Assembly (NCBI RefSeq): GCF_002266855.1
Contig: NZ_NGJN01000004.1
Span: 1 to 64,000 of the forward strand
Reading direction: 5' to 3'
Source of the DNA: Winogradskyella aurantia
GTDB lineage: Bacteria > Bacteroidota > Bacteroidia > Flavobacteriales > Flavobacteriaceae
Length of the DNA: 64,000 nt
The position numbers were made by a program, and so were the translations under genes. Positions 1 to 64,000 of this stretch are shown one piece after another. The notes below the pieces were generated by a model. That model saw nothing but the letters and a program-made list of their open reading frames with translations, did not search any database and had not been told where the DNA came from. Positions within the stretch are counted from its first letter, which is position 1. The number at the start of each line of letters is the position of its first letter.

Positions 1-34
1 ATGCGCTGTTAGTGTAATTTGGTTTAACCCTTGT

Positions 35-116
35 GATGATAACACATTTACTTTAAGATGCTTTGTCTGCGAAGCAGCGCAGATTAAAGTTCGCCTTTGG
101 CGAATGTGTTATCATC
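35..116. repeat. palindromic attC-like element at left edge
   Basis: A perfect 14-bp inverted repeat (GATGATAACACATT at 35-48, its complement at 103-116) encloses nested smaller stems (ACTTTAA/TTAAAGT and TCTGCG/CGCAGA). The AAC and GTT triplets sit where the other array elements have them. Unlike the others, the outer arms match each other, and the junction with the next element reads ATC instead of AAC, so this may be a damaged or hybrid site. A GTTAGTG at 8-14 looks like the start of another cassette body. Confidence 0.5.
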
Positions 117-238
117 GGTCTTGTGTATGGTTAGTTGCGTGTTTAAGCAACTAATTTAGTAAACAAAAACGAACGCGAGAAAATTCCGAAGGAATTTTCC
201 AAATAAGCAACGACCAAAGCAATTAATTATACACGTTG
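116..238 (-). other. attC-like recombination element 1
   Basis: A 123-nt imperfect palindrome between the cassette with the membrane protein and the left-edge palindrome. The arms GTGTATGGTTAGTTGC and GCAATTAATTATACAC pair over 16 positions on the + strand with three G.T wobbles. The apex is a perfect hairpin (AAAATTCC gaa GGAATTTT). Length and layout match the six other gene-following elements in this array. Confidence 0.8.
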
Positions 239-254
239 TTGGCAACTGGCTTTA

Positions 255-758
255 TTATTCTATAATTCCGCTAAATGTTTTCGATTCGCTATAAATTTTA
301 ATTCCGAAAAGATTCCATTTCAAAATTCCATCAGCAATATATTCCGCTTTTTCATTCGGTTTGTAATTGTTCGTTTGAATCGACTTAAATTCCCAAACGT
401 AACCACTAACAAATCCTGTCAAAAAACTATTGCTTTCAATTGGGATGAATTCGTTTTTTTCAACTGAATATTTTACGTGCATATTTATGTTGAAAGTCAA
501 ATTATCTTCGAGTGTTACTTTTTTAATTTTTGAATTATTCTTTTTGTTATAATCGTTATTTATCGTTATTCGATTCGTGCTTTTTTCCGAGTTTGAAGCC
601 GAAATTATTTGAACAATTCCGATTACCATTATAAAAATTGAAACAACTTTAAATTGAGGTTTGAAAATTCGTTTTCCTTTTGCTATAAATCCGACAATCA
701 GATATAGAAAGTACAAAACAATTATTCCGTTTATTATTGACCAAATTAAATGTATCAT
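255..758 (-). CDS. cassette-borne integral membrane protein, unknown function
   Basis: I do not recognise this 167-residue protein. Two hydrophobic segments lie at about residues 4-27 and 38-55, separated by a short basic loop, followed by a hydrophilic lysine/asparagine-rich stretch and a C-terminal domain of about 90 residues that probably sits on the outer side of the membrane. It is the only gene in its cassette, whose perfect 9-bp terminal inverted repeats (238-246 and 780-788) lie just outside the coding sequence. The start codon is about 30 bases inside the cassette end, so there is little room for a promoter of its own. It is probably read from a neighbour or a promoter inside the attC-like element. 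No function can be assigned. Confidence 0.65.
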   Translation of the reverse strand: MIHLIWSIINGIIVLYFLYLIVGFIAKGKRIFKPQFKVVSIFIMVIGIVQIISASNSEKSTNRITINNDYNKKNNSKIKKVTLEDNLTFNINMHVKYSVEKNEFIPIESNSFLTGFVSGYVWEFKSIQTNNYKPNEKAEYIADGILKWNLFGIKIYSESKTFSGIIE

Positions 759-787
759 AGGTCTCTGTTTTTTCAGCTTGTTGCCAA

Positions 788-1059
788 CGCCCTGCTAAAC
801 GCAGTGACGTTCTGGGTTAAAAATTTATGGTGACTGAAAGTTACATATAAATTTTAAAGACAGGCAGAACGTTGCCAAATTGCTTTTAGGAATTGTTGGG
901 TCGGGTTTTTGGTGTTTTCAAAGTTGTGGCCTAAGGCTTTGAGTCCCAACCGATGTTGCAATTTGGTTTAGCAGGGCGTTGGGACGGATGTCCAAGGGGC
1001 GGGAATTGCGCAGCAATGTAGCGACTTGGTAGAAGCCGCAGGCTTTAAATCCGTCCCAA
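788..1059 (-). repeat. geneless 272-bp cassette, copy 1
   Basis: This unit has two palindromic parts. The first (788-978) has 12-bp arms GCCCTGCTAAAC/GTTTAGCAGGGC enclosing several internal hairpins (ACGTTCTG/CAGAACGT, CCAAATTGC/GCAATTTGG). The second (979-1059) is bounded by GTTGGGACGGAT and ATCCGTCCCAAC. Read on the minus strand this is an 81-bp body followed by a 191-bp attC-like site, with no credible open reading frame. Two more copies that look identical lie at 3547 and 4885, which suggests recent insertion of a short cassette. Confidence 0.8.
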
Positions 1060-1178
1060 CGGTCTCGGCTATGAGTAGTTGCGTGGGTTAGCACTTAACT
1101 TTGCAAGTACATACCTAGTTGGAAATTCCGCAGGAATTTCCAAAGTAGGCGAGAAAAAGCAATTACTTATAGCCATTG
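1060..1178 (-). other. attC-like recombination element 2
   Basis: A 119-nt imperfect palindrome. The arms GGCTATGAGTAGTTGC and GCAATTACTTATAGCC pair fully on the + strand, with G.T pairs at stem positions 7 and 12. The apex hairpin is GGAAATTCC gca GGAATTTCC. Several stem base pairs differ from element 1 yet remain paired. Confidence 0.8.
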
Positions 1179-1193
1179 TTGTAGCACGTTTTT

Positions 1194-1580
1194 TTAATTT
1201 ATTTTTTCATTTTCCAATTCCGCAAACTTTTGTTTGTCCGTTGGTTTAATATTAACTAATTCAAATCGGTTTTTGTCCAAAACATTGAAGTCGACAAGAC
1301 TTAAATAAAGGTCAACAACATTTCTGTCAATCATTATTTTTCCGCTACCAGCCCAATGTCTGTCTGTTCCGTTTTTCTTAATTCCAGAAATCCAATATTC
1401 GTCTCCGTTTTCTATGTCATAATAGTTTCCAGATATTCCACGAGCATTTGAATTTTTAAAAGCTTTTCCATTGAAATATACAGTTCTGCCAGATTTTGAA
1501 AATTCAGCCATTCCAATCCAAGCAGGACCATTGTCTCCAAATCCAGTTTTTAATTCAATACATTTCAGTTCAGGTTTCAT
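1194..1580 (-). CDS. conserved hypothetical protein (cassette gene)
   Basis: A 128-residue soluble protein without signal peptide or membrane segment. The central part carries a GNYYDIENGDEYWISG stretch and a following DRHWAGSGK stretch that I associate with a small conserved family of unknown function, often found as a stand-alone gene in mobile regions and sometimes mis-named as an isoprenoid-pathway enzyme. Nothing in the sequence supports an enzymatic call. It overlaps the upstream CPCC gene by 4 bp (ATGA), so the two are translationally coupled and form the only two-gene cassette of the hypothetical group. The pairing suggests a joint function, but no toxin or antitoxin motif is visible. 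Confidence 0.6.
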   Translation of the reverse strand: MKPELKCIELKTGFGDNGPAWIGMAEFSKSGRTVYFNGKAFKNSNARGISGNYYDIENGDEYWISGIKKNGTDRHWAGSGKIMIDRNVVDLYLSLVDFNVLDKNRFELVNIKPTDKQKFAELENEKIN

Positions 1581-1852
1581 AAATTATTCCATTCGGGATT
1601 TAGAGTATCACTATTATTTACTTTTCGTGTATTAGAAATCATCGATTCTTCACAAGCTCCAAACTTGATATAATTTTGCCGTGCTTGTATTAATGAAACT
1701 CTATTTGCGCCTCCTACAAAATTTTCATCTTCAAATCCAATAGGGTCATCTTCCCAAAAACAAATTGGACAAATGCAATAATTCAATCTGTCTTTAGGGT
1801 CAAATGTGTCGTATCCGCAACAAGGACAATATTCATTCAATTTATGTTTCAT
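1577..1852 (-). CDS. CPCC-family cysteine-rich protein (cassette gene)
   Basis: A 91-residue protein with an N-terminal zinc-ribbon-like pattern: CPCCGYDTF near residues 9-17, then CICPICFWEDD near residues 27-37. This matches the CPCC cysteine-rich family, in which paired cysteines probably bind zinc; the biological role is not known. The rest is a short alpha-helical tail. It is the first gene in the cassette body (1179-1876) and its stop overlaps the start of the following hypothetical gene by 4 bp. Small CPCC proteins are frequent cargo of mobile elements, which fits its place in the array. Confidence 0.7.
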   Translation of the reverse strand: MKHKLNEYCPCCGYDTFDPKDRLNYCICPICFWEDDPIGFEDENFVGGANRVSLIQARQNYIKFGACEESMISNTRKVNNSDTLNPEWNNL

Positions 1853-1876
1853 TGGATTTTCTCAAATGTGCTACAA

Positions 1877-1998
1877 CGGTTCGGTGTATGGTTAGTTGCG
1901 TGGTTAAGAACGTAATTTAGCAAATAAATCACAGATAGAATATTCCGCAGGAATGTTCGTAAGTCGGCAGTGAACCAAGCAATTAATTATACACGGTG
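1877..1998 (-). other. attC-like recombination element 3
   Basis: A 122-nt imperfect palindrome whose main arms are the same as in element 1 (GTGTATGGTTAGTTGC / GCAATTAATTATACAC). The apex hairpin differs: GAATATTCC gca GGAATGTTC. It separates the L-domain lipoprotein cassette from the CPCC cassette. Confidence 0.8.
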
Positions 1999-2008
1999 TT
2001 AGCAAAAG

Positions 2009-2914
2009 TTATTGATTACATTGCCCATTTATTAAATCATCTAAAGTTGGGTTATATTGGTTTTGAAAAACTTCATAAGCTCCGGGTATGCCACCGTTTA
2101 TTAGAGAATTATTTAATGCACAGTAGTCTGAAAGATTTTCATTGAGAATTATATTGATTTGAAATCCAACGCTATTCAGGTTTTCTAATCCATTTAAATC
2201 AGTCAAAGCTGTTCCCGCAATAATGAGATTTTCTCCAATATTGGTCAGATTGCTTAATTGACTAATGTCGTTCAAATTGTTAACGTTTGAAAGTTGTAAT
2301 CTTCCACCAATAGTTTGAAAATTATTTAATCCTTCGAGGTTTGTTAATTGCGGACATTCGATAATCTGGATTCCACCACTTAGATTCTCAATATTTGAAA
2401 AACAGTTTAAATTTTGTAGGCTAGGATTTTCAGCAACTGTAATGTTTTCAATAAAATCGGGTATGTTAGCAAGTCCATCAATATTTTCTAGTAATGTATT
2501 TCTAAATATTGAGATAAATGGTAAAGCAACTGTGATGTTACTTAAAGCGTTAACATTCAGTAGCTCATTGTTATCATAGATTTCGATACTAAATCCAACT
2601 GATTTCAATGAGTCAAATCCGTTCAACTGTGTTAAGGCATTACTAGTTTTTATAGTAAACGTTTGGTCAATATTTGTAATTGAGTTCAGTGGGCTTAGGT
2701 CAATTATATCATGAATTCCATCTTCTATATCTGATATAACCAAACTTCCAGAAATTGAATTGTAATTATTAGCACCAAAGGAATTCACTTCTTCTTGCGA
2801 TATGAGTAGAACATCACCATCAAAAGTTAAATTTGATGGCTCGTCATCATTATTTGAATCACATGAGAGTATAAGAATGAATAGGAATAATAATGATGTT
2901 CTATAGGTTTTCAT
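2009..2914 (-). CDS. lipoprotein with receptor L-domain / leucine-rich-like repeats (cassette gene)
   Basis: The protein has 301 residues with a lipoprotein signal peptide (hydrophobic core at about 8-16, lipobox LILSC with Cys18) followed by an acidic Asp/Asn/Glu segment of the kind that sends flavobacterial lipoproteins to the cell surface. The rest consists of irregular repeats with L-x-x-L-x-x-L and N-L-x-x-L patterns (for example INNLNDISQLSNLTNIG), like the receptor L-domain or SusD-neighbour leucine-rich proteins of Bacteroidota. Such folds bind ligands; here the ligand is unknown. It is the only gene in its cassette (terminal repeats at 1998-2007 and 2931-2940). A single surface lipoprotein as cargo suggests exchange of surface antigens, which is my inference. 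Confidence 0.7.
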   Translation of the reverse strand: MKTYRTSLLFLFILILSCDSNNDDEPSNLTFDGDVLLISQEEVNSFGANNYNSISGSLVISDIEDGIHDIIDLSPLNSITNIDQTFTIKTSNALTQLNGFDSLKSVGFSIEIYDNNELLNVNALSNITVALPFISIFRNTLLENIDGLANIPDFIENITVAENPSLQNLNCFSNIENLSGGIQIIECPQLTNLEGLNNFQTIGGRLQLSNVNNLNDISQLSNLTNIGENLIIAGTALTDLNGLENLNSVGFQINIILNENLSDYCALNNSLINGGIPGAYEVFQNQYNPTLDDLINGQCNQ

Positions 2915-2939
2915 TGAGCTTTTTTTTAATTTTTGCTAA

Positions 2940-3056
2940 CGGTTTTGTGTATGGCTCGTTGCGGAAAATCAGCTATGATTTTCCGCCGTAACCGAAAGAT
3001 AGCAAATTGCAATGAATTTCGATTAGGAATTCAGCCGCAATGAGCTATACACGTTG
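2940..3056 (-). other. attC-like recombination element 4
   Basis: A 117-nt imperfect palindrome. The arms GTGTATGGCTCGTTGCGG and CCGCAATGAGCTATACAC pair on the + strand, with wobbles at stem positions 7 and 12. A strong 11-bp hairpin (GCGGAAAATCA / TGATTTTCCGC) replaces the usual apex. Stem pairs at positions 8-11 differ from elements 1 and 3 but are compensated. Confidence 0.8.
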
Positions 3057-3070
3057 TTGTGTGTAGTACT

Positions 3071-3511
3071 TTATTTCAGAAATCTGATTCTTTCTCCAGT
3101 GTCAGGGTCTGACAAAAAATACCACAATTGATAATTATTTTTTAATTTATAAATTTCTAAATCCGTTGTAATATTTGATTTGTCGAAATTCAGCTTAATT
3201 TTTTTCGTGTTGTATTGTTCAATAATTTTCCACGTTCCAGTTGAGATTCCGTTGTTAATTTCTCGGTCAAATAGATTTTGTGAATTATTCATTTCGAATT
3301 TATTATTAGGCTTAAAGGTCAGCACAATACTGTCGTTCTTAATTTCAGAAAGATATTCGTATGAGAATTTGTCCATTTTCCAAGTTCCAATAATATCATT
3401 TGAATTTACTTCAACATTTTTTCTCTCAATATTCACATCAATTGGTCCCATAAACTGGCAAGATGTAAATCCTAGAATTAAAATCAATAAAATCCAATAA
3501 TGTCTTTTCAT
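3071..3511 (-). CDS. lipocalin-like lipoprotein (cassette gene)
   Basis: A protein of about 146 residues starting at MKRHYW. This start was chosen because it puts a lipoprotein signal (GFTSC lipobox) at the N-terminus; an in-frame start 33 bases upstream would add a hydrophilic extension encoded across the cassette boundary. The mature part contains an IIGTWKMD motif and a later TGTWKI motif, characteristic of small lipocalin-like domains of Bacteroidota in which G-x-W marks the first strand of a beta barrel. It probably sits in the outer membrane as a monomer; its ligand is unknown. It is the only gene in its cassette (terminal repeats 3056-3065 and 3538-3547). Confidence 0.7.
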   Translation of the reverse strand: MKRHYWILLILILGFTSCQFMGPIDVNIERKNVEVNSNDIIGTWKMDKFSYEYLSEIKNDSIVLTFKPNNKFEMNNSQNLFDREINNGISTGTWKIIEQYNTKKIKLNFDKSNITTDLEIYKLKNNYQLWYFLSDPDTGERIRFLK

Positions 3512-3546
3512 TTCAGTTTTTGAGTTTGATTGGGTATTACACACAA

Positions 3547-3818
3547 CGCCCTGCTAAACGCAGTGACGTTCTGGGTTAAAAATTTATGGTGACTGAAAGT
3601 TACATATAAATTTTAAAGACAGGCAGAACGTTGCCAAATTGCTTTTAGGAATTGTTGGGTCGGGTTTTTGGTGTTTTCAAAGTTGTGGCCTAAGGCTTTG
3701 AGTCCCAACCGATGTTGCAATTTGGTTTAGCAGGGCGTTGGGACGGATGTCCAAGGGGCGGGAATTGCGCAGCAATGTAGCGACTTGGTAGAAGCCGCAG
3801 GCTTTAAATCCGTCCCAA
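3547..3818 (-). repeat. geneless 272-bp cassette, copy 2
   Basis: I see no difference from the copy at 788-1059: a 191-bp palindromic site (3547-3737) and an 81-bp body (3738-3818). It lies between the lipocalin-like and DUF6602 cassettes. The flanking cassette sequences are unrelated, so the 272 bp is the unit that was inserted. Confidence 0.8.
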
Positions 3819-3938
3819 CGTGTTTGTATATGGTTTGTTGCGTGGTTTAAGCACTAAATTTAGCAAATAAAAACCGAATAGAAAATCCGCGAGGATTTTC
3901 GTAAGTAGGCTAGAACTAGCAATAAATTATATACGGTG
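3819..3938 (-). other. attC-like recombination element 5
   Basis: A 120-nt imperfect palindrome. The arms GTATATGGTTTGTTGC and GCAATAAATTATATAC pair over 16 positions on the + strand with G.T pairs at positions 7, 8 and 12. The apex hairpin is GAAAATCC gcga GGATTTTC. Confidence 0.8.
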
Positions 3939-3953
3939 TTAGCAGCAGTTATT

Positions 3954-4853
3954 TTATCCTATTATTTCTCCTTTATGTGTGAAAATACCATCAAAATATT
4001 TTAGTAAAACAGGTTTCAACACTAGGCAATTTTTTAAATGTGTATTTAAAGCAAAAATTAAAAATGCAAAGTTTGCGGCAGCTCTATTTTCTATAGTACT
4101 AAACTCCAAATAAACCCATTTATATTCTTTTTTGTTTTCAGTTTTAATAAATTGTGGGAATAATTCAATTGATCCCAAAGTAGATTTATTATTTTCAATA
4201 AAAACTTTAGCCTTAACAATCATTCCCTGATCTAATAAGCAGATGAAATTAGGTAAATACTTATCATCAGTTTTGATTAGTAAATCTTTAATGTTATTAA
4301 TTTTAAAATCATTTGAATCAACAAAAAGTATAAATTTAAAGAGAGGGTTTTTGTAAGGTCTTGTGTCCTGGACTGTAAAATTAATTCCATATCCAAAATT
4401 TAATCCAATATCTTGACTTAATTGATTGTGCGGTGTTTCATCTCTGTTTAACTCCTCATAAATTTTGGTAGTTGAATTAATAAACGATTCGACATATTTC
4501 TTATTTGCGTAATACGTTGACTTAATTTCGGCGAAAGAATAAATCGATTCAAAAGGAAAATATTCAGTTCCATTTTCGGATGTAAATAATACAGGTGAAC
4601 CAGTATTATCAGCTATTATTAAATCTAATTGGCTACTTGTTTTGAGTTTTTTGTCAACAATATGTCCTTGGCTAACGTAATACTTTAATGGTAATTTTCT
4701 TCTAATAACTCTTCTAACGGAATTTTCAACTTCATCTCCTGAAGCATCAATGTCTTTAGTTTTATGAAGAACTTTACTTTTTTGCCGAGAGCTAAAAATT
4801 TCTTCAACATCTTGTTGCAGAATTGACAATATCTCTAGTTTTGGTAGTTCCAT
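3954..4853 (-). CDS. DUF6602 nuclease-like protein (cassette gene)
   Basis: A soluble protein of 299 residues. An N-terminal helical part (residues 1-55, rich in Arg/Lys with VRRVIRRKLP) precedes a segment with SQLDLII (Asp77) followed about 30 residues later by FPFESIYSFAEIKST (Glu109, Lys111). This D...ExK spacing is that of PD-(D/E)xK nuclease-fold proteins and is typical of the DUF6602 family, whose members occur near defence and restriction genes. Activity has not been shown for the family as far as I know. The gene is alone in its cassette (terminal repeats 3938-3947 and 4876-4885). A role in defence against foreign DNA is plausible given the restriction-modification cassette in the same array, but is inferred. 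Confidence 0.65.
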   Translation of the reverse strand: MELPKLEILSILQQDVEEIFSSRQKSKVLHKTKDIDASGDEVENSVRRVIRRKLPLKYYVSQGHIVDKKLKTSSQLDLIIADNTGSPVLFTSENGTEYFPFESIYSFAEIKSTYYANKKYVESFINSTTKIYEELNRDETPHNQLSQDIGLNFGYGINFTVQDTRPYKNPLFKFILFVDSNDFKINNIKDLLIKTDDKYLPNFICLLDQGMIVKAKVFIENNKSTLGSIELFPQFIKTENKKEYKWVYLEFSTIENRAAANFAFLIFALNTHLKNCLVLKPVLLKYFDGIFTHKGEIIG

Positions 4854-4884
4854 TTTAGTATTACTTGTTTTTAATTGCTGCTAA

Positions 4885-5156
4885 CGCCCTGCTAAACGCA
4901 GTGACGTTCTGGGTTAAAAATTTATGGTGACTGAAAGTTACATATAAATTTTAAAGACAGGCAGAACGTTGCCAAATTGCTTTTAGGAATTGTTGGGTCG
5001 GGTTTTTGGTGTTTTCAAAGTTGTGGCCTAAGGCTTTGAGTCCCAACCGATGTTGCAATTTGGTTTAGCAGGGCGTTGGGACGGATGTCCAAGGGGCGGG
5101 AATTGCGCAGCAATGTAGCGACTTGGTAGAAGCCGCAGGCTTTAAATCCGTCCCAA
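4885..5156 (-). repeat. geneless 272-bp cassette, copy 3
   Basis: The third apparently identical copy: palindromic site 4885-5075, body 5076-5156. Spurious reading frames cross it on the minus strand, but they have no start context and recur in no conserved form elsewhere in the window. Confidence 0.8.
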
Positions 5157-5275
5157 CGGTAACGTATAAGAGCAGTAGCGGATTTCAAAGCATTTACCTT
5201 TCCGCCATCACAAAGGTTTGTTAGATGCACAGACCTTGAATTTACCACCTTACCCGCTATTGCTTTTATACAATG
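5157..5275 (-). other. attC-like recombination element 6 (second subtype)
   Basis: A 119-nt imperfect palindrome of a second subtype. The arms GTATAAGAGCAGTAGCGG and CCGCTATTGCTTTTATAC pair over 18 positions on the + strand, again with G.T pairs at positions 7 and 12. The inner hairpin is AAGGTTTGT / ACAGACCTT. The last residues and the stop codon of the HxlR regulator are encoded inside it. Confidence 0.8.
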
Positions 5276-5699
5276 TTGTAGCCAGTTTTTTTTTGTATTT
5301 TCTCTCTATTTCATTCGCAAAAGCCGTTTTATCATTCCTTAGTAATTCCATTGCTTCCGCATTCATAATGCTAGGATGTAGGTCTCTAAGGTTCTTGTCA
5401 CTCCATGATGCAAGCTCTACAAGAATAGGTGTTAAGGCCAAGCCTTTATCAGTCAAAAGATAGAGGTTGGTCTTTTTATTGTCAGGTCTTTTTGTTTTAA
5501 TAATGATTCCGACTTCTTCCAAAAGTTTGAGTTTGGCAGAAAGAATATTGGTTGCAATAGCTTCTTCGCTTTCTGTAAAGTCCTTAAAGGTCTCTTTACC
5601 TTCTATCAGCATTTGCTTTACAATAACCAGCATCCACTTGTCGCCTAATATGTCAAGGGCAGAGGTAAACGGGCAATCACATCTAAAATCTAGCGGCAT
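5250..5699 (-). CDS. HxlR-family transcriptional regulator (cassette gene)
   Basis: A 149-residue regulator with the HxlR winged helix: CPFTSALDILGDKWMLVIV near residues 9-27, a central L-x-x-L-x-x-x-G-I helix, and a DNA-facing wing near 85-100. Cys9 is at the position of the redox-sensing cysteine of quinone- and electrophile-responsive HxlR regulators such as YodB and QorR. It is divergent from a SnoaL-like lipoprotein and a flavodoxin-like oxidoreductase across a 117-bp spacer with repeated ATTACTT half-sites, so it very probably controls them and itself. The last six codons and the stop lie beyond the cassette body, inside the attC-like element; recombination would therefore change its C-terminus. 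Confidence 0.85.
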   Translation of the reverse strand: MPLDFRCDCPFTSALDILGDKWMLVIVKQMLIEGKETFKDFTESEEAIATNILSAKLKLLEEVGIIIKTKRPDNKKTNLYLLTDKGLALTPILVELASWSDKNLRDLHPSIMNAEAMELLRNDKTAFANEIERKYKKKLATTLYKSNSG

Positions 5700-5719
5700 C
5701 TGTTAAGTCAACATTAAAT

Positions 5720-5803
5720 ATTACTTGCAAAATAAAATTAATCTCTAGTATTACTTGCTTATTGAAAGTAATTATCTATTTTTGCTTGCAAAACAAAAGT
5801 AAT
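5720..5803. promoter_or_regulatory. probable HxlR operator region
   Basis: Between the divergent genes the half-site ATTACTT occurs at 5720-5726 and 5750-5756, and its complement AAGTAAT at 5766-5772 and 5797-5803. The result is an inner and an outer inverted pair about 30 bp apart. The inner pair overlaps the -33/-7 promoter spacer of the rightward genes. Binding by the adjacent regulator is inferred. Confidence 0.6.
5755..5784 (+). promoter_or_regulatory. Bacteroidota-type promoter for the redox genes
   Basis: TTG at 5755-5757 and TATTTTTG at 5777-5784 match the TTG / TAnnTTTG consensus with a 19-bp spacer. The start codon at 5817 follows about 30 bases later. The cassette thus carries its own promoter. 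Confidence 0.6.
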
Positions 5804-5816
5804 AAATCAAAATCAA

Positions 5817-6722
5817 ATGGCAAAATCAATGAGAACATCATTAAGTGCACTCCTACTTTCAGGTATTCTCGCTTCCTGTAGTATGAGTCAAACTAAAACA
5901 ACAAGCGAGGTTAATTCAATAAAAACCGCAACAATGAGCAACAAAGAAATCGTAGGAACCTTTCTAGGTGCCGTTCTAAAGAATGACGCAGAAACCATGA
6001 GAAAGCTGGCAAATAGCGACTACATTCAACACAACCCTTTTTTACCAACAGGCTTAGAGCCATTCATTCAGATGCTGCCTGTTCTTCAGGAAAATGGAAC
6101 GACAGCTGAAAATATACGGATGTTCCAAGATGGTAACTACGTTTTCATGCATAACATTTGGCGCAATGCTAAGCCATTCGGAGCGGATGAAATGGTTTCA
6201 TTTGATATTATTCGAATAGATGAAAATGGCAAAGTAGCCGAGCATTGGGATGCGATGACACCATTGGTTAAAGAAACCGTCAATGGAAGAACCCAAACTG
6301 ATGGTCCAACAGATGTACGGGATTTAGACAAGACCGAAGCTAATAAAGCACTTGCAAAAGCCTTGGTTGAAGATGTATTGATGGGCAAAAATCCAAACAA
6401 AATCACAGACTACATCAGTGCGGAGACTTACCATCAACATAACCCCGACATCAAGGACGGGTTACAAGGAATTGTAGAAGCGGTTGAATATCTCTCTTCT
6501 CAAAACAACATGTTTCAATACACTAAAATCCATAAAGTCTTGGGTCAAGGGAATTTTGTTTTGACCGTAAGTGAGGGGAACTGGAACAATACGAATAATG
6601 TCTTCTATGATTTATTCCGAATAGATAACGACAAAATTGTAGAACATTGGGATGTGATTCAACCCATACCTACCGAAGGCTTGGCAAATGATAATGGAAT
6701 GTTTGGGTTTAAAAACGATTAA
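5817..6722 (+). CDS. tandem SnoaL-like domain lipoprotein (cassette gene)
   Basis: A 301-residue protein with an N-terminal signal and lipobox (LASC, Cys about residue 22). Two SnoaL/NTF2-like domains follow, at about residues 40-155 and 165-295. Each has the pattern of an alpha-beta cone fold, with IQHNP/HQHNP near its start and KVAEHWD / KIVEHWD near its end, so the protein is an internal duplication. SnoaL-like domains serve as small-molecule binding pockets or isomerases and hydrolases; the substrate here is unknown. It overlaps the following oxidoreductase gene by one base and is divergent from the HxlR regulator, suggesting a role in handling quinones or other electrophiles. Confidence 0.8.
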   Translation: MAKSMRTSLSALLLSGILASCSMSQTKTTSEVNSIKTATMSNKEIVGTFLGAVLKNDAETMRKLANSDYIQHNPFLPTGLEPFIQMLPVLQENGTTAENIRMFQDGNYVFMHNIWRNAKPFGADEMVSFDIIRIDENGKVAEHWDAMTPLVKETVNGRTQTDGPTDVRDLDKTEANKALAKALVEDVLMGKNPNKITDYISAETYHQHNPDIKDGLQGIVEAVEYLSSQNNMFQYTKIHKVLGQGNFVLTVSEGNWNNTNNVFYDLFRIDNDKIVEHWDVIQPIPTEGLANDNGMFGFKND

Positions 6723-7312
6723 TGATGAAGAAAGCACTAATAATAAACGCACATCAAGAATACCCCTTTGCTAAAGGCGAATTGAATCACGAAATCGCCA
6801 AAAGGATTGGTGAACACCTTAAAAATGTCGGTTATGAAATAAAAACAACCACTATGAAAGATGATTGGGATGCTGATGAGGAAGTTGATAAACATACGTG
6901 GGCAGATGTAGTCATCTTACAGTCTCCTACCAACTGGATGGGCTTGCCTTGGAGTTTCAAGAAGTATATGGACGAGGTTTATACGGCAGGAATGTTTGGT
7001 AAAATGAGCCAAAATGATGGCAGAACAGCAGAATCACCGAAGAAGAATTATGGCAGTGGTGGATTGATGCAGGACACGCAATACATGCTTTCACTGACAT
7101 TCAATGCACCAGAAGAATCATTTAATGATGAAAAAGAGTTTCTTTTTGCAGGCAAATCTGTGGATGACTTATACTTTCCTCAACACATGAATTTTAAGTT
7201 TTTCGGCATGAAGCCCATACCTACGTTTGCTTGCTTTGATGTCATGAAAAATCCGAATATTGAGAGCGACTTCAAGAGACTTCAAAAGCATCTTGAGGAA
7301 AATTTTGGATAA
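6722..7312 (+). CDS. NAD(P)H-dependent flavodoxin-fold oxidoreductase, MdaB-like (cassette gene)
   Basis: A 196-residue cytoplasmic enzyme of the flavodoxin-like NAD(P)H:quinone oxidoreductase family (modulator of drug activity B type). The N-terminal ALIINAHQEYPFAKGELN is the FMN phosphate-binding strand-loop, SPTNWMGLPWSFKKYMDEV near residues 63-81 is the conserved P-x-x-W-x-x-P-x-x-x-K motif contacting the isoalloxazine ring, and YGSGGLM near 107 continues the cofactor site. Such enzymes reduce quinones by two electrons. The start overlaps the preceding stop codon, so the pair is an operon, and a strong terminator follows at 7348. With the redox-cysteine HxlR regulator it makes a self-contained quinone or electrophile response cassette. 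Confidence 0.85.
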   Translation: MMKKALIINAHQEYPFAKGELNHEIAKRIGEHLKNVGYEIKTTTMKDDWDADEEVDKHTWADVVILQSPTNWMGLPWSFKKYMDEVYTAGMFGKMSQNDGRTAESPKKNYGSGGLMQDTQYMLSLTFNAPEESFNDEKEFLFAGKSVDDLYFPQHMNFKFFGMKPIPTFACFDVMKNPNIESDFKRLQKHLEENFG

Positions 7313-7347
7313 TCGGTTTTAGTATTTTCAAATACGAGTAAAGTTGA

Positions 7348-7380
7348 AATCACAAGAATTTCTGTTCTTGTGATTTTTTT
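7348..7380 (+). terminator. intrinsic terminator of redox cassette genes
   Basis: The stem AATCACAAGAA / TTCTTGTGATT has 11 perfect pairs, a 6-base loop and a run of seven T (7374-7380). It lies 35 bases after the oxidoreductase stop, still inside the cassette body. Confidence 0.85.
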
Positions 7381-7408
7381 GGTTTTACTTTTCTCAAATT
7401 GGCTACAA

Positions 7409-7527
7409 CGGTCTAGTGTATGAGTAGTAGCGGATTTTAAGTGCTAACTTTTCAGTTTTGAACTGACCTTTATTTTATGTTCTATCTCTCGTTTTATCAC
7501 TTAAACCGCTATTACTTATACACATTG
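7409..7527 (-). other. attC-like recombination element 7 (second subtype)
   Basis: A 119-nt imperfect palindrome. The arms GTGTATGAGTAGTAGCGG and CCGCTATTACTTATACAC form 18 pairs on the + strand with G.T at positions 7 and 12. The apex hairpin is TCAGTT ttg AACTGA. It follows the restriction-modification cassette on the minus strand. Confidence 0.8.
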
Positions 7528-7560
7528 TTACCTGCTGGCTTTATTCATTTTCAGTCCGTT

Positions 7561-7634
7561 AGCGTTGGCGTGAAAGCTCTTTGCAACCGCAGGGACGAGG
7601 ATTGCAATGTGCTTGAACATTGCGTTGGCTTTAG
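7561..7634 (-). repeat. structured repeat, left copy, at end of restriction-modification cassette
   Basis: GTGAAAGCTCTTT (7570-7582) and TGTGCTTGAAC (7608-7618) flank a stem TTGCAA / TTGCAA (7581-7586, 7602-7607) with a loop containing AGGGACGAG. A second copy with different but still complementary stem sequence lies at 11252-11335 in the same orientation. GCGTTGGC is repeated at 7562 and 7622. It overlaps the stop codon of the nuclease gene. Confidence 0.6.
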
Positions 7635-8788
7635 AATAAGAAATCCTTAGTCAAAATTTCCGTTATTCTCGCCCAATTAAATTCAATTCCTCTACCGACA
7701 GTAAAATATCTAGTACCTCTTGTTTTTAAAAGTCCAAGTTTATTCCAAAGTTTTAATTCATCTCTGATATAACTCTCTTTATTTCCTGTGGTGGTTCGAC
7801 CCTCTTTTCTTTGCCCAATTGAGTTGTTCTCATCTAAATAGGTCTCAAAATCTTTTCTGAATTGAGTACTGTTAGCCAAACTTGCTGAATTAGCTCTTGT
7901 TTTGTAATCTTCCAAATCCTGAATCAAAATCAAGTGTTTTCCTTCAATCAAAACAAGTTTTGTAAGGTAATCCATATAAAGACTGCTTTCAATCCCAAAA
8001 ATCTTTCCTATCGAAATTAATTTATAGCCTTCGGCTGTCAATCTACCTTCTGAAGGTTCAATTAAACCTAATTGAAAAAGTGGGATTTTATAATTTTGCT
8101 TTTCACTCCTGTAGTTGGTCTCATTATCAGTCTTAGTTCTTCCAGCACCTTCCCAAGTTCTTGTTTGTCCGTTTACCATTAAACGCCAAAATTCAGGCCA
8201 AGCATTGTTTGTATATATGTCTCCTGGTTCACTTGCATATTTGTCAAGAAGGTTTAGTAAAGTGAAAATCTCATAGTGGCTGATATCTCTCCACCAACAC
8301 CAGTAAGTTTCGTTTATGTGTTCAGTTACAATTTCTCCAGTTCTCTCGTGTTCGATTGGTTTAAATAACTGAATTGAATTGAGCGGGTCTGATTCAAGTG
8401 TTCTCTCATTATATCCTATAACTGAAATATAATGTCTTGAAAACACATCAAGCGAAAGAATATTTGTCAAATGTTGAGCAATATTATAACCCTCTACAAA
8501 TGTGGGTAGAATTATACCTGAATAATGGTGTTTTTCTAGATAAGATAATGTTTGACCAAGACCAGTTAAATATTCTCTTTTAGAATGGTTTGGTGGTTTA
8601 AATTCAAATGCGACACTTTGGTCTAAATCATAGTCAAAACAAACATAGTCAGGTCTTGGCCAACTAAAATCCCCTGCTTTATTCAGGTTGTCTGAAAAAA
8701 CTTGCCCCCAATTGTCTACACGATTAACAATTTTAGAAACAATTGCTCTTCCTGCTTTATCTGCTAATAAGTCGTGATTTGCTCCCAT
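7631..8788 (-). CDS. putative restriction endonuclease of a two-methyltransferase system (cassette gene)
   Basis: The last gene of the restriction-modification operon encodes 385 residues. Near the N-terminus RPDYVCFD (Asp47) is followed by VAFEFKPP (Glu62, Lys64), a compact PD-(D/E)xK catalytic site. Residues 95-385 show no motif I recognise; the GRTKTDNETNYRSEKQ and GRTTTGNKESYIRDEL stretches look like a repeated DNA-binding or dimer element. The start overlaps the upstream methyltransferase by 25 bp, so its synthesis is coupled to that of the methyltransferases. Position and nuclease motif make it the likely cutting subunit, probably of an asymmetric site because two m5C methyltransferases accompany it. 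The recognition sequence cannot be read from here. Confidence 0.75.
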   Translation of the reverse strand: MGANHDLLADKAGRAIVSKIVNRVDNWGQVFSDNLNKAGDFSWPRPDYVCFDYDLDQSVAFEFKPPNHSKREYLTGLGQTLSYLEKHHYSGIILPTFVEGYNIAQHLTNILSLDVFSRHYISVIGYNERTLESDPLNSIQLFKPIEHERTGEIVTEHINETYWCWWRDISHYEIFTLLNLLDKYASEPGDIYTNNAWPEFWRLMVNGQTRTWEGAGRTKTDNETNYRSEKQNYKIPLFQLGLIEPSEGRLTAEGYKLISIGKIFGIESSLYMDYLTKLVLIEGKHLILIQDLEDYKTRANSASLANSTQFRKDFETYLDENNSIGQRKEGRTTTGNKESYIRDELKLWNKLGLLKTRGTRYFTVGRGIEFNWARITEILTKDFLF

Positions 8789-9807
8789 TCTTCTACTAAA
8801 ATTTGTTTTAAATGTTCCGCAAATATTTTTGACAACTTTACTGGAACTGCGTTACCAACTTGTATGCATTGTTCTTGCCTTGTGCCTTCAAAAATCACAT
8901 CATCTGGAAAGGTCTGAATTCTTGCAGCTTCTCGAACGGTTAAACTTCTATTTTCTATTGGATGCAAGGGAAAAGCATTGTGTCCAGGAACCATAGTTGT
9001 TGCTGGTTTATCTCTGTGTAATCTTTTATAAACGTGACTAAAATTTTTCAATTTATTGTCCTTAAAATCACTTCTTGACCCCTTCAATAGATGTTCAGGA
9101 ATATTTGGATGTATTCCTCCACCTTCTAAAATATAGCTAATTCTTTCCTTAACAATAGGATTATGATTCATTGGAATATGGTTTGGTACTTGATTTTCTT
9201 TGCCAACCAAATCCATTATGTGGTCTCTCAAAGTCTCAGGATTTTGTTTTGAGAATTCTTTTGGGTAATCAATTTCTTGACCGTCTTTAGAGCCAATAAA
9301 AAACACTCTATATCTTTTTTGTGGAACACCATAGTCGGCAGCACAAATTATCTTGCATTGAGCATTTTCGTAACCAATTTCCTTAAATCTTTCGAGTAGA
9401 ATATCTCGGAAATATCCATTTTTTGATGAAACTAAACCACGAACATTTTCCATAATGAAAAAGTCTGGTTTGAGTGTTTTGACTGTTCTCAAAAATTCTA
9501 GTATGAGATTATTTCTTTCGTCATTTGGATTTCTGTTTCCAATTGTTGAAAATCCTTGACAAGGTGGTCCGCCAACAACAACATTGACCTTTTTTCCTTT
9601 GGCGGACTTTATAAACTCTTCATTGGAAATTTCTCTAATGTCTTTTGAGAGTAGTGGAACGTTTGGATAATTTGTTTTGTGAGTTTCAATAGCTGGTTTC
9701 CAATTTTCAACTGAAAATAATGGCTCAAAGCCAGCATCCATAAACCCTCTTAAAAATCCTCCAGCTCCTGAAAATAAATCGACAAAGGTTAATTGCTCAC
9801 TATTCAT
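8764..9807 (-). CDS. DNA (cytosine-5-)-methyltransferase, second of pair (cassette gene)
   Basis: A 347-residue type II m5C methyltransferase that transfers methyl from S-adenosylmethionine to cytosine C5. Motif I is DLFSGAGG (10-17), motif IV GGPPCQGFS with catalytic Cys83, motif VI MENVRG, motif VIII QKRYR, motif IX REAARIQTFPD, motif X QVGNAVP. The target-recognition region between motifs VIII and IX (about 190-285) is shorter and differs from that of the neighbouring methyltransferase, so the two probably modify different strands or sites. It overlaps the upstream methyltransferase by 8 bp and the downstream nuclease by 25 bp. All motifs are intact. Confidence 0.92.
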   Translation of the reverse strand: MNSEQLTFVDLFSGAGGFLRGFMDAGFEPLFSVENWKPAIETHKTNYPNVPLLSKDIREISNEEFIKSAKGKKVNVVVGGPPCQGFSTIGNRNPNDERNNLILEFLRTVKTLKPDFFIMENVRGLVSSKNGYFRDILLERFKEIGYENAQCKIICAADYGVPQKRYRVFFIGSKDGQEIDYPKEFSKQNPETLRDHIMDLVGKENQVPNHIPMNHNPIVKERISYILEGGGIHPNIPEHLLKGSRSDFKDNKLKNFSHVYKRLHRDKPATTMVPGHNAFPLHPIENRSLTVREAARIQTFPDDVIFEGTRQEQCIQVGNAVPVKLSKIFAEHLKQILVEEWEQITTY

Positions 9808-10837
9808 ATTTATCTAATATTTTTAAAACGTGATTAGCCCAATTTTCTGCTAAAACTGGTGGTACTGCATTACCCACTTGAATACATTGGGCTTGTCTAT
9901 TCCCTGTGAAAATATAATCGTCTGGGAATGTTTGAATTCTTGCGGCTTCTCTGACTGTTAAACTCCTGTTTTCCGTTGGATGAATTGGGAAAGCATTGTG
10001 TCCAGGAACCATTGTTAAAGATGGTTTCTCCCTATGTAATCTTTTAAAAGTATTTCCGAAATTCTTTCTGTATAGTTCTGGTGGTAATTTATCCTCAGGC
10101 ATTCTTTCGCCTTCAGGAATTAATTTATACCTAGCAATATTTATTTCACCGTGTTTGAGTGGTGCGTGGTTTGGTATTTTATTCTCTTTTCCCACTAAAT
10201 CATTAATTGCTTGACCAACGGTCTTGTGTTTATGACCATTAATTCCATTTTCAAAATGCGTTTGTTCAGGATATGGATTTTCCTCTAATAAGGTTCTATG
10301 ACCAAACACAAAAGTTCTATATCTTATTTGCGGAACACCATAATCTGCAGCATTTAAAATTTTATGCGAAATTTTATAGCCAGGAATGGAATTGAACTCT
10401 TCCATTACGTCTTCAAAAAAATTACCTTTTCTATAAGTTGTTAAGCCTCGCACATTTTCCATTATAAAGTACTTTGGTCTTAAAACACGAACGTGATTTA
10501 TAAAATGACCAATTAGATTATTACGGATATCGTATTTTTCCCTTTTATTGGAATTAGATGATGCTCTATTTCCAATTGTTGAGAAGCCTTGACAAGGTGG
10601 TCCTCCAATTAATACATCAACTTCTTTTATCCCTTTTTCATCCCAATATTTTTGTTCGTCAATTAGAGATAAATCAACCTTTTCAAAAGGTAGTTCTGGA
10701 TGATTTTCTTTGTGAAATGATTCACAGTCTTTGTTAAAATCGGCAGCCATTAGCAATTCAAATCTTCCTGTATTTAAAAATCCGCTATGGAATCCACCAA
10801 TTCCAGAAAACACATCTATTAGTGAATATTTTTTCAT
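9800..10837 (-). CDS. DNA (cytosine-5-)-methyltransferase, first of pair (cassette gene)
   Basis: A 345-residue m5C methyltransferase. The start MKKYSLIDVF was chosen because motif I (DVFSGIGG, 8-15) normally begins within the first ten residues, and because it gives a 4-bp overlap with the controller gene. A longer frame reaches 10924 but would run antiparallel in reading phase through the controller coding sequence. Motif IV is GGPPCQGFS with Cys82; motifs VI (MENVRG), VIII (QIRYR), IX (REAARIQTFPD) and X (QVGNAVPP) are all present. It is clearly a paralog of the downstream methyltransferase. Paired m5C methyltransferases usually protect the two strands of a non-palindromic recognition site. 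Confidence 0.92.
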   Translation of the reverse strand: MKKYSLIDVFSGIGGFHSGFLNTGRFELLMAADFNKDCESFHKENHPELPFEKVDLSLIDEQKYWDEKGIKEVDVLIGGPPCQGFSTIGNRASSNSNKREKYDIRNNLIGHFINHVRVLRPKYFIMENVRGLTTYRKGNFFEDVMEEFNSIPGYKISHKILNAADYGVPQIRYRTFVFGHRTLLEENPYPEQTHFENGINGHKHKTVGQAINDLVGKENKIPNHAPLKHGEINIARYKLIPEGERMPEDKLPPELYRKNFGNTFKRLHREKPSLTMVPGHNAFPIHPTENRSLTVREAARIQTFPDDYIFTGNRQAQCIQVGNAVPPVLAENWANHVLKILDKYE

Positions 10838-11160
10838 TCTAATTCTAATTTTCCTTGTTTGACGTTTTTGTTTCTTATATAGCTTGCTGTTTCTTCTGCT
10901 ACCGAAAAAATTGTTTCTGAACAATGATATTTTTGAGCCTCTCTTGCAAACTTATCTGCAAAGAACAAGTCAACTACTTTTTGTTTATCTGCTTCAAATA
11001 GTTTTGAGAGTAACTCAAGTTTATTTTTACTAAAAGTTTGAGTTCCATTTTCAATTCGACTTACCGCACTAGAATTCACTCCGATTTTAGCACCAAAATC
11101 TGTCTGAGTCCATTCTCTTTTTTCTCGTTCAACTTTTATATAATCACCAAAGCTTGCCAT
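10834..11160 (-). CDS. XRE-family HTH regulator, probable restriction-modification controller (cassette gene)
   Basis: A 108-residue protein. Residues 5-62 form a Cro/C1-type helix-turn-helix (TQTDFGAKIGVNSSAVSRIENG spans the two helices in part), followed by an alpha-helical C-terminal extension of about 40 residues. It is first in the restriction-modification operon and overlaps the first methyltransferase by 4 bp, the place of a controller (C) protein that delays the nuclease after transfer to a new host. A 13-bp palindrome lies between its promoter and start codon and is the probable autoregulatory operator. It is slightly longer than typical C proteins (about 80 residues). Confidence 0.82.
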   Translation of the reverse strand: MASFGDYIKVEREKREWTQTDFGAKIGVNSSAVSRIENGTQTFSKNKLELLSKLFEADKQKVVDLFFADKFAREAQKYHCSETIFSVAEETASYIRNKNVKQGKLELE

Positions 11161-11175
11161 TTTTCTGTATTTACG

Positions 11176-11188
11176 TCAAATGATTTGA
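11176..11188. promoter_or_regulatory. palindromic operator upstream of the controller gene
   Basis: TCAAATGATTTGA is a perfect palindrome with a central G, 16 bp upstream of the controller start and just downstream of the -7 element. Repression at this place would block transcription of the whole operon. Function is inferred. Confidence 0.45.
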
Positions 11189-11199
11189 TATAATTTTAG

Positions 11200-11207
11200 C
11201 AAATATA
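11200..11207 (-). promoter_or_regulatory. -7 element of the restriction-modification promoter
   Basis: On the minus strand TATATTTG matches TAnnTTTG. It lies 40 bases before the controller start. A -33 TTG at the usual distance is not clear. Confidence 0.5.
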
Positions 11208-11251
11208 AAAATGTTTTGCGAATTTACTATCAAGTTTAATAAATTTTTTCG

Positions 11252-11335
11252 GGTGGTGGTGGGGAAGTGAAAGCTCTTTTTATTTTGTGAGGAATGAGCA
11301 AAATGAAATGTGCTTGAACGTGCGGTGGCTTTTTT
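11252..11335 (-). repeat. structured repeat, right copy, at start of restriction-modification cassette
   Basis: GTGAAAGCTCTTT (11268-11280) and TGTGCTTGAAC (11309-11319) are shared exactly with the copy at 7561. The stem here is TTTTATTTTG (11278-11287) / CAAAATGAAA (11299-11308), different in sequence from the other copy but also paired, with loop TGAGGAATGAG. Confidence 0.6.
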
Positions 11336-11342
11336 TCAGCTT

Positions 11343-11378
11343 GCAGGTAACTTGTTATATCAGAACAAATATATGTGT
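11343..11378 (-). other. attI-like junction between recombinase and first cassette
   Basis: On the minus strand the sequence reads ATAACAAG then TTACCTGC, with the expected crossover at 11350/11351. The first cassette's end tag GCAGGTAAC (11343-11351) complements its other end GTTACCTGC at 7527-7535. The bases from 11351 to the recombinase stop belong to the platform. The AACAAG|TT form resembles the core of known integron attI sites (AACAAAG|TT). Confidence 0.65.
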
Positions 11379-12593
11379 TTATCGTTTAATATTTCGGGAT
11401 AACAGAAGTTTTGACCTGTCTTTTTGGGTTTCTGTTATCTCCTTTACAGCTAGGTCTAATGGACTTTTAATTTGCATCAAGTCCCTTTGGGCAACATGGG
11501 TGTAGATCATGGTTGTTTCGGGCTTGGCATGGCCTAAAAGCATTTGTATATGTCGTAAATCTACCCCGTTTTCCATTAAATGAGTAGCATAACTATGTCT
11601 TAACACATGCGGTGTCACTGTCTTGGTTATACCTGCTTCTTTACATGCAGTTTTTAAAAACCCACGAACACTCTCAGCTGTATACATACCACCACCACGT
11701 CCTTCAACAAAATAATATTTAGGATTGTAAGTGTTTACATAGTTCAATAATAATGGCTTTAATACTTCACTCATTATTACAGTTCTGTCTTTTCTCCCTT
11801 TAGCCTGCCTCACATGTAACTGATTTCTATCTAAATCCAGATCCTTCAATTTTAAATTTAAGAGTTCGCCAATCCTGAGTCCACTAGAATAAATTATTCC
11901 GATAATTGCTCTGTGCTTAAGGTTTTTAGTCACCTGCATGAGGTCTATAATCTCTTCCTTAGACAACACCACCGGTAATCTTTTGCTTTTTTTTGGACGT
12001 GTTAATCCTTCGGTGTCAAAATCTTCGAGATTGCAATAACTTCCAAGGTACTTTAGTGCACTCACACTCTGCCTATGGCTGCTGATACTGTAATTCTCCT
12101 CAGCCATAACCTTTTCAAAAAACAAATCCATATCGCTTTTTTGCCATGTATCTAAAGGCTTTGGCTTTACAAAATCCAAAAAGCGTAAAATAAAAAAACC
12201 ATACGTGCGTACCGTACTTGGGCTTAAGCGTTTGCCTTTTAAAAACCCGGTATAGGCTTTAAGCAACGCCTTGTATTCTGCGGGTAGGTCAGTGTGCATG
12301 GCGGCCATAGTCATTTCGGGCTTTGTCTTTTTAGTAGCTTTGTAAACCTCTTGCGGCACATTGGAAAAGGCACTGTAGTCCACATAAAAATTATGGTCTC
12401 TCAAATAGGTAAACAGTGTATGGAGTCGTGTTTTGGAATAGGCCGTGTAAAAGGTTCGGTGCGTGGCCGACCATTTGCTACCATCAAAGTCGTTAACAAT
12501 AGATTTTGTACGGTCCGAATATCTAAACGCTATAGCAATTTGCTCAGCACCCCTATGATGCAGTGGTGATAATACAATGGTTTCCTGTACCAT
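11379..12593 (-). CDS. tyrosine recombinase, integron-integrase-like
   Basis: A recombinase of 404 residues from the start MVQETIV; an in-frame start 54 bases upstream would add a hydrophobic stretch with no conserved look. Residues 1-95 form an extra N-terminal domain with a KWSATHRTFY segment, 105-190 a core-binding SAM-like domain (LSPSTVRTYGFFILRF), 205-380 the catalytic domain with Arg240, Lys265 or 268, His329, Arg332, His355 and nucleophile Tyr364. The stretch from GITKTVTPHVLRHS through TTMIYTHV to SPLD resembles IntI closely, including the SPLD end. The extra helix and loop that IntI proteins have between the second and third conserved patches is absent. It lies in the same orientation as the cassettes, directly upstream of them, as in the reverse integron of Treponema. 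Confidence 0.9.
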   Translation of the reverse strand: MVQETIVLSPLHHRGAEQIAIAFRYSDRTKSIVNDFDGSKWSATHRTFYTAYSKTRLHTLFTYLRDHNFYVDYSAFSNVPQEVYKATKKTKPEMTMAAMHTDLPAEYKALLKAYTGFLKGKRLSPSTVRTYGFFILRFLDFVKPKPLDTWQKSDMDLFFEKVMAEENYSISSHRQSVSALKYLGSYCNLEDFDTEGLTRPKKSKRLPVVLSKEEIIDLMQVTKNLKHRAIIGIIYSSGLRIGELLNLKLKDLDLDRNQLHVRQAKGRKDRTVIMSEVLKPLLLNYVNTYNPKYYFVEGRGGGMYTAESVRGFLKTACKEAGITKTVTPHVLRHSYATHLMENGVDLRHIQMLLGHAKPETTMIYTHVAQRDLMQIKSPLDLAVKEITETQKDRSKLLLSRNIKR

Positions 12594-12655
12594 AATGACA
12601 TGAATAGTAAGACAAAATACTGAAAAGTAAGTCCTTAGGCAAGCCATAACTTAAA

Positions 12656-12674
12656 ATGCTACAATTTGTAGCAT
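12656..12674 (-). terminator. small hairpin after the DUF3124 gene
   Basis: A perfect 9-bp inverted repeat ATGCTACAA / TTGTAGCAT with a one-base centre, followed on the minus strand by TTTT. It ends the DUF3124 gene and lies ahead of the recombinase; it could also act as an operator for the recombinase promoter. Confidence 0.4.
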
Positions 12675-12682
12675 CAGCAGCA

Positions 12683-13189
12683 CTAGTCTATACGCTTGCC
12701 CTGAGTGGTAAAGGACAAGCCTTGCTGGCCAGATGTTGAAATCATGATACCTTCAAAAAAGGGTTCGTTAGAATTTTTGTCAGCATACCAATCAAAGACA
12801 AAGTTGCCTCCGGTGCCACCTTTCTTATCTACTTCATTGATCACAATTTCTACAGTTTCCATGGGTTTAAGGTAAATAGGGAAGTCGAAGTAGGTTCTGA
12901 TTGAATTGCCACCGGAATCAAAATATTCGGCCCTGCGTATATAAATGGAATCTGTTTTATTTACGTTCCGCATACTTACGGTTACCGTTAAACTATGGGT
13001 TTTGTGCTGTACCAAACTATAAATTTCAGAGTATACCGAAAGGTAGGTGCTTCCTTGCAATAACGAATCCTGCGGATGTATTGAAGCCCTACGCGCTTCC
13101 CAATTTACAGCAGCTACAGGCTCCGCCTTTTGCTCTTTGACGCAAGCAGCCATTAACAGACCGCACAAAATTAGGATAGCTTTTTTCAT
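12683..13189 (-). CDS. DUF3124 lipoprotein
   Basis: A 168-residue protein with a lipoprotein signal (MAAC lipobox, Cys16). The mature part has the SLTVTVSMRNVNKTDSIYI strand region, then IYLKPMETVEIVI and GGTGGNFVFDW, which together match the DUF3124 family of periplasmic proteins of unknown function with a likely beta-sandwich fold. It is the first gene on the chromosomal side of the cassette array. Its neighbour yebC lies 30 bp upstream in the same orientation, but the two need not be functionally linked. Confidence 0.75.
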   Translation of the reverse strand: MKKAILILCGLLMAACVKEQKAEPVAAVNWEARRASIHPQDSLLQGSTYLSVYSEIYSLVQHKTHSLTVTVSMRNVNKTDSIYIRRAEYFDSGGNSIRTYFDFPIYLKPMETVEIVINEVDKKGGTGGNFVFDWYADKNSNEPFFEGIMISTSGQQGLSFTTQGKRID

Positions 13190-13218
13190 GATATTATATC
13201 TTAATCCATAGAAGCCAG

Positions 13219-13965
13219 TTAATCGGTAACTTCCTCCATGGTGTGGTACACGTTCTGTACATCATCGTCCTCCTCAATCTTCTCGAGTAATTTTTCCACA
13301 TCTTCCATCTGTTCTGCCGATAATTTCTTGGTGACCTGCGGAATACGCTCAAAACCAGAGGAGAGGATCTCTATGTTGTGTTCCTCTAAATAAGACTGAA
13401 TATTCCCAAAACTCTCAAAGGGCGCGTATATCATAACGCTGGTTATCTCATTACCATCTTCATCCTCATCCGTGTCCTCAAAGATCTCTTCAACACCGTA
13501 ATCGATCAACTCCAACTCCAATTCCTCAAGGTCTAGGTCGTCGCCATTTATTTTGAAGTTACACGTGTGGTCAAACATAAAGACCACGGAGCCCGATACA
13601 CCCAAACTACCGTCGCATTTATTGAAGTAACTTCTAATGTTGGCTACCGTACGGGTATTATTATCGGTAGCGGTTTCTATTAAAATGGCAATGCCATGGG
13701 GCGCATAGCCCTCAAAGACCACTTCCTTGTAATCGCCTTGGTTTTTATCTGAAGCCCGCTTTATGGCGCGCTCAATATTATCTTTGGGCATATTCACGGA
13801 CTTGGCGTTCTGTATCACCGCCCGAAGACGTGCATTACTGTCCGGATCCGGACCACCTTCCTTAACGGCCATAACGATGTCCTTACCAATTCTGGTAAAG
13901 GCTTTGCTCATCGCAGCCCAACGTTTCATTTTACGTGCCTTTCTAAACTCGAAAGCTCTTCCCAT
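13219..13965 (-). CDS. yebC: YebC/PmpR family protein
   Basis: A 248-residue cytoplasmic protein with the family's N-terminal MGRAFEFRKARKMKR, the central RAIKRASDK, GYAPHGIAILIE and DNNTRTVANIRSYFNK blocks, and the acidic C-terminal domain (VEKLLEKIEEDDDVQNVYHT). Members were described as transcription regulators; newer work shows that some YebC proteins relieve ribosome stalling at proline stretches. Which of the two applies here cannot be told. Full length, with no irregularity. Confidence 0.93.
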   Translation of the reverse strand: MGRAFEFRKARKMKRWAAMSKAFTRIGKDIVMAVKEGGPDPDSNARLRAVIQNAKSVNMPKDNIERAIKRASDKNQGDYKEVVFEGYAPHGIAILIETATDNNTRTVANIRSYFNKCDGSLGVSGSVVFMFDHTCNFKINGDDLDLEELELELIDYGVEEIFEDTDEDEDGNEITSVMIYAPFESFGNIQSYLEEHNIEILSSGFERIPQVTKKLSAEQMEDVEKLLEKIEEDDDVQNVYHTMEEVTD

Positions 13966-14053
13966 ATAAAACCTTTTATAGTATTCCCAAAGCTTTGGGA
14001 ACGCCTTTTAATTAGCGTGTTGCAAAAATAACACGCTGAAGATTAAAAACAAA

Positions 14054-14341
14054 TTACTCTTGTACTTCAACTATCGCTTCAATGGCCTCGGCCAAATCAA
14101 AGTCTTTTTGGGTAACGCCATCTGCATCATGGGTAGATAAGGAGATGCGTAATACATTGTAGACATTGCTCCAGTTGGGGTGATGATTTTGGGCTTCGCA
14201 CTCAAAGGCAATGCGGCTCATGGCACTAAAACAATCCTTGAAGTTTTCAAATTCAAATTCTGCATTTAAGGCGTTATCGTAATAATCCCAATCCGGAAAA
14301 CGAAGTAATTTTTTTTCTATAATGGCGTCATCTAGTTTCAT
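14054..14341 (-). CDS. 4a-hydroxytetrahydrobiopterin dehydratase (pterin carbinolamine dehydratase)
   Basis: A small enzyme of 95 residues that removes water from 4a-hydroxy-tetrahydropterin to recycle the cofactor of aromatic amino acid hydroxylases. The active-site block ECEAQNHHPNWSNVYN (about 49-64) has the paired histidines and tryptophan typical of the family, and LSTHDADGVTQKDFDLA near the C-terminus has the third conserved histidine. Length is normal for a bacterial PCD. No phenylalanine hydroxylase gene is in the window. Confidence 0.92.
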   Translation of the reverse strand: MKLDDAIIEKKLLRFPDWDYYDNALNAEFEFENFKDCFSAMSRIAFECEAQNHHPNWSNVYNVLRISLSTHDADGVTQKDFDLAEAIEAIVEVQE

Positions 14342-14396
14342 ATAATTCCAATTTTATGTTATAGGAAAAATAGGCAATTATACCAAGCTTGACAAA

Positions 14397-15227
14397 TTAT
14401 TTCTGAAGTTCTTCCAACACTTGTTGGCTGGTAATCTGAAGGTGCTTTGGTAACTTATTGAACTTGGGCAATACTGCCAGATACCGGTCTTCATTAGTGG
14501 TGTACACATGCTTCATCAAAACCTTTTGCCCCGTGAGCAAGGTGATGACATCTTCGATAAATTCATCATGGTGCACTAGATCGGTACTGCCCAAATGAAA
14601 AATACCGGTTTTATTACGGTTGATGATGTAATGGATCTGTTGGGTCACCTTTTTGTCCAAGGTGACGTTCATTATCAGATTTGGGAAAATCTCCACAGGC
14701 TCCTTTTGCTCTATTTGCTGCTTTATATCTAAAATCCGTGGACAGTTAGGTCCAAAGACCATAGGCAAGCGCAAGATGGCGACTTGCTTTTTGGGCAAGC
14801 GCAAGAGCATATTTTCAATCTTAATCTTAAAATGACCGTAAATACTGTGGCTTAAGGTTTTGTCTAGCTCATAGCTAGGGTACTTACTGTAGGCGTCAAA
14901 AGCGTTGGCCGAAGACAAAAAGATAAGTTTGGTGTTGTATTGTACGGCGTATTCCGCAACGTGTTGGTGCGCTATGGTTTGCGCATGGAAATCACCGCGC
15001 AAGGCGGAAATAACAATGGAGGGCCTGCACGCTTCAAGGATTTCATAGACATCATCCTCTTCAACATTGTATTGAAAGAACTGTTTGTTCCTTTCAAACT
15101 CAGAGGTGGATGTCCTGTAGGTACCGTAGGTTCTAAAATAGGGGCCTAACTCCTTATAAATGGCATGACCTAAAAAGCCACTGGCGCCAAGAATTAAAAT
15201 ACGATGTTTCTCTGGGGCTTTCTTCAT
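14397..15227 (-). CDS. NAD(P)-dependent SDR-type reductase/epimerase (RmlD-like)
   Basis: A cytoplasmic protein of 276 residues. The N-terminal ILILGASGFLGHAIYKEL (9-26) is the glycine-rich dinucleotide-binding motif GxxGxxG. SSANAFD and YELDKTLSHS in the middle resemble the S...YxxxK region, although the lysine is displaced, and PMVFGPNCPRI near residue 155 is the usual RmlD/NmrA substrate-side loop. It resembles dTDP-4-dehydrorhamnose reductases and related extended short-chain dehydrogenases, but no rhamnose cluster is nearby, so the substrate is open. It lies 28 bp downstream of gcvT in the same direction. Confidence 0.75.
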   Translation of the reverse strand: MKKAPEKHRILILGASGFLGHAIYKELGPYFRTYGTYRTSTSEFERNKQFFQYNVEEDDVYEILEACRPSIVISALRGDFHAQTIAHQHVAEYAVQYNTKLIFLSSANAFDAYSKYPSYELDKTLSHSIYGHFKIKIENMLLRLPKKQVAILRLPMVFGPNCPRILDIKQQIEQKEPVEIFPNLIMNVTLDKKVTQQIHYIINRNKTGIFHLGSTDLVHHDEFIEDVITLLTGQKVLMKHVYTTNEDRYLAVLPKFNKLPKHLQITSQQVLEELQK

Positions 15228-15254
15228 TAATCCTACATCATTTACTATAAATTA

Positions 15255-16340
15255 TTAGTTGCCTTTGTAAAAGGGCAATTTCACCACAGTTGCGGGTATG
15301 GCCTTTTGACGTACCTGGATGTATATTTTACTGCCAAAATCTGAAAATAACGGCGATACATAGCCCAAACCTATACCTTTCTTAAGGCTAGGGGACATCG
15401 TACCCGAAGTGACCTTACCAATGGGTTTGCCGTCTTGGTCTACAATGTCATAACCACGTCTTGGAACGCCTTTTTCATTCAGTTCAAAGGCTACGAGCTT
15501 TCTGTCAAGGATACGCTTTTTCTGTTCGGACAGATTTTCAGAACTGGTGAAGGACTTGGTAAACTTAACGATCCATCCCAAACCGGCTTCAAAAGGGGAG
15601 GTGGTATCATCTATATCGTTGCCGTAAAGACTATAGCCCATTTCCAAACGCAAGGTGTCCCGAGCAGCCAAACCAATAGGCTTAATGCCGTAAGGCTTAC
15701 CGGCCTCCATTACCTTATCCCATATTTGCTTAACCTCTTCGTTTTTGCAGTAGATTTCAAACCCGCCACTTCCGGTATATCCCGTAGCCGAAATAATAAC
15801 ATGGTCTATACCCGCAAAATCACCGACAATAAAATTGTAAAAGCCTATTTGAAACAAATCGTGAGACGATAGGGTCTGCATAGCCTCAACCGCCTTTGGT
15901 CCTTGAATGGCCAATAGGGCATAGTCGTCACTTAGGTTACGCATTGTTGCGCCAACATCATTCTTTGAGGAGATAAAGGCCCAATCCTTTTCAATATTAG
16001 AGGCGTTAACCACCAGTAAATAGGTCTCCTCTTTTACTTTGTACACGATTAAATCATCGACAATACCACCATTGTCATTAGGGATACAGCTGTACTGTGC
16101 TTTGCCAATCGTTAATTTGGCAGCGTCATTACTTGTAACCTTCTGAACTAAATCCAAAGCCCGAGGTCCTTCAATTAAAAATTCGCCCATATGCGACACA
16201 TCAAAAACACCCACCGAGTTGCGTACGGTTTCGTGTTCAATATTAACCCCTTCGTATTGCACGGGCATAGAGTAGCCCGCAAAAGGTACCATTTTAGCAC
16301 CTAGGGCAATATGGGTTTCAGTTAAAGCTGTGGTCTTCAT
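15255..16340 (-). CDS. gcvT: aminomethyltransferase, glycine cleavage T-protein
   Basis: GcvT, about 361 residues, which moves the aminomethyl unit from the lipoylated H-protein to tetrahydrofolate. The start [10 protein letters not shown] fits the family ([24 protein letters not shown] follows directly); an upstream in-frame Met adds eight poorly conserved residues. Conserved blocks: [10 protein letters not shown] (folate side), catalytic [44 protein letters not shown], and the C-terminal barrel with [21 protein letters not shown]. Full length. The genes for the P and H proteins are not in the window, as is usual in Flavobacteriia. Confidence 0.96.
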
Positions 16341-16430
16341 ATGTGATGATTTTTTTAATTTCAATGCGCAAAATTAAGGAAATTTTATGGCTTAACTTTA
16401 TATTTTAAAGGTTTACAAAAAGCAATAAAA

Positions 16431-16454
16431 AAACCACCTGAAAATGGTGGTTTT
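16431..16454. terminator. bidirectional terminator hairpin
   Basis: AAACCACC (16431-16438) and GGTGGTTT (16446-16453) pair across a 7-base loop. A-rich bases before and T-rich bases after give a U-tract in both directions. It ends the outer-membrane protein gene on the minus strand. Confidence 0.7.
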
Positions 16455-16475
16455 ATCTATATTATAAGCTACTGA

Positions 16476-16952
16476 TCAGAACTGGTAACGTATCCCTAAA
16501 GCGATATCAAAATCCAAATCGTCATTAAAATTTCCCAATCCTAATTCTGGCCTAAAATCCAAGGACAGCAATAAAGGGATATCAAAATTATATTCAATAC
16601 CAATATTTCCGGCTATAAAAACAAAAGTTTCGTCATCAATACGGTTGTCATCAAAATCGTAGGACGCAATACCAGCACCAGGCCCGGCGTACCAGTTAAA
16701 GTTACCATCTAATTGCCAAACCCAATGGTAGAGTCCGGTGAGTTTAAAACCATCATAATCGCTGCCACTACGCCAGCCTAAGTCCAATTCAAGCCTATTG
16801 TTATCGCCTAAGGCACGTTGATAGGAGACCTCGGCACCAAAACCGTCACTGTCGCCAAGCCTAAGACCTATGGCATTATCAGCTATCTCTTGTGCGCTTA
16901 TAAATGTAAATCCGACAAAAAGGGCAAGAATGGAAAAAATCAATTGTTTCAT
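16476..16952 (-). CDS. small outer-membrane beta-barrel protein
   Basis: A protein of about 158 residues starting at MKQLIFSIL, which gives a clean cleavable signal peptide (GFTFISAQE); an upstream in-frame Met would bury the signal behind 26 residues. The mature part alternates hydrophobic and polar residues with glycine/aspartate turns (ERLGDSDGFGAEVSYQRAL, LELDLGWRSGSDYDGF) and ends in phenylalanine (IRYQF), the outer-membrane insertion signal of beta barrels. It fits an eight-stranded OmpW/opacity-like barrel with unknown role. Divergent from the FAD/Fe-S gene. Confidence 0.75.
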   Translation of the reverse strand: MKQLIFSILALFVGFTFISAQEIADNAIGLRLGDSDGFGAEVSYQRALGDNNRLELDLGWRSGSDYDGFKLTGLYHWVWQLDGNFNWYAGPGAGIASYDFDDNRIDDETFVFIAGNIGIEYNFDIPLLLSLDFRPELGLGNFNDDLDFDIALGIRYQF

Positions 16953-17058
16953 TGTTTCTCGTTTTTTAAAAGAATGAATTATAACGTACAAAAATAACGT
17001 TATTAATGCATTTATATTGGAATTCTTCATAGTTTTATAAGCATTTTATCTGCAGAAT

Positions 17059-19986
17059 ATGGCGCAAAACATCAGATTGGAAACCCTAAAATCCCAACTT
17101 AAGGGCGAATTGTATTTTGATGACTTAATGCGACGATTGTATGCCACTGATGCCTCCGTCTACAGAAAATTACCCCTCGCCGTGGCCTATCCGAAAGACG
17201 ACGCAGATATTAAGACCATTATTGATTTTGCAAGGTCTAACCAAACATCGCTAATACCACGAACAGCAGGAACCTCCCTTGCAGGGCAATGTGTTGGAGA
17301 GGGCATAGTTGTAGACGTGTCGAGACACTTCACTAGAATTATAGATATAGATGCAGTGAACAAAACCGTAACGGTACAGCCAGGTGTTATAAGAGATGAA
17401 CTTAACAATATACTAAAACCCTACGGTCTGTTTTTTGGGCCCAATACGTCAACCTCTAACCGTTGTATGATTGGCGGTATGGTTGGTAATAATTCCTCTG
17501 GGACCACCTCCATTAAGTATGGTGTTACCAGAGATAAGGTCCTTGCCCTAAAAACCATTTTAAGCGATGGAAGTTCAGTGGAATTCAAAGCCTTGTCAGA
17601 GAAGGCCTTTCATGAAAAACTGAGATTAGACAACTTGGAAGGTCAAATCTATAGCACTGTTTTTAAAGCCTTGGCGCCTAAGGAAAATCAAGAGCAAATC
17701 ATTGAACAGTTTCCCAAGCCTAGCATACATCGCCGAAATACAGGTTATGCCATAGACGCACTCATAAAATCCGTACCCTTTTCAGACGATGACAGCGCAC
17801 CCCATTTTAATATGTGCCAGCTGTTATCGGGCAGTGAGGGCACACTGGCCTTTACCACTGAAATTAAACTGCAACTTGACGATTTGCCGCCGCCTGAATC
17901 TGCCATGGTAGCACTTCATTTCGCAACTATTGAAGATTGCCTTAAGGCGGTAAAAACAGCTATGCAGCACAATCTGCATACCTGCGAGATGATGGACAGT
18001 ACTATTTTAAATCTCACCAAGCACAATAAAACCCAGCAAGAAAATAGACAATTTATAATTGGCACTCCTGCTGCTATTTTGATGTGTGAGCTAAAATCCG
18101 TTGACCAAGAGACTTTGCAAACACAAATAGAACATTTTGTCAATACCTTTAAGGGTAAAGACCTGAGCTATGCGGAAGTGGTTTTGGAGGGTGAAGACAT
18201 TGACAAGGCGCTTGAATTGAGAAAAGCGGGCTTAGGTCTTTTAGGCAATATGATAGGCGATAAGAAGGCTGTAGCTTGTATTGAAGATACAGCGGTAGCG
18301 CTTGAAGATTTAGAGCCCTATATCAGCGAGTTCACCGAATTGATGAGAACCTATGGGCAAAACGCCGTGTATTACGCCCATGCTGGTGCTGGCGAGTTGC
18401 ACTTAAGACCAATTCTCGATCTGAAACAAGCTAAAGACGTTGAGCTATTTAGGCAAATCACAACCGATGTGGCCAAACTGGTAAAGTCTTACAACGGATC
18501 CATGTCTGGGGAACACGGCGATGGTATAGTGCGTGCGGAGTTTATTCCTTTTATGATAGGAGAGGCCAATTATGCACTTTTAAAACAAATAAAAACGGCG
18601 TTTGATCCAAATAATGTATTCAATCCTGGTAAAATAGTGGAGGCCTATGCCATGGATAAGGATCTACGTTATGAACCAGAGCGTAAGGAACCTCAAATAA
18701 AGACCCTACTGGATTTTTCAGGTTCTATGGGAATTCTAAGAGAGGCGGAAAAATGTAACGGTTCTGGGGATTGCAGAAAATTGCCGGAGTTTGGAGGTAC
18801 CATGTGCCCGAGTTATAGGGCAACACGAGAGGAAAAGGATACCACAAGGGCAAGGGCCAATGCCCTGCGTGAATTTTTGACGCATTCAGATAAAATCAAC
18901 CGTTTTAACCATGAGGAGCTCAAGGAGGTGTTTGATTTGTGCTTGAGCTGTAAGGCTTGTGCCAGTGAATGCCCGAGCAGTGTAGATGTAGCTGCGCTTA
19001 AAGCAGAGTTTCAATACCAATATCAAAAGGCCAATGGTGTGAGTCTAAGGACGAGGCTATTTGCTCATAACAACAAATTGAATGGCCTTGGCAGTCGCTT
19101 TCCAAAACTGACCAACGCTATATTTTCTAACCTTATAACGGGGAATATAATTAAGTCGTTAGCTGGTATTGCCAAAAAAAGACAGCTTCCTTTAGTGTCA
19201 ATTAAAAGTTTAGATAAAGCGTATCAAAAAATTAAAAATGAGTTAGTTATAAATAATTATATAAAGGAGGTATATATTTTTAACGATGAGTTTACCAATT
19301 ATTTGGATACAAGCATTGGACTAGATGCCATAAGCCTTTTGACAAGACTGAACTACAAGGTCAATATCATTCAAAATGTAGAGTCCGGTAGAGCTATGAT
19401 TTCCCAAGGCTATCTTGAAATGGCACAAAAACACTGTAATCAAAATATCGCCCTTTATAAGGATGTAATTTCTACCGATACGCCCTTAATAGGTATAGAA
19501 CCATCCGCCATTTTAACTTTTAGGGATGAGTATCTCAAACTCGCCGATGATATGGATACGGCTAAATCCATAGCATCAAACACCTTTCTCATTGAAGAGT
19601 TTATCCAGAAAGAGATAGAACTAGGCCATATTAAGGCTAATCAATTCACAACAGAAGAAAAAGTCATTAAATTCCACGGGCACTGCCATCAGAAGGCCTT
19701 GTCTAATCAAAAGTCTAGTTTTGACATCCTCAATTTGCCAAAAAACTACAAGGTGACCATAATTCCTAGTGGCTGCTGTGGTATGGCGGGGAGCTTTGGT
19801 TATGAAAAAGAACACTACGACGTGAGTATGGCCGTGGGTGAGCAAACCTTGTTTCCAGCGGTGCGCAAAGCATCGGAAAATATTATCATCGCTGCCAATG
19901 GCACCAGTTGCCGGCATCAAATCAAGGACGGTACAGGACGTATGGCCCAACATCCGATAACGATTCTCAAGGAAGCGCTTTTGTAG
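17059..19986 (+). CDS. FAD- and (Fe-S)-binding oxidoreductase (YdiJ/D-lactate dehydrogenase-like)
   Basis: A fusion of 975 residues. Residues 30-550 are a VAO-type FAD domain (PRTAGTSLAGQCVGEGIVVDVS, GGMVGNNSSGTTSIKYG, later AHAGAGELHLRP and GSMSGEHGDGIVR). Residues 570-680 hold two Fe-S cluster motifs (CNGSGDCRK...MCPSYRATREEKDTTRARAN and CLSCKACASECPS). The C-terminus has CCG-type segments (HGHCHQKAL, PSGCCGMAGSFGYE). This is the glycolate oxidase GlcD plus GlcF arrangement in one chain, as in YdiJ and some D-lactate or D-2-hydroxyglutarate dehydrogenases. It probably oxidises a D-2-hydroxyacid and passes electrons to the quinone pool. The precise substrate is not evident. Confidence 0.88.
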   Translation: MAQNIRLETLKSQLKGELYFDDLMRRLYATDASVYRKLPLAVAYPKDDADIKTIIDFARSNQTSLIPRTAGTSLAGQCVGEGIVVDVSRHFTRIIDIDAVNKTVTVQPGVIRDELNNILKPYGLFFGPNTSTSNRCMIGGMVGNNSSGTTSIKYGVTRDKVLALKTILSDGSSVEFKALSEKAFHEKLRLDNLEGQIYSTVFKALAPKENQEQIIEQFPKPSIHRRNTGYAIDALIKSVPFSDDDSAPHFNMCQLLSGSEGTLAFTTEIKLQLDDLPPPESAMVALHFATIEDCLKAVKTAMQHNLHTCEMMDSTILNLTKHNKTQQENRQFIIGTPAAILMCELKSVDQETLQTQIEHFVNTFKGKDLSYAEVVLEGEDIDKALELRKAGLGLLGNMIGDKKAVACIEDTAVALEDLEPYISEFTELMRTYGQNAVYYAHAGAGELHLRPILDLKQAKDVELFRQITTDVAKLVKSYNGSMSGEHGDGIVRAEFIPFMIGEANYALLKQIKTAFDPNNVFNPGKIVEAYAMDKDLRYEPERKEPQIKTLLDFSGSMGILREAEKCNGSGDCRKLPEFGGTMCPSYRATREEKDTTRARANALREFLTHSDKINRFNHEELKEVFDLCLSCKACASECPSSVDVAALKAEFQYQYQKANGVSLRTRLFAHNNKLNGLGSRFPKLTNAIFSNLITGNIIKSLAGIAKKRQLPLVSIKSLDKAYQKIKNELVINNYIKEVYIFNDEFTNYLDTSIGLDAISLLTRLNYKVNIIQNVESGRAMISQGYLEMAQKHCNQNIALYKDVISTDTPLIGIEPSAILTFRDEYLKLADDMDTAKSIASNTFLIEEFIQKEIELGHIKANQFTTEEKVIKFHGHCHQKALSNQKSSFDILNLPKNYKVTIIPSGCCGMAGSFGYEKEHYDVSMAVGEQTLFPAVRKASENIIIAANGTSCRHQIKDGTGRMAQHPITILKEALL

Positions 19987-19990
19987 TTAC

Positions 19991-20842
19991 TTAGGCTTTT
20001 TTGTTTTTGTTTGGAGACTTAACTATAGTGATGGCCGCAATTAAATCCTTAACAGTCATGTCCTTTAGTTCCTCATCAGCAAAAAAAGGGGAGAGTTTAT
20101 CCTTATTGTAATTGTATATTTTCCAGCGTTTGAATTGGTATTCCAATGCCGTGAAGTTTTCTACCCAATCACCGGAATTTAAATAGGTGGTTGTACCGTG
20201 CTTATTTTCCATCACCAACATCTTCGGTTGGTGGATATGGCCACACACTACATAATCATAACCGTTTTCAATAGCGAGATCTGCCGCAACCTTTTCAAAA
20301 TCCTTCACATACTTTACGGCACTCTTTACACTATTTTTAATTTGTTTTGAAAGCGAATAACGCTCCTTGCCCAGTTTTTCAAGTCCCCAGTTCACAAAGC
20401 GATTAAGAAGTGTCAGCACATCGTACCCCCAGCCTCCCAATTTAGCGAGCCACTTGGCATTCTGGATGGAAATGTCAAAGACATCACCGTGAAAGAACCA
20501 GGCTTTTTTACCATCTAGCTCTAGAACGAGCTTATTTACGATAGAGATGTTGCCAATAGATGTATCGGCGAACTTACGTAGCATTTCATCATGGTTGCCG
20601 GTAATGTAATAAACCTCTGTACCGTCTGCTGCAAAATCCATGATTTTTTTGATCACGCTTAGATGCGATTTGGGAAAATACCGTTTTTTAAATTGCCAAA
20701 TATCTACAATATCACCATTGAGTATTAATTTCTTAGGCTCAATACTGCTCAGATAGGTTAAAAGCTGTTTGGCATGGCACCCGTAGGTGCCAAGATGGAT
20801 GTCGGAAATGACGGCTATTTCTACTTTTCGCTTTAGATTCAC
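19991..20842 (-). CDS. UDP-2,3-diacylglucosamine diphosphatase-like metallophosphoesterase
   Basis: A calcineurin-type phosphoesterase of 283 residues with all metal-binding blocks: DIHLG (14-18), NGDIVD (40-45), GNHDEM, FFHGDVFD and CGHIHQP. The spacing and the KRYFPKSH and GWGYDVLTLLNR segments match the LpxH-like group that hydrolyses UDP-2,3-diacylglucosamine to lipid X in lipid A synthesis at the inner membrane face. It ends four bases from the convergent FAD/Fe-S gene. The LpxH assignment comes from family resemblance; related phosphoesterases of other function exist. Confidence 0.82.
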   Translation of the reverse strand: MNLKRKVEIAVISDIHLGTYGCHAKQLLTYLSSIEPKKLILNGDIVDIWQFKKRYFPKSHLSVIKKIMDFAADGTEVYYITGNHDEMLRKFADTSIGNISIVNKLVLELDGKKAWFFHGDVFDISIQNAKWLAKLGGWGYDVLTLLNRFVNWGLEKLGKERYSLSKQIKNSVKSAVKYVKDFEKVAADLAIENGYDYVVCGHIHQPKMLVMENKHGTTTYLNSGDWVENFTALEYQFKRWKIYNYNKDKLSPFFADEELKDMTVKDLIAAITIVKSPNKNKKA

Positions 20843-21049
20843 AGCAGGACTTTAATAATGCAAATAACATCATCTGTTATTACCTGATTATAAAGCCATA
20901 ATTAATTAACTATAAGCAAATTGTTATTAAATTGTTACGTTGTATTAAATTGATTTTAAGCACTCCAGACCCTATTTAATGTAGATTTAAAAGTCCTTGG
21001 GTTTTTCTTTCTGTGATAATACATTTACTTTAGCGGAAAATATAATTTA

Positions 21050-22120
21050 ATGGCAGGAAATACCTTCGGAAAATTATTTAAACTAACGACGTTTGGGGAA
21101 TCACATGGTGTCGCAATCGGTGGCATTATTGATGGCTGTCCGGCTGGCATTCCACTGGATTTTGAAGCGATACAGCAGGACATGCGTCGTAGAAAACCTG
21201 GGCAATCGAAGATAGTTACCCAGCGAAAGGAAGCCGATGAGGTAGAGTTTTATTCAGGTATTTTTGAAGGTGTTACCACAGGTACACCGATTGGTTTCGT
21301 TATTCATAACACCAATCAAAAATCCAAGGATTATTCACATATTAAAGACGTCTATCGTCCCAGTCATGCCGATTACACTTATGACAAAAAATACGGTGTA
21401 CGCGATTATAGAGGTGGAGGTCGCAGTTCGGCAAGGGAAACGGCTTGCCGTGTGGTTGCTGGCGCCATTGCGAAGCAAATGCTTGGCGAAATAAAAATTA
21501 ATGCCTTTACGTCCGCCGTTGGAACCATACAATTAAACACCCCTTACCAAGATTTAGATTTCAGTAAAATAGAATCTAATGTGATTCGTTGTCCAGATAC
21601 GGATTTGGCAGAACAAATGATAACACGTATCAATGAAGTAAAGAAGCAAGGCGATACGGTTGGTGGTGTGATTACCTGTGTGATTCAAAATGTACCGGCC
21701 GGTTTGGGAGAACCCGTTTTTGATAAACTCCATGCAGAACTCGGAAAAGCCATGCTCTCCATAAATGCCGTTAAAGGCTTTGAATACGGTAGCGGTTTTG
21801 AAGGTTCTAAAATGTTAGGGAGTGCCCATAACGATAAGTTCAATGCAGACGGTACAACACAAACCAATTTATCTGGTGGTGTACAAGGGGGAATTAGTAA
21901 CGGCATGGATATTTATTTTAACGTGGCCTTTAAGCCCGTTGCGACTACACTTCAAAAGCAGAACACCATAAATAGCGAAGGCAAAACCGTGGAAATGCAA
22001 GGAAAAGGCAGGCATGATCCTTGTGTGGTACCAAGAGCCGTACCCATTGTTGAGGCTATGGCGGCCTTGGTCATTGCAGATTACCAATTGCTACGTAGGC
22101 AGGAATCAAAGACATGGTAA
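21050..22120 (+). CDS. aroC: chorismate synthase
   Basis: A 356-residue enzyme that converts 5-enolpyruvylshikimate-3-phosphate to chorismate with reduced FMN, the last common step of aromatic amino acid synthesis. Signatures: [18 protein letters not shown] near the start, RRRPGQS-like [11 protein letters not shown], the [20 protein letters not shown] block near residue 122, and the C-terminal [20 protein letters not shown]. Full length and intact. The gene is preceded by a 208-bp AT-rich spacer and appears to be monocistronic. Confidence 0.97.
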
Positions 22121-22245
22121 TTTTAAAATTACAAGCTTTAAAACAGCTTCTATTTTAGCGATGCGGATGAATACACTTTTTTACTGAAAAAGATATCATC
22201 CAACAGTATTACAAGGTGTAAAACACAACATAAGAATTATGAAAT

Positions 22246-22261
22246 GCCTGCTGTTGCAGGC
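22246..22261 (+). other. hairpin just before the symporter start codon
   Basis: GCCTGC and GCAGGC form a 6-bp perfect stem with a four-base loop, ending nine bases before the ATG. It would sit over the ribosome binding region of the symporter mRNA. No T-run follows, so it is not a simple terminator. Confidence 0.35.
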
Positions 22262-22270
22262 CTATAGCGT

Positions 22271-23716
22271 ATGAAAAAACTAGCATTACATTGGAAGATT
22301 ATTATAGGAATGGTTCTCGGAATTATCTGGGCTTTGGTATCGAGCTCAATGGGTTGGAGCGCATTTACCATTAATTGGATCGATCCTTTTGGCACCATCT
22401 TTATAAATCTGTTAAAGCTTATCGCTGTTCCTTTGGTTTTGTTTTCCATAATTAGTGGTGTGGCCAATATTGGGGATCCTTCAAGTTTGGGTAGAATGGG
22501 AGGTAAGACCTTAGGGATTTATTTATTGACTACCATTATGGCAATTTCTTTAGGGTTGTTACTGGTAAACCTTGTAAAACCTGGTAAGCTCATGGACGAA
22601 CAAAGCCGGATAGACAACAGGATTTCCTACGAGATTTGGGCTGATGCAGAGGGCTATAAAATAAAGGACGGGATAAATTATCTTCAAAAACCTGAGTTTT
22701 TTAAGCGTGCCCAAGAAATCTCCGAACTGTCCAAAAGTCAGCTTCAAGAGGCCGCAGTAGCCGAGAAAATGGAAACGGTTAAAAAGCGAAAAGAAACTAC
22801 GCCATTACAGCCTTTGGTAGACATTGTGCCCAGCAATTTTTTCTATTCGCTATCCAATAACGGGCTTATGCTTCAAATTATATTTTTCGCTATCTTTTTT
22901 GGAGTCTGTTTGCTTTTTATTCCAACAGATAAATCCCAACCAGTTTTAAACATAGTAGATGGTATCAATGAGGTCTTTCTTAAGATGGTAGATATTGTTA
23001 TGCAAGCCGCTCCATTTTTTGTGTTTGCCTTATTGGCAGGTGTTGTAAGTAAAATGGCAGGGGATGATATTGGTAAGGTCGTTGAGATATTTAAAGGATT
23101 GAGTTGGTATTCCTTAACCGTTTTGGCAGGATTGCTTTTAATGATATTTGTGGTCTATCCTACGATTTTGAAGTTATTTGTAAAGAAAATACCGTATACC
23201 GGCTTTTTTAAATCTATGAGTCCGGCGCAAACCTTGGCATTTTCTACCTCTAGTAGTGCCGCTACACTTCCCGTAACCATGGAGTGTGTGGAACAGAACT
23301 TAGGGGTTAACAAAAAAATCAGCAGTTTTGTATTGCCTATTGGTGCTACGGTTAATATGGATGGTACCAGCCTCTACCAAGCGGTAGCGGTTATATTTCT
23401 GGCGCAAATGCACATGATCGATTTAACTCTTGGCCAGCAAATCACTGTGGTTTTAACCGCAACATTGGCCTCTATTGGTTCCGCAGCAGTACCCAGCGCA
23501 GGTTTGGTAATGCTAATCATTGTGTTGAGTTCGGTGGGCTTAAATCCGGCTTGGATTGCTATTATTTTTCCCGTAGATCGTATTTTAGACATGTTCAGAA
23601 CTGTAGTGAATGTTACGGGAGATGCTACGGTATGCTCCATTATTGCGGATGGCGAAGACATGCTAGACTACCAAGAGCATGAGAACCCGACACAAACCTT
23701 TGATTTGGATTCTTAA
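22271..23716 (+). CDS. dicarboxylate/amino acid:cation symporter (DAACS family)
   Basis: An inner-membrane carrier of 481 residues with about eight transmembrane helices and two re-entrant loops. Family signatures: the serine-rich hairpin AFSTSSSAATLP near residue 330, ATVNMDGTSLYQA (NMDGT motif), and the DRILDMFRTVVNVTGDA helix that binds the substrate amino and carboxyl groups. An extra hydrophilic stretch of about 70 residues at 115-190 (rich in Glu/Lys) is longer than in GltP or DctA. It takes up glutamate, aspartate or C4-dicarboxylates with Na+ or H+. The single gene lies between aroC and the ATP-grasp operon. Confidence 0.9.
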   Translation: MKKLALHWKIIIGMVLGIIWALVSSSMGWSAFTINWIDPFGTIFINLLKLIAVPLVLFSIISGVANIGDPSSLGRMGGKTLGIYLLTTIMAISLGLLLVNLVKPGKLMDEQSRIDNRISYEIWADAEGYKIKDGINYLQKPEFFKRAQEISELSKSQLQEAAVAEKMETVKKRKETTPLQPLVDIVPSNFFYSLSNNGLMLQIIFFAIFFGVCLLFIPTDKSQPVLNIVDGINEVFLKMVDIVMQAAPFFVFALLAGVVSKMAGDDIGKVVEIFKGLSWYSLTVLAGLLLMIFVVYPTILKLFVKKIPYTGFFKSMSPAQTLAFSTSSSAATLPVTMECVEQNLGVNKKISSFVLPIGATVNMDGTSLYQAVAVIFLAQMHMIDLTLGQQITVVLTATLASIGSAAVPSAGLVMLIIVLSSVGLNPAWIAIIFPVDRILDMFRTVVNVTGDATVCSIIADGEDMLDYQEHENPTQTFDLDS

Positions 23717-23779
23717 ATTTTTCAACCTCATTAAAAGTACTTAACTTTAAGTCCATAAAATCAGCCAAAATAAGATAAC

Positions 23780-24817
23780 ATGAACATTTGCTTTATAATG
23801 TATCCTTGGGATGAGATTGATCCAGAAAATGACACGAGTCTAGCCTTAATCAAGGAATGTGTGAAACGTGGTCACGGTGTGGCCATGTGTACACCGGCCA
23901 ATTTAACCATTAGAGACAGTGTAACCAACGCGTTTTGTAATGTGATCGGTCGTATGGATAAGGTGCCATCAACTTTAAAATCATTCTACAATAAGGTGAA
24001 ACTACGTGAGGAGATGTTACCCTTAGCTGGTTTTGACGCTCTCTTTTTCAGGGCCAACCCACCTTTAGACCCTTTAATGCTCAATTTTCTGGATTCCGTA
24101 AAAGAGGATGTGTTCATAGTCAATTCCCTTGAGGGCATGCGTGAAGCCAATAATAAGCTTTATACCGCGGCTTTTGGTGCATCACACAGTAATATTATTC
24201 CCAATACCCATGTGTCCAAAAATAAAAAGTACCTCATTGAGCAAATCAAGGAATCGAAAAGTGACAAAATGATCTTGAAGCCGTTGAACGGTTTCGGCGG
24301 ATCTGGGGTAATTCTTATTGAAAAATCGGCTATGAGCAATATAAATTCCTTGTTGGATTTTTATATTACAAGTTCAGACGGCAGTTCTAATTACGTTATC
24401 CTTCAAGATTATATAGACGGTGCGGACCAAGGTGATGTTAGGATTTTATTGCTTAATGGCGAGCCCGTAGGTGCAATGAGACGTGTTCCTGGATCTGATG
24501 ATCACCGCTCAAATGTCTCTGCGGGAGGCTCCGTGCAAAAACATACCCTGACTAAGGCTGAAAAAGCACTATGTAAGCAAATAGGACCAAAATTGGTTAA
24601 GGATGGCCTTTATTTTGTGGGGATTGATGTGATTGGCGGAAAACTAGTTGAGGTAAATGTTATGTCACCCGGTGGTATTACCTACATCAATAAAGTCTAT
24701 AAAACTAAAATAAAGGTAGAGGAAAAGGTCATTGATTTTCTGGAAAGTAAGGTTTTGGACAAGCTTCAGGCGTTTGATAGAAGAACCAGGTTGCGGAAGA
24801 CCGTTGATGAGGCCTAA
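23780..24817 (+). CDS. ATP-grasp ligase, glutathione synthase-like
   Basis: A 345-residue protein with the GshB-like fold: N-terminal PWDEIDPENDTSLALIKEC, FFRANPPLDP near residue 95, then the ATP-grasp core with ILKPLNGFGGSGVILIE (lysine and glycine loop, about 170-186), LQDYIDGADQGDVRILLLNG, and the metal site FVGIDVIGGKLVEVNVMSPGG. It forms an amide bond between a carboxylate and an amine at the cost of ATP. No gamma-glutamylcysteine ligase is present in this stretch. Its partners are a small protein, an N-formylglutamate amidohydrolase-like enzyme and a QEGLA metallopeptidase, which suggests a dedicated peptide or amide metabolite rather than classical glutathione. That reading is inferred. 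Confidence 0.82.
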   Translation: MNICFIMYPWDEIDPENDTSLALIKECVKRGHGVAMCTPANLTIRDSVTNAFCNVIGRMDKVPSTLKSFYNKVKLREEMLPLAGFDALFFRANPPLDPLMLNFLDSVKEDVFIVNSLEGMREANNKLYTAAFGASHSNIIPNTHVSKNKKYLIEQIKESKSDKMILKPLNGFGGSGVILIEKSAMSNINSLLDFYITSSDGSSNYVILQDYIDGADQGDVRILLLNGEPVGAMRRVPGSDDHRSNVSAGGSVQKHTLTKAEKALCKQIGPKLVKDGLYFVGIDVIGGKLVEVNVMSPGGITYINKVYKTKIKVEEKVIDFLESKVLDKLQAFDRRTRLRKTVDEA

Positions 24818-24870
24818 TTGAATAGTTGTAAAACGTAGCACTTAAATTTAATTCCAATTTTATATAAACA

Positions 24871-25206
24871 ATGAAAACGGTTGATTGGACCCGCGATGAA
24901 CTTTTAGCTTATATCCTACTGTTTGCCGCAAATTCAGATTTTAAAGAGGATAATAAAGAGCGCAATGTGATTATATCCAAAGTAGATGTCTACACATTTC
25001 AAGAAATCCATGATGAATTCAACAATGACAATGATTATCAAGGAATTCAAAAAATAATGGCCAGTCTTAGACAGCATAATTACGAGCAGGAGGATGTGGA
25101 AATCCTTTTGGCTGATATTAAAACCTTATTCTTTTCGGATGGTAAGTTTAACATCCAGGAACGGAATATGTTGAAATGTTTGAATCGCTTATTTAAAACG
25201 CTTTAA
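24871..25206 (+). CDS. small acidic protein of the ATP-grasp operon, unknown
   Basis: A 111-residue helical, mostly acidic protein without signal peptide or membrane segment. LLAYILLFAANSDFKEDNKERNVII near the N-terminus and FFSDGKFNIQERNMLKCLNRLF at the C-terminus resemble the repeated D-G-x-x-x-x-E-x-x-x-L helical pattern of TerB-like domains, which bind metal, but the match is weak. Its stop codon overlaps the start of the downstream amidohydrolase gene by one base (TAATG), so the two are translationally coupled. Confidence 0.65.
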   Translation: MKTVDWTRDELLAYILLFAANSDFKEDNKERNVIISKVDVYTFQEIHDEFNNDNDYQGIQKIMASLRQHNYEQEDVEILLADIKTLFFSDGKFNIQERNMLKCLNRLFKTL

Positions 25207-26036
25207 TGGAAAAACTCCCTATCGAGGCCATCATAAGAAAAATAAAGGCAGAAGAAGTCTTCCACGCCGTTTCTGAGGATTATAGCTTTACGCTAAAAAT
25301 AGAAAGTTATGCACACTATGTATGCGCTGCCATTCATGATGGTCACCAATTTAGAAAAGACCTTTGGGATAATTGTTTGCATACAGAGTACGACCGTTGG
25401 TACGAGGAAGACCCAGAGACCAAGGCTATGGTGCAGTCTCATCCTATAGTTATTGCTGCACGCGATTCGCGTTTTGAATACGACCTAAATCGTTTTCCAG
25501 AGGAAGCGGTTTTTGAAACCGCGTGGGGCAAGCAGTTATGGAAACAGCCATTACCAGCTAAGGAAACAGCCAAAAGCCTACAAAAACATACTAATTTTTT
25601 TAGGGTCGTTGAAGCCTTAATCTCTAAACTTGAGGACAAATTTGGAGCGTGTATCGTTTACGATATGCACAGCTACAACTGGCAACGCTGGGATAGGGAA
25701 GTACCGACGTGGAATTTAGGAACCTCTAATATTGACAATGATAGGTTTGGAGCTTTGATTGAGTCTTGGCGACTGGACTTAGAGAGCATTGAGTTACCCC
25801 ACCAAATAAAGCAGACAGCAAAAATTAATGATACCTTTTACGGTAACGGGTATTTTTTAAGGTTTATAACCAATACCTTTGACCACACTTTGGTTTTGGC
25901 TACAGAAATCGCTAAGGTCTATTGCGACGAGTACAAACAGATTATTTACCCAGAGGTAGTGGATGCGGTAGAAAGACAACTTAAAAGATTAGTACCCAAA
26001 CACGCACAGGAATTTTACGAGACCTTTATACACTAA
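25206..26036 (+). CDS. N-formylglutamate amidohydrolase family protein
   Basis: A zinc amidohydrolase of 276 residues. The segments CAAIHDGHQFRKDL (38-51), DSRFEYDLNR (79-88), and YDMHSYNW (about 149-156) match the three metal/substrate blocks of N-formylglutamate deformylase-like enzymes (H-x-G-x-x-x, D-R-x-x-x-D-L-N-R, D-x-H-S). Histidine degradation genes that would supply N-formylglutamate are absent nearby. With the ATP-grasp and QEGLA proteins it recurs as an operon in many bacteria, so its natural substrate may be the product of that pathway. It overlaps both neighbours by a single base. Confidence 0.85.
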   Translation: MEKLPIEAIIRKIKAEEVFHAVSEDYSFTLKIESYAHYVCAAIHDGHQFRKDLWDNCLHTEYDRWYEEDPETKAMVQSHPIVIAARDSRFEYDLNRFPEEAVFETAWGKQLWKQPLPAKETAKSLQKHTNFFRVVEALISKLEDKFGACIVYDMHSYNWQRWDREVPTWNLGTSNIDNDRFGALIESWRLDLESIELPHQIKQTAKINDTFYGNGYFLRFITNTFDHTLVLATEIAKVYCDEYKQIIYPEVVDAVERQLKRLVPKHAQEFYETFIH

Positions 26037-27196
26037 TGGCCCAAATAAAAACAACGGATGAGTTTCAGGAGATATTTGAAATAGATGCCAATATCAATCG
26101 TCTGGTGAAGAAGATTGAATTGCTCAATTACATCAATCCACAAAATATCGCAGCAGAGAAAAAGAAGTTTTTTTCTGCCAAGTACAATTACGAGCCCGAA
26201 TTTAAGTATCCTAAAATACGTTTTAATGGTTACAAGCTGCACCGCCTGTTTTTTTCTCAGCGTCTTGAGCGGATTGAAGATGACGATATCCGAGCCTTAT
26301 ACGAAGATATTATTTACGACTATTCTGGACTGGTTGAATGTATTGAAACCATAGGGCAGGGCCGTAAGTTTTATTTCAATAGCCTTAAGAGTTTCGGTAC
26401 TCCGACCGAACGGTCTCTCGACAATGCCAAATTCATTCTTCGCTTTGAGGATTCCGAGTTTAATGAAGAAATGTTGCCATTGTATAATGCTGTAGAGGCC
26501 AGGGAATACTTTGATGAATTTTCTAAACGTTACGATTTTAAGTACAATATTAAGATATCCAATAATCTCTCCGCGGCTGCCATGGTTTTGAACAACACAC
26601 AAACCTTGGTATTGAGGAAAAGCCATAAGTTCAGTTTAAATCAGCTTAAAGTACTCACCAATCATGAAATAGGTGTGCATATGGTTACGACGTTCAATGC
26701 CCTGTCACAGCCTTTAAAAATATTCTCTAATGGGTTTCCCAATAATGTTGAGACCCAAGAAGGACTTGCCGTCTATTCAGAATTCATGAGCGGATGTTTA
26801 ACGGTTGATCGCCTTAAAGAGCTGTCCTTTAGGGTTATTGCGGTGGACAGTTTAAACAAAGGCTATAACTTCTCAGATACGTTTCATTTATTGCACAACC
26901 AGCACAAGCTCAATAGAGACAAAGCCTTTGCCATTACATTGAGAGTGCATCGCGGTGGAGGGTTTACCAAAGACCATTTGTATTTAAAAGGTATTCGTAA
27001 TATCTACAAATACGCCAGGAACGGTAAGGACTTAGGCCTATTGCTAACCGGAAAGGTTAGTGAGGAATACTTACCCGCCATAAATAAACTTTTAGACCTA
27101 GGTTTGGCAGTGCCACCAAAATATAGTACTGATGCTTATAGCACCAATGACAACAAAGACCCCAATCTAGATTTTATTCTTAAAAGTCTAAAATAG
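26036..27196 (+). CDS. QEGLA-motif (DUF1704) metallopeptidase-like protein
   Basis: The protein has 386 residues. The family motif TQEGLAVYSEF (240-250) and the upstream NHEIGVHMVTTFN (209-221) form an HExxxH (His210, Glu211, His215) plus downstream Glu zinc site. This is the layout of the DUF1704/TIGR02421 family, annotated as flavohemoglobin expression-modulating, and of its eukaryotic relatives (MATCAP), which are carboxypeptidases removing C-terminal tyrosine. A peptidase role is therefore likely; the substrate is unknown. It is the last gene of the ATP-grasp operon, coupled by a one-base overlap. Confidence 0.82.
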   Translation: MAQIKTTDEFQEIFEIDANINRLVKKIELLNYINPQNIAAEKKKFFSAKYNYEPEFKYPKIRFNGYKLHRLFFSQRLERIEDDDIRALYEDIIYDYSGLVECIETIGQGRKFYFNSLKSFGTPTERSLDNAKFILRFEDSEFNEEMLPLYNAVEAREYFDEFSKRYDFKYNIKISNNLSAAAMVLNNTQTLVLRKSHKFSLNQLKVLTNHEIGVHMVTTFNALSQPLKIFSNGFPNNVETQEGLAVYSEFMSGCLTVDRLKELSFRVIAVDSLNKGYNFSDTFHLLHNQHKLNRDKAFAITLRVHRGGGFTKDHLYLKGIRNIYKYARNGKDLGLLLTGKVSEEYLPAINKLLDLGLAVPPKYSTDAYSTNDNKDPNLDFILKSLK

Positions 27197-27579
27197 CTTT
27201 TGAAAGTGCTGAGATTCTTTTATCTCAAATGGCATAACCTATCCGGTCTTAATGAGAAGTCTAATAGTTTTTTGCTTTACTACAATTCTTTAAGCCACGT
27301 GAAGTTAACTTCGAGTTTTCATATAAAACATAAAACATAGCTCCATGGTTTTATAAGTAACTGATGCAGTTTATAGATGATTTTTACGGGTTGTAAATTT
27401 TAATCAAGAATTAAGGCTCTATATCGATTATTTTTTAAAACATCAGTGATAGTATTCTATATTTGAACGGACAAAATAATGTGCTATTAATCAATACTAT
27501 ATGTTCCCTCAATTTAAAAAATTGATATAGAGTTTTTGTTTACATTAAATTAGTTTAAGTAAGTTGTTAATTTAAGAAG
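27197..27579. other. noncoding spacer, nothing recognised
   Basis: About 380 bases of AT-rich sequence with no reading frame longer than a dozen codons in a plausible context, no recognisable RNA and no repeat shared with the rest of the window. A shared terminator follows at 27580. Confidence 0.5.
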
Positions 27580-27611
27580 GCCTTTTGGAGTTTAATCTAA
27601 AAGGCTTTTTT
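27580..27611. terminator. terminator between QEGLA operon and DCC gene
   Basis: GCCTTTT (27580-27586) and AAAAGGC (27599-27605) pair across a 12-base loop, with six T after it on the plus strand. It lies directly after the stop codon of the minus-strand DCC gene as well, so it may serve both directions, more strongly the plus. Confidence 0.6.
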
Positions 27612-28032
27612 AGTCTAGGAATTTAGCTTGAAGCTCAGGTGTTGGAACCATACAACTTTCTTTTTTACCGAACCACTTGTAACGGTTTTTGGCTATTACG
27701 TCATAAGCCCAATTTCTTATAAAGTTGGGTACCAAAAAGAATACGGAATAAAGGTACGTAGGGAAACTAAGATGTCTTGCAATGTGCAAGGCCGCAGATG
27801 ATTTATACCTTAGTCTGTTTGAGACGGGGTCGTAAAGTAATATTGAGTCAATTTTATGTGTGTCTACATTGAACTTCTGGATAACCGCTTGACCAACCTC
27901 ACTTTGTAAGGGAGCAAAAATAAATCTATTGTTTTGATCACGCTTAATTATATATAATACACTGGTATTGCATAAGTTGCAAACGCCATCAAACAAAATC
28001 AATTGTCGGTCTTTTGGAATATCTAAAATCAC
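27610..28032 (-). CDS. DCC-family thiol-disulfide oxidoreductase-like protein (DUF393)
   Basis: A 140-residue protein with LILFDGVCNLCNTSV (12-26), the D-x-x-C-x-x-C motif that names the family, and a FAPLQSEVGQ block. The fold is thioredoxin-like, and members are predicted to carry out thiol-disulfide exchange, although few have been tested. A hydrophobic stretch near residues 90-110 (YLYSVFFLVPNFIRNWAYDVIA) may touch the membrane. It is adjacent to the TPR regulator gene (23-bp gap, same strand). Confidence 0.85.
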   Translation of the reverse strand: MILDIPKDRQLILFDGVCNLCNTSVLYIIKRDQNNRFIFAPLQSEVGQAVIQKFNVDTHKIDSILLYDPVSNRLRYKSSAALHIARHLSFPTYLYSVFFLVPNFIRNWAYDVIAKNRYKWFGKKESCMVPTPELQAKFLD

Positions 28033-28054
28033 AAAACAAAGATAACCTTTGTAT

Positions 28055-29947
28055 CTATAGGGTATTTAAAAATTCCGTTAAATCCACATCCTTGTCCAGT
28101 TCAAGTTTCTTTTTTAAACGGTACTTCGATTTAGTGACACTATCGGGCAACACATTGAGCATTGAGGCTATTTCCTTTGTAGAAAGTTTCATACGTAAAA
28201 AAGACGCAAGACGTATGTCCTTTTCAGATATATCACTGGCCATTTCCTTAATTTTAACATCAAAATTATTATGTACCTCAGAGAAATAGGATTTAAAGAC
28301 CTCCCAATCCTTATCTTCCGCACTTTCTTTTCTTAAGAGCATCACCAGACGTCTAAACTCAACTTTAAATAATTCGGGCGATTGTTTGATCTTTTCTAAA
28401 TTCTCCTTTAATTCTTGTATAAAGGTATTTTTCTGAACCAAATGAAGGGTTTGGGAGGCGAGTTCCTTCTTCTTAAATTCAATCTCTTGCTTGTAGATTT
28501 CTTCTTGCTTTTGGCGCTCTATCTTATTTTTTTTCATGCGCTGTTTAAATCCAAAATAGAGCAGACCCGAAATAGCTAGAAACGAAAACATCCCAATGCT
28601 ATAGATGGTTTTGGTCAGCTTATCATTTTGAGCCTGGGCATTTAAAGTTTTTATTTCCTCATTTTGAAGTGCTATCTTAGCTTTATTCTTGTCGGTCTCA
28701 TAGATAGTTTTTAGCTCTTCAATTTGTTGTGACTTCTTAATATTGAACAAGCTGTCCTTTATCTTTTGGGATTCTTTTAAATAATAGATTGCAGGGTCAG
28801 CCTTTTTGGATTTCAAGAGAATGTCCGACTGGAGTTTGTAAAAATCTGCTAAATAGGGTAGTGCGCCCATAGATTTAGTAATTGAAATCGCCTTATCATT
28901 GTAGCTTAAAGCACTTGACAAGTCGTTTAATTCATAATCGATTTTTGATAATCCGTTATAGGCATTGGCCAAACCCAATTGAAGGTTTTCAGTTTCTGTA
29001 ATTGTCTTTGCTTCATTGAGTAGCGTCTTTGCCTTGGTGTAATTTTTATTCATCAATTCTAATTCCGCAAGATTATGCATACTGTTTGAAAGTGACATTT
29101 TATTTTCAACAGCTCTAGAATTTTCAATAGCTAAATCAAATTGTCTTTTAGCTTCATCATAGTTATTTAGGTTTTGAAAAGAAATTCCCAAAGAGTTATG
29201 CGCATAGGCCGCGTAAATTTTATCATCGAGCTTTTTGTATATATCGATGGCCTGTTGAAAATAATCAATCGAAGAACTATGATTCCCAAGGGCAGATTCA
29301 ATATCACCGATTTGCTTCAACACATCTGCTTTTCTTGATTCATGATTAATGTCTTCAAAACACTTTAATGCGGCAAGGGCTTCTTCTAGTGCCAATTTAT
29401 AACTACCCTTTTCAATGTATATGTTAGCTAATGAATTATGTTGAGCACCAATAAATTTGGTCTTTAAATCGCCATCGGCTTCATTGTCTTTTATGGATTG
29501 TAAGGTTTCCTTTGTGAGTGCAATAGCTTCATCCATTTCCCCATTGAGTCGTTTGATATCTGATATAGAGTGATTGATGAAGATGATACCTCTGGTACTA
29601 TTTATAGCTTTAAAATATTGTTTTCCTATATTGTAATAATATAGAGCAGAGTCGTTCTCACCTCTGTTAGAATGGTAGTTGCCAAGGTGCATATTACCTA
29701 CACCTAGACCTTTGATGTAATTAATTTTTTTTGAAATTTCTAATTCTTGTAAGGCGTACTGTTTGGCTTCTTCCGGTTGCGAAAACATCAATTTTTCGTG
29801 AAGTAGGGTTAAGATGGCGACTTTAACGGAGTCATTTTCACTTCTGTTTTTTAATTCCAGTTTTAGACTATCAATGAGTTTTGTTTGTTGTGAAAAACCG
29901 AATTGGAATAATAGGGCAGCTAGTATAATAAAGGTGGTTTTTTTCAT
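28055..29947 (-). CDS. TPR-repeat membrane protein with C-terminal HTH domain
   Basis: A 630-residue protein. Signal peptide at 1-19 (ending FQFGFSQQ), about nine tetratricopeptide repeats (30-400), a transmembrane helix (about 455-477, IYSIGMFSFLAISGLLYFGF), a cytoplasmic coiled coil rich in Lys/Glu, and a C-terminal LuxR-like helix-turn-helix (LSTKEIASMLNVLPDSVTKSKYRLKKKL). This is the layout of Bacteroidota one-piece sensors in which a periplasmic TPR array is joined to an intracellular DNA-binding domain. The signal sensed and the target genes are unknown. Confidence 0.82.
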   Translation of the reverse strand: MKKTTFIILAALLFQFGFSQQTKLIDSLKLELKNRSENDSVKVAILTLLHEKLMFSQPEEAKQYALQELEISKKINYIKGLGVGNMHLGNYHSNRGENDSALYYYNIGKQYFKAINSTRGIIFINHSISDIKRLNGEMDEAIALTKETLQSIKDNEADGDLKTKFIGAQHNSLANIYIEKGSYKLALEEALAALKCFEDINHESRKADVLKQIGDIESALGNHSSSIDYFQQAIDIYKKLDDKIYAAYAHNSLGISFQNLNNYDEAKRQFDLAIENSRAVENKMSLSNSMHNLAELELMNKNYTKAKTLLNEAKTITETENLQLGLANAYNGLSKIDYELNDLSSALSYNDKAISITKSMGALPYLADFYKLQSDILLKSKKADPAIYYLKESQKIKDSLFNIKKSQQIEELKTIYETDKNKAKIALQNEEIKTLNAQAQNDKLTKTIYSIGMFSFLAISGLLYFGFKQRMKKNKIERQKQEEIYKQEIEFKKKELASQTLHLVQKNTFIQELKENLEKIKQSPELFKVEFRRLVMLLRKESAEDKDWEVFKSYFSEVHNNFDVKIKEMASDISEKDIRLASFLRMKLSTKEIASMLNVLPDSVTKSKYRLKKKLELDKDVDLTEFLNTL

Positions 29948-30086
29948 AACAGATTGGAATAAAGGTATTAAGACGAACTAAAGATACTAAAGCTTTTGCT
30001 ATACATCAAGTCTAAGGTTTTGGACATACAATCCCCAATCGTGAGTTTACCCCTAAAATGACGCTTAAAAACCGCTTAACGGGTTA

Positions 30087-32249
30087 TTAGATGGCTTCAA
30101 CCAATTCTAAAAGATCTAAGCTTACATTGGTCGTAAACATCCCGTAGTTGACATTGGCTTTGTTCTTTTCAATAGAATCAATACTACCGACCGCACGACC
30201 ATCGTGCATACGTACGCGATCGCCAACCTTAAGGATAGGTTTTGGTTTTTCCACGACGACCTCTTTCTTCTTGGCTTCTTTTTTCTTTTTACGGATGACA
30301 TCAACCTTTTTTTCGGCCTCTTGTTGTATTTGTTTTTCTTTGGCCTTTTCGGCACGTTTTTGTTTGGCTGACATCTTTTTTCGTTTGGCATTCTCTATTT
30401 GCACCAATCTAAAAAGTTCGTTCATCAGTTCGCGCTTGCGTTTGTTGTCAAAGAATTTTTCGGCCAAATCGTTTACCTTTTGCCCTAAGTAAATAAGTCG
30501 TTGGTTGCTATCATATAACTCCTGAAAGCTCTCGAGTTTTTTCTGAATTTTGATATTGGTTTCCTCTAACCGTTCAGCCTCGGACAGCTTCTTTTTCTCA
30601 TTTTCCTTAAGGGAGCGTTCCGTGCGCTCTAACTTACTGCGTTCCTTTTGGAGCTTTGCAATGGTAGCATCAAATCGTACTTTCCCGCGTTCAATCTTCT
30701 TTTTTGATTTATTGATTAAACTGTAGGGTATACCATTTTTCTGCGCAACTTCGAAGGTGAAGGAACTTCCGGCCTGTCCAGTGACCAGTTTGTACATGGG
30801 CTCTAGACTTTTCTCATTAAATAACATATTGGCATTGGTCATATGTGGTAATTCGTTTGCCAACAGTTTGAGATTTGAATAGTGTGTTGTAATTATGCCA
30901 TAGGCACCGCGCTCGTAAAATAACTCTAAAAAGGTTTCAGCTAAGGCACCACCTAATTCAGGGTCGCTACCGGTCCCAAATTCATCTATTAAAAACAAGG
31001 TATTTTTATTAACCTTCTTTAGAAAGTAGTTCATTTGTTTTAACCGATAACTGTAGGTACTTAAATGATTTTCTATAGATTGGTTGTCACCGATATCACT
31101 GACAATTCTGTCAAATAAGCATACTTTACTGCGTTCGTGTACAGGTATGAGCATACCACTCTGTAGCATGGTTTGCAGCAGCCCTACGGTCTTTAGGGTA
31201 ATACTTTTTCCTCCTGCATTCGGCCCAGAAATCACAATAATCCTACTGTCTTCGCTTAAATGAATAGTTTGGGGAAATGTTTTTTCGTGCTTCTCCTTGT
31301 TGGTTAAATAGAGGAGTGGGTGATACGCATCTTTCATGAATACAGTTCTATCCTCCGTAATTTCAGGTAAAATAGCACTCATGCTTTGCGCATATTTAGC
31401 CTTTGCTGAAATAACATCGATACGAGTTAGAAAGTCCTGGTAACTTGTGAGAAGGGGTAAATAAAGTCGGATATAGTCTGTAAGGGATTTAAGAATCTTA
31501 ACCACCTCTTCCTTTTCCTCGTATTCCAAATTATTGAGTTCCCTAGAGTATTGTAATGTGGTTTCAGGCTCTATGTAAACAATGCTTCCCGTCTTACTGC
31601 CACCCATAATGGCACCCTTAACTTTTCGACGATACATGGCTTTTACGGCTAAAACACGCTTATTATCGACCACAGATTCACGTATCTCATCCAAATAATC
31701 TAAGTTGTGGTAAGTGTTCAACGCCGAAGAAAAGCTGCTATTGATCTTACCCTTGATTTTGTTTATAGAGCGTCTAAGCTCGGCCAATTGCGGTGAAGCA
31801 TTATCTTTGATATCGCCAAATCGATCGACAACAATATCAATTTGTTCAATGACGGTCTCCGTGATTTCTATACTGCTGGCGTATTGCTGAAGCTTTGGGT
31901 AATAATCCTTAAACTTATCCAGAAACTTCAGAATGCTGTTTACCGTTAAAGAGGTACTTACTATTTTTTTTAGGCTTGGTGTTTCGAGAAAGGTATTTTC
32001 AATTTTTAAAAGCTTTAGCTCCTTACTTATGGTTTCAAACCCATGATTTGGAATGCGATTGTCATTTTCAAATGAAGATAGGTACTCGTTTACATAAGCC
32101 AGTTCCCTAGCTAGTTTGTCTTTATCATTATAGGGCAAAATATTAAGCACCGCCGTGCTCCCCAATTCGGTTAGGCTATGTTCGCTAATTTGTTTTAAAA
32201 CCGTTGAAAACTCTAAGTCTTTTAAGGTTTTTTCATGTATGCTTATCAT
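30087..32249 (-). CDS. mutS2: MutS2 family protein without Smr domain
   Basis: A protein of 720 residues. The N-terminal helical lever and clamp region (1-290) includes the GAIMGGSKTGSIVYIEP block; the ATPase domain follows with Walker A ISGPNAGGKSITLKT (about 338-352), Walker B TLFLIDEFGTGSDPE and TTHYSNLK. A Lys/Glu-rich coiled coil follows (520-665), and the chain ends in a small KOW-like domain (VGDRVRMHDGRAVGSIDSI). The C-terminal Smr nuclease domain of classical MutS2 (about 780 residues) is absent. MutS2 acts on recombination intermediates or collided ribosomes; which function remains without Smr is open. Confidence 0.88.
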   Translation of the reverse strand: MISIHEKTLKDLEFSTVLKQISEHSLTELGSTAVLNILPYNDKDKLARELAYVNEYLSSFENDNRIPNHGFETISKELKLLKIENTFLETPSLKKIVSTSLTVNSILKFLDKFKDYYPKLQQYASSIEITETVIEQIDIVVDRFGDIKDNASPQLAELRRSINKIKGKINSSFSSALNTYHNLDYLDEIRESVVDNKRVLAVKAMYRRKVKGAIMGGSKTGSIVYIEPETTLQYSRELNNLEYEEKEEVVKILKSLTDYIRLYLPLLTSYQDFLTRIDVISAKAKYAQSMSAILPEITEDRTVFMKDAYHPLLYLTNKEKHEKTFPQTIHLSEDSRIIVISGPNAGGKSITLKTVGLLQTMLQSGMLIPVHERSKVCLFDRIVSDIGDNQSIENHLSTYSYRLKQMNYFLKKVNKNTLFLIDEFGTGSDPELGGALAETFLELFYERGAYGIITTHYSNLKLLANELPHMTNANMLFNEKSLEPMYKLVTGQAGSSFTFEVAQKNGIPYSLINKSKKKIERGKVRFDATIAKLQKERSKLERTERSLKENEKKKLSEAERLEETNIKIQKKLESFQELYDSNQRLIYLGQKVNDLAEKFFDNKRKRELMNELFRLVQIENAKRKKMSAKQKRAEKAKEKQIQQEAEKKVDVIRKKKKEAKKKEVVVEKPKPILKVGDRVRMHDGRAVGSIDSIEKNKANVNYGMFTTNVSLDLLELVEAI

Positions 32250-32350
32250 GAAGTCACGCTTTCAGAATGCAAATTTAGGGTAAATCAGAGGATATGCCTA
32301 GTACTTAACTTTACTTTTGGAATCCTTATTTTTGATAAAATTAATTTAGA

Positions 32351-33022
32351 ATGCAAGTAGACATTCATCCAAGTTGGACACCGTATTTACAGTCTGAATT
32401 TGCTAAGCCTTATTTTAAGGATTTGGTTGACTTTGTTAAGCTTGAGTACAGGCATCACCAATGTTTTCCTAAGGGGACTGATATTTTTAATGCCTTCGAC
32501 CACTGTCCGTTTGAAAACGCCAAAGTGGTTGTAATAGGCCAAGACCCGTATCATGGTCCTGGCCAAGCCAATGGCTTATGCTTTTCTGTTAACGATGGGA
32601 TTAGCCATCCGCCTTCACTTGTAAATATATTTAAGGAAATAGAACAGGATTTAGGGATTCCATACCCTAGCAGTGGTAATTTGATGCCTTGGGCAGACCA
32701 AGGGGTATTACTATTAAATGCCACCCTAACGGTAAGAGCTCATCAAGCTGGAAGTCACCAAGGAAAGGGCTGGGAGTTGTTCACCGATACAGTTATTAAA
32801 ATAATAAGTGAGAAAAAAAACAATGTCGTCTTTCTGCTTTGGGGTGGATATGCCCGAAAAAAGAAACGTCTTATTGACCTAAATAAACATCATGTTTTGG
32901 AATCTGGACACCCTTCCCCCTTAAGTGCTAATAGGGGCTATTGGTTTGGTAATAAACATTTTAGAAAAACTAACTCCCTGTTGGAGCAAGCTGGCGAGAA
33001 GGTAATTGATTGGTCGCTATAG
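32351..33022 (+). CDS. ung: uracil-DNA glycosylase
   Basis: A 223-residue family 1 UDG that removes uracil from DNA. The water-activating loop VIGQDPYHGPGQANGLCFSV carries Asp65. Uracil is recognised by the LLNATLTVR segment, and the minor-groove loop is GHPSPLSANRG. All catalytic residues are present and the length is typical. It is divergent from mutS2 with a 100-bp spacer, bringing two DNA maintenance genes together; co-regulation is not shown by the sequence. Confidence 0.97.
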   Translation: MQVDIHPSWTPYLQSEFAKPYFKDLVDFVKLEYRHHQCFPKGTDIFNAFDHCPFENAKVVVIGQDPYHGPGQANGLCFSVNDGISHPPSLVNIFKEIEQDLGIPYPSSGNLMPWADQGVLLLNATLTVRAHQAGSHQGKGWELFTDTVIKIISEKKNNVVFLLWGGYARKKKRLIDLNKHHVLESGHPSPLSANRGYWFGNKHFRKTNSLLEQAGEKVIDWSL

Positions 33023-33155
33023 AGCGCTTTACCTTATTAAGATTTACAGCCTTATGATTGTCTATGGTCTTTGTGGTTTTATTGCAACTAAAAAATAAAA
33101 GGAAAAAATTAAGAGCAACTAAAAAAGATAAAATAAGAACAATCGTTAAAATCAT
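32970..33155 (-). CDS. small single-span membrane protein
   Basis: A 61-residue frame with an N-terminal hydrophobic helix (residues 2-22) ending in FFSCNKTTK, then a basic tail. It resembles short flavobacterial proteins with an FSCNKT motif that I recall near ung. The last 53 bases overlap the 3' end of ung on the opposite strand. Only the first half has protein-like character; the overlapping tail may be fortuitous and the true C-terminus cannot be confirmed from one sequence. Confidence 0.45.
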   Translation of the reverse strand: MILTIVLILSFLVALNFFLLFFSCNKTTKTIDNHKAVNLNKVKRSIATNQLPSRQLAPTGS

Positions 33156-33348
33156 ACAGTTTTGGTTGATTAATTAATTAGTAGTATTCTGTGTATAACA
33201 AATGTAACTAAAATTTTGAAAAACTAAAAGTAACAGTAGGAATTCGGTGCATTATACTGATTTTCAATTAAATAACATGTAAATCTTTGCAAAAGCAATA
33301 GCTTTTAAAGAAAACCCTCTTCATAAAGATACAAATAGCATTGGTTAA

Positions 33349-34203
33349 TCAGATGCTATAGGTCAATTGATCGTAAGGTAAAACCTCAGGAATTATGCTG
33401 AGATTATAAAGCTCCTTTTGAACCATATCTAAAGTGGGTTCATCAATTAATTCTTGTGACCATTCGGTGAGGGATAGCCATTCTTGAACGTCATTTATAT
33501 CCTGTTCGTACCTAATGGCTATGGTTTTGTCTATACTAGGAATATACTTAAACTCCCGTGTCGTTTCGTTGATAATGCGCAATATAGTTTCTAAATCATC
33601 CTTATGGTTGTCTATAAAATCGTTACTAACCGCTATAACAAAACATGGCCATGGTGAAGGACAATTGCCAATCCGTCTGAAGACACCATCATCAACGATA
33701 GGTTTTGTGGTAAATTTTTCCCACATAAAATAATCGGCTTTACCTCCTTGTAAAGTTTTAATGGCATTGTCTAAGTTCTTAACCACTTCAAAGCGGAGGT
33801 CCTGTTCTAAATCCCAGCCATTATTCTTGGCGTTGATGTAGGCCATGAGATGAGACCCTGAACCATATCTACTTATGGCAGCATTTTTACCTTTTATGTC
33901 TTCAATAGTTTTAAATGGTGATTTGGCATCAACATGAATGCCCCAAATCAAAGGTGTCTGTACAAATGTTTGAACAATTTTTGAAGGATTGCCAGCTATG
34001 ATGTCTTTAACTATACCTTCTGTAAGAATAACTGCAATATCGATATCGCCTGACCTTAAACCTTGGCACATGTCTCCAGTACCGCCGTAATAATCATGCC
34101 ATCTTAAATTAATGTCTTCAGTTTTGTATTCACCATTCTTAAGAGTTAAGTACCACGCTAAATTAAAATGCTCTGGCACACCACCAATATTGACTTTCTT
34201 CAT
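33349..34203 (-). CDS. periplasmic-binding-protein-fold protein without signal peptide (NMT1/SsuA-like)
   Basis: A 284-residue protein with the type II solute-binding fold: KVNIGGVPEHFNLAWYL at the start, GTGDMCQGLRSGDIDIAVILTEG (41-63) and FKTIEDIKGKNAAISRYGSGSHLMA (about 97-121), both typical of NMT1/THI5- and SsuA-like proteins. There is no signal sequence and no ABC transporter gene nearby, so it may bind its ligand in the cytoplasm, as enzymes of this fold do. It is the last gene of a five-gene minus-strand operon (33349-37350). Ligand unknown. Confidence 0.75.
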   Translation of the reverse strand: MKKVNIGGVPEHFNLAWYLTLKNGEYKTEDINLRWHDYYGGTGDMCQGLRSGDIDIAVILTEGIVKDIIAGNPSKIVQTFVQTPLIWGIHVDAKSPFKTIEDIKGKNAAISRYGSGSHLMAYINAKNNGWDLEQDLRFEVVKNLDNAIKTLQGGKADYFMWEKFTTKPIVDDGVFRRIGNCPSPWPCFVIAVSNDFIDNHKDDLETILRIINETTREFKYIPSIDKTIAIRYEQDINDVQEWLSLTEWSQELIDEPTLDMVQKELYNLSIIPEVLPYDQLTYSI

Positions 34204-34233
34204 TTTATCGTTTATAATTCCTATACTAAATTC

Positions 34234-35106
34234 TTAAATGTTCACTATACGCTCTAAGGTGTACAGGATTAATTTTTCGACTGTTTTTTTAGGGTTTTTA
34301 CTGAACCTACCCGTTGCACGATTGGCAATAATGGCATTCAGGGAGAGGGCCTCGTGCCCTAATAGTTTAGACAATCCGTAAATAACAGAGGTCTCCATTT
34401 CAAAATTGGTTATACGGAATTCCTTGTAGTTGAAACGTTCTAGTTTAGTATTAAGATTAGGATCAAATAAAGGCAGTCGTAATACTCTGCCCTGTGGGCC
34501 GTAAAATCCACCTGCAGTTCCGGTCATACCCTGAAAAATAGTATCACTTTCAAAGTACTTTTGTAAGTACTTACTATTTGAGATAATGATAGGTCGTGCT
34601 TTGTTTTTATCCCAACCCGTATGCTGAATGAAGGCATCTTCAATTTCAGGATTACTAATGCCTGCTATTTGGTAAAAGTGGAGCATACCATTAACGTCCA
34701 ATCCATGAGTACTCATTAAAAAGCCATCAACAGGAATATCGGCCTGCAAGGAGCCAGATGTACCAATTCTTATGATGTTAAGACTGGTGAGATCGGTTTT
34801 TGGTTTGCGCGTTTTTAAATCAATATTCACAAGGGCATCTAACTCATTTAAGACGATGTCAATATTATCGGGACCAATACCCGTGGAAATAACAGTGATT
34901 CGCCTGTCCTTATAATAGCCTGTTTGGGTTTTAAATTCGCGCTTTTGTGTACTGAACTCTATACTCTCAAAGTAATTGGTTATTTTCTCAACCCTGTCCT
35001 GATCACCGACAAAAATGATGGTGTCTGAAATATTTTCTGGCTTGAGATTTAGATGATAAACGCTACCATCTGGATTTAATATTAACTCAGAGTCCTTAAT
35101 TGCCAT
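34234..35106 (-). CDS. nucleoside phosphorylase (uridine phosphorylase-like)
   Basis: A 290-residue enzyme of the PNP/UDP family. FVGDQDRVEKI (33-43) is the phosphate-binding N-terminal motif GDPxR in variant form, STGIGPDNIDIVLNEL the central block, IIRIGTSGSLQADI the GTSG motif, and NFEMETSVIYGLSKLLGHEALS holds the ribose-binding Met-Glu pair. It cleaves a nucleoside with phosphate to base plus ribose-1-phosphate, probably in uridine or purine salvage. Its start overlaps the end of the DUF1835 gene by 11 bp. Confidence 0.88.
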   Translation of the reverse strand: MAIKDSELILNPDGSVYHLNLKPENISDTIIFVGDQDRVEKITNYFESIEFSTQKREFKTQTGYYKDRRITVISTGIGPDNIDIVLNELDALVNIDLKTRKPKTDLTSLNIIRIGTSGSLQADIPVDGFLMSTHGLDVNGMLHFYQIAGISNPEIEDAFIQHTGWDKNKARPIIISNSKYLQKYFESDTIFQGMTGTAGGFYGPQGRVLRLPLFDPNLNTKLERFNYKEFRITNFEMETSVIYGLSKLLGHEALSLNAIIANRATGRFSKNPKKTVEKLILYTLERIVNI

Positions 35107-36037
35107 TAAAAATGGTTTTTACAAGTTTATTTTCTTCTACACTAAATTGAAATTCTAATCGATTAACGCCACCGTAGGTCATATCATTATTGATTTCTGA
35201 AGCGTAATTATACCGTTTCAATAGTGCTTCGTGCCCTTTTCTGTTGAGTTCTACACCATCTTCAGTGACATCAAAGAACAAGGATAGTTTACTTATGATA
35301 CGTTTCAGCTGAATATCACTAAAGCCATAATAGCCTTGATAATTTAGGCTGTAGCCCAATAAATGATGTTCTGATTTTACATGGTTATCCTTTACTATCC
35401 GCAATATGTTGGCTTCTAAAACGCTAAGTCCGCTTTTCTGATGTGGAAACCTTTTGAGATGGGCCTTTAAACAATTACTCATATAGGTAAAATTGGATTT
35501 CTTAACTATATAAGGCTTAAATATATTGTGATCCTTGCCGCAATAGGTACGCCATAGGGTAATGGCTAAATCTTTATCGTCATCGGTCAGACGTACCTTA
35601 TCCTTATAATGATTTCGCAATTGTACAGGTGAAAGCTCACACAAACCCATAAGGTTTTTTTCGCCTTCTACGCGTCCACTAGAAATTAGATAAAGTGGTT
35701 TATTGATTTCTTTTTGGTGCAGGAGGTTTATAACCCCCAAAAGATTGATATGACAGAACAAATCAAATTCAAACCATAGATTAATTTCATCATACCTATC
35801 GGCATCATCCAATTTCTCTAATTCCTTTTGAAGCTCCGAGTTATTAACCTCTATGTTGTAATATGATTTTAAGAAACTAGCACGCACCTCAAAAAATTCA
35901 GTTGAGTTTATTGAAGGTATAGTTGGCCCTTCACACAGCATTTCTTGCCAGGTTAAAATTTCATCCTCAAAATCTAAATCCCTTAAATAATCCGTTAGAT
36001 TACTCCCATTTGTAATATGTAGAATACGTTTAGCCAT
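35096..36037 (-). CDS. DUF1835 domain protein
   Basis: A 313-residue soluble protein. The N-terminal ILHITNGSNLTDYLRDLDFEDEILTWQEMLCEGP (in parts) matches DUF1835: an H-I-x-x-G-x-S start, then L-x-W-x-x-x-L-x-x-G-P. YYNIEVNNSELQKELEKLDDADRYDEINLWFEFDLFCHINLL continues the domain. The function is unknown; the family is common in Bacteroidota. It lies between the SUI1 protein (6-bp gap) and the nucleoside phosphorylase (11-bp overlap), so it is co-transcribed with both. Confidence 0.75.
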   Translation of the reverse strand: MAKRILHITNGSNLTDYLRDLDFEDEILTWQEMLCEGPTIPSINSTEFFEVRASFLKSYYNIEVNNSELQKELEKLDDADRYDEINLWFEFDLFCHINLLGVINLLHQKEINKPLYLISSGRVEGEKNLMGLCELSPVQLRNHYKDKVRLTDDDKDLAITLWRTYCGKDHNIFKPYIVKKSNFTYMSNCLKAHLKRFPHQKSGLSVLEANILRIVKDNHVKSEHHLLGYSLNYQGYYGFSDIQLKRIISKLSLFFDVTEDGVELNRKGHEALLKRYNYASEINNDMTYGGVNRLEFQFSVEENKLVKTIFNGN

Positions 36038-36043
36038 AACCCT

Positions 36044-36373
36044 TTAGCCTCCAACACGTTTCACTTGAAACCCCTTATCCTTTAAGATTTCCATGATTTT
36101 TTCACGGTAATCCCCTTGAATAATAATCTTATCGTCCTTAAAACTACCACCAACACTTAAGGCTGTCTTTAATTCCTTTGCCAGTTTTTTAAAATCTTGT
36201 GTGGCTCCGGTGTAACCTTCTAAAATAGTAATGGGCTTACCCTTCCGTTTTTCATATTTGCAAATAATAGGGTCGTCCTGTAGCCAGAGGTCATTTTGGT
36301 CATTATTATGGTGTTCCGTTATCTCAGGAACGTGATCGGGAAACAAATTCTTTAATTGATCTTTTAAATCCAT
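36044..36373 (-). CDS. SUI1/eIF1-like translation factor (YciH type)
   Basis: A 109-residue protein. The C-terminal two thirds form the SUI1 fold: KRKGKPITILEGYTGATQDFKKLAKELK, then VGGSFKDDKIIIQGDYREKIMEILKDKGFQVKRVGG (in parts), which matches bacterial YciH. In E. coli, YciH affects initiation fidelity under stress. It is the second gene of the operon that starts with the 2-oxoglutarate oxygenase-like gene. Confidence 0.9.
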   Translation of the reverse strand: MDLKDQLKNLFPDHVPEITEHHNNDQNDLWLQDDPIICKYEKRKGKPITILEGYTGATQDFKKLAKELKTALSVGGSFKDDKIIIQGDYREKIMEILKDKGFQVKRVGG

Positions 36374-36399
36374 TAAACTAATATAAATTGTTAGGCCTG

Positions 36400-37350
36400 T
36401 TATTTTTTAATAAGACCTAATTCTACCAAACGTTCATTTAAAAATTCTCCAGCCGTAATATCCTCAAATTGTTTGGGGTGATCTTTGTCAATACAACTTT
36501 CAAGTACGTCTAATTTCATGCTGCTAATGGGGTGCATAAAAAAAGGTATAGAGTATCGCGACGTTCCCCAAAGCTCACGTGGTGGATTAATGACTCTGTG
36601 AATTGTTGACTTTAATTTATTATTGGTATGTCGTGATAGCATATCACCAACATTGATCATTAATTCATCTGGCTCCGCAATAGCGTCAATCCACACGCCG
36701 TCGTGGCGTTGTACTTGTAATCCTCGCCCTTGAGCTCCCATAAGCAGGGTAATAAGATTAATATCGCCATGGGCCGCAGCTCGCACTGCATTCTTTGGTT
36801 CTTCCGTAATTGGTGGGTAATGAATAGGACGGAGAATGGAATTGCCGTTATGTATGTAATCATCAAAATAGGTTTCCTTTAATCCTAAATGTAAGGCTAG
36901 GGCCCTTAATACATATTTGGCGGTTTTCTCCAACATCCTGTAGGTTTCCTTACCTATTCTATTGAATTCTGGTAATTCCTTGACTTCTACATTTTCTGGA
37001 TATTCTTTTCGAAGTTCGTCATTATCCTCCACGTATTGTCCAAAATGCCAAAATTCTTTTAAATCGCCCTCCTTTTTTCCTTTAGCACTTTCCTTTCCAA
37101 AAGATACATATCCTCTTTGGCCACCGATTCCGGGAATTTCATAACGCTTTTTTACCTCGACAGGAAGTTTGAAGAAGTTTTTTACCTCCGCATAGAGTTT
37201 ATCAACCAATTGGTCTTCTAAAAAATGCCCCTTTAAAGCCACAAAACCGATGTCTTCATACGCCTTTCCTATGTCATTTATGAATTTTTGCTTGCGCTGA
37301 GGGTCTCCCGAAATAAAATCGGTCAAATCTACGCTTGGTATTCTATCCAT
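36400..37350 (-). CDS. isopenicillin-N-synthase-like 2-oxoglutarate/Fe(II) oxygenase
   Basis: A 316-residue protein with the complete double-stranded beta-helix iron site: His194-x-Asp196 (AAHGDINLITLL) and His251 (STIHRVINPP), plus the R-x-S pair (Arg265, Ser267) that binds the 2-oxoglutarate carboxylate. The N-terminal DRIPSVDL and YEDIGFVALKGH match the DIOX-N region. Members act in antibiotic, hormone or pyrimidine metabolism; here no biosynthetic cluster is present, so the substrate is unknown. It is the first gene of the operon 33349-37350. Confidence 0.88.
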   Translation of the reverse strand: MDRIPSVDLTDFISGDPQRKQKFINDIGKAYEDIGFVALKGHFLEDQLVDKLYAEVKNFFKLPVEVKKRYEIPGIGGQRGYVSFGKESAKGKKEGDLKEFWHFGQYVEDNDELRKEYPENVEVKELPEFNRIGKETYRMLEKTAKYVLRALALHLGLKETYFDDYIHNGNSILRPIHYPPITEEPKNAVRAAAHGDINLITLLMGAQGRGLQVQRHDGVWIDAIAEPDELMINVGDMLSRHTNNKLKSTIHRVINPPRELWGTSRYSIPFFMHPISSMKLDVLESCIDKDHPKQFEDITAGEFLNERLVELGLIKK

Positions 37351-37491
37351 GAAATTAAAAATTTATAGTAATATACAAATCTAACCAAAATAGTACTAAA
37401 AATTGCACTTAGTATTGCACACAAAAAAAAGCCGCGCGTACCATATTGTATCAATTTTACTTACATTTGAACTATACAGAAGGATTAATTT

Positions 37492-39492
37492 ATGCCCACA
37501 ATAACCAAAAGTAATATCGACTACGATAAACGGAACTTAAGTGATAAGACCTTATTGAAGCTTTACTACAACATGTTAAAGCCTAGGCTTATAGAAGAAA
37601 AGATGCTCATATTATTACGTCAAGGTAAGATATCTAAGTGGTTTTCTGGTATAGGTCAAGAGGCCATAGCAGTTGGTGTTACCATGGCCCTTAAAACAAG
37701 CGAATATATATTACCTATGCATCGAAACCTCGGTGTATTTACAACCCGAGAAATTCCGTTGCACCGTTTGTTTAGCCAATGGCAAGGAAAGGCCAGTGGT
37801 TTTACCAATGGTAGAGACCGCTCATTTCATTTTGGTACGCAAGATTATAATATCGTGGGTATGATTTCTCACCTTGGCCCGCAATTAGGCGTGGCTGACG
37901 GAATTGCTCTGGCCAACTTACTGAAGAGCAATGGTCAGGTGACCGCTGTATTTACCGGCGAAGGCGGCACTAGTGAAGGTGATTTCCACGAAGCTCTTAA
38001 CGTAGCTTCGGTTTGGCAATTACCCGTATTATTCTGTATAGAAAACAATGGTTATGGCTTATCAACACCAACCAATGAACAATACCATTGCAAGCACTTG
38101 GCTGATCGCGGTAAAGGGTATGGTATAGAGTCCTTTATCTTAGACGGCAATAATATTATAGAAACCTATACTAAGGTTAAAAAATTAGTCGAAAGCATTA
38201 GAAAACGTCCAAGGCCAATCCTCATTGAGTTTAAAACGTTTAGGCGGCGCGGTCATGAAGAAGCGAGTGGCACCAAATATGTCCCCAAAGAATTGATGGA
38301 AGACTGGGAAGCCAAAGACCCCATCGAAAATTTCAGAAGTTATCTCTACGCTAAGAAAATCCTAGATCCTATTACTGATGAGACCTATCACAATGATATT
38401 AAGACGGAAATAGAGGAGGCCCTAGAGTCGGCATATGCTGAAGAGGCTATTGTACCCGATGAAAGCAAAGAATTACATGATGTTTATAAAGATTTTGATT
38501 TTGAACATATTAAGCCAAATAAAGAAACAAAAGAATTAAGATTGGTGGATGCTATATCTGAAGGTCTTAAGCAGTCAATGCTAAAGCACGACGACCTAGT
38601 TATTATGGGTCAGGATATAGCAGAATATGGCGGTGTTTTTAAAATAACCGAAGGCTTTGTACAGAAATTCGGCAAAGACCGCGTTAGAAATACACCGATA
38701 TGCGAATCTGCTATTGTCGAAGCCGCAATGGGCTTATCCATTGCCGGAATGAAAGCGGTTGTGGAAATGCAGTTTTCGGACTTTGTTACGTCTGGGTTTA
38801 ATCCCATCGTTAATTATTTGGCAAAATCCTTTTATCGCTGGCAACAAAATGCTGATGTTGTTATTAGGATGCCTTGCGGTGGTGGGGTAGCGGCCGGACC
38901 TTTCCATTCACAGACCAATGAAGCCTGGTTTACCAAAACTCCTGGATTAAAAGTGGTGTATCCTGCATTTCCTCATGACGCCAAGGGGTTATTGGCTATG
39001 GCCATTAACGACCCAAATCCTGTTATGTTTTTTGAGCATAAAGCACTGTATCGCAACATTAGACAAGAGGTACCCACCGATTATTTTACATTACCTTTTG
39101 GACAGGCCTCACTAATTAGGGAAGGCGAGGATATTACGATCATCACCTATGGTGCTGGCGTACACTGGGCTTTAGCGAGTTTAGATGCCCATCCTGATAT
39201 TTCGGCAGACCTCATTGATTTAAGAACACTTCAGCCCTTGGATGAGGAGGCATTGTTTAATTCGGTAAAGAAAACAGGCAAGGCGATAATTCTTCAAGAA
39301 GATTCCCTTTTTGGTGGCATTTCTAGTGATATTTCAGCTCTTATAATGGAGCATTGTTTTAAATATCTCGATGCACCCGTAAAGCGTGTGGCTAGTTTGG
39401 AAACCCCTATTCCCTTTGCATCGCAATTGGAAGAGCAGTATTTACCGAAAGCTAGATTTGAGAAAGCATTATTAGAGTTGGCAGCCTACTAA
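37492..39492 (+). CDS. 2-oxoacid dehydrogenase E1, fused alpha and beta subunits
   Basis: A 666-residue thiamine-diphosphate enzyme. Residues 1-330 are the E1 alpha part (GIGQEAIAVGV, HRNLGVFTTREIPLHRLFSQW, cofactor motif GEGGTSEGDFHEALN followed by ENNGYGLSTP, and the FRRRGHEEASG loop). Residues 345-666 are E1 beta (MGQDIAEYGGVFKIT, NTPICESAIVEAAMGLSIAGM, VRMPCGGGVAAGPFHSQTNEAW). This fusion is typical of Bacteroidota branched-chain 2-oxoacid dehydrogenase, which supplies iso-fatty acid precursors, but pyruvate-type activity cannot be excluded. The E2 and E3 genes are elsewhere. Confidence 0.93.
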   Translation: MPTITKSNIDYDKRNLSDKTLLKLYYNMLKPRLIEEKMLILLRQGKISKWFSGIGQEAIAVGVTMALKTSEYILPMHRNLGVFTTREIPLHRLFSQWQGKASGFTNGRDRSFHFGTQDYNIVGMISHLGPQLGVADGIALANLLKSNGQVTAVFTGEGGTSEGDFHEALNVASVWQLPVLFCIENNGYGLSTPTNEQYHCKHLADRGKGYGIESFILDGNNIIETYTKVKKLVESIRKRPRPILIEFKTFRRRGHEEASGTKYVPKELMEDWEAKDPIENFRSYLYAKKILDPITDETYHNDIKTEIEEALESAYAEEAIVPDESKELHDVYKDFDFEHIKPNKETKELRLVDAISEGLKQSMLKHDDLVIMGQDIAEYGGVFKITEGFVQKFGKDRVRNTPICESAIVEAAMGLSIAGMKAVVEMQFSDFVTSGFNPIVNYLAKSFYRWQQNADVVIRMPCGGGVAAGPFHSQTNEAWFTKTPGLKVVYPAFPHDAKGLLAMAINDPNPVMFFEHKALYRNIRQEVPTDYFTLPFGQASLIREGEDITIITYGAGVHWALASLDAHPDISADLIDLRTLQPLDEEALFNSVKKTGKAIILQEDSLFGGISSDISALIMEHCFKYLDAPVKRVASLETPIPFASQLEEQYLPKARFEKALLELAAY

Positions 39493-39627
39493 TAGTGCTA
39501 ATACTACCCTATAAAACAACGCATTAACTGTAATTTTGTCATATAATCTGAAATTTTTTCAGTGTATTTGACTTGGTATTCTTTTTGCCTCTATGTGTAA
39601 AAAATGTTTAACTTAAATGTAAATCTT

Positions 39628-40107
39628 ATGAGTAATTTAATTCCAACTTTAAAAAATGGTAGTGAATCAAATTCAGGTTTAGGATTTAGAACATTACCAC
39701 GCATGTCCTCTTGGATTGATGACATTATCAATAGTAGTTTTAACGGCGAATTTATGTCTAATTTCAATACAGGTATAACATTACCTGCAGTGAATATTAT
39801 CGACAACGACGAGGATTATATTGTAGAAATGGCTGTTCCAGGATTGAAGAAATCAGATTTTGATATCAGCATAGACAATATGCTTTTATCAATATCAGCA
39901 GAACGTCAATCAGAGCATGAAGATGATAGTAAAACTTTTACTCGAAGAGAATTTGGATATGCTTCGTTCAAGCGCACATTCACGTTACCAGAAACTGTCC
40001 AAACAGAAAAAATAAATGCTAGTTATAACGATGGCATATTACGTGTTGTTTTGCCTAAAAGAGACGAGGCAAAAAAGAAGCCAATAAAACAGATAAAAGT
40101 AAACTAA
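39628..40107 (+). CDS. Hsp20/alpha-crystallin small heat shock protein
   Basis: A protein of about 159 residues starting at MSNLIPTL; an in-frame Met 24 bases upstream is possible. The N-terminal arm (1-45) is followed by the alpha-crystallin domain: PAVNIIDNDEDYIVEMAVPGLKKSDFDISI (in parts), then GYASFKRTFTLPETVQTEKINASYNDGILRVVLPK, with the conserved A-x-x-x-n-G-v-L motif in variant form. The C-terminal tail is basic (KPIKQIKVN) and contains the I-x-V oligomer contact. It is an ATP-independent holdase chaperone. A strong bidirectional terminator follows. Confidence 0.93.
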   Translation: MSNLIPTLKNGSESNSGLGFRTLPRMSSWIDDIINSSFNGEFMSNFNTGITLPAVNIIDNDEDYIVEMAVPGLKKSDFDISIDNMLLSISAERQSEHEDDSKTFTRREFGYASFKRTFTLPETVQTEKINASYNDGILRVVLPKRDEAKKKPIKQIKVN

Positions 40108-40123
40108 AAAAGTAGAAAAAATC

Positions 40124-40151
40124 AAAAAGCCGGCTGTCATGCCGGCTTTTT
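40124..40151. terminator. bidirectional terminator between hsp20 and microprotein genes
   Basis: AAAAAGCCGGC and GCCGGCTTTTT form an 11-bp perfect stem with a TGTCAT loop. T-runs follow in both directions, so it can end both the plus-strand hsp20 and the minus-strand microprotein transcript. Confidence 0.9.
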
Positions 40152-40172
40152 ACATCCTGTAAACGTTAAAGG

Positions 40173-40250
40173 TTAATCCCATAACTTTAAATTTGTTAAG
40201 TCATCATCTAAACTATTAGATGTATTGACAATTTTACTTAAGGCTCTCAT
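40173..40250 (-). CDS. microprotein C of a tandem set (25 residues)
   Basis: The frame codes for a 25-residue peptide beginning MRALSKIVNT and ending DDDLTNLKLWD, which is acidic. Its leader (about 34 bases with the conserved TTAAACATCAATCAATAAATC and CAGTT before ATG, read in two parts) is shared with microproteins A and B, and the first codons (MRAL against MRTL) align. The rest has diverged. It stops 22 bases before the bidirectional terminator, as the last gene of a short transcript should. Function unknown. Confidence 0.5.
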   Translation of the reverse strand: MRALSKIVNTSNSLDDDLTNLKLWD

Positions 40251-40284
40251 AACTGTTTGATTTATTGATTGATGTTTAACGTAA

Positions 40285-40371
40285 TTATCTATAACGTCTT
40301 CGTTTGTTCCACTCGTGAGTCTTGGATTCTGCAAAACTCCCTGTAAGCTGATTGTTGTTTAAAGTTCTCAT
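40285..40371 (-). CDS. microprotein B of a tandem set (28 residues)
   Basis: The 28-residue peptide begins MRTLNNNQLT and ends EWNKRRRYR, strongly basic at its C-terminus. It aligns with microprotein A without gaps: 19 of 28 residues match, with synonymous changes such as AGG/CGA (Arg), TAC/TAT (Tyr) and AAA/AAG (Lys), while substitutions cluster in the middle. That pattern supports real coding. The whole unit, leader plus frame, is tandemly duplicated with a period of about 122 bp. No family recognised. Confidence 0.6.
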   Translation of the reverse strand: MRTLNNNQLTGSFAESKTHEWNKRRRYR

Positions 40372-40406
40372 AACTGTTCGATTTATTGATTGATGTTTAA
40401 TGCTTG

Positions 40407-40493
40407 TTATCTGTAACGTCTCCTTTTGTTCCATATACAAGCTTTAGTTTCACTAAAATTGTTTGTAAGCTGATTGTTGTTTAAAGTTCTCAT
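40407..40493 (-). CDS. microprotein A of a tandem set (28 residues)
   Basis: The first of the three peptides: it begins MRTLNNNQLT and ends WNKRRRYR, with a middle TNNFSETKACI. An apparent extracytoplasmic-function sigma promoter (TGTAAC-N16-CGTCTA) lies 30-60 bases upstream. Too small and polar to be a transmembrane or signal peptide; the basic tail might bind nucleic acid or a sigma/anti-sigma partner, which is speculation. Confidence 0.6.
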   Translation of the reverse strand: MRTLNNNQLTNNFSETKACIWNKRRRYR

Positions 40494-40523
40494 AATTGTT
40501 TGTTTTTAATTGATTACACTATA

Positions 40524-40551
40524 TAGACGACACAGTTATGAATTTGTTACA
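40524..40551 (-). promoter_or_regulatory. probable ECF-sigma promoter of the microprotein genes
   Basis: On the minus strand TGTAAC (40551-40546) and CGTCTA (40529-40524) are separated by exactly 16 bp, a typical -35/-10 layout for extracytoplasmic-function sigma factors. The first ATG follows about 30 bases downstream of the -10. Confidence 0.55.
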
Positions 40552-40607
40552 GTACTTTGCATAACATAATACTTAATTAACATATTTTAACGTTTTGTAG
40601 TATATTT

Positions 40608-41030
40608 ATGATAATGAAAACAACCAGATTGATCACCCTAGTAGCTTTACTCATCATCCATTCTTGCCAGAATAGGATAGGGAAGGACTGTGATTCAAAA
40701 GTCATTGAGGTAACTGCAACTGCCTATAACTCTTTAGAATACCAAACAAGTCCAAATCCACAAATCACAGCCTTTGGTGATAGTTTAAAACCTGGATTAA
40801 ACTATATTGCAGTATCACGAGATCTGTTAGATTCTGGTTTAGTTCACAATACAAAGGTTAAAATCGAAGGTTTTGATGAGCTCTTTGTGGTCAAGGATAA
40901 AATGAACAAGCGCTGGCGCAAACGTATCGATATTTATATGGGCCTTGATGTTGATAAAGCAAAAAATTGGGGCAAAAAAAAGGTGTCCATTGAATTTTGC
41001 AGTCCTGAAAAAGATGCAATGGCTAATTGA
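40608..41030 (+). CDS. 3D-domain lipoprotein
   Basis: A 140-residue lipoprotein (signal and lipobox IIHSC, Cys about residue 20). The body matches the 3D domain named for three conserved aspartates: ITAFGDSL, VVKDKMNKRW and RIDIYMG. It is a double-psi beta-barrel related to the catalytic part of lytic transglycosylase MltA, so it may act on peptidoglycan from the outer membrane. The start could be the second Met at 40614. It overlaps the convergent ExbD gene by 8 bp and is divergent from the microprotein genes. Confidence 0.82.
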   Translation: MIMKTTRLITLVALLIIHSCQNRIGKDCDSKVIEVTATAYNSLEYQTSPNPQITAFGDSLKPGLNYIAVSRDLLDSGLVHNTKVKIEGFDELFVVKDKMNKRWRKRIDIYMGLDVDKAKNWGKKKVSIEFCSPEKDAMAN

Positions 41031-41592
41031 AATTTTTAACCATAACTTCTGATATCACCAACGGATAGGCTTTTTTTACCAACTCTAATTCGTTATGCGT
41101 AAGTTCTTCTGGCGATTTATTGAAAGTTCTTTCCGCATATGCTGCCCTTAGATCGTAGTAAGCCTTAGTAATTTCATCCTGAACGGTAATAAACAATTCA
41201 TATTTGGTTTTTGTGTCAAAACCTAATGAAATAACGGCATCTTTCGGGTGATCTGAAAATTGGGATGATTTTATACCTTTACAATAACTACAATAAGATG
41301 CCCCATTATTGTCTGCGAAGGCCTTAACACGATTTCTAATATCTGAAATTTCTACAACGTCATCTTCAATCATTATCTCTTGGTCATAATTTAAGTGAAT
41401 CCTTAAAATGTTTCGTTCATGACGATTTTTAGTACAATCCTCATTTGAGGGGCATTCACCTGGTAGTTTGCGTAAAATCCCTTTATCTGCAGAAATAGTG
41501 GTGCTTACTAAAAAGAACATAAGTAACAAAAAGGCAATGTCTGCCATTGATCCTGCATTGACCGTTGCTGCATGTCGTCTAAATGATTTCAT
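41023..41592 (-). CDS. ExbD/TolR-family protein
   Basis: A 189-residue inner-membrane protein. The transmembrane helix at 16-34 contains the ADIAFLLLMFFLVSTT core with the proton-path aspartate (Asp18), and a periplasmic domain follows. A cysteine-bearing insertion (GECPSNEDCTKN near residue 44, SYCSYCKG near 100) is longer than in E. coli ExbD and typical of flavobacterial copies. ExbD couples proton flow to TonB transport with ExbB, but no ExbB or TonB gene adjoins it, so it must pair with proteins encoded elsewhere. Confidence 0.85.
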   Translation of the reverse strand: MKSFRRHAATVNAGSMADIAFLLLMFFLVSTTISADKGILRKLPGECPSNEDCTKNRHERNILRIHLNYDQEIMIEDDVVEISDIRNRVKAFADNNGASYCSYCKGIKSSQFSDHPKDAVISLGFDTKTKYELFITVQDEITKAYYDLRAAYAERTFNKSPEELTHNELELVKKAYPLVISEVMVKNFN

Positions 41593-41725
41593 AGTACCGT
41601 GATTTAAAATGTTTGTGAGTTAGGAAATACAATAACGGTACCAATCTTGTCAAAGGTTATTAACAAAACCATCAAAAAACCCTTACAATATGCTATTTTT
41701 GCAAAATTAATGTTTTAAGATTTTT

Positions 41726-43234
41726 ATGGCTACGGATACATTGAAGGACAATACAACAGAAAAACGATTATACGATTATCAGATAAAAGATCTCAATCGC
41801 ATTTTTGATGTTATGAATGAAGAACCTGAGGACTTCAATCTTTTGTATCAATTACCAACAGGTGGAGGAAAAACAGTGATTTTCTCTGAAATAGTAAGAC
41901 GTTACATTGCCAAGCACAACAAAAAAGTAGTTATTCTAACACATAGAATTGAGTTGTGTAAGCAAACGTCTAATGTCCTATCAGGATTTAAAGTTAAAAA
42001 CAAGGTCATAAACAGTAAGGTAAAAACCTTACCGGATCAAGACGAATATCAGTGCTTTGTGGCAATGGTTGAGACACTTAACAATCGCCTATCCGATAAG
42101 GATTTTGTATTAAAAAACGTAGGTCTTGTCATTATTGATGAGGCGCATTACAACTCCTTTAGGAAGTTGTTTAAGTTTTTCGAAAACTGTTTCATTCTTG
42201 GAGTTACCGCAACACCTTTAAGTAGCAACATTAAGCTACCCATGAAGGACAATTACGACAAATTGATTGTTGGTGACGATATTTCTACGCTAATAAAAAA
42301 TGGTTTTCTGGCCGAGGCCGAAATGTACCATTACGATGTGGGACTAACATCGCTTAAAATTGGTATTAATGGCGACTATACCGTAAAATCATCCGAAGCG
42401 CTTTACACCAACGGTGTAATGCAAACTAAACTTTTAAGTGCCTATGAGGAACTATCAAAAAATAAAAAGACCTTAATCTTTAATAATGGTATTTACACCT
42501 CCAAGGAAGTGTATTACACCTTTAATAAAGCAGGATATAATGTGAGGCACCTTGATAATACGGCCAGTAAACAAGACCGAAAAGAAATTTTAGATTGGTT
42601 TAAGCATACACCGGATGCCGTACTGACCTCTGTAAGTATCCTAACAACTGGATTTGATGAGCCCTCTGTAGAATCAATCATACTAAATAGGGCCACACGT
42701 TCTTTGACGTTGTTCTTTCAAATGATTGGCAGGGGCAGTCGTATCTATAAGGATAGAACCACGTTTCAGGTTATTGATTTAGGAAATAACATAGCAAGGT
42801 TTGGTCCATGGAGCCAGCCTGTAGATTGGCAGCATATTTTTAAATATCCTGATTTATATTTAGACAATATTGTGGATGACGAATCTTTAGAAAGAGAATT
42901 CGTTTATGTGATGCCAGATACGTTAAAAGAACGCTTTAAAAATTCAGAATCATTGGACTTCGACGTAAAGGCAGAATACAAAAAAGTTCTCAATTCAGGT
43001 AAGAAGTCATTCAAGGTCATAGAGCAATCTATTGCTCAGCATTCTAAAATATGTATTGAAAACAGCAAGGATGTTTATGAGGCACGCGAACTTGTAAAAT
43101 TACTACAAGACGAAATTCAGTACCGCATTAAACAATACTCCTACTGCATTATGAACAGTACTGATAACTACAAGGATTGGCTTTTTGACGAATATAACAG
43201 AAAACTACGGATCAGTTTCAACGGTAAGTTTTAA
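41726..43234 (+). CDS. DEAD/DEAH-box superfamily II helicase
   Basis: A 502-residue protein. Motif I QLPTGGGKTVIF (about 47-58), Ia LTHRIELCKQT, II VIIDEAHYNSF, III GVTATPL, then the second RecA domain with IFNNGIYTSKEV, VSILTTGFDEP and motif VI FFQMIGRGSRIY. The architecture is that of RadD-like and type III restriction-like helicases, without a nuclease domain. The C-terminal 80 residues are helical. It probably remodels nucleic acid in repair; the exact role is open. Confidence 0.87.
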   Translation: MATDTLKDNTTEKRLYDYQIKDLNRIFDVMNEEPEDFNLLYQLPTGGGKTVIFSEIVRRYIAKHNKKVVILTHRIELCKQTSNVLSGFKVKNKVINSKVKTLPDQDEYQCFVAMVETLNNRLSDKDFVLKNVGLVIIDEAHYNSFRKLFKFFENCFILGVTATPLSSNIKLPMKDNYDKLIVGDDISTLIKNGFLAEAEMYHYDVGLTSLKIGINGDYTVKSSEALYTNGVMQTKLLSAYEELSKNKKTLIFNNGIYTSKEVYYTFNKAGYNVRHLDNTASKQDRKEILDWFKHTPDAVLTSVSILTTGFDEPSVESIILNRATRSLTLFFQMIGRGSRIYKDRTTFQVIDLGNNIARFGPWSQPVDWQHIFKYPDLYLDNIVDDESLEREFVYVMPDTLKERFKNSESLDFDVKAEYKKVLNSGKKSFKVIEQSIAQHSKICIENSKDVYEARELVKLLQDEIQYRIKQYSYCIMNSTDNYKDWLFDEYNRKLRISFNGKF

Positions 43235-43327
43235 CGTTTTTTTGTAATGAAATCCATTTTTATACGTTTATTTTGAGTAAGGTATGATTGTTGCTATACT
43301 TAGGTAAGATTTAAATGGATTAAAACG

Positions 43328-44068
43328 GTGAAAACTCTTAAACTCATAGGTGTTCTTTGTTGCATGATGTGTGGTTCTATGGTTTTTTCGCAGGTTACGG
43401 ATAAGGTAAAAAAATCCATCCGAATTCCTGCTGAGCCATCGAAAAAAGAAAAGGACTCTAGCCTTATTAAAGCTAAGGTGGCACCACAACCTAAACTTGA
43501 GGATGACTCATCCAAAGGTAAATCTAAAGACGACAATAAGAAGTACATTTTAAAGGAAACGGAAAGGCCTTTTTCCATGATTGAAAATGACGGTTTAAAA
43601 AGTCCAAGTGAAATTTTCGAGAAACGTTGGCAAAAAGAGGCGGTCAAAGGTGGGATTGTAAGAACAATGTCCGACCAATTTTTAGGTGAGCATCGTGTTG
43701 ATACAAAATTTGTAAATATAGTCTGTAGAGACCACGAATATCCCGATGGCGATAGAGTACAGGTTGTTGTTAACGGTGACATTGTAAAGGCAAGTTTACT
43801 ATTAACCAGCAGTTATCGACGGGTAGAGGTCAACCTAAAGGAAGGAAAAAACATTGTGGATATAATTGCTCTCAACCAAGGGGAGTCCGGACCAAATACG
43901 GCCGAGTTTGTTATTTACGATGACAAAGGTAGTGTGGTGTCCTCGAAAGAATGGAACCTTTTAACGGGAGTCAAAGCTAGAATCGTTTTCATTAATGAAA
44001 AAATGTTAATTCAGCCAAAAAGTGAAGAGACCAAGTCGGAGCAACAGGATGAAGCATCTAATAATTAA
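43328..44068 (+). CDS. exported protein of unknown function
   Basis: A 246-residue protein with a signal peptide (residues 1-22, ending GSMVFSQ). A lysine/serine-rich linker (30-80) precedes a domain of about 130 residues with FLGEHRVDTKFVNIVCRDHEYPDGDRVQVVVNG (in parts) and VEVNLKEGKNIVDIIALNQGESGPNTAEF, which looks like a small beta-sandwich. Flavobacterial homologs are annotated only as secreted proteins, as far as I recall. It ends overlapping the convergent pseudouridine synthase gene by 11 bp. Confidence 0.7.
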   Translation: MKTLKLIGVLCCMMCGSMVFSQVTDKVKKSIRIPAEPSKKEKDSSLIKAKVAPQPKLEDDSSKGKSKDDNKKYILKETERPFSMIENDGLKSPSEIFEKRWQKEAVKGGIVRTMSDQFLGEHRVDTKFVNIVCRDHEYPDGDRVQVVVNGDIVKASLLLTSSYRRVEVNLKEGKNIVDIIALNQGESGPNTAEFVIYDDKGSVVSSKEWNLLTGVKARIVFINEKMLIQPKSEETKSEQQDEASNN

Positions 44069-44633
44069 GAGGTCTAAAAGTCTTAGCTTCACCAGGCTTT
44101 AGTTCATCTAACCTAAAATCACCAATTCTTACCCTAACCAACCTCAATGTTGGAAAACCAATCTGGGCAGTCATTTTTCTTACCTGCCTAAATCGACCTT
44201 CAGTTAAGGTTATGGACAGCCAAGATGTTGGACCATGTTTATCGTCCCTGACAAACCGCTTTTCAATATGAGATATGTCATGTAATAGTCTTGCTTTACA
44301 CCGCTTGGTAAAATAAGGGTTTCCATCAATTGAGATTTCAACGCCGTGTTGCAGCTGCTGTATGGAATTCTCATCGATGACACCGTCTACCATAACATGA
44401 TATTCCTTTTCAATTCCTTTACTTGTTATGAGATGGCTGAATTTGCCATCGGTTGTTAATAACAGTAATCCTTCAGACTTTTCATCCAAACGACCAACGG
44501 CCATGGTGCCATCAGGAAAATCCCATAAACTGCCAAGGAGTTTTTTATTGCGCCGTTGGCCTTGATTATTTATAAATTGGCTTAGATAGCCATATGGCTT
44601 ATAAAGCTTATAATAGGAATGCGCTACCACCAT
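44058..44633 (-). CDS. 23S rRNA pseudouridine synthase, RluE/RsuA-type
   Basis: A protein of about 191 residues starting at MVVAHSYYKLYKPYGYLSQF (first Met four codons upstream is also possible). GTMAVGRLDEKSEGLLLLTTDG (about 44-65) has the catalytic aspartate of the G-R-L-D-x-x-x-x-G-L motif; KEYHVMVDG and EGRFRQVRKMTAQIGFPTLRLVRVRIGDFRLD (in parts) complete the RsuA/RluB/E/F family. There is no S4 domain, as in RluE, which modifies U2457 of 23S rRNA. Overlaps the upstream DUF1853 gene by about 10 bp. Confidence 0.9.
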   Translation of the reverse strand: MVVAHSYYKLYKPYGYLSQFINNQGQRRNKKLLGSLWDFPDGTMAVGRLDEKSEGLLLLTTDGKFSHLITSKGIEKEYHVMVDGVIDENSIQQLQHGVEISIDGNPYFTKRCKARLLHDISHIEKRFVRDDKHGPTSWLSITLTEGRFRQVRKMTAQIGFPTLRLVRVRIGDFRLDELKPGEAKTFRPLNY

Positions 44634-45451
44634 GTTATAAAACATTTGTCTATTTTTCCATTACCCTTTTTAATCCATAGCATTGGAGAGTGTTTATGTG
44701 ATATTTCAATTTCTAGGATGTTTAGGGCCAAATCAAAAGGCAACCATTCAACATCTATATGGGGCACTATTAGCCATTCGAGTTTTTTAGGTATGTAGAC
44801 CAGATAATCCTTTAGGATTTCTATTTGTTTAAAGTTTATATAATGGCCAATCACACAAGATTGATTTAATTTATCACCTCTTGTTTTGTCTGTACCATAA
44901 GGCAAAAAAAGTTGCCCTTTAAAGTGAACATATTGTTTCACGTGTTCTATTGAAACTTGCGCTTTACTGAGGTAATCCGTAGTGTTTGGGTGGTAAAGCA
45001 GAGGTAACTGTTTTTGAATAAGCTTATTAAGCTTAAGGGGGAGATTATCTTTCCTGTTTGGTCCAATCCATTTAGCCAAAGGCTCTTCTGTAATAACGTT
45101 AGGGTCGTACAAGTAGAATTTATAAACCACCTCTAAGTGTATTGGAATTCCGCTTTGTAAACATACTATATCCAACTCCCCAATAGTTGTTTTATCTTTT
45201 TTAATCTGAAGGCCTTCGGCAATAATTTTAGTGTTTTTATGCTGCTTTAATTGAATGGTCACAAATTTCTCAACCCATTTTCCTAAGCGCAATCTAGTTT
45301 GATGCTGTTTGAGCCGGACTAAATGTGGTGGTTTAAGTTCTAACGGGAACTGTTTTAAACCACCGATGGCAGCATCGCTCCACAAAAGAGGTGTTTGCAG
45401 GTAACCCTCAAACATTGCTGTTAAATTAATTTCTGGATTTATTTTTTGCAT
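44624..45451 (-). CDS. DUF1853 family protein
   Basis: A protein of about 275 residues starting at MQKINPEINL (an upstream Met adds eight residues). LQTPLLWSD near 18, LGKWVEKFVTIQL, IGELDIVCLQSGIPIHLEVVYKFYLYD and LSKAQVSIEHVKQYVHFKGQLFLPYG match DUF1853. The E-L-D-x-V followed by H-L-E-V-V-Y-K resembles a PD-(D/E)xK nuclease core, but no activity is established. It precedes the pseudouridine synthase gene, with which it may form an operon. Confidence 0.78.
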   Translation of the reverse strand: MQKINPEINLTAMFEGYLQTPLLWSDAAIGGLKQFPLELKPPHLVRLKQHQTRLRLGKWVEKFVTIQLKQHKNTKIIAEGLQIKKDKTTIGELDIVCLQSGIPIHLEVVYKFYLYDPNVITEEPLAKWIGPNRKDNLPLKLNKLIQKQLPLLYHPNTTDYLSKAQVSIEHVKQYVHFKGQLFLPYGTDKTRGDKLNQSCVIGHYINFKQIEILKDYLVYIPKKLEWLIVPHIDVEWLPFDLALNILEIEISHKHSPMLWIKKGNGKIDKCFITWW

Positions 45452-45576
45452 ATAAATAGAGCCCTGTCTTAACAAAATTTCAGAAGCTAACTTTTGTCAT
45501 GTTTTAAAAGACTAAACAAAGGTACCTTTAAAGGTATAATTTTTAAGGAATCCATAACATTAAAATCACATAACAG

Positions 45577-47697
45577 ATGAAAGTATTTGACGAGAAACAC
45601 ATAAAGAATGTGGCTTTTGTTGGTGCCCATCGGGCTGGCAAGACCACACTATCTGAGACCATGCTCTTCGAAGCGGGTCTAATTAACAGACGTGGCACCG
45701 TAGAGCAACAAAATACAGTTTCTGATTACCATGAATTTGAGCACCAACGCGGTGCTTCTGTTTTTGCTACCCCTTTGCATACAGAATGGCGTAATTATAA
45801 AATCAATATTATTGATACACCTGGATTAGACGATTTTATCGGGGAAATAATGTCATCTATAAAAGTAGCCGACACTATAGTTACCGTAATCAATGCCAAA
45901 CACGGTGCTGATATTGGTACCGAAATAATTTGGAATTACATAGACCGTTACCATAAGCCTACTTTGTTTGTTATCAACAAAATTGATAGTGAAAATGCCA
46001 ATTTTGAAATGAGTTTCAACAGTTTAAAGGAGTTGGTCGGTAATAATGCCGTAATGGTTCAGTATCCAATAAAAATTAATGGAGCCCAGTGTATTATAGA
46101 TGTTCTGAAAATGAAGTGCTATAAATTTGGACCTGAAGGAGGGAAACCAGAAAAATTACCTATTCCAGAGGACCAAATAGAGCAGGCCAATACCTTACAC
46201 AATGAACTTGTAGAGAAGGCAGCTGAAAACGATGAAGAACTCATGGAATTGTTTTTTGAAAATGGCACCTTAAATGAAGATGAACTCAAACAAGGCATAA
46301 AATTGGGTATGCTAAATCATGATATTTTTCCAGTATTTTGTGTTTCTGCCTTGAATGACATGGGAACTGGACGATTAATGGGCTTTATTGATAATGTAGC
46401 TCCGGCAGCGGCAGATTTGAAACCTGAGCAAACTATTGAGGGTGATATCTTGGAACCTAAACTAAATGGAGACACCTCGCTTTTCGTGTTCAAGAATATC
46501 TATCAGCCAAACTTAGGACAGATTACCTTCTTCAAGGTCATGTCTGGTGAGGTCAAGGCCAACGATAAACTCTTCAATACCAGAACAGGAGAATCGGAAA
46601 CCTTGAATCAGTTGTACATTATGGATGGTAAACAAAAACACGCCGTACAAAAATTAACTGTTGGCGACATTGGTGCAACTACCAAACTAAAATTTACAGA
46701 AACCAATGATACCTTGGCCTCCAAAGCTGAAGCTGGTACTATAAAGCCCATAAAATTTCCACAAGCTAGACTGACCAAAGCTGTGTTGGCTGAGACAGCC
46801 AGTGAGGAGGAGAAATTAAGTGAAGCCTTAAGGCGTATTCATAGTCAGGACCTAACTGTGGATCTCAGTTATAATAATGAAACCCACCAAACCTTGGTGG
46901 GCACACAAGGCGAACTGCATTTGGCGACCTTAAGTTGGCTCTTAGAGAATATTTATGACGTTAAAGCCAAGTTTGAAGCACCTAAAATTTCTTATCGAGA
47001 AACCATACAACGGAGCGCTACAGCTAATTACAGACATAAAAAGCAGAGTGGAGGTTCAGGCCAATTTGGACAAGTACATTTAAAAATTGAACCCTATTAT
47101 GAAGGGATGCCAGAGCCCGAAGGCTTTTCCTTAAGGGGAAAAGAGGTTGTGGATTTACCTTGGGATGGAAAATTAGTGTTCTATAACTGTATTGTAGGAG
47201 GTGTTATTGATCAACGCTACCTTCCATCAATAATGAAAGGAATCTTAGAAGTTATGGAATCGGGTCCAATGACCAAATCATTTATAAGGGATGTTAGGGT
47301 TATGGTTTACGATGGAAAAATGCATCCGGTTGACTCCAATGATATATCATTTAAAATTGCAGGGGCTCATGCTTTTAAAGAAGCATTTTTAAATGCTAAT
47401 CCTAAATTACTAGAACCTATCGAGCACATGAAGTTACGTGTGCCTGACCAGATGATTGGTAGCGTGATGACTGAGCTACAGAGTAGAAGAGCCATTATTC
47501 AAGGCGTGGAAATAGAAGCTCATTATCAAGTACTAAAGTGCACCATTCCTTCAGCCGAACTTAGTGGTTTTTCAAACCAACTACGGTCATTAACACAAGG
47601 TAGGGCCACATACACTTCAAACTTTGAGGGGTATAATGCCGTGCCAACACATATCCAAAAAGAATTAATAAAAGCAACTGATTTAATAACTACATAA
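45577..47697 (+). CDS. elongation factor G paralog lacking the catalytic histidine (EF-G2-like)
   Basis: A five-domain EF-G-type protein of 706 residues. The P-loop is GAHRAGKT (16-23), NKID is present (about 127-130), domain IV has GSGQFGQVHLKIEP, and domain V is full length. Switch II reads DTPGLDDF (80-87), whereas standard EF-G has DTPGHVDF: Leu84 replaces the catalytic histidine. Switch I is also altered (RGAS instead of RGIT). This matches the Bacteroidota EF-G paralog reported in Bacteroides to support translation without GTP hydrolysis during starvation. It is followed after 12 bp by a small protein gene. Confidence 0.88.
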   Translation: MKVFDEKHIKNVAFVGAHRAGKTTLSETMLFEAGLINRRGTVEQQNTVSDYHEFEHQRGASVFATPLHTEWRNYKINIIDTPGLDDFIGEIMSSIKVADTIVTVINAKHGADIGTEIIWNYIDRYHKPTLFVINKIDSENANFEMSFNSLKELVGNNAVMVQYPIKINGAQCIIDVLKMKCYKFGPEGGKPEKLPIPEDQIEQANTLHNELVEKAAENDEELMELFFENGTLNEDELKQGIKLGMLNHDIFPVFCVSALNDMGTGRLMGFIDNVAPAAADLKPEQTIEGDILEPKLNGDTSLFVFKNIYQPNLGQITFFKVMSGEVKANDKLFNTRTGESETLNQLYIMDGKQKHAVQKLTVGDIGATTKLKFTETNDTLASKAEAGTIKPIKFPQARLTKAVLAETASEEEKLSEALRRIHSQDLTVDLSYNNETHQTLVGTQGELHLATLSWLLENIYDVKAKFEAPKISYRETIQRSATANYRHKKQSGGSGQFGQVHLKIEPYYEGMPEPEGFSLRGKEVVDLPWDGKLVFYNCIVGGVIDQRYLPSIMKGILEVMESGPMTKSFIRDVRVMVYDGKMHPVDSNDISFKIAGAHAFKEAFLNANPKLLEPIEHMKLRVPDQMIGSVMTELQSRRAIIQGVEIEAHYQVLKCTIPSAELSGFSNQLRSLTQGRATYTSNFEGYNAVPTHIQKELIKATDLITT

Positions 47698-47709
47698 AAC
47701 ACCAAAGAC

Positions 47710-48090
47710 ATGCAAAGTAAAATTATGTATTTAAGCGATTTAAAGTTTAATATAGACACCTGGAGAAGAGAATTGAGATTTCATCTTAATGAAATGGATA
47801 CTTTTCAAGAAAGACTAGAAGAAATAGTGCAACGCGAAAAAGACCCATTAGCTTTCATAAAGCTAGAGGTTTTTCAAAACCGCATTATGATAGAAAAGAA
47901 TGCTATTTCCAAATTACTGCATAGATGCAGAAATAAAATCGCAAACATCAATAATGCTAATCTAAATGAAAATAGGGATGGACGTCTTCAAAATGAGCAA
48001 CATACCTTAAAAGAGGATATGCGCACCTATATTAAATTGCATTACGACTTAAAGGAAGACATGATGGACTACTTTTTGGAAGTTCTTTAA
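47710..48090 (+). CDS. small coiled-coil protein downstream of EF-G2
   Basis: A 126-residue, all-alpha, charged protein without cysteine-rich or membrane parts: FNIDTWRRELRFHLNEMDTFQERLEEIVQREKD and HYDLKEDMMDYFLEVL frame a long helical hairpin. I do not recognise the family; a start at the internal Met 47728 (MYLSDLKF) is also possible. It lies 12 bases after the EF-G paralog and ends at a strong terminator, so both are one transcription unit and it might act with the factor or the ribosome (inference). Confidence 0.7.
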   Translation: MQSKIMYLSDLKFNIDTWRRELRFHLNEMDTFQERLEEIVQREKDPLAFIKLEVFQNRIMIEKNAISKLLHRCRNKIANINNANLNENRDGRLQNEQHTLKEDMRTYIKLHYDLKEDMMDYFLEVL

Positions 48091-48099
48091 TTCAAAAAA

Positions 48100-48134
48100 A
48101 TAAAGCCATATGAAAATAATATGGCTTTATTTTC
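48100..48134 (+). terminator. terminator of the EF-G2 operon
   Basis: ATAAAGCCATAT (48100-48111) and ATATGGCTTTAT (48119-48130) form a 12-bp perfect stem with a 7-base loop, followed by TTTTCCCTTTTTT. Confidence 0.85.
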
Positions 48135-48222
48135 CCTTTTTTAAATTATCTTAATCCTAGATGAATAATTCACAAAAGCATCATTTGATTGAAGTTTTAA
48201 TAAATAATCGTAACTTAATCGT

Positions 48223-48786
48223 ATGAAAAAGAGTGTTCTAATATTGTTTCCTATTGCGGTGTTTCTAATGGGCTGTTCAACGACCAAAACATCAATGGAT
48301 AAGCAGGATCAACTCAACAAGTTAAATAATATATCGAATTATATTGAGAATAAGCAGTTTCGTTTTGACGCCGAACAGGCCTTCCCTTTGCAAACAGCTG
48401 CAGTGAGTGACTTTTCCAATAAATATCTGAATTACACAGGTAACAATGCTGGAAGAATCAGACTTGAATCTGGTTATTTTTTGAGAGTAGAAGGCGATTC
48501 AACAAATGCCGTTCTACCGTTTATAGGTGAATACCGAGCTGCAAATTATAATACTGCTTCTAACGGCAATATATCTTTTAATTCTACAGTCAAGGACTAT
48601 AGCTATGAGGTTGATACAAAAAAAAACTCCATTCAATTAAAGTTTGCGGCGTCTAAAGGAACAGAATCTTTCGACATGTTTTTGGAAATCTTTCCAAATC
48701 ATTTTTCTACATTATATGTTTCCAGCTCCAATAGAACGCAGATACGTTATACAGGTCATATTAAACCATTAGACAATGAGGATTAG
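48223..48786 (+). CDS. DUF4251 lipoprotein
   Basis: A 187-residue protein with a lipoprotein signal (FLMGCSTTK, Cys18). The mature domain matches DUF4251: FRFDAEQAFPLQ, YFLRVEGDSTNAVLPFIGEYRAA and FEIFPNHFSTLYV-type segments, with beta-rich structure. The family is found almost only in Bacteroidota; function unknown. It is convergent with the PorP/SprF gene at 48813. Confidence 0.85.
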   Translation: MKKSVLILFPIAVFLMGCSTTKTSMDKQDQLNKLNNISNYIENKQFRFDAEQAFPLQTAAVSDFSNKYLNYTGNNAGRIRLESGYFLRVEGDSTNAVLPFIGEYRAANYNTASNGNISFNSTVKDYSYEVDTKKNSIQLKFAASKGTESFDMFLEIFPNHFSTLYVSSSNRTQIRYTGHIKPLDNED

Positions 48787-48812
48787 ATGGTATAAGCGCC
48801 TCTTTGAGATTA

Positions 48813-49796
48813 CTATCTGTAATAACTACGACTAGAGCCTTTGGTACAAGCACAATTACTAATGCCTTGCATAAGGTTTAGGCCAATTGTGACCATATGC
48901 GTCCCGGAGTTAAAGCCTGCCAATTCATTTATGGTCAGTTGATATGAGTAGGCAAAGTAAATCTTGCCATTCTGCATACCTGCCATAGGTCCGATGTTCA
49001 GCGGTTCAAAAAACTGGTCGTTAAGGAATCGATAGGATGCACCTACCCAAAAATAATCACCATCTCTTTGAAGTTTTCTAAATTTAAAATTAATGTCTGT
49101 ACTAGAACGTCTATCACTATTAAACATTTGGTAGAATACAGAAGGTTCAAACTCTATGCTTTTATCCGTTTTACTCCCAATAACCAGCCCTGAATACACC
49201 TGAAAATTTAAAAGTCTACTAGGTTCTAAACCGGTAAAGGGATCTGTATCCTTATCAATTAGATTATTCGCATTCAAACTCAAGAAAAATCCTTTGTAGC
49301 GATAGAGTATACCTGCATCAAAGTTGTTGTTAGAGATAGCGCGATCACCATCAATCGATGGATCAATAATAGGGGTCTCAAAAGTGGTATTGAAATTTTC
49401 AATGTCTATCCTGAAACTATTGATATTATAAGAAATACCAAAGGATAAAAATTGCTTTGTCTTATAGTCGAGAGTCAAATGGTGGGCAAAAGAGAACTTA
49501 ATCCCTTTTTGCCGTGTATTACCATTTTTATCGTTGTAGGCTGAGATTCCTACACCACTGCGGTTTGAGATTCTAAAATCGGCATAAATGGATTGGTTAT
49601 CTGGAGCGCCCTTAATACCTACCCATTGAGTAAGCCCGTTCGCTCTAATCTTAAGCTCATCACCAATACCAGCATAGGTGGGAGAAACGACAAAGTCATT
49701 ATCCGCTAAATACTGTGTAAAAACGGGAAGATTCAACTCTTGTCCAAACCCATTCAAAACTGTCAAGAAAAATATAAATGTTATAATTTTTTTCAT
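48813..49796 (-). CDS. type IX secretion system protein PorP/SprF family
   Basis: A 327-residue outer-membrane protein with signal peptide (ending VLNGFGQE). PVFTQYLADNDFVVSPTYAGIGDELKIRANGLTQWVGIKGAP (in parts) is the classic PorP/SprF start, and later GGIGISAYNDKNGNTRQKGIKFSFAHHL and NNFDAGILYRYKGFFLSLNANNL continue the 12- to 14-stranded beta-barrel. SprF-type proteins are needed to present their adjacent SprB-type adhesin on the cell surface. Here it is directly downstream of the giant adhesin gene (28-bp gap), so it is probably its dedicated partner. Confidence 0.92.
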   Translation of the reverse strand: MKKIITFIFFLTVLNGFGQELNLPVFTQYLADNDFVVSPTYAGIGDELKIRANGLTQWVGIKGAPDNQSIYADFRISNRSGVGISAYNDKNGNTRQKGIKFSFAHHLTLDYKTKQFLSFGISYNINSFRIDIENFNTTFETPIIDPSIDGDRAISNNNFDAGILYRYKGFFLSLNANNLIDKDTDPFTGLEPSRLLNFQVYSGLVIGSKTDKSIEFEPSVFYQMFNSDRRSSTDINFKFRKLQRDGDYFWVGASYRFLNDQFFEPLNIGPMAGMQNGKIYFAYSYQLTINELAGFNSGTHMVTIGLNLMQGISNCACTKGSSRSYYR

Positions 49797-49824
49797 CCTT
49801 TTAATTTTTTAATACACAGTATTA

Positions 49825-52800
49825 TTATCTGTAAAGTGTAAAATGTCCTACAAACTCTCTATCTACATTGGGGTCATTAGTCTTTACGACAAACCAATAA
49901 TCACCTGTCGGTAACTCAAAGCCATTATACCTACCATCCCATACTTCGCCAACTCTGTAAGTTGCCACCATACGACCATAACGATCAAAAATATCGAAGG
50001 TAAGATTTGGGTAATTTTCCGTACAACCAGGAGCCCAGGTATCATATTGGCCATCTCCATTTGGTGTAAACCAATTAGGAATACAGATATCAATGAATTC
50101 CAGTTCAATCATAGCAGTAGCAATACAGCCACTACTATCTGTAACCGTCACCTCATAAATTCCTGATGCTGTAATGATAAAGGTGTTAACATCGCCATAA
50201 TCCTCACCATTCATAGTAAAAGTATATTCACCTGAACCGCCTGAAGCATTGGCAATAAATTCATTAAGCTCACCTTCCGTAAGTGTCAAGGCTACAGGCT
50301 CAAATCCCTCTATATCAAAAGTCTCGGTCATTTGAATACAGCCATTTGTATGCCTCACCTCTATATAATGGTCCGTACCTACAGGCACATTAGTAAAGAC
50401 ATTACTCATTTGATAAGGGCCTCCATCTAAGGAATAATCCAATTCCTCTGCATCTGCTGATGAGTCAACAATAACAGTAACCACATTACTCTGGGCATTG
50501 TCTTCACAGGTATACACTAATTCAACCTCAGGGTTAATCGTGACCGATTCAGGGAAAGTAATATTCCACTCGGATTCACAACCTTCCGCATCTCTGATAT
50601 AAACAATATGGTCACCGCCACCTAAATTTGTGAAATCGAATTCCGTTTGTGTTGGGGCTCCTACGGTATAATCCCCATCATAATCATCAAGGCTCACACT
50701 ATAGGGTAAATTACCTCCAGAGATTTCGATACTAAATTCACCATTAGCATCACCATCACAAACCTCTGGGAACAATGAGTTTGGAACGATACTGATAATA
50801 ACAGGCTCAGGTTCTGAAATTGTAAAGTTGAAGGTCAAATAACAACCTAGCTCATCCTGAACAATAACATCATAATCTCCAGGTGCTAAATTTTCAAATG
50901 TATTTGACTCAAAAAACTGGTTCAATTGTGGTGAAATCGCATATTTAATTATACCAGTTCCACCCGTTGCTGTTATTTCAACCGATCCATTATTAGTACC
51001 CGTACATGTCACATCATTTACGGCTAAAGTAGCATCTAGAGTTTGAGAAGGTTCCGTTATGCTAATAGGTGCCGTTGTCGCAGTACAATCACCACTTTCA
51101 ACAAGCACTATATAATCCCCAGCCACAAGCCCTGTAAATAGTCCTGGTGTATTTTGGGTTGCTGACAAGGTATTTCCTAATCCATCCTGTAATGTATAAG
51201 TATAGTTGCCTAAGCCACCTTGGGCCGATGCAATTATGGACCCTGTATTATCCCCAGCACAATTAATGGTAGGATTAATATTTTCTAAATTGATAACAAG
51301 GTTTGGAATAGCCTCTATAGTAATTTCATTACTTATACTAGTGACACAGTTATTGCTATCTCTAACAAAATATGAATAGGTACCAGGTGCTACATCGAAT
51401 GTAGTTGATGTACTAAATGTCCCTAATATGGTCGTAAAATTACTGTCGTCACTATAAGCATAAGGACCTATACCTCCAGTAGCACTTAGTGTTAGTGAGG
51501 CAGATGTTAAACAGGTCTGTGTTGTTGAGGCAACCAAGCTGGCTTCAACTTCTGTTGGCTCGTTAATTACAATATCCAATGATGTTGTACTACATTCAAA
51601 ACCATCTGTAATGGCAACATTATAGGTTCCAGCACCCAGGTTGTCAAAAACATTCGATGTTTGAGGACCAGATGAGCTTGGTGTAGGTAAAATCGTGTTT
51701 AAGGTATACGTATAATTAAACCCTTGTCCTCCAGTTACATTCGTTACTATTATGGAGGCGTCCTGATCACCGAAACAAGCTAATGTAGACGTACTAGCAC
51801 TGAACGTAGCATTTATTGGCGCAGGCTCTGAAAGGATTATAGCTTCAGAAGTAATACAGCCTTCGGCGTCTCGAACATTAACTATGTAATTACCAGAGGA
51901 TAATCCAGAAAATACGTTGTTGCTAGAGAAAGCTACCGAAGCATCACCAGAAAGTTCGTATTCGTAATTACCCCAGCCACCTTCAGCTATTGCAGTAATG
52001 GTTCCTTCACTATTTGTACAGGTAACATTAGACGTTTCCAGTAGGTTCAAGGTCAAAGCATCTGGTGGAGATGTAATTACTGCCGTTGATGACACCGAAC
52101 AAAATGGTGCTGACAGTTGTGTAATCACGATATCAAAGGTACCAGCTGTTAACCCAGAAATACTTATCGGATTAATAGAGGTGTTGGCATTGACAAGACC
52201 AGTAACTGATACACCTAAGTCATTAAATACTTCGTAGCTATAATCCCCAGAATAACCATTAACAGTTAGTTCAATAGTACCTGAGTTATCTCCAAAACAG
52301 GTTATGATATTGGGTACAACATTTAGAGTAGGAGGTATAGCTTCAGGAACTACAACGGTTACTTCTTCAAAACAGGAGTTTGAATTATCCGTAACGGTAA
52401 TATTATAGGTGCCTGACGGAACTCCAGTAAAGGTATTTCCAATCAAACTAATGGACGCTGGACTAGGGTTAATTCCATAGGTAAAAGACCCTGAGCCACC
52501 TGTTGTACTTATCGTGATTTCGCCATCATCATTATTACATGAAGGGAGAGCCGTAACGTCAGGTATGATATCGAGTGGCAATAAAATATCTACAGAAACT
52601 AAATTCCCGCAGCCATTGGCATCTTGAATTTCTATGGTGTGAGTTCCAGCAAAAAGATTAGAAATGGTGAATGGTGCGTTTAATGCTTGAAAAGCACCAC
52701 CATCAACACTATAACTGTATGGAGGAATACCAGCGGAATCCAAATTTACATCAATCGCAAAATCACCATCAGCTAACGCACATTCATCAACAATAGTCGC

Positions 52801-55800
52801 TGATATTACCGGAGATGGATCTTCTGGTAAAATTATGGGCTCAGTCACAATACAACCATAAGCATCAAGTACATGTACAAAATAATTGCCTGCATCTAGG
52901 TTAAAAGTATTAGTCGTGTTCCATAATGGATCGGTCTCTAATGGCTGGGTTGCCGTTGTTGTAGCCTGATATTGGTAGGGTGGAGTACCATTTTGGCCAA
53001 CCGCACTTATAACACCAGAATTCGGGTTACAATTGGCGTTTTGGTTTACCGATACTGTTAATTCTAAAGGGAACTGTGATTCAGTAATATTGAAAGGTAA
53101 GCTTACTACACCACAGCCTGCGTTTGGACCTGACGTTTCAGAAATCAATACATAATAATTTCCGAAAGGCAGAGGACCTAAATTATTCACATTCAGCGAT
53201 CCATTTGCATTTACCGTACCTGTACCACTGATTCCTGTTGATATCTGGGATAACGAATCAAAGATCTCATAGCTTATATTTACGGGTGAGCCGTAAACAC
53301 TATTTACAGTAAAGGAAACATTACCATCAGCACTGCCCGTACAAGAAATATTCTCAGAGGATACAGCACTTAAGGTTAAAGTCGAATTGGTAGGAATTGG
53401 AGCCGTCGCAGGCTCATAGTAACTACAATTGGTAGATTGATCAAAGACGATAAAAGTATAACTTACTCCAGGAGTTAAATTTGTGAACGTCGCTGATTGG
53501 CTACCAAACGAATCTTCAGGTATCCAAGACCCAGGTGGATTAGGATAAACAGATATAGGACCTTGATAAATACTAAAGAAAAATGGTCCAGAACTACTTA
53601 GTGTTGACCCTATGCTAACTACAGCCTGACCTCCATTAGTACAGTCTACAGATGTATCTATAACTATATCTAAATCAGTAGGAGGGGAGGCTACAAGGAC
53701 ATCTTGTTCTAATACAGAACATCCATTAGCATCAACAACATTTATTTGATACAGACCAAAGTCTACAACATCAAAACTGACAGATGTTGTTCCAGAGGCA
53801 TTGAACTCAGAATTGGCATAGCCATTTGTTCCTGTAACAAAATAATTGTAGGGTGGTGTACCACCTGTTACACTATTTATTATAATAGACCCTTGTGATA
53901 TACCACTAGCAGTACACGAGATATCAACCGTGTCAAAATCTACATTAATGGGAGTAGGTTCGGATATCGTAACGGTGTCTGTCGCTGAACAGGAAATAGC
54001 ATCAGTGATAGTTATGGTATAATCACCAGCTGGTAAGCCAGCAGTTTGTGTGCCATAATTTGTACCCGTGGAATCATTGTTTACGTTGATTGTAAACGGA
54101 GGCGTACCTGAGGTACTATCTATAGTAATGTCTAAGGCACCTGTTGAATCACCATGACATAGGATATCTTGAACCAATGTTATTGAATTAATAGCTGGTG
54201 GTGAAATAGGATTTACAGTTACCACACTAGAAAGTGCCGTACATCCATTAGCATCTGTTACTTCAAACTGATACGTTCCAGGGTTTGGCGTGGTATAGAC
54301 AAATGATGTTCCTGTGCTGCCTAAATCAACAAAAGTTCCGCCATCTATTGACACGGCATAGGTATAGGGAGCTATTCCTGTAACTGAACCTGTAATAATA
54401 GCATCAGGCGCAGCCGTACAATCAAGTGCTTCAGTCAAGACAACATTAACCGTTGGATCTTGAATCGGATTTATAGTATAGGTTTCACTATAGGTACAGT
54501 CGTTCTCATCCCTTACTTGAAAGGTATAAGTTCCAGGTTGTAAACCAGCAAAACTATTAGAAGCCTGGTAAGGGGTTGCGTCTGCTGCAGGAGCAATAAT
54601 TTGATAGTCTATAGTTCCTGTTCCTCCAGTGACACCTGTAATAGTAACGGTAGATGTATTATCAGGACAAGTAACAGGTGAGCTGTCAAAATCCATATCA
54701 GTAATTGGTGCTAATGGGTCAATTACAATCTCATTAGTGATGAAAGTACAGCTGTTGGAATCTCGAATCGTAACAGTATAAGTGCCTTCTGTAAGACCCG
54801 TAAAGGTATTACTTGTTTGGAATGAGACACCATTTAAGCTATACTCGTAGGGTGGAACACCACCTGTAACACCAGTGACTTCAATAGTTCCGGTTGAAGA
54901 ACATGTGTATGGGGCTGTCAGTTCAGCCAGACCAGTAATTTCTGGGTTGGTATTAATCGTCACAGTTTCGGCAAGTGTGGAACATATGCTAGCTCCAAGA
55001 GTATACTGAACAACAACATCGTAATCACCTGCCGGTAATCCTGTAAATACCGAAGACGGGAAAAAACTAGTTCCACCATCAATACTATAGGCTATACTAT
55101 TTCCATTGGGGTTAGTCACATTAATATTTATAGAACCCGTTCCGCCTGAACTTGGGCAGACAATATCCGTAGTTGAAATAGTAAACTCCGGCTCTGGAAT
55201 GGCTTCTACGGTCACAGTAGTAGTAGCTTCACAATTGTTAGCATCAACAACTAGGATATTATAGGTGCCCGCAGATGTAATAACAAATACTGGCTCTGTT
55301 TGAAAATCAACCGTACTATTTACAAAATAAAAGTAGGGAGGCGTACCGCCCTCTGGATATATTGTTATTTCACCATCTGTACAATTCAACGGTGCGGTAA
55401 CTGCTGCGGTTACAGTTAATAAAGGAGGTTCAACTATGGTAATATCCTCCGTATAGGTACAACCATCTTCCGTTTCAACAGTTGCCGTGTAAGTCCCTGG
55501 ATTTAGGTTTTCAAAGGTGTAGTTGTTATCCATTGTTGGACCAACACTATTAACTAGGTTGCCACCATTAAACAGGCTGAAGAAATATTGTGGGTCCGCA
55601 TCATTTGCGGCTAATTGAATACTACCCAGCTCGCCATAACATAACGGCTGTATAACAGTTGAAGTCACAGTGAAATCACGATCTCTTATTTGAACATCAG
55701 GAACAGTAAAGACACATGGATTGGTAGGTACACCAACTTGTCTTATATAAACAGTGTATATTCCAGGTGTATTAACTGAAAACGTATTACTGGCTTGATA

Positions 55801-58230
55801 ATTCACCCCATCTAAACTATACTCATATCCAGAAGGCACATCATTTACCGTAATACTTCCTGGTGTCGTACAGATTATATCAGTAGAGGTTACAGTTGGG
55901 CTTAATAGATTTTCGTAAACATTAAAATAAAACTGTACAAAACACCCACCCTGATAATTGATAGTAATTCTAAATTGACCTGCGGAATCAGCAAGATAAT
56001 CAGGACCTGTAGCAACTTCATTCCACACACAGGAATCATCTTCATTTGCACAATCTTCATTGGGAACCGCAGCACAACTACTTTCATCTAACTGTTCCCA
56101 TATAATTGAGGTTGAATCTGAAATATTGGTTTGTATGAACCTTGAGTCATTAGCACCACACAGAAAAATATTTGGTAAAAGTTTACCGTCATTCGGACAC
56201 GTAACGACCTCATCAGCATATGGTATAACAGGATTGGTCGTGTTTCCGCCAAACAATTCAACATCAAAAATTTGGTCTATGGACTGGCAAGGAGCAGTTG
56301 CTATATTTCTCACGTAATAAGTACCTGATGCATCTACGGTAATGGTTTGAGTAGTTCCAATTACCGGTGAATAAGTAGGGCTGGTTGACCAAATATACTC
56401 ATCATAACCATCCGCCGCTGTGATATCAACTGTACTGCCACAAAGGGTAACGGTTTGTTGGAAAATACAATCATCTAAATCGGCTAAGAAGTTCGTAGTC
56501 TGTGGAGACAACAAACAACCCGTATTTGAACTAAAACTAGGATCATCTGTAATAACAAAAGAAGGATTGGTTTCTCCATTATACGTAGCAAAAGCTTGAT
56601 TTTGAATTAAATCAGAACAAACATCAACCAATTGTTGACAGCTTTCCACAACGGTTACCTGAATGCGTATCTCATAGGCGGGATCGAACTCCTCTACTAA
56701 AGAGTCATCAATGGCAAAGACAAGCTCCCTCGTTGCAGGATCATAACTTTGAACGGTTACTCCTGGTGGTAAAGTAAGACCAGCAGGGTAATCTAATACG
56801 GTGTTGATGGGTAAAATATCCCTTATGGTAAAATTAATGGCATCGTCATTTCCCGTATTCTGAAAACCTATGACATAGGTTAATTCTTGACCTAGATCAA
56901 CAACTTGACCACCAATGTTACTTCCAAACTCGTCTTCGACAATCTTGGTTAATACAATGTTGGGTTCTATAATTTCTACAGAGAAAGCAGTGGCAAAAGC
57001 ACCATAACCATCACCATTTGTTGTTAGTTTTAAATCTCCTGCGGTAGCATCATTAGGAAGTACAATATTACCAGGGTTCGGTATATCAACGTTATTAATG
57101 TCCAGTCCAAGCGTATTTAAACTCGGCGGATTTCTATCGACATTGTGAACACCATTTCGAGTAATCGATGAATTAAAGAAGTTATTCTGTTGATTAATAG
57201 CATCAGAAATAACGGTGAAATTGGGATTAGTACTCGCTTTAAATTGAAAGGAGTCTCCTGTTATCCCTATATCTCCCTCTAGAGCTGCAACGCCGATATT
57301 TGCGTTTACAGGTAAAGGCGCTGGCAAGGTCTGGAAGCCGGAAACAGGAATTTCAAGTTCAGTTGTATTTTGTACTCCTGCATATCCATCAAAAAGAGCG
57401 ATGTACTTGCTTGGGAGCACTGGACTTTCATAAATTACTACAAGCGTCCAACCTGCGGAACACCCGCCAAGTCTTCTACCTCTGGTTGCACGTAGGTTAG
57501 CAACTGTGTAATTACCATCTGCCTCTGGTAAGCCTTGAAGCAAATTAGTGACATTTTTGTAACATATAATAGGGGAGTCCTTGAATGAATTTTCAACTCC
57601 AGGACCATAATACTCGTAACCATCAAAAATAATCTCATCTTCTTCACCTGCAGGGTCTGCATCATTATCGGCTACCAAATCTATAAAATCACCAGTTGGG
57701 AGTTTAAATTTTATTGTGTTCCAATCCTCAAGCCTCGGTGTACCCTCAAATTGCACTGAAGGATTATCAGCTACTTCTAATGGGTAAACAGATGCCCAAT
57801 AAAGACCAGCGTATAAAATTCTCTTACACGAATTATCAGTAATTAACTCGGCACTACTAGAACTGAATATGTTTGGGTCTCCACCACTAGCTACATTTAC
57901 ATAGACCCCTTCATTATTATTATTGATGCCATTGCCGTTATAGGGCTGAGGCAATCCAGCACCAGTTACAATACCATTTCCAATAAATACAATGTCCCCT
58001 TTAACTTTGATACTTCCACCATCTAGTCTTGGTGTGAAGGGTACTGGTAATTGTGCAAATGCATCTGTACTTATCAATAAAACTAGACATAAAAACATTT
58101 GATATGCCAATCGTTTTGATGCTATTCCTGTTCGTACCATTGAAAAACAGAATCGCAGTGGTGCAATTAAGCACAGCGACAAGACATGTAATATCAGCGC
58201 TATGGATTTCATTTGAGTAGGTCTTTTCAT
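49825..58230 (-). CDS. giant SprB-repeat surface adhesin with type B T9SS sorting domain
   Basis: A secreted protein of 2801 residues. A long signal region (two hydrophobic stretches; a shorter start at 58140 with MVRTGIASKR would leave one) ends at DAFAQ. Residues 60-425 are a globular domain with ILYAGLYWASVYP; 425-540 resemble DUF11 (TYVIGFQNTGNDD); 600-2700 hold about twenty SprB repeats, each with a G-G-x-P-P-Y/F-x-Y core and G-x-Y-x-x-x-V-x-D-x-x-x-C end. The last 90 residues (NWFTPNGDGQYDTW) are the gliding-motility type B C-terminal domain that directs type IX export. In Flavobacterium, SprB is the moving adhesin of gliding. Confidence 0.93.
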   Translation of the reverse strand: MKRPTQMKSIALILHVLSLCLIAPLRFCFSMVRTGIASKRLAYQMFLCLVLLISTDAFAQLPVPFTPRLDGGSIKVKGDIVFIGNGIVTGAGLPQPYNGNGINNNNEGVYVNVASGGDPNIFSSSSAELITDNSCKRILYAGLYWASVYPLEVADNPSVQFEGTPRLEDWNTIKFKLPTGDFIDLVADNDADPAGEEDEIIFDGYEYYGPGVENSFKDSPIICYKNVTNLLQGLPEADGNYTVANLRATRGRRLGGCSAGWTLVVIYESPVLPSKYIALFDGYAGVQNTTELEIPVSGFQTLPAPLPVNANIGVAALEGDIGITGDSFQFKASTNPNFTVISDAINQQNNFFNSSITRNGVHNVDRNPPSLNTLGLDINNVDIPNPGNIVLPNDATAGDLKLTTNGDGYGAFATAFSVEIIEPNIVLTKIVEDEFGSNIGGQVVDLGQELTYVIGFQNTGNDDAINFTIRDILPINTVLDYPAGLTLPPGVTVQSYDPATRELVFAIDDSLVEEFDPAYEIRIQVTVVESCQQLVDVCSDLIQNQAFATYNGETNPSFVITDDPSFSSNTGCLLSPQTTNFLADLDDCIFQQTVTLCGSTVDITAADGYDEYIWSTSPTYSPVIGTTQTITVDASGTYYVRNIATAPCQSIDQIFDVELFGGNTTNPVIPYADEVVTCPNDGKLLPNIFLCGANDSRFIQTNISDSTSIIWEQLDESSCAAVPNEDCANEDDSCVWNEVATGPDYLADSAGQFRITINYQGGCFVQFYFNVYENLLSPTVTSTDIICTTPGSITVNDVPSGYEYSLDGVNYQASNTFSVNTPGIYTVYIRQVGVPTNPCVFTVPDVQIRDRDFTVTSTVIQPLCYGELGSIQLAANDADPQYFFSLFNGGNLVNSVGPTMDNNYTFENLNPGTYTATVETEDGCTYTEDITIVEPPLLTVTAAVTAPLNCTDGEITIYPEGGTPPYFYFVNSTVDFQTEPVFVITSAGTYNILVVDANNCEATTTVTVEAIPEPEFTISTTDIVCPSSGGTGSININVTNPNGNSIAYSIDGGTSFFPSSVFTGLPAGDYDVVVQYTLGASICSTLAETVTINTNPEITGLAELTAPYTCSSTGTIEVTGVTGGVPPYEYSLNGVSFQTSNTFTGLTEGTYTVTIRDSNSCTFITNEIVIDPLAPITDMDFDSSPVTCPDNTSTVTITGVTGGTGTIDYQIIAPAADATPYQASNSFAGLQPGTYTFQVRDENDCTYSETYTINPIQDPTVNVVLTEALDCTAAPDAIITGSVTGIAPYTYAVSIDGGTFVDLGSTGTSFVYTTPNPGTYQFEVTDANGCTALSSVVTVNPISPPAINSITLVQDILCHGDSTGALDITIDSTSGTPPFTINVNNDSTGTNYGTQTAGLPAGDYTITITDAISCSATDTVTISEPTPINVDFDTVDISCTASGISQGSIIINSVTGGTPPYNYFVTGTNGYANSEFNASGTTSVSFDVVDFGLYQINVVDANGCSVLEQDVLVASPPTDLDIVIDTSVDCTNGGQAVVSIGSTLSSSGPFFFSIYQGPISVYPNPPGSWIPEDSFGSQSATFTNLTPGVSYTFIVFDQSTNCSYYEPATAPIPTNSTLTLSAVSSENISCTGSADGNVSFTVNSVYGSPVNISYEIFDSLSQISTGISGTGTVNANGSLNVNNLGPLPFGNYYVLISETSGPNAGCGVVSLPFNITESQFPLELTVSVNQNANCNPNSGVISAVGQNGTPPYQYQATTTATQPLETDPLWNTTNTFNLDAGNYFVHVLDAYGCIVTEPIILPEDPSPVISATIVDECALADGDFAIDVNLDSAGIPPYSYSVDGGAFQALNAPFTISNLFAGTHTIEIQDANGCGNLVSVDILLPLDIIPDVTALPSCNNDDGEITISTTGGSGSFTYGINPSPASISLIGNTFTGVPSGTYNITVTDNSNSCFEEVTVVVPEAIPPTLNVVPNIITCFGDNSGTIELTVNGYSGDYSYEVFNDLGVSVTGLVNANTSINPISISGLTAGTFDIVITQLSAPFCSVSSTAVITSPPDALTLNLLETSNVTCTNSEGTITAIAEGGWGNYEYELSGDASVAFSSNNVFSGLSSGNYIVNVRDAEGCITSEAIILSEPAPINATFSASTSTLACFGDQDASIIVTNVTGGQGFNYTYTLNTILPTPSSSGPQTSNVFDNLGAGTYNVAITDGFECSTTSLDIVINEPTEVEASLVASTTQTCLTSASLTLSATGGIGPYAYSDDSNFTTILGTFSTSTTFDVAPGTYSYFVRDSNNCVTSISNEITIEAIPNLVINLENINPTINCAGDNTGSIIASAQGGLGNYTYTLQDGLGNTLSATQNTPGLFTGLVAGDYIVLVESGDCTATTAPISITEPSQTLDATLAVNDVTCTGTNNGSVEITATGGTGIIKYAISPQLNQFFESNTFENLAPGDYDVIVQDELGCYLTFNFTISEPEPVIISIVPNSLFPEVCDGDANGEFSIEISGGNLPYSVSLDDYDGDYTVGAPTQTEFDFTNLGGGDHIVYIRDAEGCESEWNITFPESVTINPEVELVYTCEDNAQSNVVTVIVDSSADAEELDYSLDGGPYQMSNVFTNVPVGTDHYIEVRHTNGCIQMTETFDIEGFEPVALTLTEGELNEFIANASGGSGEYTFTMNGEDYGDVNTFIITASGIYEVTVTDSSGCIATAMIELEFIDICIPNWFTPNGDGQYDTWAPGCTENYPNLTFDIFDRYGRMVATYRVGEVWDGRYNGFELPTGDYWFVVKTNDPNVDREFVGHFTLYR

Positions 58231-58293
58231 GATATTTATTTTTTATTCCTGATTTTTCCTAAGGGCATAGAAAAAAGAGGAAAAGCTTAACTA

Positions 58294-60771
58294 TTAATTT
58301 TCAATTTTTACTATTGACATTTTACTATTATATGGTCTACTACCTTTAGCTTCTAATGCTTTTGTTGCTTCAGATATGTCATTGTACTTTTCATAATAGA
58401 TGTAATACTTACTCGTATTGACATCATAGAAAAAGTCTACATCCTTACGTCCGGAAGCCACGACTTTGGTCAAAAAGTCATTCCGCTTATCAACATTACT
58501 GTGCACAGCAATAATCATATAATACCCGTTGTCAACTTTATTTATATTCTTTAATATTTTAATATTGTTTCCTTGGTCTTCGCCAAAATCAAAATCCTCA
58601 CGAGTTAAGACGGTATCTGATAAAGACGTGGTTTCCTTTATATTCTTGAGCATGGCCCTATCCTGTAAATAACGCTTTTCGTCTGTGTCAAAACTGGCTC
58701 GCTTAATTCGGCGTCTTTTTTCAAATTCCGTTGCCACCCTAATTCTTTCCAATTCAACATCTAATTGTGTTTTGGTTTGTGACGCTTTTAATTGCTCGGC
58801 CTTTAAGCGTTTAATTTCTTTCTTGTAGTGGAGCAATACCACGTCATTAGTAAGCGTATCACCCACAATGGTTTCTTCGTATAAGGCTTCTAAATCCTTT
58901 ATCTTTTCACTTCTATCCTTTATAATGGCCTCTAAATCAGATTTAATAGCATTAAGTCTATTGTTCTCCGCCGTTATACTTTTAAATGGTCTTGGTTGCA
59001 CAGTAATACCCTGCTCACTTAAATCGTTTTCTTCTTTGAGAGCTTTTAAATCTGTATCCTTAACAATAACAAGGCTATCTAATTGTTGCAATAAAACTTT
59101 TTGCGAAGCCAAGCTTGCCTCTGCTTGTTGCGTAATAGCCAACATGGCTTTTGTACGTTCATCCTTAGGGTTGTTTATAAGTTCCATATCAGCTTGCTCC
59201 TCAGTCACTTCATTAGCTTTCTGATCTGCCTCTTCTTGTGCTTTTTGCTCTGCAAGGCGTATAGCTTCAACTTCAGCTGCCGCTTTGACTTTCTGTTCTG
59301 CCAATACCTGTGCTTGTTTTGCAGCCTCTTCCTGTGCCCTCTGCTCTGCAAGACGTAAGGCCTCGGCCTCAGCTGCTTCTTTGGCTTTCTGTTCTGCCAA
59401 TACCTGTGCTTGTTTTGCAGCCTCTTCCTGTGCCCTCTGCTCTGCAAGACGTTTGGCTTCTGCCTCAGCTGTTGCTTTGGCTTTCTGTTCTGCCAGGAGC
59501 TGTGCTTGTTTAGCTGCCTCTTCTTGGGCTTTCTGCTCGGCAAGTCGTTTGGCTTCTGCCTCATCATTCGCTTTGGCTTTCTGTTCTGCAGAAACCTCCG
59601 CTTGTTTTGCAGCTTCTTCTTGGGATTTTTGCTCGGCTAGACGTTTGGCTTCTGCCTCCTCTTGCGCCTTTTGCTCTAAAGCTAATTTACGTGCATTACG
59701 CTCCTCACGTGCCAATCTGGCTTGCTCTGCCCGTTCTTCGTTCGACAGGCTCGCGTTTGTCTTGTTCTTTGTTCTGTTTGATGTTGTAGTGCGTTTTCTG
59801 CCTCTGTTAGCACCAGATAGTAAACCGGCCATATCATCGTCATTACTATAATCTAGGTTTCTGTCTGGCTTAAAGCGATAGGCTAGAGTTATTTCATGGG
59901 AAGGACCAAAATTACCCAATGTTCCAACCGCAGTTTCAAAATTGTATTCTATAGCAATTTGCTCTGTTATGTTAAGACCTAAACCACCAGACATTCCAAA
60001 TACGGAATTATAGCCAGCTTGTGCCCATAGTCCTTTTGGTACAGTTACCATAACCAATCCTGAGATTATGGTTTCTTCTTTGAAAAATTCAGAACGGATT
60101 AAGGTTGAAAATTTAGCCTCATCAAAAAAACCTCGACTAGCCATATAACCCGTATACATGGCGTGAAGTTGAAAGCTTTGATCCCTATTATCTTCAATTA
60201 TGGAAGAGGATTCAAAATTATATAAGGCTAAATTATTTACGGATAGCCCAAAATCTAAAAATTCCAATCCAAAATTAATTCCAGGGTTTACCGTTAACAG
60301 AAAATTGTTAGGCACATTCTGTAAAGCAGGATCAACAAAATTGGTCACCACATTAGATGTATTGATACCACTTTGGTAGGCACCTACGTTAAGTCCAAAT
60401 GTTAAATTAGTATCACGTGCAAGTTTTGCATTATAGGCAAAGTTTAAAACGCCTCCAAAAGTGGTGAGAACACCATAATTTTGTTGGAACAATCCGATAC
60501 CTGCACCAATGTTTTCTGCAAACCGACCTGAATAACTGGCTAAATACGTCTCAGGTGCATCTTCAAACTGCACCCATTCGCGTTTATTTGTTATGTTGAT
60601 GAATCGCGTTTGTTCCCTGACAAAACTGAAGGTAGGATTAAGGGCATAACGATTAAACGTTAGGGAGTTTCTAATAGGTAAATTAAAGGATACGACACCG
60701 TCAGCATTTTGCCCAAAGCTGCCGTGCATAAAGCAAATAGATAATATCAATATGAAAAGATATACTTTCAT
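58294..60771 (-). CDS. PorP/SprF-family barrel fused to Ala/Glu/Lys repeats, coiled coil and SPOR-like tail
   Basis: An 825-residue fusion. The signal peptide ends at GSFGQ. Residues 22-305 form a PorP/SprF-like beta barrel (SLTFNRYALNPTFSFVREQTRF). Residues 340-525 are an Ala/Glu/Lys-rich helix with four and a half 32-residue tandem units starting LAEQKAQEEA at 378, 410, 442, 474 and 506. Residues 530-740 form a long coiled coil. The last 75 residues (GYYMIIAVHSNVDKRNDFLTKV) resemble a SPOR domain, which binds peptidoglycan stripped of stem peptides. The layout could bridge an outer-membrane barrel to the cell wall. The gene ends 63 bp before the giant adhesin gene. Confidence 0.88.
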   Translation of the reverse strand: MKVYLFILILSICFMHGSFGQNADGVVSFNLPIRNSLTFNRYALNPTFSFVREQTRFINITNKREWVQFEDAPETYLASYSGRFAENIGAGIGLFQQNYGVLTTFGGVLNFAYNAKLARDTNLTFGLNVGAYQSGINTSNVVTNFVDPALQNVPNNFLLTVNPGINFGLEFLDFGLSVNNLALYNFESSSIIEDNRDQSFQLHAMYTGYMASRGFFDEAKFSTLIRSEFFKEETIISGLVMVTVPKGLWAQAGYNSVFGMSGGLGLNITEQIAIEYNFETAVGTLGNFGPSHEITLAYRFKPDRNLDYSNDDDMAGLLSGANRGRKRTTTSNRTKNKTNASLSNEERAEQARLAREERNARKLALEQKAQEEAEAKRLAEQKSQEEAAKQAEVSAEQKAKANDEAEAKRLAEQKAQEEAAKQAQLLAEQKAKATAEAEAKRLAEQRAQEEAAKQAQVLAEQKAKEAAEAEALRLAEQRAQEEAAKQAQVLAEQKVKAAAEVEAIRLAEQKAQEEADQKANEVTEEQADMELINNPKDERTKAMLAITQQAEASLASQKVLLQQLDSLVIVKDTDLKALKEENDLSEQGITVQPRPFKSITAENNRLNAIKSDLEAIIKDRSEKIKDLEALYEETIVGDTLTNDVVLLHYKKEIKRLKAEQLKASQTKTQLDVELERIRVATEFEKRRRIKRASFDTDEKRYLQDRAMLKNIKETTSLSDTVLTREDFDFGEDQGNNIKILKNINKVDNGYYMIIAVHSNVDKRNDFLTKVVASGRKDVDFFYDVNTSKYYIYYEKYNDISEATKALEAKGSRPYNSKMSIVKIEN
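59208..59640 (-). repeat. 96-bp in-frame tandem repeat within the PorP fusion gene
   Basis: The DNA encoding the 32-residue units is repeated four and a half times, with long exact stretches (such as GCCTCTTCCTGTGCCCTCTG on the plus strand). Such repeats can expand or shrink by slippage without breaking the frame, so length variation between strains is likely. Confidence 0.8.
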
Positions 60772-60772
60772 T

Positions 60773-62236
60773 CTATTTTACAACTGTTATTGATCCTTTT
60801 TTTGTTTCATTAGCCGTTGTGGTAATGATGTAATAATAAACTTGATTAACACTGTTTAAATTCAAATCGTTTTGAGGCCAATCGTTTTGGTAATCCTTGG
60901 TTTTAAATATTAATTCACCACGATTACTATAAATTGTAACCTCTGTATTTGTACCGGTTGTATATTGCTGTGGTATCACCCAGGTGTCGTTAATGGTATC
61001 TCCATTTGGACTAATTACATTTGGAATGTTACTGACATCTGGAAACATATCAAGAGTTTCCTCAATACTAAACACATATTCCACAGTACTCTCGCAGCCC
61101 ACAGTTTCGGTGATGACCACACTATAATCACCGAAATCTGAGGCTACATAAGAGGCTCCGTTTGCACCTGGGATTAAAATTGTATTATAAAACCATTCAT
61201 AAATTGGAGCATTTGCATTTGTTGTCACTGTAACGGTTAATGTTTCTCCCTCTTCTAAAGTGTTGACATCATCTACATTGATATCACTTTCAAATAATTG
61301 ACTTTCTAAATCTATAGAACCTGAAGCTGAGCATTCTCCTAAATCCACTTGGACGGAAAAAGTTCCTGATTCATTAGTTTGGTACATTTGTTCGTTCGCA
61401 CCAGCTATAGCAACGCCGTCTTTAAACCATTGATATGAATTACCTCCAAGGGTGGTTAAGGTTGTAAGACCTTGCTCTGGACAATACGGATTACCTAAAC
61501 TAGATGTTATGGTAGCATTAGCCTCACCTGAGACGGCCTGCGTAATAGTAACACGGTTAGAAAAAGAATTAGACGTGCAGGTACCATAATTAGTTTCTAC
61601 AAAATAAGTACCTTCCTCATTAACGGTAAGGGTAGGGCCCTCAGCCACAAAAACAGATGTCGTTGGACCCGTCTCTTTAAACCAATTAAAGGTTAAGGAA
61701 GGGTAGTTAAGAGGTGAGTCATTACTTCCCGTTCCTGGATTATCAATACTCAATAAATAGCTGCCACCTGCGCAGAATGCACCTGTAGATACCAGATTAT
61801 TAATGGTAAAAGGGGCGTCTTGTAATTTAAAATAGGCCGCAAATGGGGTAGACCCTGAACTTGTTGCTACCGGAGCACTACTTTTTATTCTAATACGGTA
61901 ATTTTCACCTGCTGTTGTTTCTGGAATGGAAAAGTTAACAGTGGCTGGAGAAGCGGTTATAGCTCCAGGCTGCGATGTAAAAAGTGTTACTGAATTTGAG
62001 AAATCTCCATCGGCATCAGACATTTCAACTGAAAATTGGTTTGATGTGCTTAGTCCAGATTCTGGGGAAAAAATAAAGGTTGCTGAATAGGTATTAAAAT
62101 CCTCACTAGCACAAGCCTGACTAAATCCTAAATTAGGAGTGCCTATTACAATTTGGGCATTAACTTGCCCTATTAGCGTTAGAAAAGCAACGCTAATCCA
62201 TAGGAGTAGGTTTTGGGCGGTTGTGGTCAAGTACAT
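60773..62236 (-). CDS. secreted protein with type B T9SS C-terminal sorting domain
   Basis: The protein has 487 residues. Signal peptide (ending GQVNAQ), then several Ig-like or PKD-like beta domains (FNWFKETGPTTSVFVAEG, YQWFKDGVAIAGANEQMYQTN), and the type B sorting domain at 395-487 with NVISPNGDTINDTWVIPQ and VTIYSNRGELIF. The domain directs export through the type IX system; the cysteines suggest stable folding outside the cell. It lies one base before the PorP fusion gene, the usual pairing of a type B secreted protein with a PorP partner. Confidence 0.9.
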   Translation of the reverse strand: MYLTTTAQNLLLWISVAFLTLIGQVNAQIVIGTPNLGFSQACASEDFNTYSATFIFSPESGLSTSNQFSVEMSDADGDFSNSVTLFTSQPGAITASPATVNFSIPETTAGENYRIRIKSSAPVATSSGSTPFAAYFKLQDAPFTINNLVSTGAFCAGGSYLLSIDNPGTGSNDSPLNYPSLTFNWFKETGPTTSVFVAEGPTLTVNEEGTYFVETNYGTCTSNSFSNRVTITQAVSGEANATITSSLGNPYCPEQGLTTLTTLGGNSYQWFKDGVAIAGANEQMYQTNESGTFSVQVDLGECSASGSIDLESQLFESDINVDDVNTLEEGETLTVTVTTNANAPIYEWFYNTILIPGANGASYVASDFGDYSVVITETVGCESTVEYVFSIEETLDMFPDVSNIPNVISPNGDTINDTWVIPQQYTTGTNTEVTIYSNRGELIFKTKDYQNDWPQNDLNLNSVNQVYYYIITTTANETKKGSITVVK

Positions 62237-62318
62237 GTAGTTGGGGATTGTAATTATCTAATCAATACATTCTTTATTAAGATTAATATCGGCGCTAGTA
62301 TAGGTGACAGTATATAAA

Positions 62319-63626
62319 CTAATCATCATTGGGGTCATTTGAAGCGATGATTTTATTAATTCGTAACCTGTAATCTGGTCTTTTCGTGCTCTGGGCATCA
62401 ATAAAGGTTTCACTATCCGGGCCTTTGGAATACACATTGTTAAATGCTCTGCTACCATACCAGCTTTCTAAATCGTCATTGTTTGAATAGCCTTTTACGA
62501 AAATATTACCATTGCAATTGTTAAAATAAGTTCTTGTAAATTGAATCTTTTTAAGGTTATCGTTATTAATTTTTATACCAGCGTCAAAAATGACTGCAGG
62601 GTTAAATCCCGAGATAACACTTTTATCTATTGAAAAGGAAGTGTCCTTATCAACAAAAATAGCTTCACGAACCAGACCTACTTCAATATCAGACTCTAAA
62701 TTGTCTGATACATTTACCAGTGTTAGATTTTCAGCATGAACACGTGTTTCTTTTTTTGTGGAGTTTGAACTTTCTTTATCATCATATGATTTAATAACCA
62801 TGCATCTTGAACCATAAGGACTGGAAACATAGGGCGACCTTACCGCGAGGGAATTTAGTATATTACAGCTGGTGCCATAATTAAATTCATAATCGTTTTG
62901 ATTGCTTCTAAAGGATACCAGTTGCATTAAAAATGGTTCACCACCGAGAATTTCAAAGGAATTACCCTCACAATAGCTTACCATTATGTTTTGAATAACT
63001 GTTTCACGACCAATTCCCGCAAGCGTAAGGCCGTTAAAATTACCAAAGTCCTTGGTGCGTTTACCTGCAAACTCTACTCTGACATAGCGTAACACCCCAG
63101 AATTACTATCTGTATCGCTGCCCCCATAACTTATATAATCAAAGGAGGAAGGCTTGAGACCGAATTCAAGAGAAGCCGCATTTCCAAAGGTGTTGGTTGG
63201 TGCGTTGCCAAGAATGAATAATCCTCCCCAGTCTCCAGCTTTTTTAACACTTCTGCTTGATGTAAATATGATTGGGTCAGTACTAGTGCCGTCTGCGATT
63301 ATCTTAGAACCTCTGCTAATTGTTAGGGATCCCTTTGTTTTGAAATCACCGAGTATAACCGTACCTGGCTCTATAACTAGGTTGGCATTATCTGTTACAA
63401 AGACATCACCGAGCAAAAGATAAACGTTGTTTTTTGTCAGTTTGGTGTCTTCAGAGATATTGCCGCTAAGGATTTGTGTAGGTTCACCGAAATCTTTTTG
63501 GCTTGGCCTAAAATCCGTCCAGTTATTTAACCAATTACTATATCCGTTAATTCCTTTTTCCTGTTGTGCTGAAGCGGTAGTTATTGCACAAAGAAATACT
63601 AATGCTATTTTCGTAATTCTCATCAT
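62319..63626 (-). CDS. secreted right-handed beta-helix protein
   Basis: A protein of about 435 residues starting at MMRITKIALVF; a longer in-frame start at 63665 would place 13 residues before the signal peptide, which ends at TASAQ. The region 50-300 has the repeating strand-turn pattern of a parallel beta-helix (NLVIEPGTVILGDFKTKGSLTISRGSKIIADGT in parts, and DWGGLFILG), as in many secreted Bacteroidota proteins; no catalytic pectate-lyase residues could be identified. First gene of the 15-kb surface operon, preceded by a promoter at 63677-63707. Confidence 0.8.
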   Translation of the reverse strand: MMRITKIALVFLCAITTASAQQEKGINGYSNWLNNWTDFRPSQKDFGEPTQILSGNISEDTKLTKNNVYLLLGDVFVTDNANLVIEPGTVILGDFKTKGSLTISRGSKIIADGTSTDPIIFTSSRSVKKAGDWGGLFILGNAPTNTFGNAASLEFGLKPSSFDYISYGGSDTDSNSGVLRYVRVEFAGKRTKDFGNFNGLTLAGIGRETVIQNIMVSYCEGNSFEILGGEPFLMQLVSFRSNQNDYEFNYGTSCNILNSLAVRSPYVSSPYGSRCMVIKSYDDKESSNSTKKETRVHAENLTLVNVSDNLESDIEVGLVREAIFVDKDTSFSIDKSVISGFNPAVIFDAGIKINNDNLKKIQFTRTYFNNCNGNIFVKGYSNNDDLESWYGSRAFNNVYSKGPDSETFIDAQSTKRPDYRLRINKIIASNDPNDD

Positions 63627-63676
63627 AGTAGTTAAATTCAATTGTTTAGTAGTTGGGGCTAACAAACATTATAGTC

Positions 63677-63707
63677 CAAACATAGCAATATAGCCTACGA
63701 AATACAA
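63677..63707 (-). promoter_or_regulatory. Bacteroidota promoter of the surface operon
   Basis: On the minus strand TTG (63707-63705) and TATGTTTG (63684-63677) are separated by 20 bp, a good match to the TTG / TAnnTTTG consensus. The start codon at 63626 lies about 50 bases downstream. Confidence 0.65.
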
Positions 63708-63835
63708 ATAATATCGATGAAATGCACTTTTTTTATTAAAATTAATTAATTTTCCTACAAAATATGCTATAACTAGAGGCTACCTGAAGATTTCAACACT
63801 AAAATCTTTAATCTATTTGAGGATAGGGCATAAAA

Positions 63836-63860
63836 AAACCCCGATAAAAAATCGAGGTTT
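63836..63860 (-). terminator. terminator of the right-edge gene
   Basis: AAACCCCGAT and ATCGAGGTTT pair with one internal mismatch across five A. On the minus strand a run of T (complement of TAAAAAAA) follows, ending the partial gene. Confidence 0.65.
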
Positions 63861-63882
63861 ATTCATTTTTATTGGTAGTCTT

Positions 63883-64000
63883 TTACTTTTTAAAATCTTC
63901 ATAGGTATGAAGCGATTTTAAGGTTTCTTCATAGAATAAAATCGCAGCAATGAGATCTGACGTATCTGAGTAAGGCAAAATCTTTCTTTGAAATTCTACC
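63883..64000 (-). CDS. partial coding region at right edge
   Basis: The last 38 codons of a protein running off the window, ending ...SLHTYEDFKK and a stop at 63883-63885, followed by a terminator 23 bases later. The tail is helical and charged with DLIAAILFYEE; I cannot assign a family from this fragment. Confidence 0.55.
   Translation of the reverse strand, partial: VEFQRKILPYSDTSDLIAAILFYEETLKSLHTYEDFKK

What the first reader, a model, noticed from the sequence alone, without database searches (positions are those of the whole stretch)
1..12593. Integron-like cassette system of a non-canonical type in a Bacteroidota genome
Ten cassettes follow a tyrosine recombinase directly. Seven gene cassettes carry private terminal tags that are exact inverted complements, flanked by GTT and AAC, and are separated by folded palindromic elements: the architecture expected if circular cassettes insert through attC-like sites. 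The recombinase differs from standard integron integrases, so searches tuned to IntI would probably not call this an integron. Cargo includes restriction-modification, a redox module, a nuclease-like protein and surface lipoproteins. Basis: boundaries and repeats are seen; integron geometry is known; that this recombinase moves these cassettes is inferred.
Basis: partly seen in the sequence, partly recalled or inferred. Interest (0 to 1): 0.95.

Follow-up and report, generated by a model that had tools for sequence, protein, structure and literature searches.

The report
Integron lacking the classic integrase domain
Many Flavobacteriaceae genomes carry strings of gene cassettes built like integrons, but next to a recombinase that lacks a domain regarded as essential in integrons, and that likely captures and shuffles these genes by cutting one folded DNA strand.

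Summary
Ten cassette bodies (7 gene-bearing, 3 identical 83-bp ORF-less) end in private tags that match themselves over 9-12 nt, 10 of 10. They are separated by co-oriented hairpin elements and stop at a conserved attI-like motif beside a tyrosine recombinase. In 30 of 40 loci examined (window included) the recombinase is followed by such an array. A held-out profile put 201 of 201 sites downstream of the recombinase, in one orientation. Identical cassettes sit between different neighbours with edges at the predicted ends. In predicted folds the strand that integrons recombine is the stabler one at 142 of 146 shorter sites. So it is most likely a working integron-like system. The private tags are not exotic: classic attC sites have them. 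What is unusual is the recombinase, which lacks the integrase-specific segment (63-65 versus 107 residues) and has an extra, XPB-resembling N-terminal domain; the array lies 3' of its gene, and most sites have G.T wobbles about where classic sites have extrahelical bases. Recombination is untested. Ten full-text searches listed no description.

The parts
11379..12590 (-). Tyrosine recombinase (403 aa, integron-integrase-like, lacks the IntI-specific segment; N-terminal domain residues 1-75 with XPB/HARP-like predicted fold)
   Evidence: Pfam PF00589, PF13495; NF040815 222.6 bits vs cut-off 220, TIGR02249 200.7 vs 265 in two stretches; residues taken (from recall) as the catalytic set invariant in an alignment of 74 rows, query included; models
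11349..11359 (-). attI-like junction TATAACNNGTT (TATAACAAGTT here); first cassette starts at its GTT
   Evidence: strict motif within 270 nt of the recombinase alignment end in 31 of 44 loci vs 1 of 880 shuffles, 0 of 44 in the 300 nt upstream; recombinase-block homology ends exactly at 11349 in 9 of 13 listed genus matches
7527..11351 (-). Cassette 1 body: HTH regulator, two cytosine-5 methyltransferases, restriction-enzyme-like protein
   Evidence: own tag 9 nt
7410..7526 (-). attC-like element of cassette 1
   Evidence: R1 99 bits
5275..7409 (-). Cassette 2 body: HxlR regulator (-), SnoaL-like and flavodoxin-like genes (+)
   Evidence: own tag 10 nt
5158..5274 (-). attC-like element
   Evidence: R1 94 bits
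4886..5157 (-). ORF-less mini-cassette: body 5075-5157 plus 189-nt element 4886-5074
   Evidence: 272/272 identical to 3548-3819, 789-1060 and G000:C11:522756-523027
3938..4885 (-). Gene cassette body: NucC-like nuclease (DUF6602)
   Evidence: own tag 10 nt
3820..3937 (-). attC-like element
   Evidence: R1 107 bits
3548..3819 (-). ORF-less mini-cassette, second copy
3056..3547 (-). Gene cassette body: small protein with a lipoprotein-like start (read by eye), no Pfam match
   Evidence: own tag 10 nt
2941..3055 (-). attC-like element
   Evidence: R1 105.9 bits
1998..2940 (-). Gene cassette body: receptor-L-domain (leucine-rich-like) protein
   Evidence: own tag 10 nt
1878..1997 (-). attC-like element
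   Evidence: R1 110.8 bits
1178..1877 (-). Gene cassette body: unknown protein plus CPCC protein
   Evidence: own tag 10 nt; 99% identical over window 1167-1877 in another species, ending at 1877
1061..1177 (-). attC-like element
   Evidence: R1 116.4 bits
789..1060 (-). ORF-less mini-cassette, third copy
238..788 (-). Gene cassette body: unknown protein, no Pfam match
   Evidence: own tag 9 nt
116..237 (-). attC-like element
   Evidence: R1 114.2 bits
36..115 (-). Probable further mini-cassette body with GAT/ATC core
   Evidence: inverted termini read by eye; partial context only (contig end)

Best explanation
This is an integron-like gene-cassette array whose recombinase, of a lineage without the integron-integrase-specific segment, likely inserts and excises circular cassettes by recombining one folded strand of each cassette's hairpin site with a conserved site beside its own gene. 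Shown by sequence: each cassette is a body plus a downstream hairpin site; head and tail of a body are exact inverted complements, so a circularised cassette would restore one continuous stem of about 10 bp (R box) next to a 3x6-nt unpaired spacer and a roughly 16-bp second stem (L box); the sites found next to the recombinase point the same way; the array ends at TATAACNNGTT a few tens of nt after the recombinase. Inferred: as in integrons, the strand complementary to cassette sense (window + strand) is extruded and is the substrate, and crossover falls at G/TT. Its stem closes with G.T wobbles, commonest at stem positions 7 and 12, which become A.C mismatches on the other strand, so strand choice would be written in wobbles rather than extrahelical bases. 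Also inferred: the N-terminal XPB/HARP-like domain, or the core domains alone in short relatives, takes over hairpin recognition from the missing segment.
For: Own tags 10/10 in the window, 18/18 in two Winogradskyella relatives, 102/137 at anchors set by a held-out profile vs 2.9% for shuffled partners. De novo chains of at least 5 cassettes in 23 of 40 loci, 0 of 400 dinucleotide shuffles. Held-out profile: 201 sites in 40 test loci, all downstream (554 kb) and in one orientation, none in 118 kb upstream. attI-like motif 31/44. Bottom strand more stable at 142/146 short and 28/30 long sites; mean in its favour in 25/25 loci; A.C on top 292 vs G.T on top 12 of 2192 stem cells. Four complete identical mini-cassettes and an identical partial one in different contexts with exact edges. 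Cross-species cassette matches often stop at body ends. Longest ORF in cassette sense in 161 of 174 bodies that have one of 60 aa or more; 35 of 209 have none. 17-147 sites per genome in 9 of 9 genomes examined.
Against: No recombination was observed: no strain pairs, no circle reads. 10 of 40 loci show no clear array by either test (L090, L091, L095, L096, L099, L116, L120-L123). The strict attI-like motif is missing in 13 of 44 loci. Of 26 genomes picked for lacking a strong recombinase match, sites occur in 10 of 13 with a match at E up to 1e-44 and in 2 of 13 without (30 sites in G019, 1 in G728); three with such a match have no sites. Outside Flavobacteriaceae the link is not shown: none of 17 loci from other families (13 with at least 2 kb downstream) reaches 5 chained cassettes. 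The recombinase tree does not make this lineage a clade of its own. 35 of 137 held-out pairs had tag matches below 8 nt.
Confidence: 0.88

Rival explanations
1. The array is moved by classic double-strand Xer-like recombination at short cores; the hairpins are only binding-site palindromes or are read as RNA (terminators or attenuators).
For: The recombinase is closest by sequence among solved structures to XerA (5hxy 157.3 bits) and lacks the segment tied to single-strand substrates. Stable hairpins between genes would also suit terminators.
Against: Pairing is better on the strand opposite to the cassette-sense transcript (142/146), the reverse of what a transcript hairpin needs. Long private tags restored only in the circular form fit a hairpin arm, not a double-strand core. 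Rfam finds nothing at its gathering scores.
Confidence: 0.08
2. The elements are dispersed repeats or MITE-like insertions that happen to lie downstream of a Xer-family gene; tags are target duplications or chance.
For: Elements are numerous and dispersed through the genome (41 matches in the own genome) and two genomes have them without a good recombinase match.
Against: Tags are inverted and belong to the body, not to the element; 201/201 one-sided, co-oriented sites; motif next to the recombinase; chains of 5 or more not seen in shuffles.
Confidence: 0.02
3. A decayed classic integron: once IntI-driven, now a cluster of sites next to an unrelated Xer-like gene.
For: Canonical IntI exists elsewhere in the phylum (84 of 296 genomes over cut-off) and shares tag geometry.
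Against: No genome of the own family in these two searches has a match over the IntI cut-off; putative catalytic residues are invariant in 74 aligned rows; identical cassette copies suggest recent activity.
Confidence: 0.02

Closest known systems
Classic integrons (IntI, attI, attC; class 1, Vibrio cholerae)
   Same: Recombinase at one end, conserved attI-like site, co-oriented circularisable cassettes, long R'/R'' complementarity, conserved G after AAC on the bottom strand, unpaired spacer, variable terminal part, predicted bottom-strand polarity
   Different: Recombinase lacks the additional segment (about 42 residues shorter there) and usually has a 75-residue N-terminal domain; array lies 3' of the gene; wobbles, commonest at stem positions 7 and 12, where classic sites have extrahelical bases
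Reverse (unusual) integrons of Treponema denticola, Blastopirellula, Chlorobium
   Same: Integrase reads toward the array (passages of PMC3607928 and PMC6557892)
   Different: I recall that those carry canonical IntI proteins; not tested here
XerA / NF040815 tyrosine recombinases
   Same: Best sequence and fold match among solved structures (5hxy); NF040815 cut-off just met
   Different: Extra N-terminal domain; cassette array attached; the genome has two separate Xer-type recombinases
XPB N-terminal (DNA-damage-recognition) and SMARCAL1 HARP domains

Membership tests
Integron (classic, IntI-based) | Integrase with the IntI-specific additional domain | tested here: not met
   TIGR02249 200.7 vs 265 bits, split; 0 of 21 genus genomes over cut-off; segment 63-65 residues in 16 of 29 rows that could be measured, 107 in 25 of 30 canonical rows
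Integron (classic, IntI-based) | attI site next to the integrase gene | tested here: met
   Conserved motif in 31 of 44 loci and homology break at one base; sequence only, function untested
Integron (classic, IntI-based) | Array of cassettes each with an attC having complementary R boxes and a folded bottom strand | tested here: met
   folding predicted, not measured
Integron (classic, IntI-based) | Extrahelical bases in the attC bottom-strand stem | tested here: inconclusive
   A.C on top (G.T on bottom) at position 7 in 62% and position 12 in 66% of 137 elements; a sub-type read has a 1-nt bulge
Integron (classic, IntI-based) | Integrase gene divergent from the array | tested here: not met
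   Array is on the 3' side in the window and in all loci with sites; short-form G001 and G029 have it on the 5' side
Integron (classic, IntI-based) | Cassettes gained and lost at attI/attC junctions | tested here: inconclusive
   Exact identical copies in new contexts and cross-species breakpoints, but no strain comparison
Integron (classic, IntI-based) | Cassette promoter Pc | not tested
   -
XerA_Arch (NF040815) | Score above curated cut-off | tested here: met
   222.6 vs 220 bits
XerA_Arch (NF040815) | Chromosome dimer resolution | not testable with these tools
   Separate XerD-like genes present in the same genome
XPB/HARP-like N-terminal domain | Fold similarity | tested here: inconclusive

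The most novel reading that the evidence does not exclude
A whole integron lineage of Flavobacteriaceae that recombines folded single strands without the I2 domain: it reads hairpins through a distortion-sensing XPB/HARP-like N-terminal domain and encodes strand choice in G.T wobbles placed where classic attC sites have extrahelical bases. It is either an independent invention of integron recombination or a living relative of the pre-I2 ancestor, and it builds super-integron-sized cassette collections.
Probability: 0.4. Interest if true: 0.95.

Novelty: new variant of a known kind. Interest (0 to 1): 0.86.

Why it matters
The extra integrase domain is described as necessary for integron recombination (passages of PMC9668308, and PMC8138268; the latter adds that it is not fully conserved in its integron-like subgroup), and how single-strand recombination could have evolved before it existed is an open question (passages of PMC4792948). 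A widespread system with integron anatomy but without that domain makes the question directly testable. It would also mean that integrons in Flavobacteriaceae (recombinase in 172 of 397 genomes) have probably been largely invisible to IntI-based surveys: IntegronFinder 2 reports one complete integron within Bacteroidetes proper, in Salinibacter, besides those in Chlorobi and Ignavibacteriae (passages of PMC9024848). I did not run IntegronFinder.

Tried and rejected
RNA element or terminator reading: rejected as main reading because pairing favours the non-transcribed strand. MITE or dispersed-repeat reading: rejected. Private tags as the novel feature: rejected; canonical IntI loci in the phylum show tags of 9-15 nt on the 5' side of intI (chains of 12, 6, 5 and 4 in L204, L212, L211, L213; the other 8 of 12 loci gave chains of at most 2 at 9 nt on either side). 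Folding asymmetry as a general attC trait: in those four canonical loci the bottom strand was the stabler one at only 16 of 23 sites. Sister group of IntI: the tree puts IntI (30 rows) and Xer (17 rows) on supported branches with this lineage between them, unresolved. Pfam on the N-terminal part alone: no match. Rfam: no match in 13 kb at gathering scores. A loose attI pattern hit 40 of 44 loci but partly at spurious places, and is not used. Literature: ten searches listed no paper that I recognised as describing integrons of this type in Flavobacteriaceae; only open-licence PMC papers are held, no preprints, and I judged most from the listing. Passages only, from PMC8618304, PMC9024848, PMC2426708, PMC8138268, PMC9668308, PMC2727003, PMC3108266, PMC4792948, PMC3607928, PMC6557892. 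An earlier count said 7 and 13 sites in L012 and L017; the counts on the array strand are 6 and 12.
Full report
OBSERVATION. The window is the first 64 kb of a contig of a 19-contig genome; its closest named relatives are Winogradskyella. Searching all GTT...AAC pairs with matching inverted termini recovers ten tiled bodies from 238 to 11351 (the same scan also lists chance pairs of 8-12 nt that do not tile). Own head and tail match over 9-12 nt in 10 of 10; between different bodies the longest match is 8 nt. Three of the ten are one identical ORF-less body. Seven shorter elements align as one family: with the stem that I named, 99.2% of 133 cells pair, 8 of 19 pairs change on both sides, and 0 of 500 shuffles reach any of the five measures. 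The recombinase reads toward the array.

RELATIVES, NAMED. Six Winogradskyella loci carry the recombinase at 62-73% identity. Directly after it 6 of 6 have a similar stretch ending in TATAACNNGTT, after which different cassettes follow. Two loci have long downstream sequence: 6 and 12 sites on the array strand with model R1, and 18 of 18 cassettes carry own tags of 9-10 nt.

RELATIVES, SYSTEMATIC. In the family, 172 of 397 genomes have the recombinase at E at most 1e-60 (163 of 330 good ones; 125 of 237 genera). I fetched 40 loci: the 25 places in single-contig genomes among the rows that one search lists, and 15 chosen by hand for identity spread and downstream room. With the window, L012, L016 and L017 that is 44, of which 40 have at least 2 kb downstream. 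Without any model, chains of at least 5 cassettes occur in 23 of 40, and in 0 of 400 dinucleotide shuffles (longest 4). A profile trained on elements of the window, L012 and L017 only, applied to the other loci, gives 201 sites, all downstream (554 kb) and in one orientation, none in 118 kb upstream; 22 of 37 loci have at least 3. The union of both tests is 30 of 40, and 20 of 25 in the rule-chosen set. The ten without are L090, L091, L095, L096, L099, L116, L120, L121, L122, L123. At anchors set by that profile (pairs without full profile ends or without GTT/AAC there were dropped first), 102 of 137 adjacent pairs have an own-tag match of at least 8, against 2.9% with shuffled partners.

attI-LIKE SITE. 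TATAACNNGTT lies within 270 nt of the recombinase alignment end in 31 of 44 loci (median 31 nt), in 1 of 880 shuffles and 0 of 44 upstream stretches. Of 13 listed genus matches to the recombinase block, 9 end exactly at window 11349, the last base of the first GTT, and 4 run 3-15 nt further.

MOBILITY. The 272-bp mini-cassette occurs as four complete identical copies (three here, one at C11:522756); a fifth is cut by the start of contig C11 (117/117), and poorer copies lie at a C1 contig end (95% over 97 nt) and twice on C15 (80%, 72%). The five left and four right neighbours seen differ, and identity starts and stops at the predicted ends. Of 16 listed cross-species matches over 300 nt to gene cassettes, at the integrase-proximal end 8 stop within 7 nt of the body end, 1 runs 14 nt past it and 7 stop inside; at the other end one (G435) runs through the cassette's own site and 39 nt into the head of the next body. 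One match is 99% identical over 711 nt in another species. The five such cassettes whose surroundings I fetched lie beside other sites, without a recombinase within the 15-20 kb taken. Single genomes hold 17-147 sites (9 of 9 examined; at most 150 candidates scored each, so lower bounds).

STRAND POLARITY. On 137 distinct 114-122-nt elements the best stem register leaves 3 nt on one side and 6 nt on the other. Of 2192 stem cells 68.1% are Watson-Crick (46.8% with arms permuted), 13.3% are A.C on the cassette-sense strand, that is G.T on the other, and 0.5% the reverse. With DNA parameters, the strand that integrons recombine is more stable at 142 of 146 short and 28 of 30 long sites, and on average in 25 of 25 loci; 60 shuffled sites differ by -0.27 kcal/mol on average (sd 1.65), the real short ones by -3.55. 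The wobbles are commonest at stem positions 7 (62%) and 12 (66%). In several canonical attC sites of the same phylum printed the first extrahelical base follows about six or seven pairs. In those four canonical loci the bottom strand is the stabler one at 16 of 23 sites only. That wobbles stand in for extrahelical bases is my inference. The base before GTT is C in 173 of 178 elements, matching the conserved G after AAC reported for attC (passage of PMC2727003).

A SECOND FORM. Among the 26 genomes picked for lacking a strong match, several family members have short recombinases (278-306 aa) without the N-terminal domain, and without the IntI segment in the two where it could be measured (G029, G034). 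In G001 and G029 the array lies on the 5' side, as in classic integrons; in G034 it lies on the 3' side. So the N-terminal domain is not needed everywhere.

LIMITS. Outside the family the recombinase is found (63 of 295 class genomes, a count that includes the own family), but none of 17 loci from other families (13 with at least 2 kb downstream) reaches 5 chained cassettes. In the 26 picked genomes sites occur in 10 of 13 with a recombinase match at E up to 1e-44 and in 2 of 13 without. Canonical IntI occurs in 84 of 296 phylum genomes. Recombination itself was not observed.

KNOWN OR NEW. Anatomy and predicted working are those of an integron. Membership in the classic IntI-defined family fails on the integrase domain and on gene orientation; reverse integrons are known. 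I file it as a new variant. No description was found in the listings of ten searches of open PMC papers; NCBI product names such as site-specific tyrosine recombinase/integron integrase exist for relatives.

Noticed in passing
window 36-115: A further mini-cassette-like unit whose two ends carry GAT and ATC instead of GTT and AAC, as if the core had changed on both sides.
   Followed up: no
window 789-1060, 3548-3819, 4886-5157: One 272-bp ORF-less cassette is kept in three identical copies here and a fourth elsewhere in the genome; it may carry a promoter, as shown for ORF-less cassettes of Treponema (PMC6557892, passages), but this was not tested.
   Followed up: partly
window 3954-4853: A cassette encodes a nuclease-like protein (PADLOC PD_DExK 2.6e-21, NucC 2e-16) without an obvious partner in the cassette.
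   Followed up: no
window 7527-11351: A 3.8-kb cassette holds two cytosine-5 methyltransferases, a restriction-enzyme-like protein and an HTH regulator, large for a cassette (median body 667 nt).
   Followed up: partly
L286 (G001:C13) and L287 (G029:C9): Short recombinases without the N-terminal domain have arrays of the same site family on their 5' side; domain loss and gene orientation may go together, but G034 is a counter-example.
   Followed up: partly
G000 contigs C1, C3, C4, C11, C14: Contigs of the own genome begin in or near such arrays, so the assembly is probably broken by them; a 7.7-kb contig (C3) holds 7 sites of the own-genome list.
   Followed up: partly
L109 (G346): A recombinase copy with four in-frame stops still has seven held-out-profile sites downstream: probably a decaying array.
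   Followed up: no
plasmid collection: Relatives at about 34% identity over more than 90% of the protein occur on plasmids of Chryseobacterium, Pontibacter, Rufibacter and Persicobacter; mobile versions may exist.
   Followed up: no
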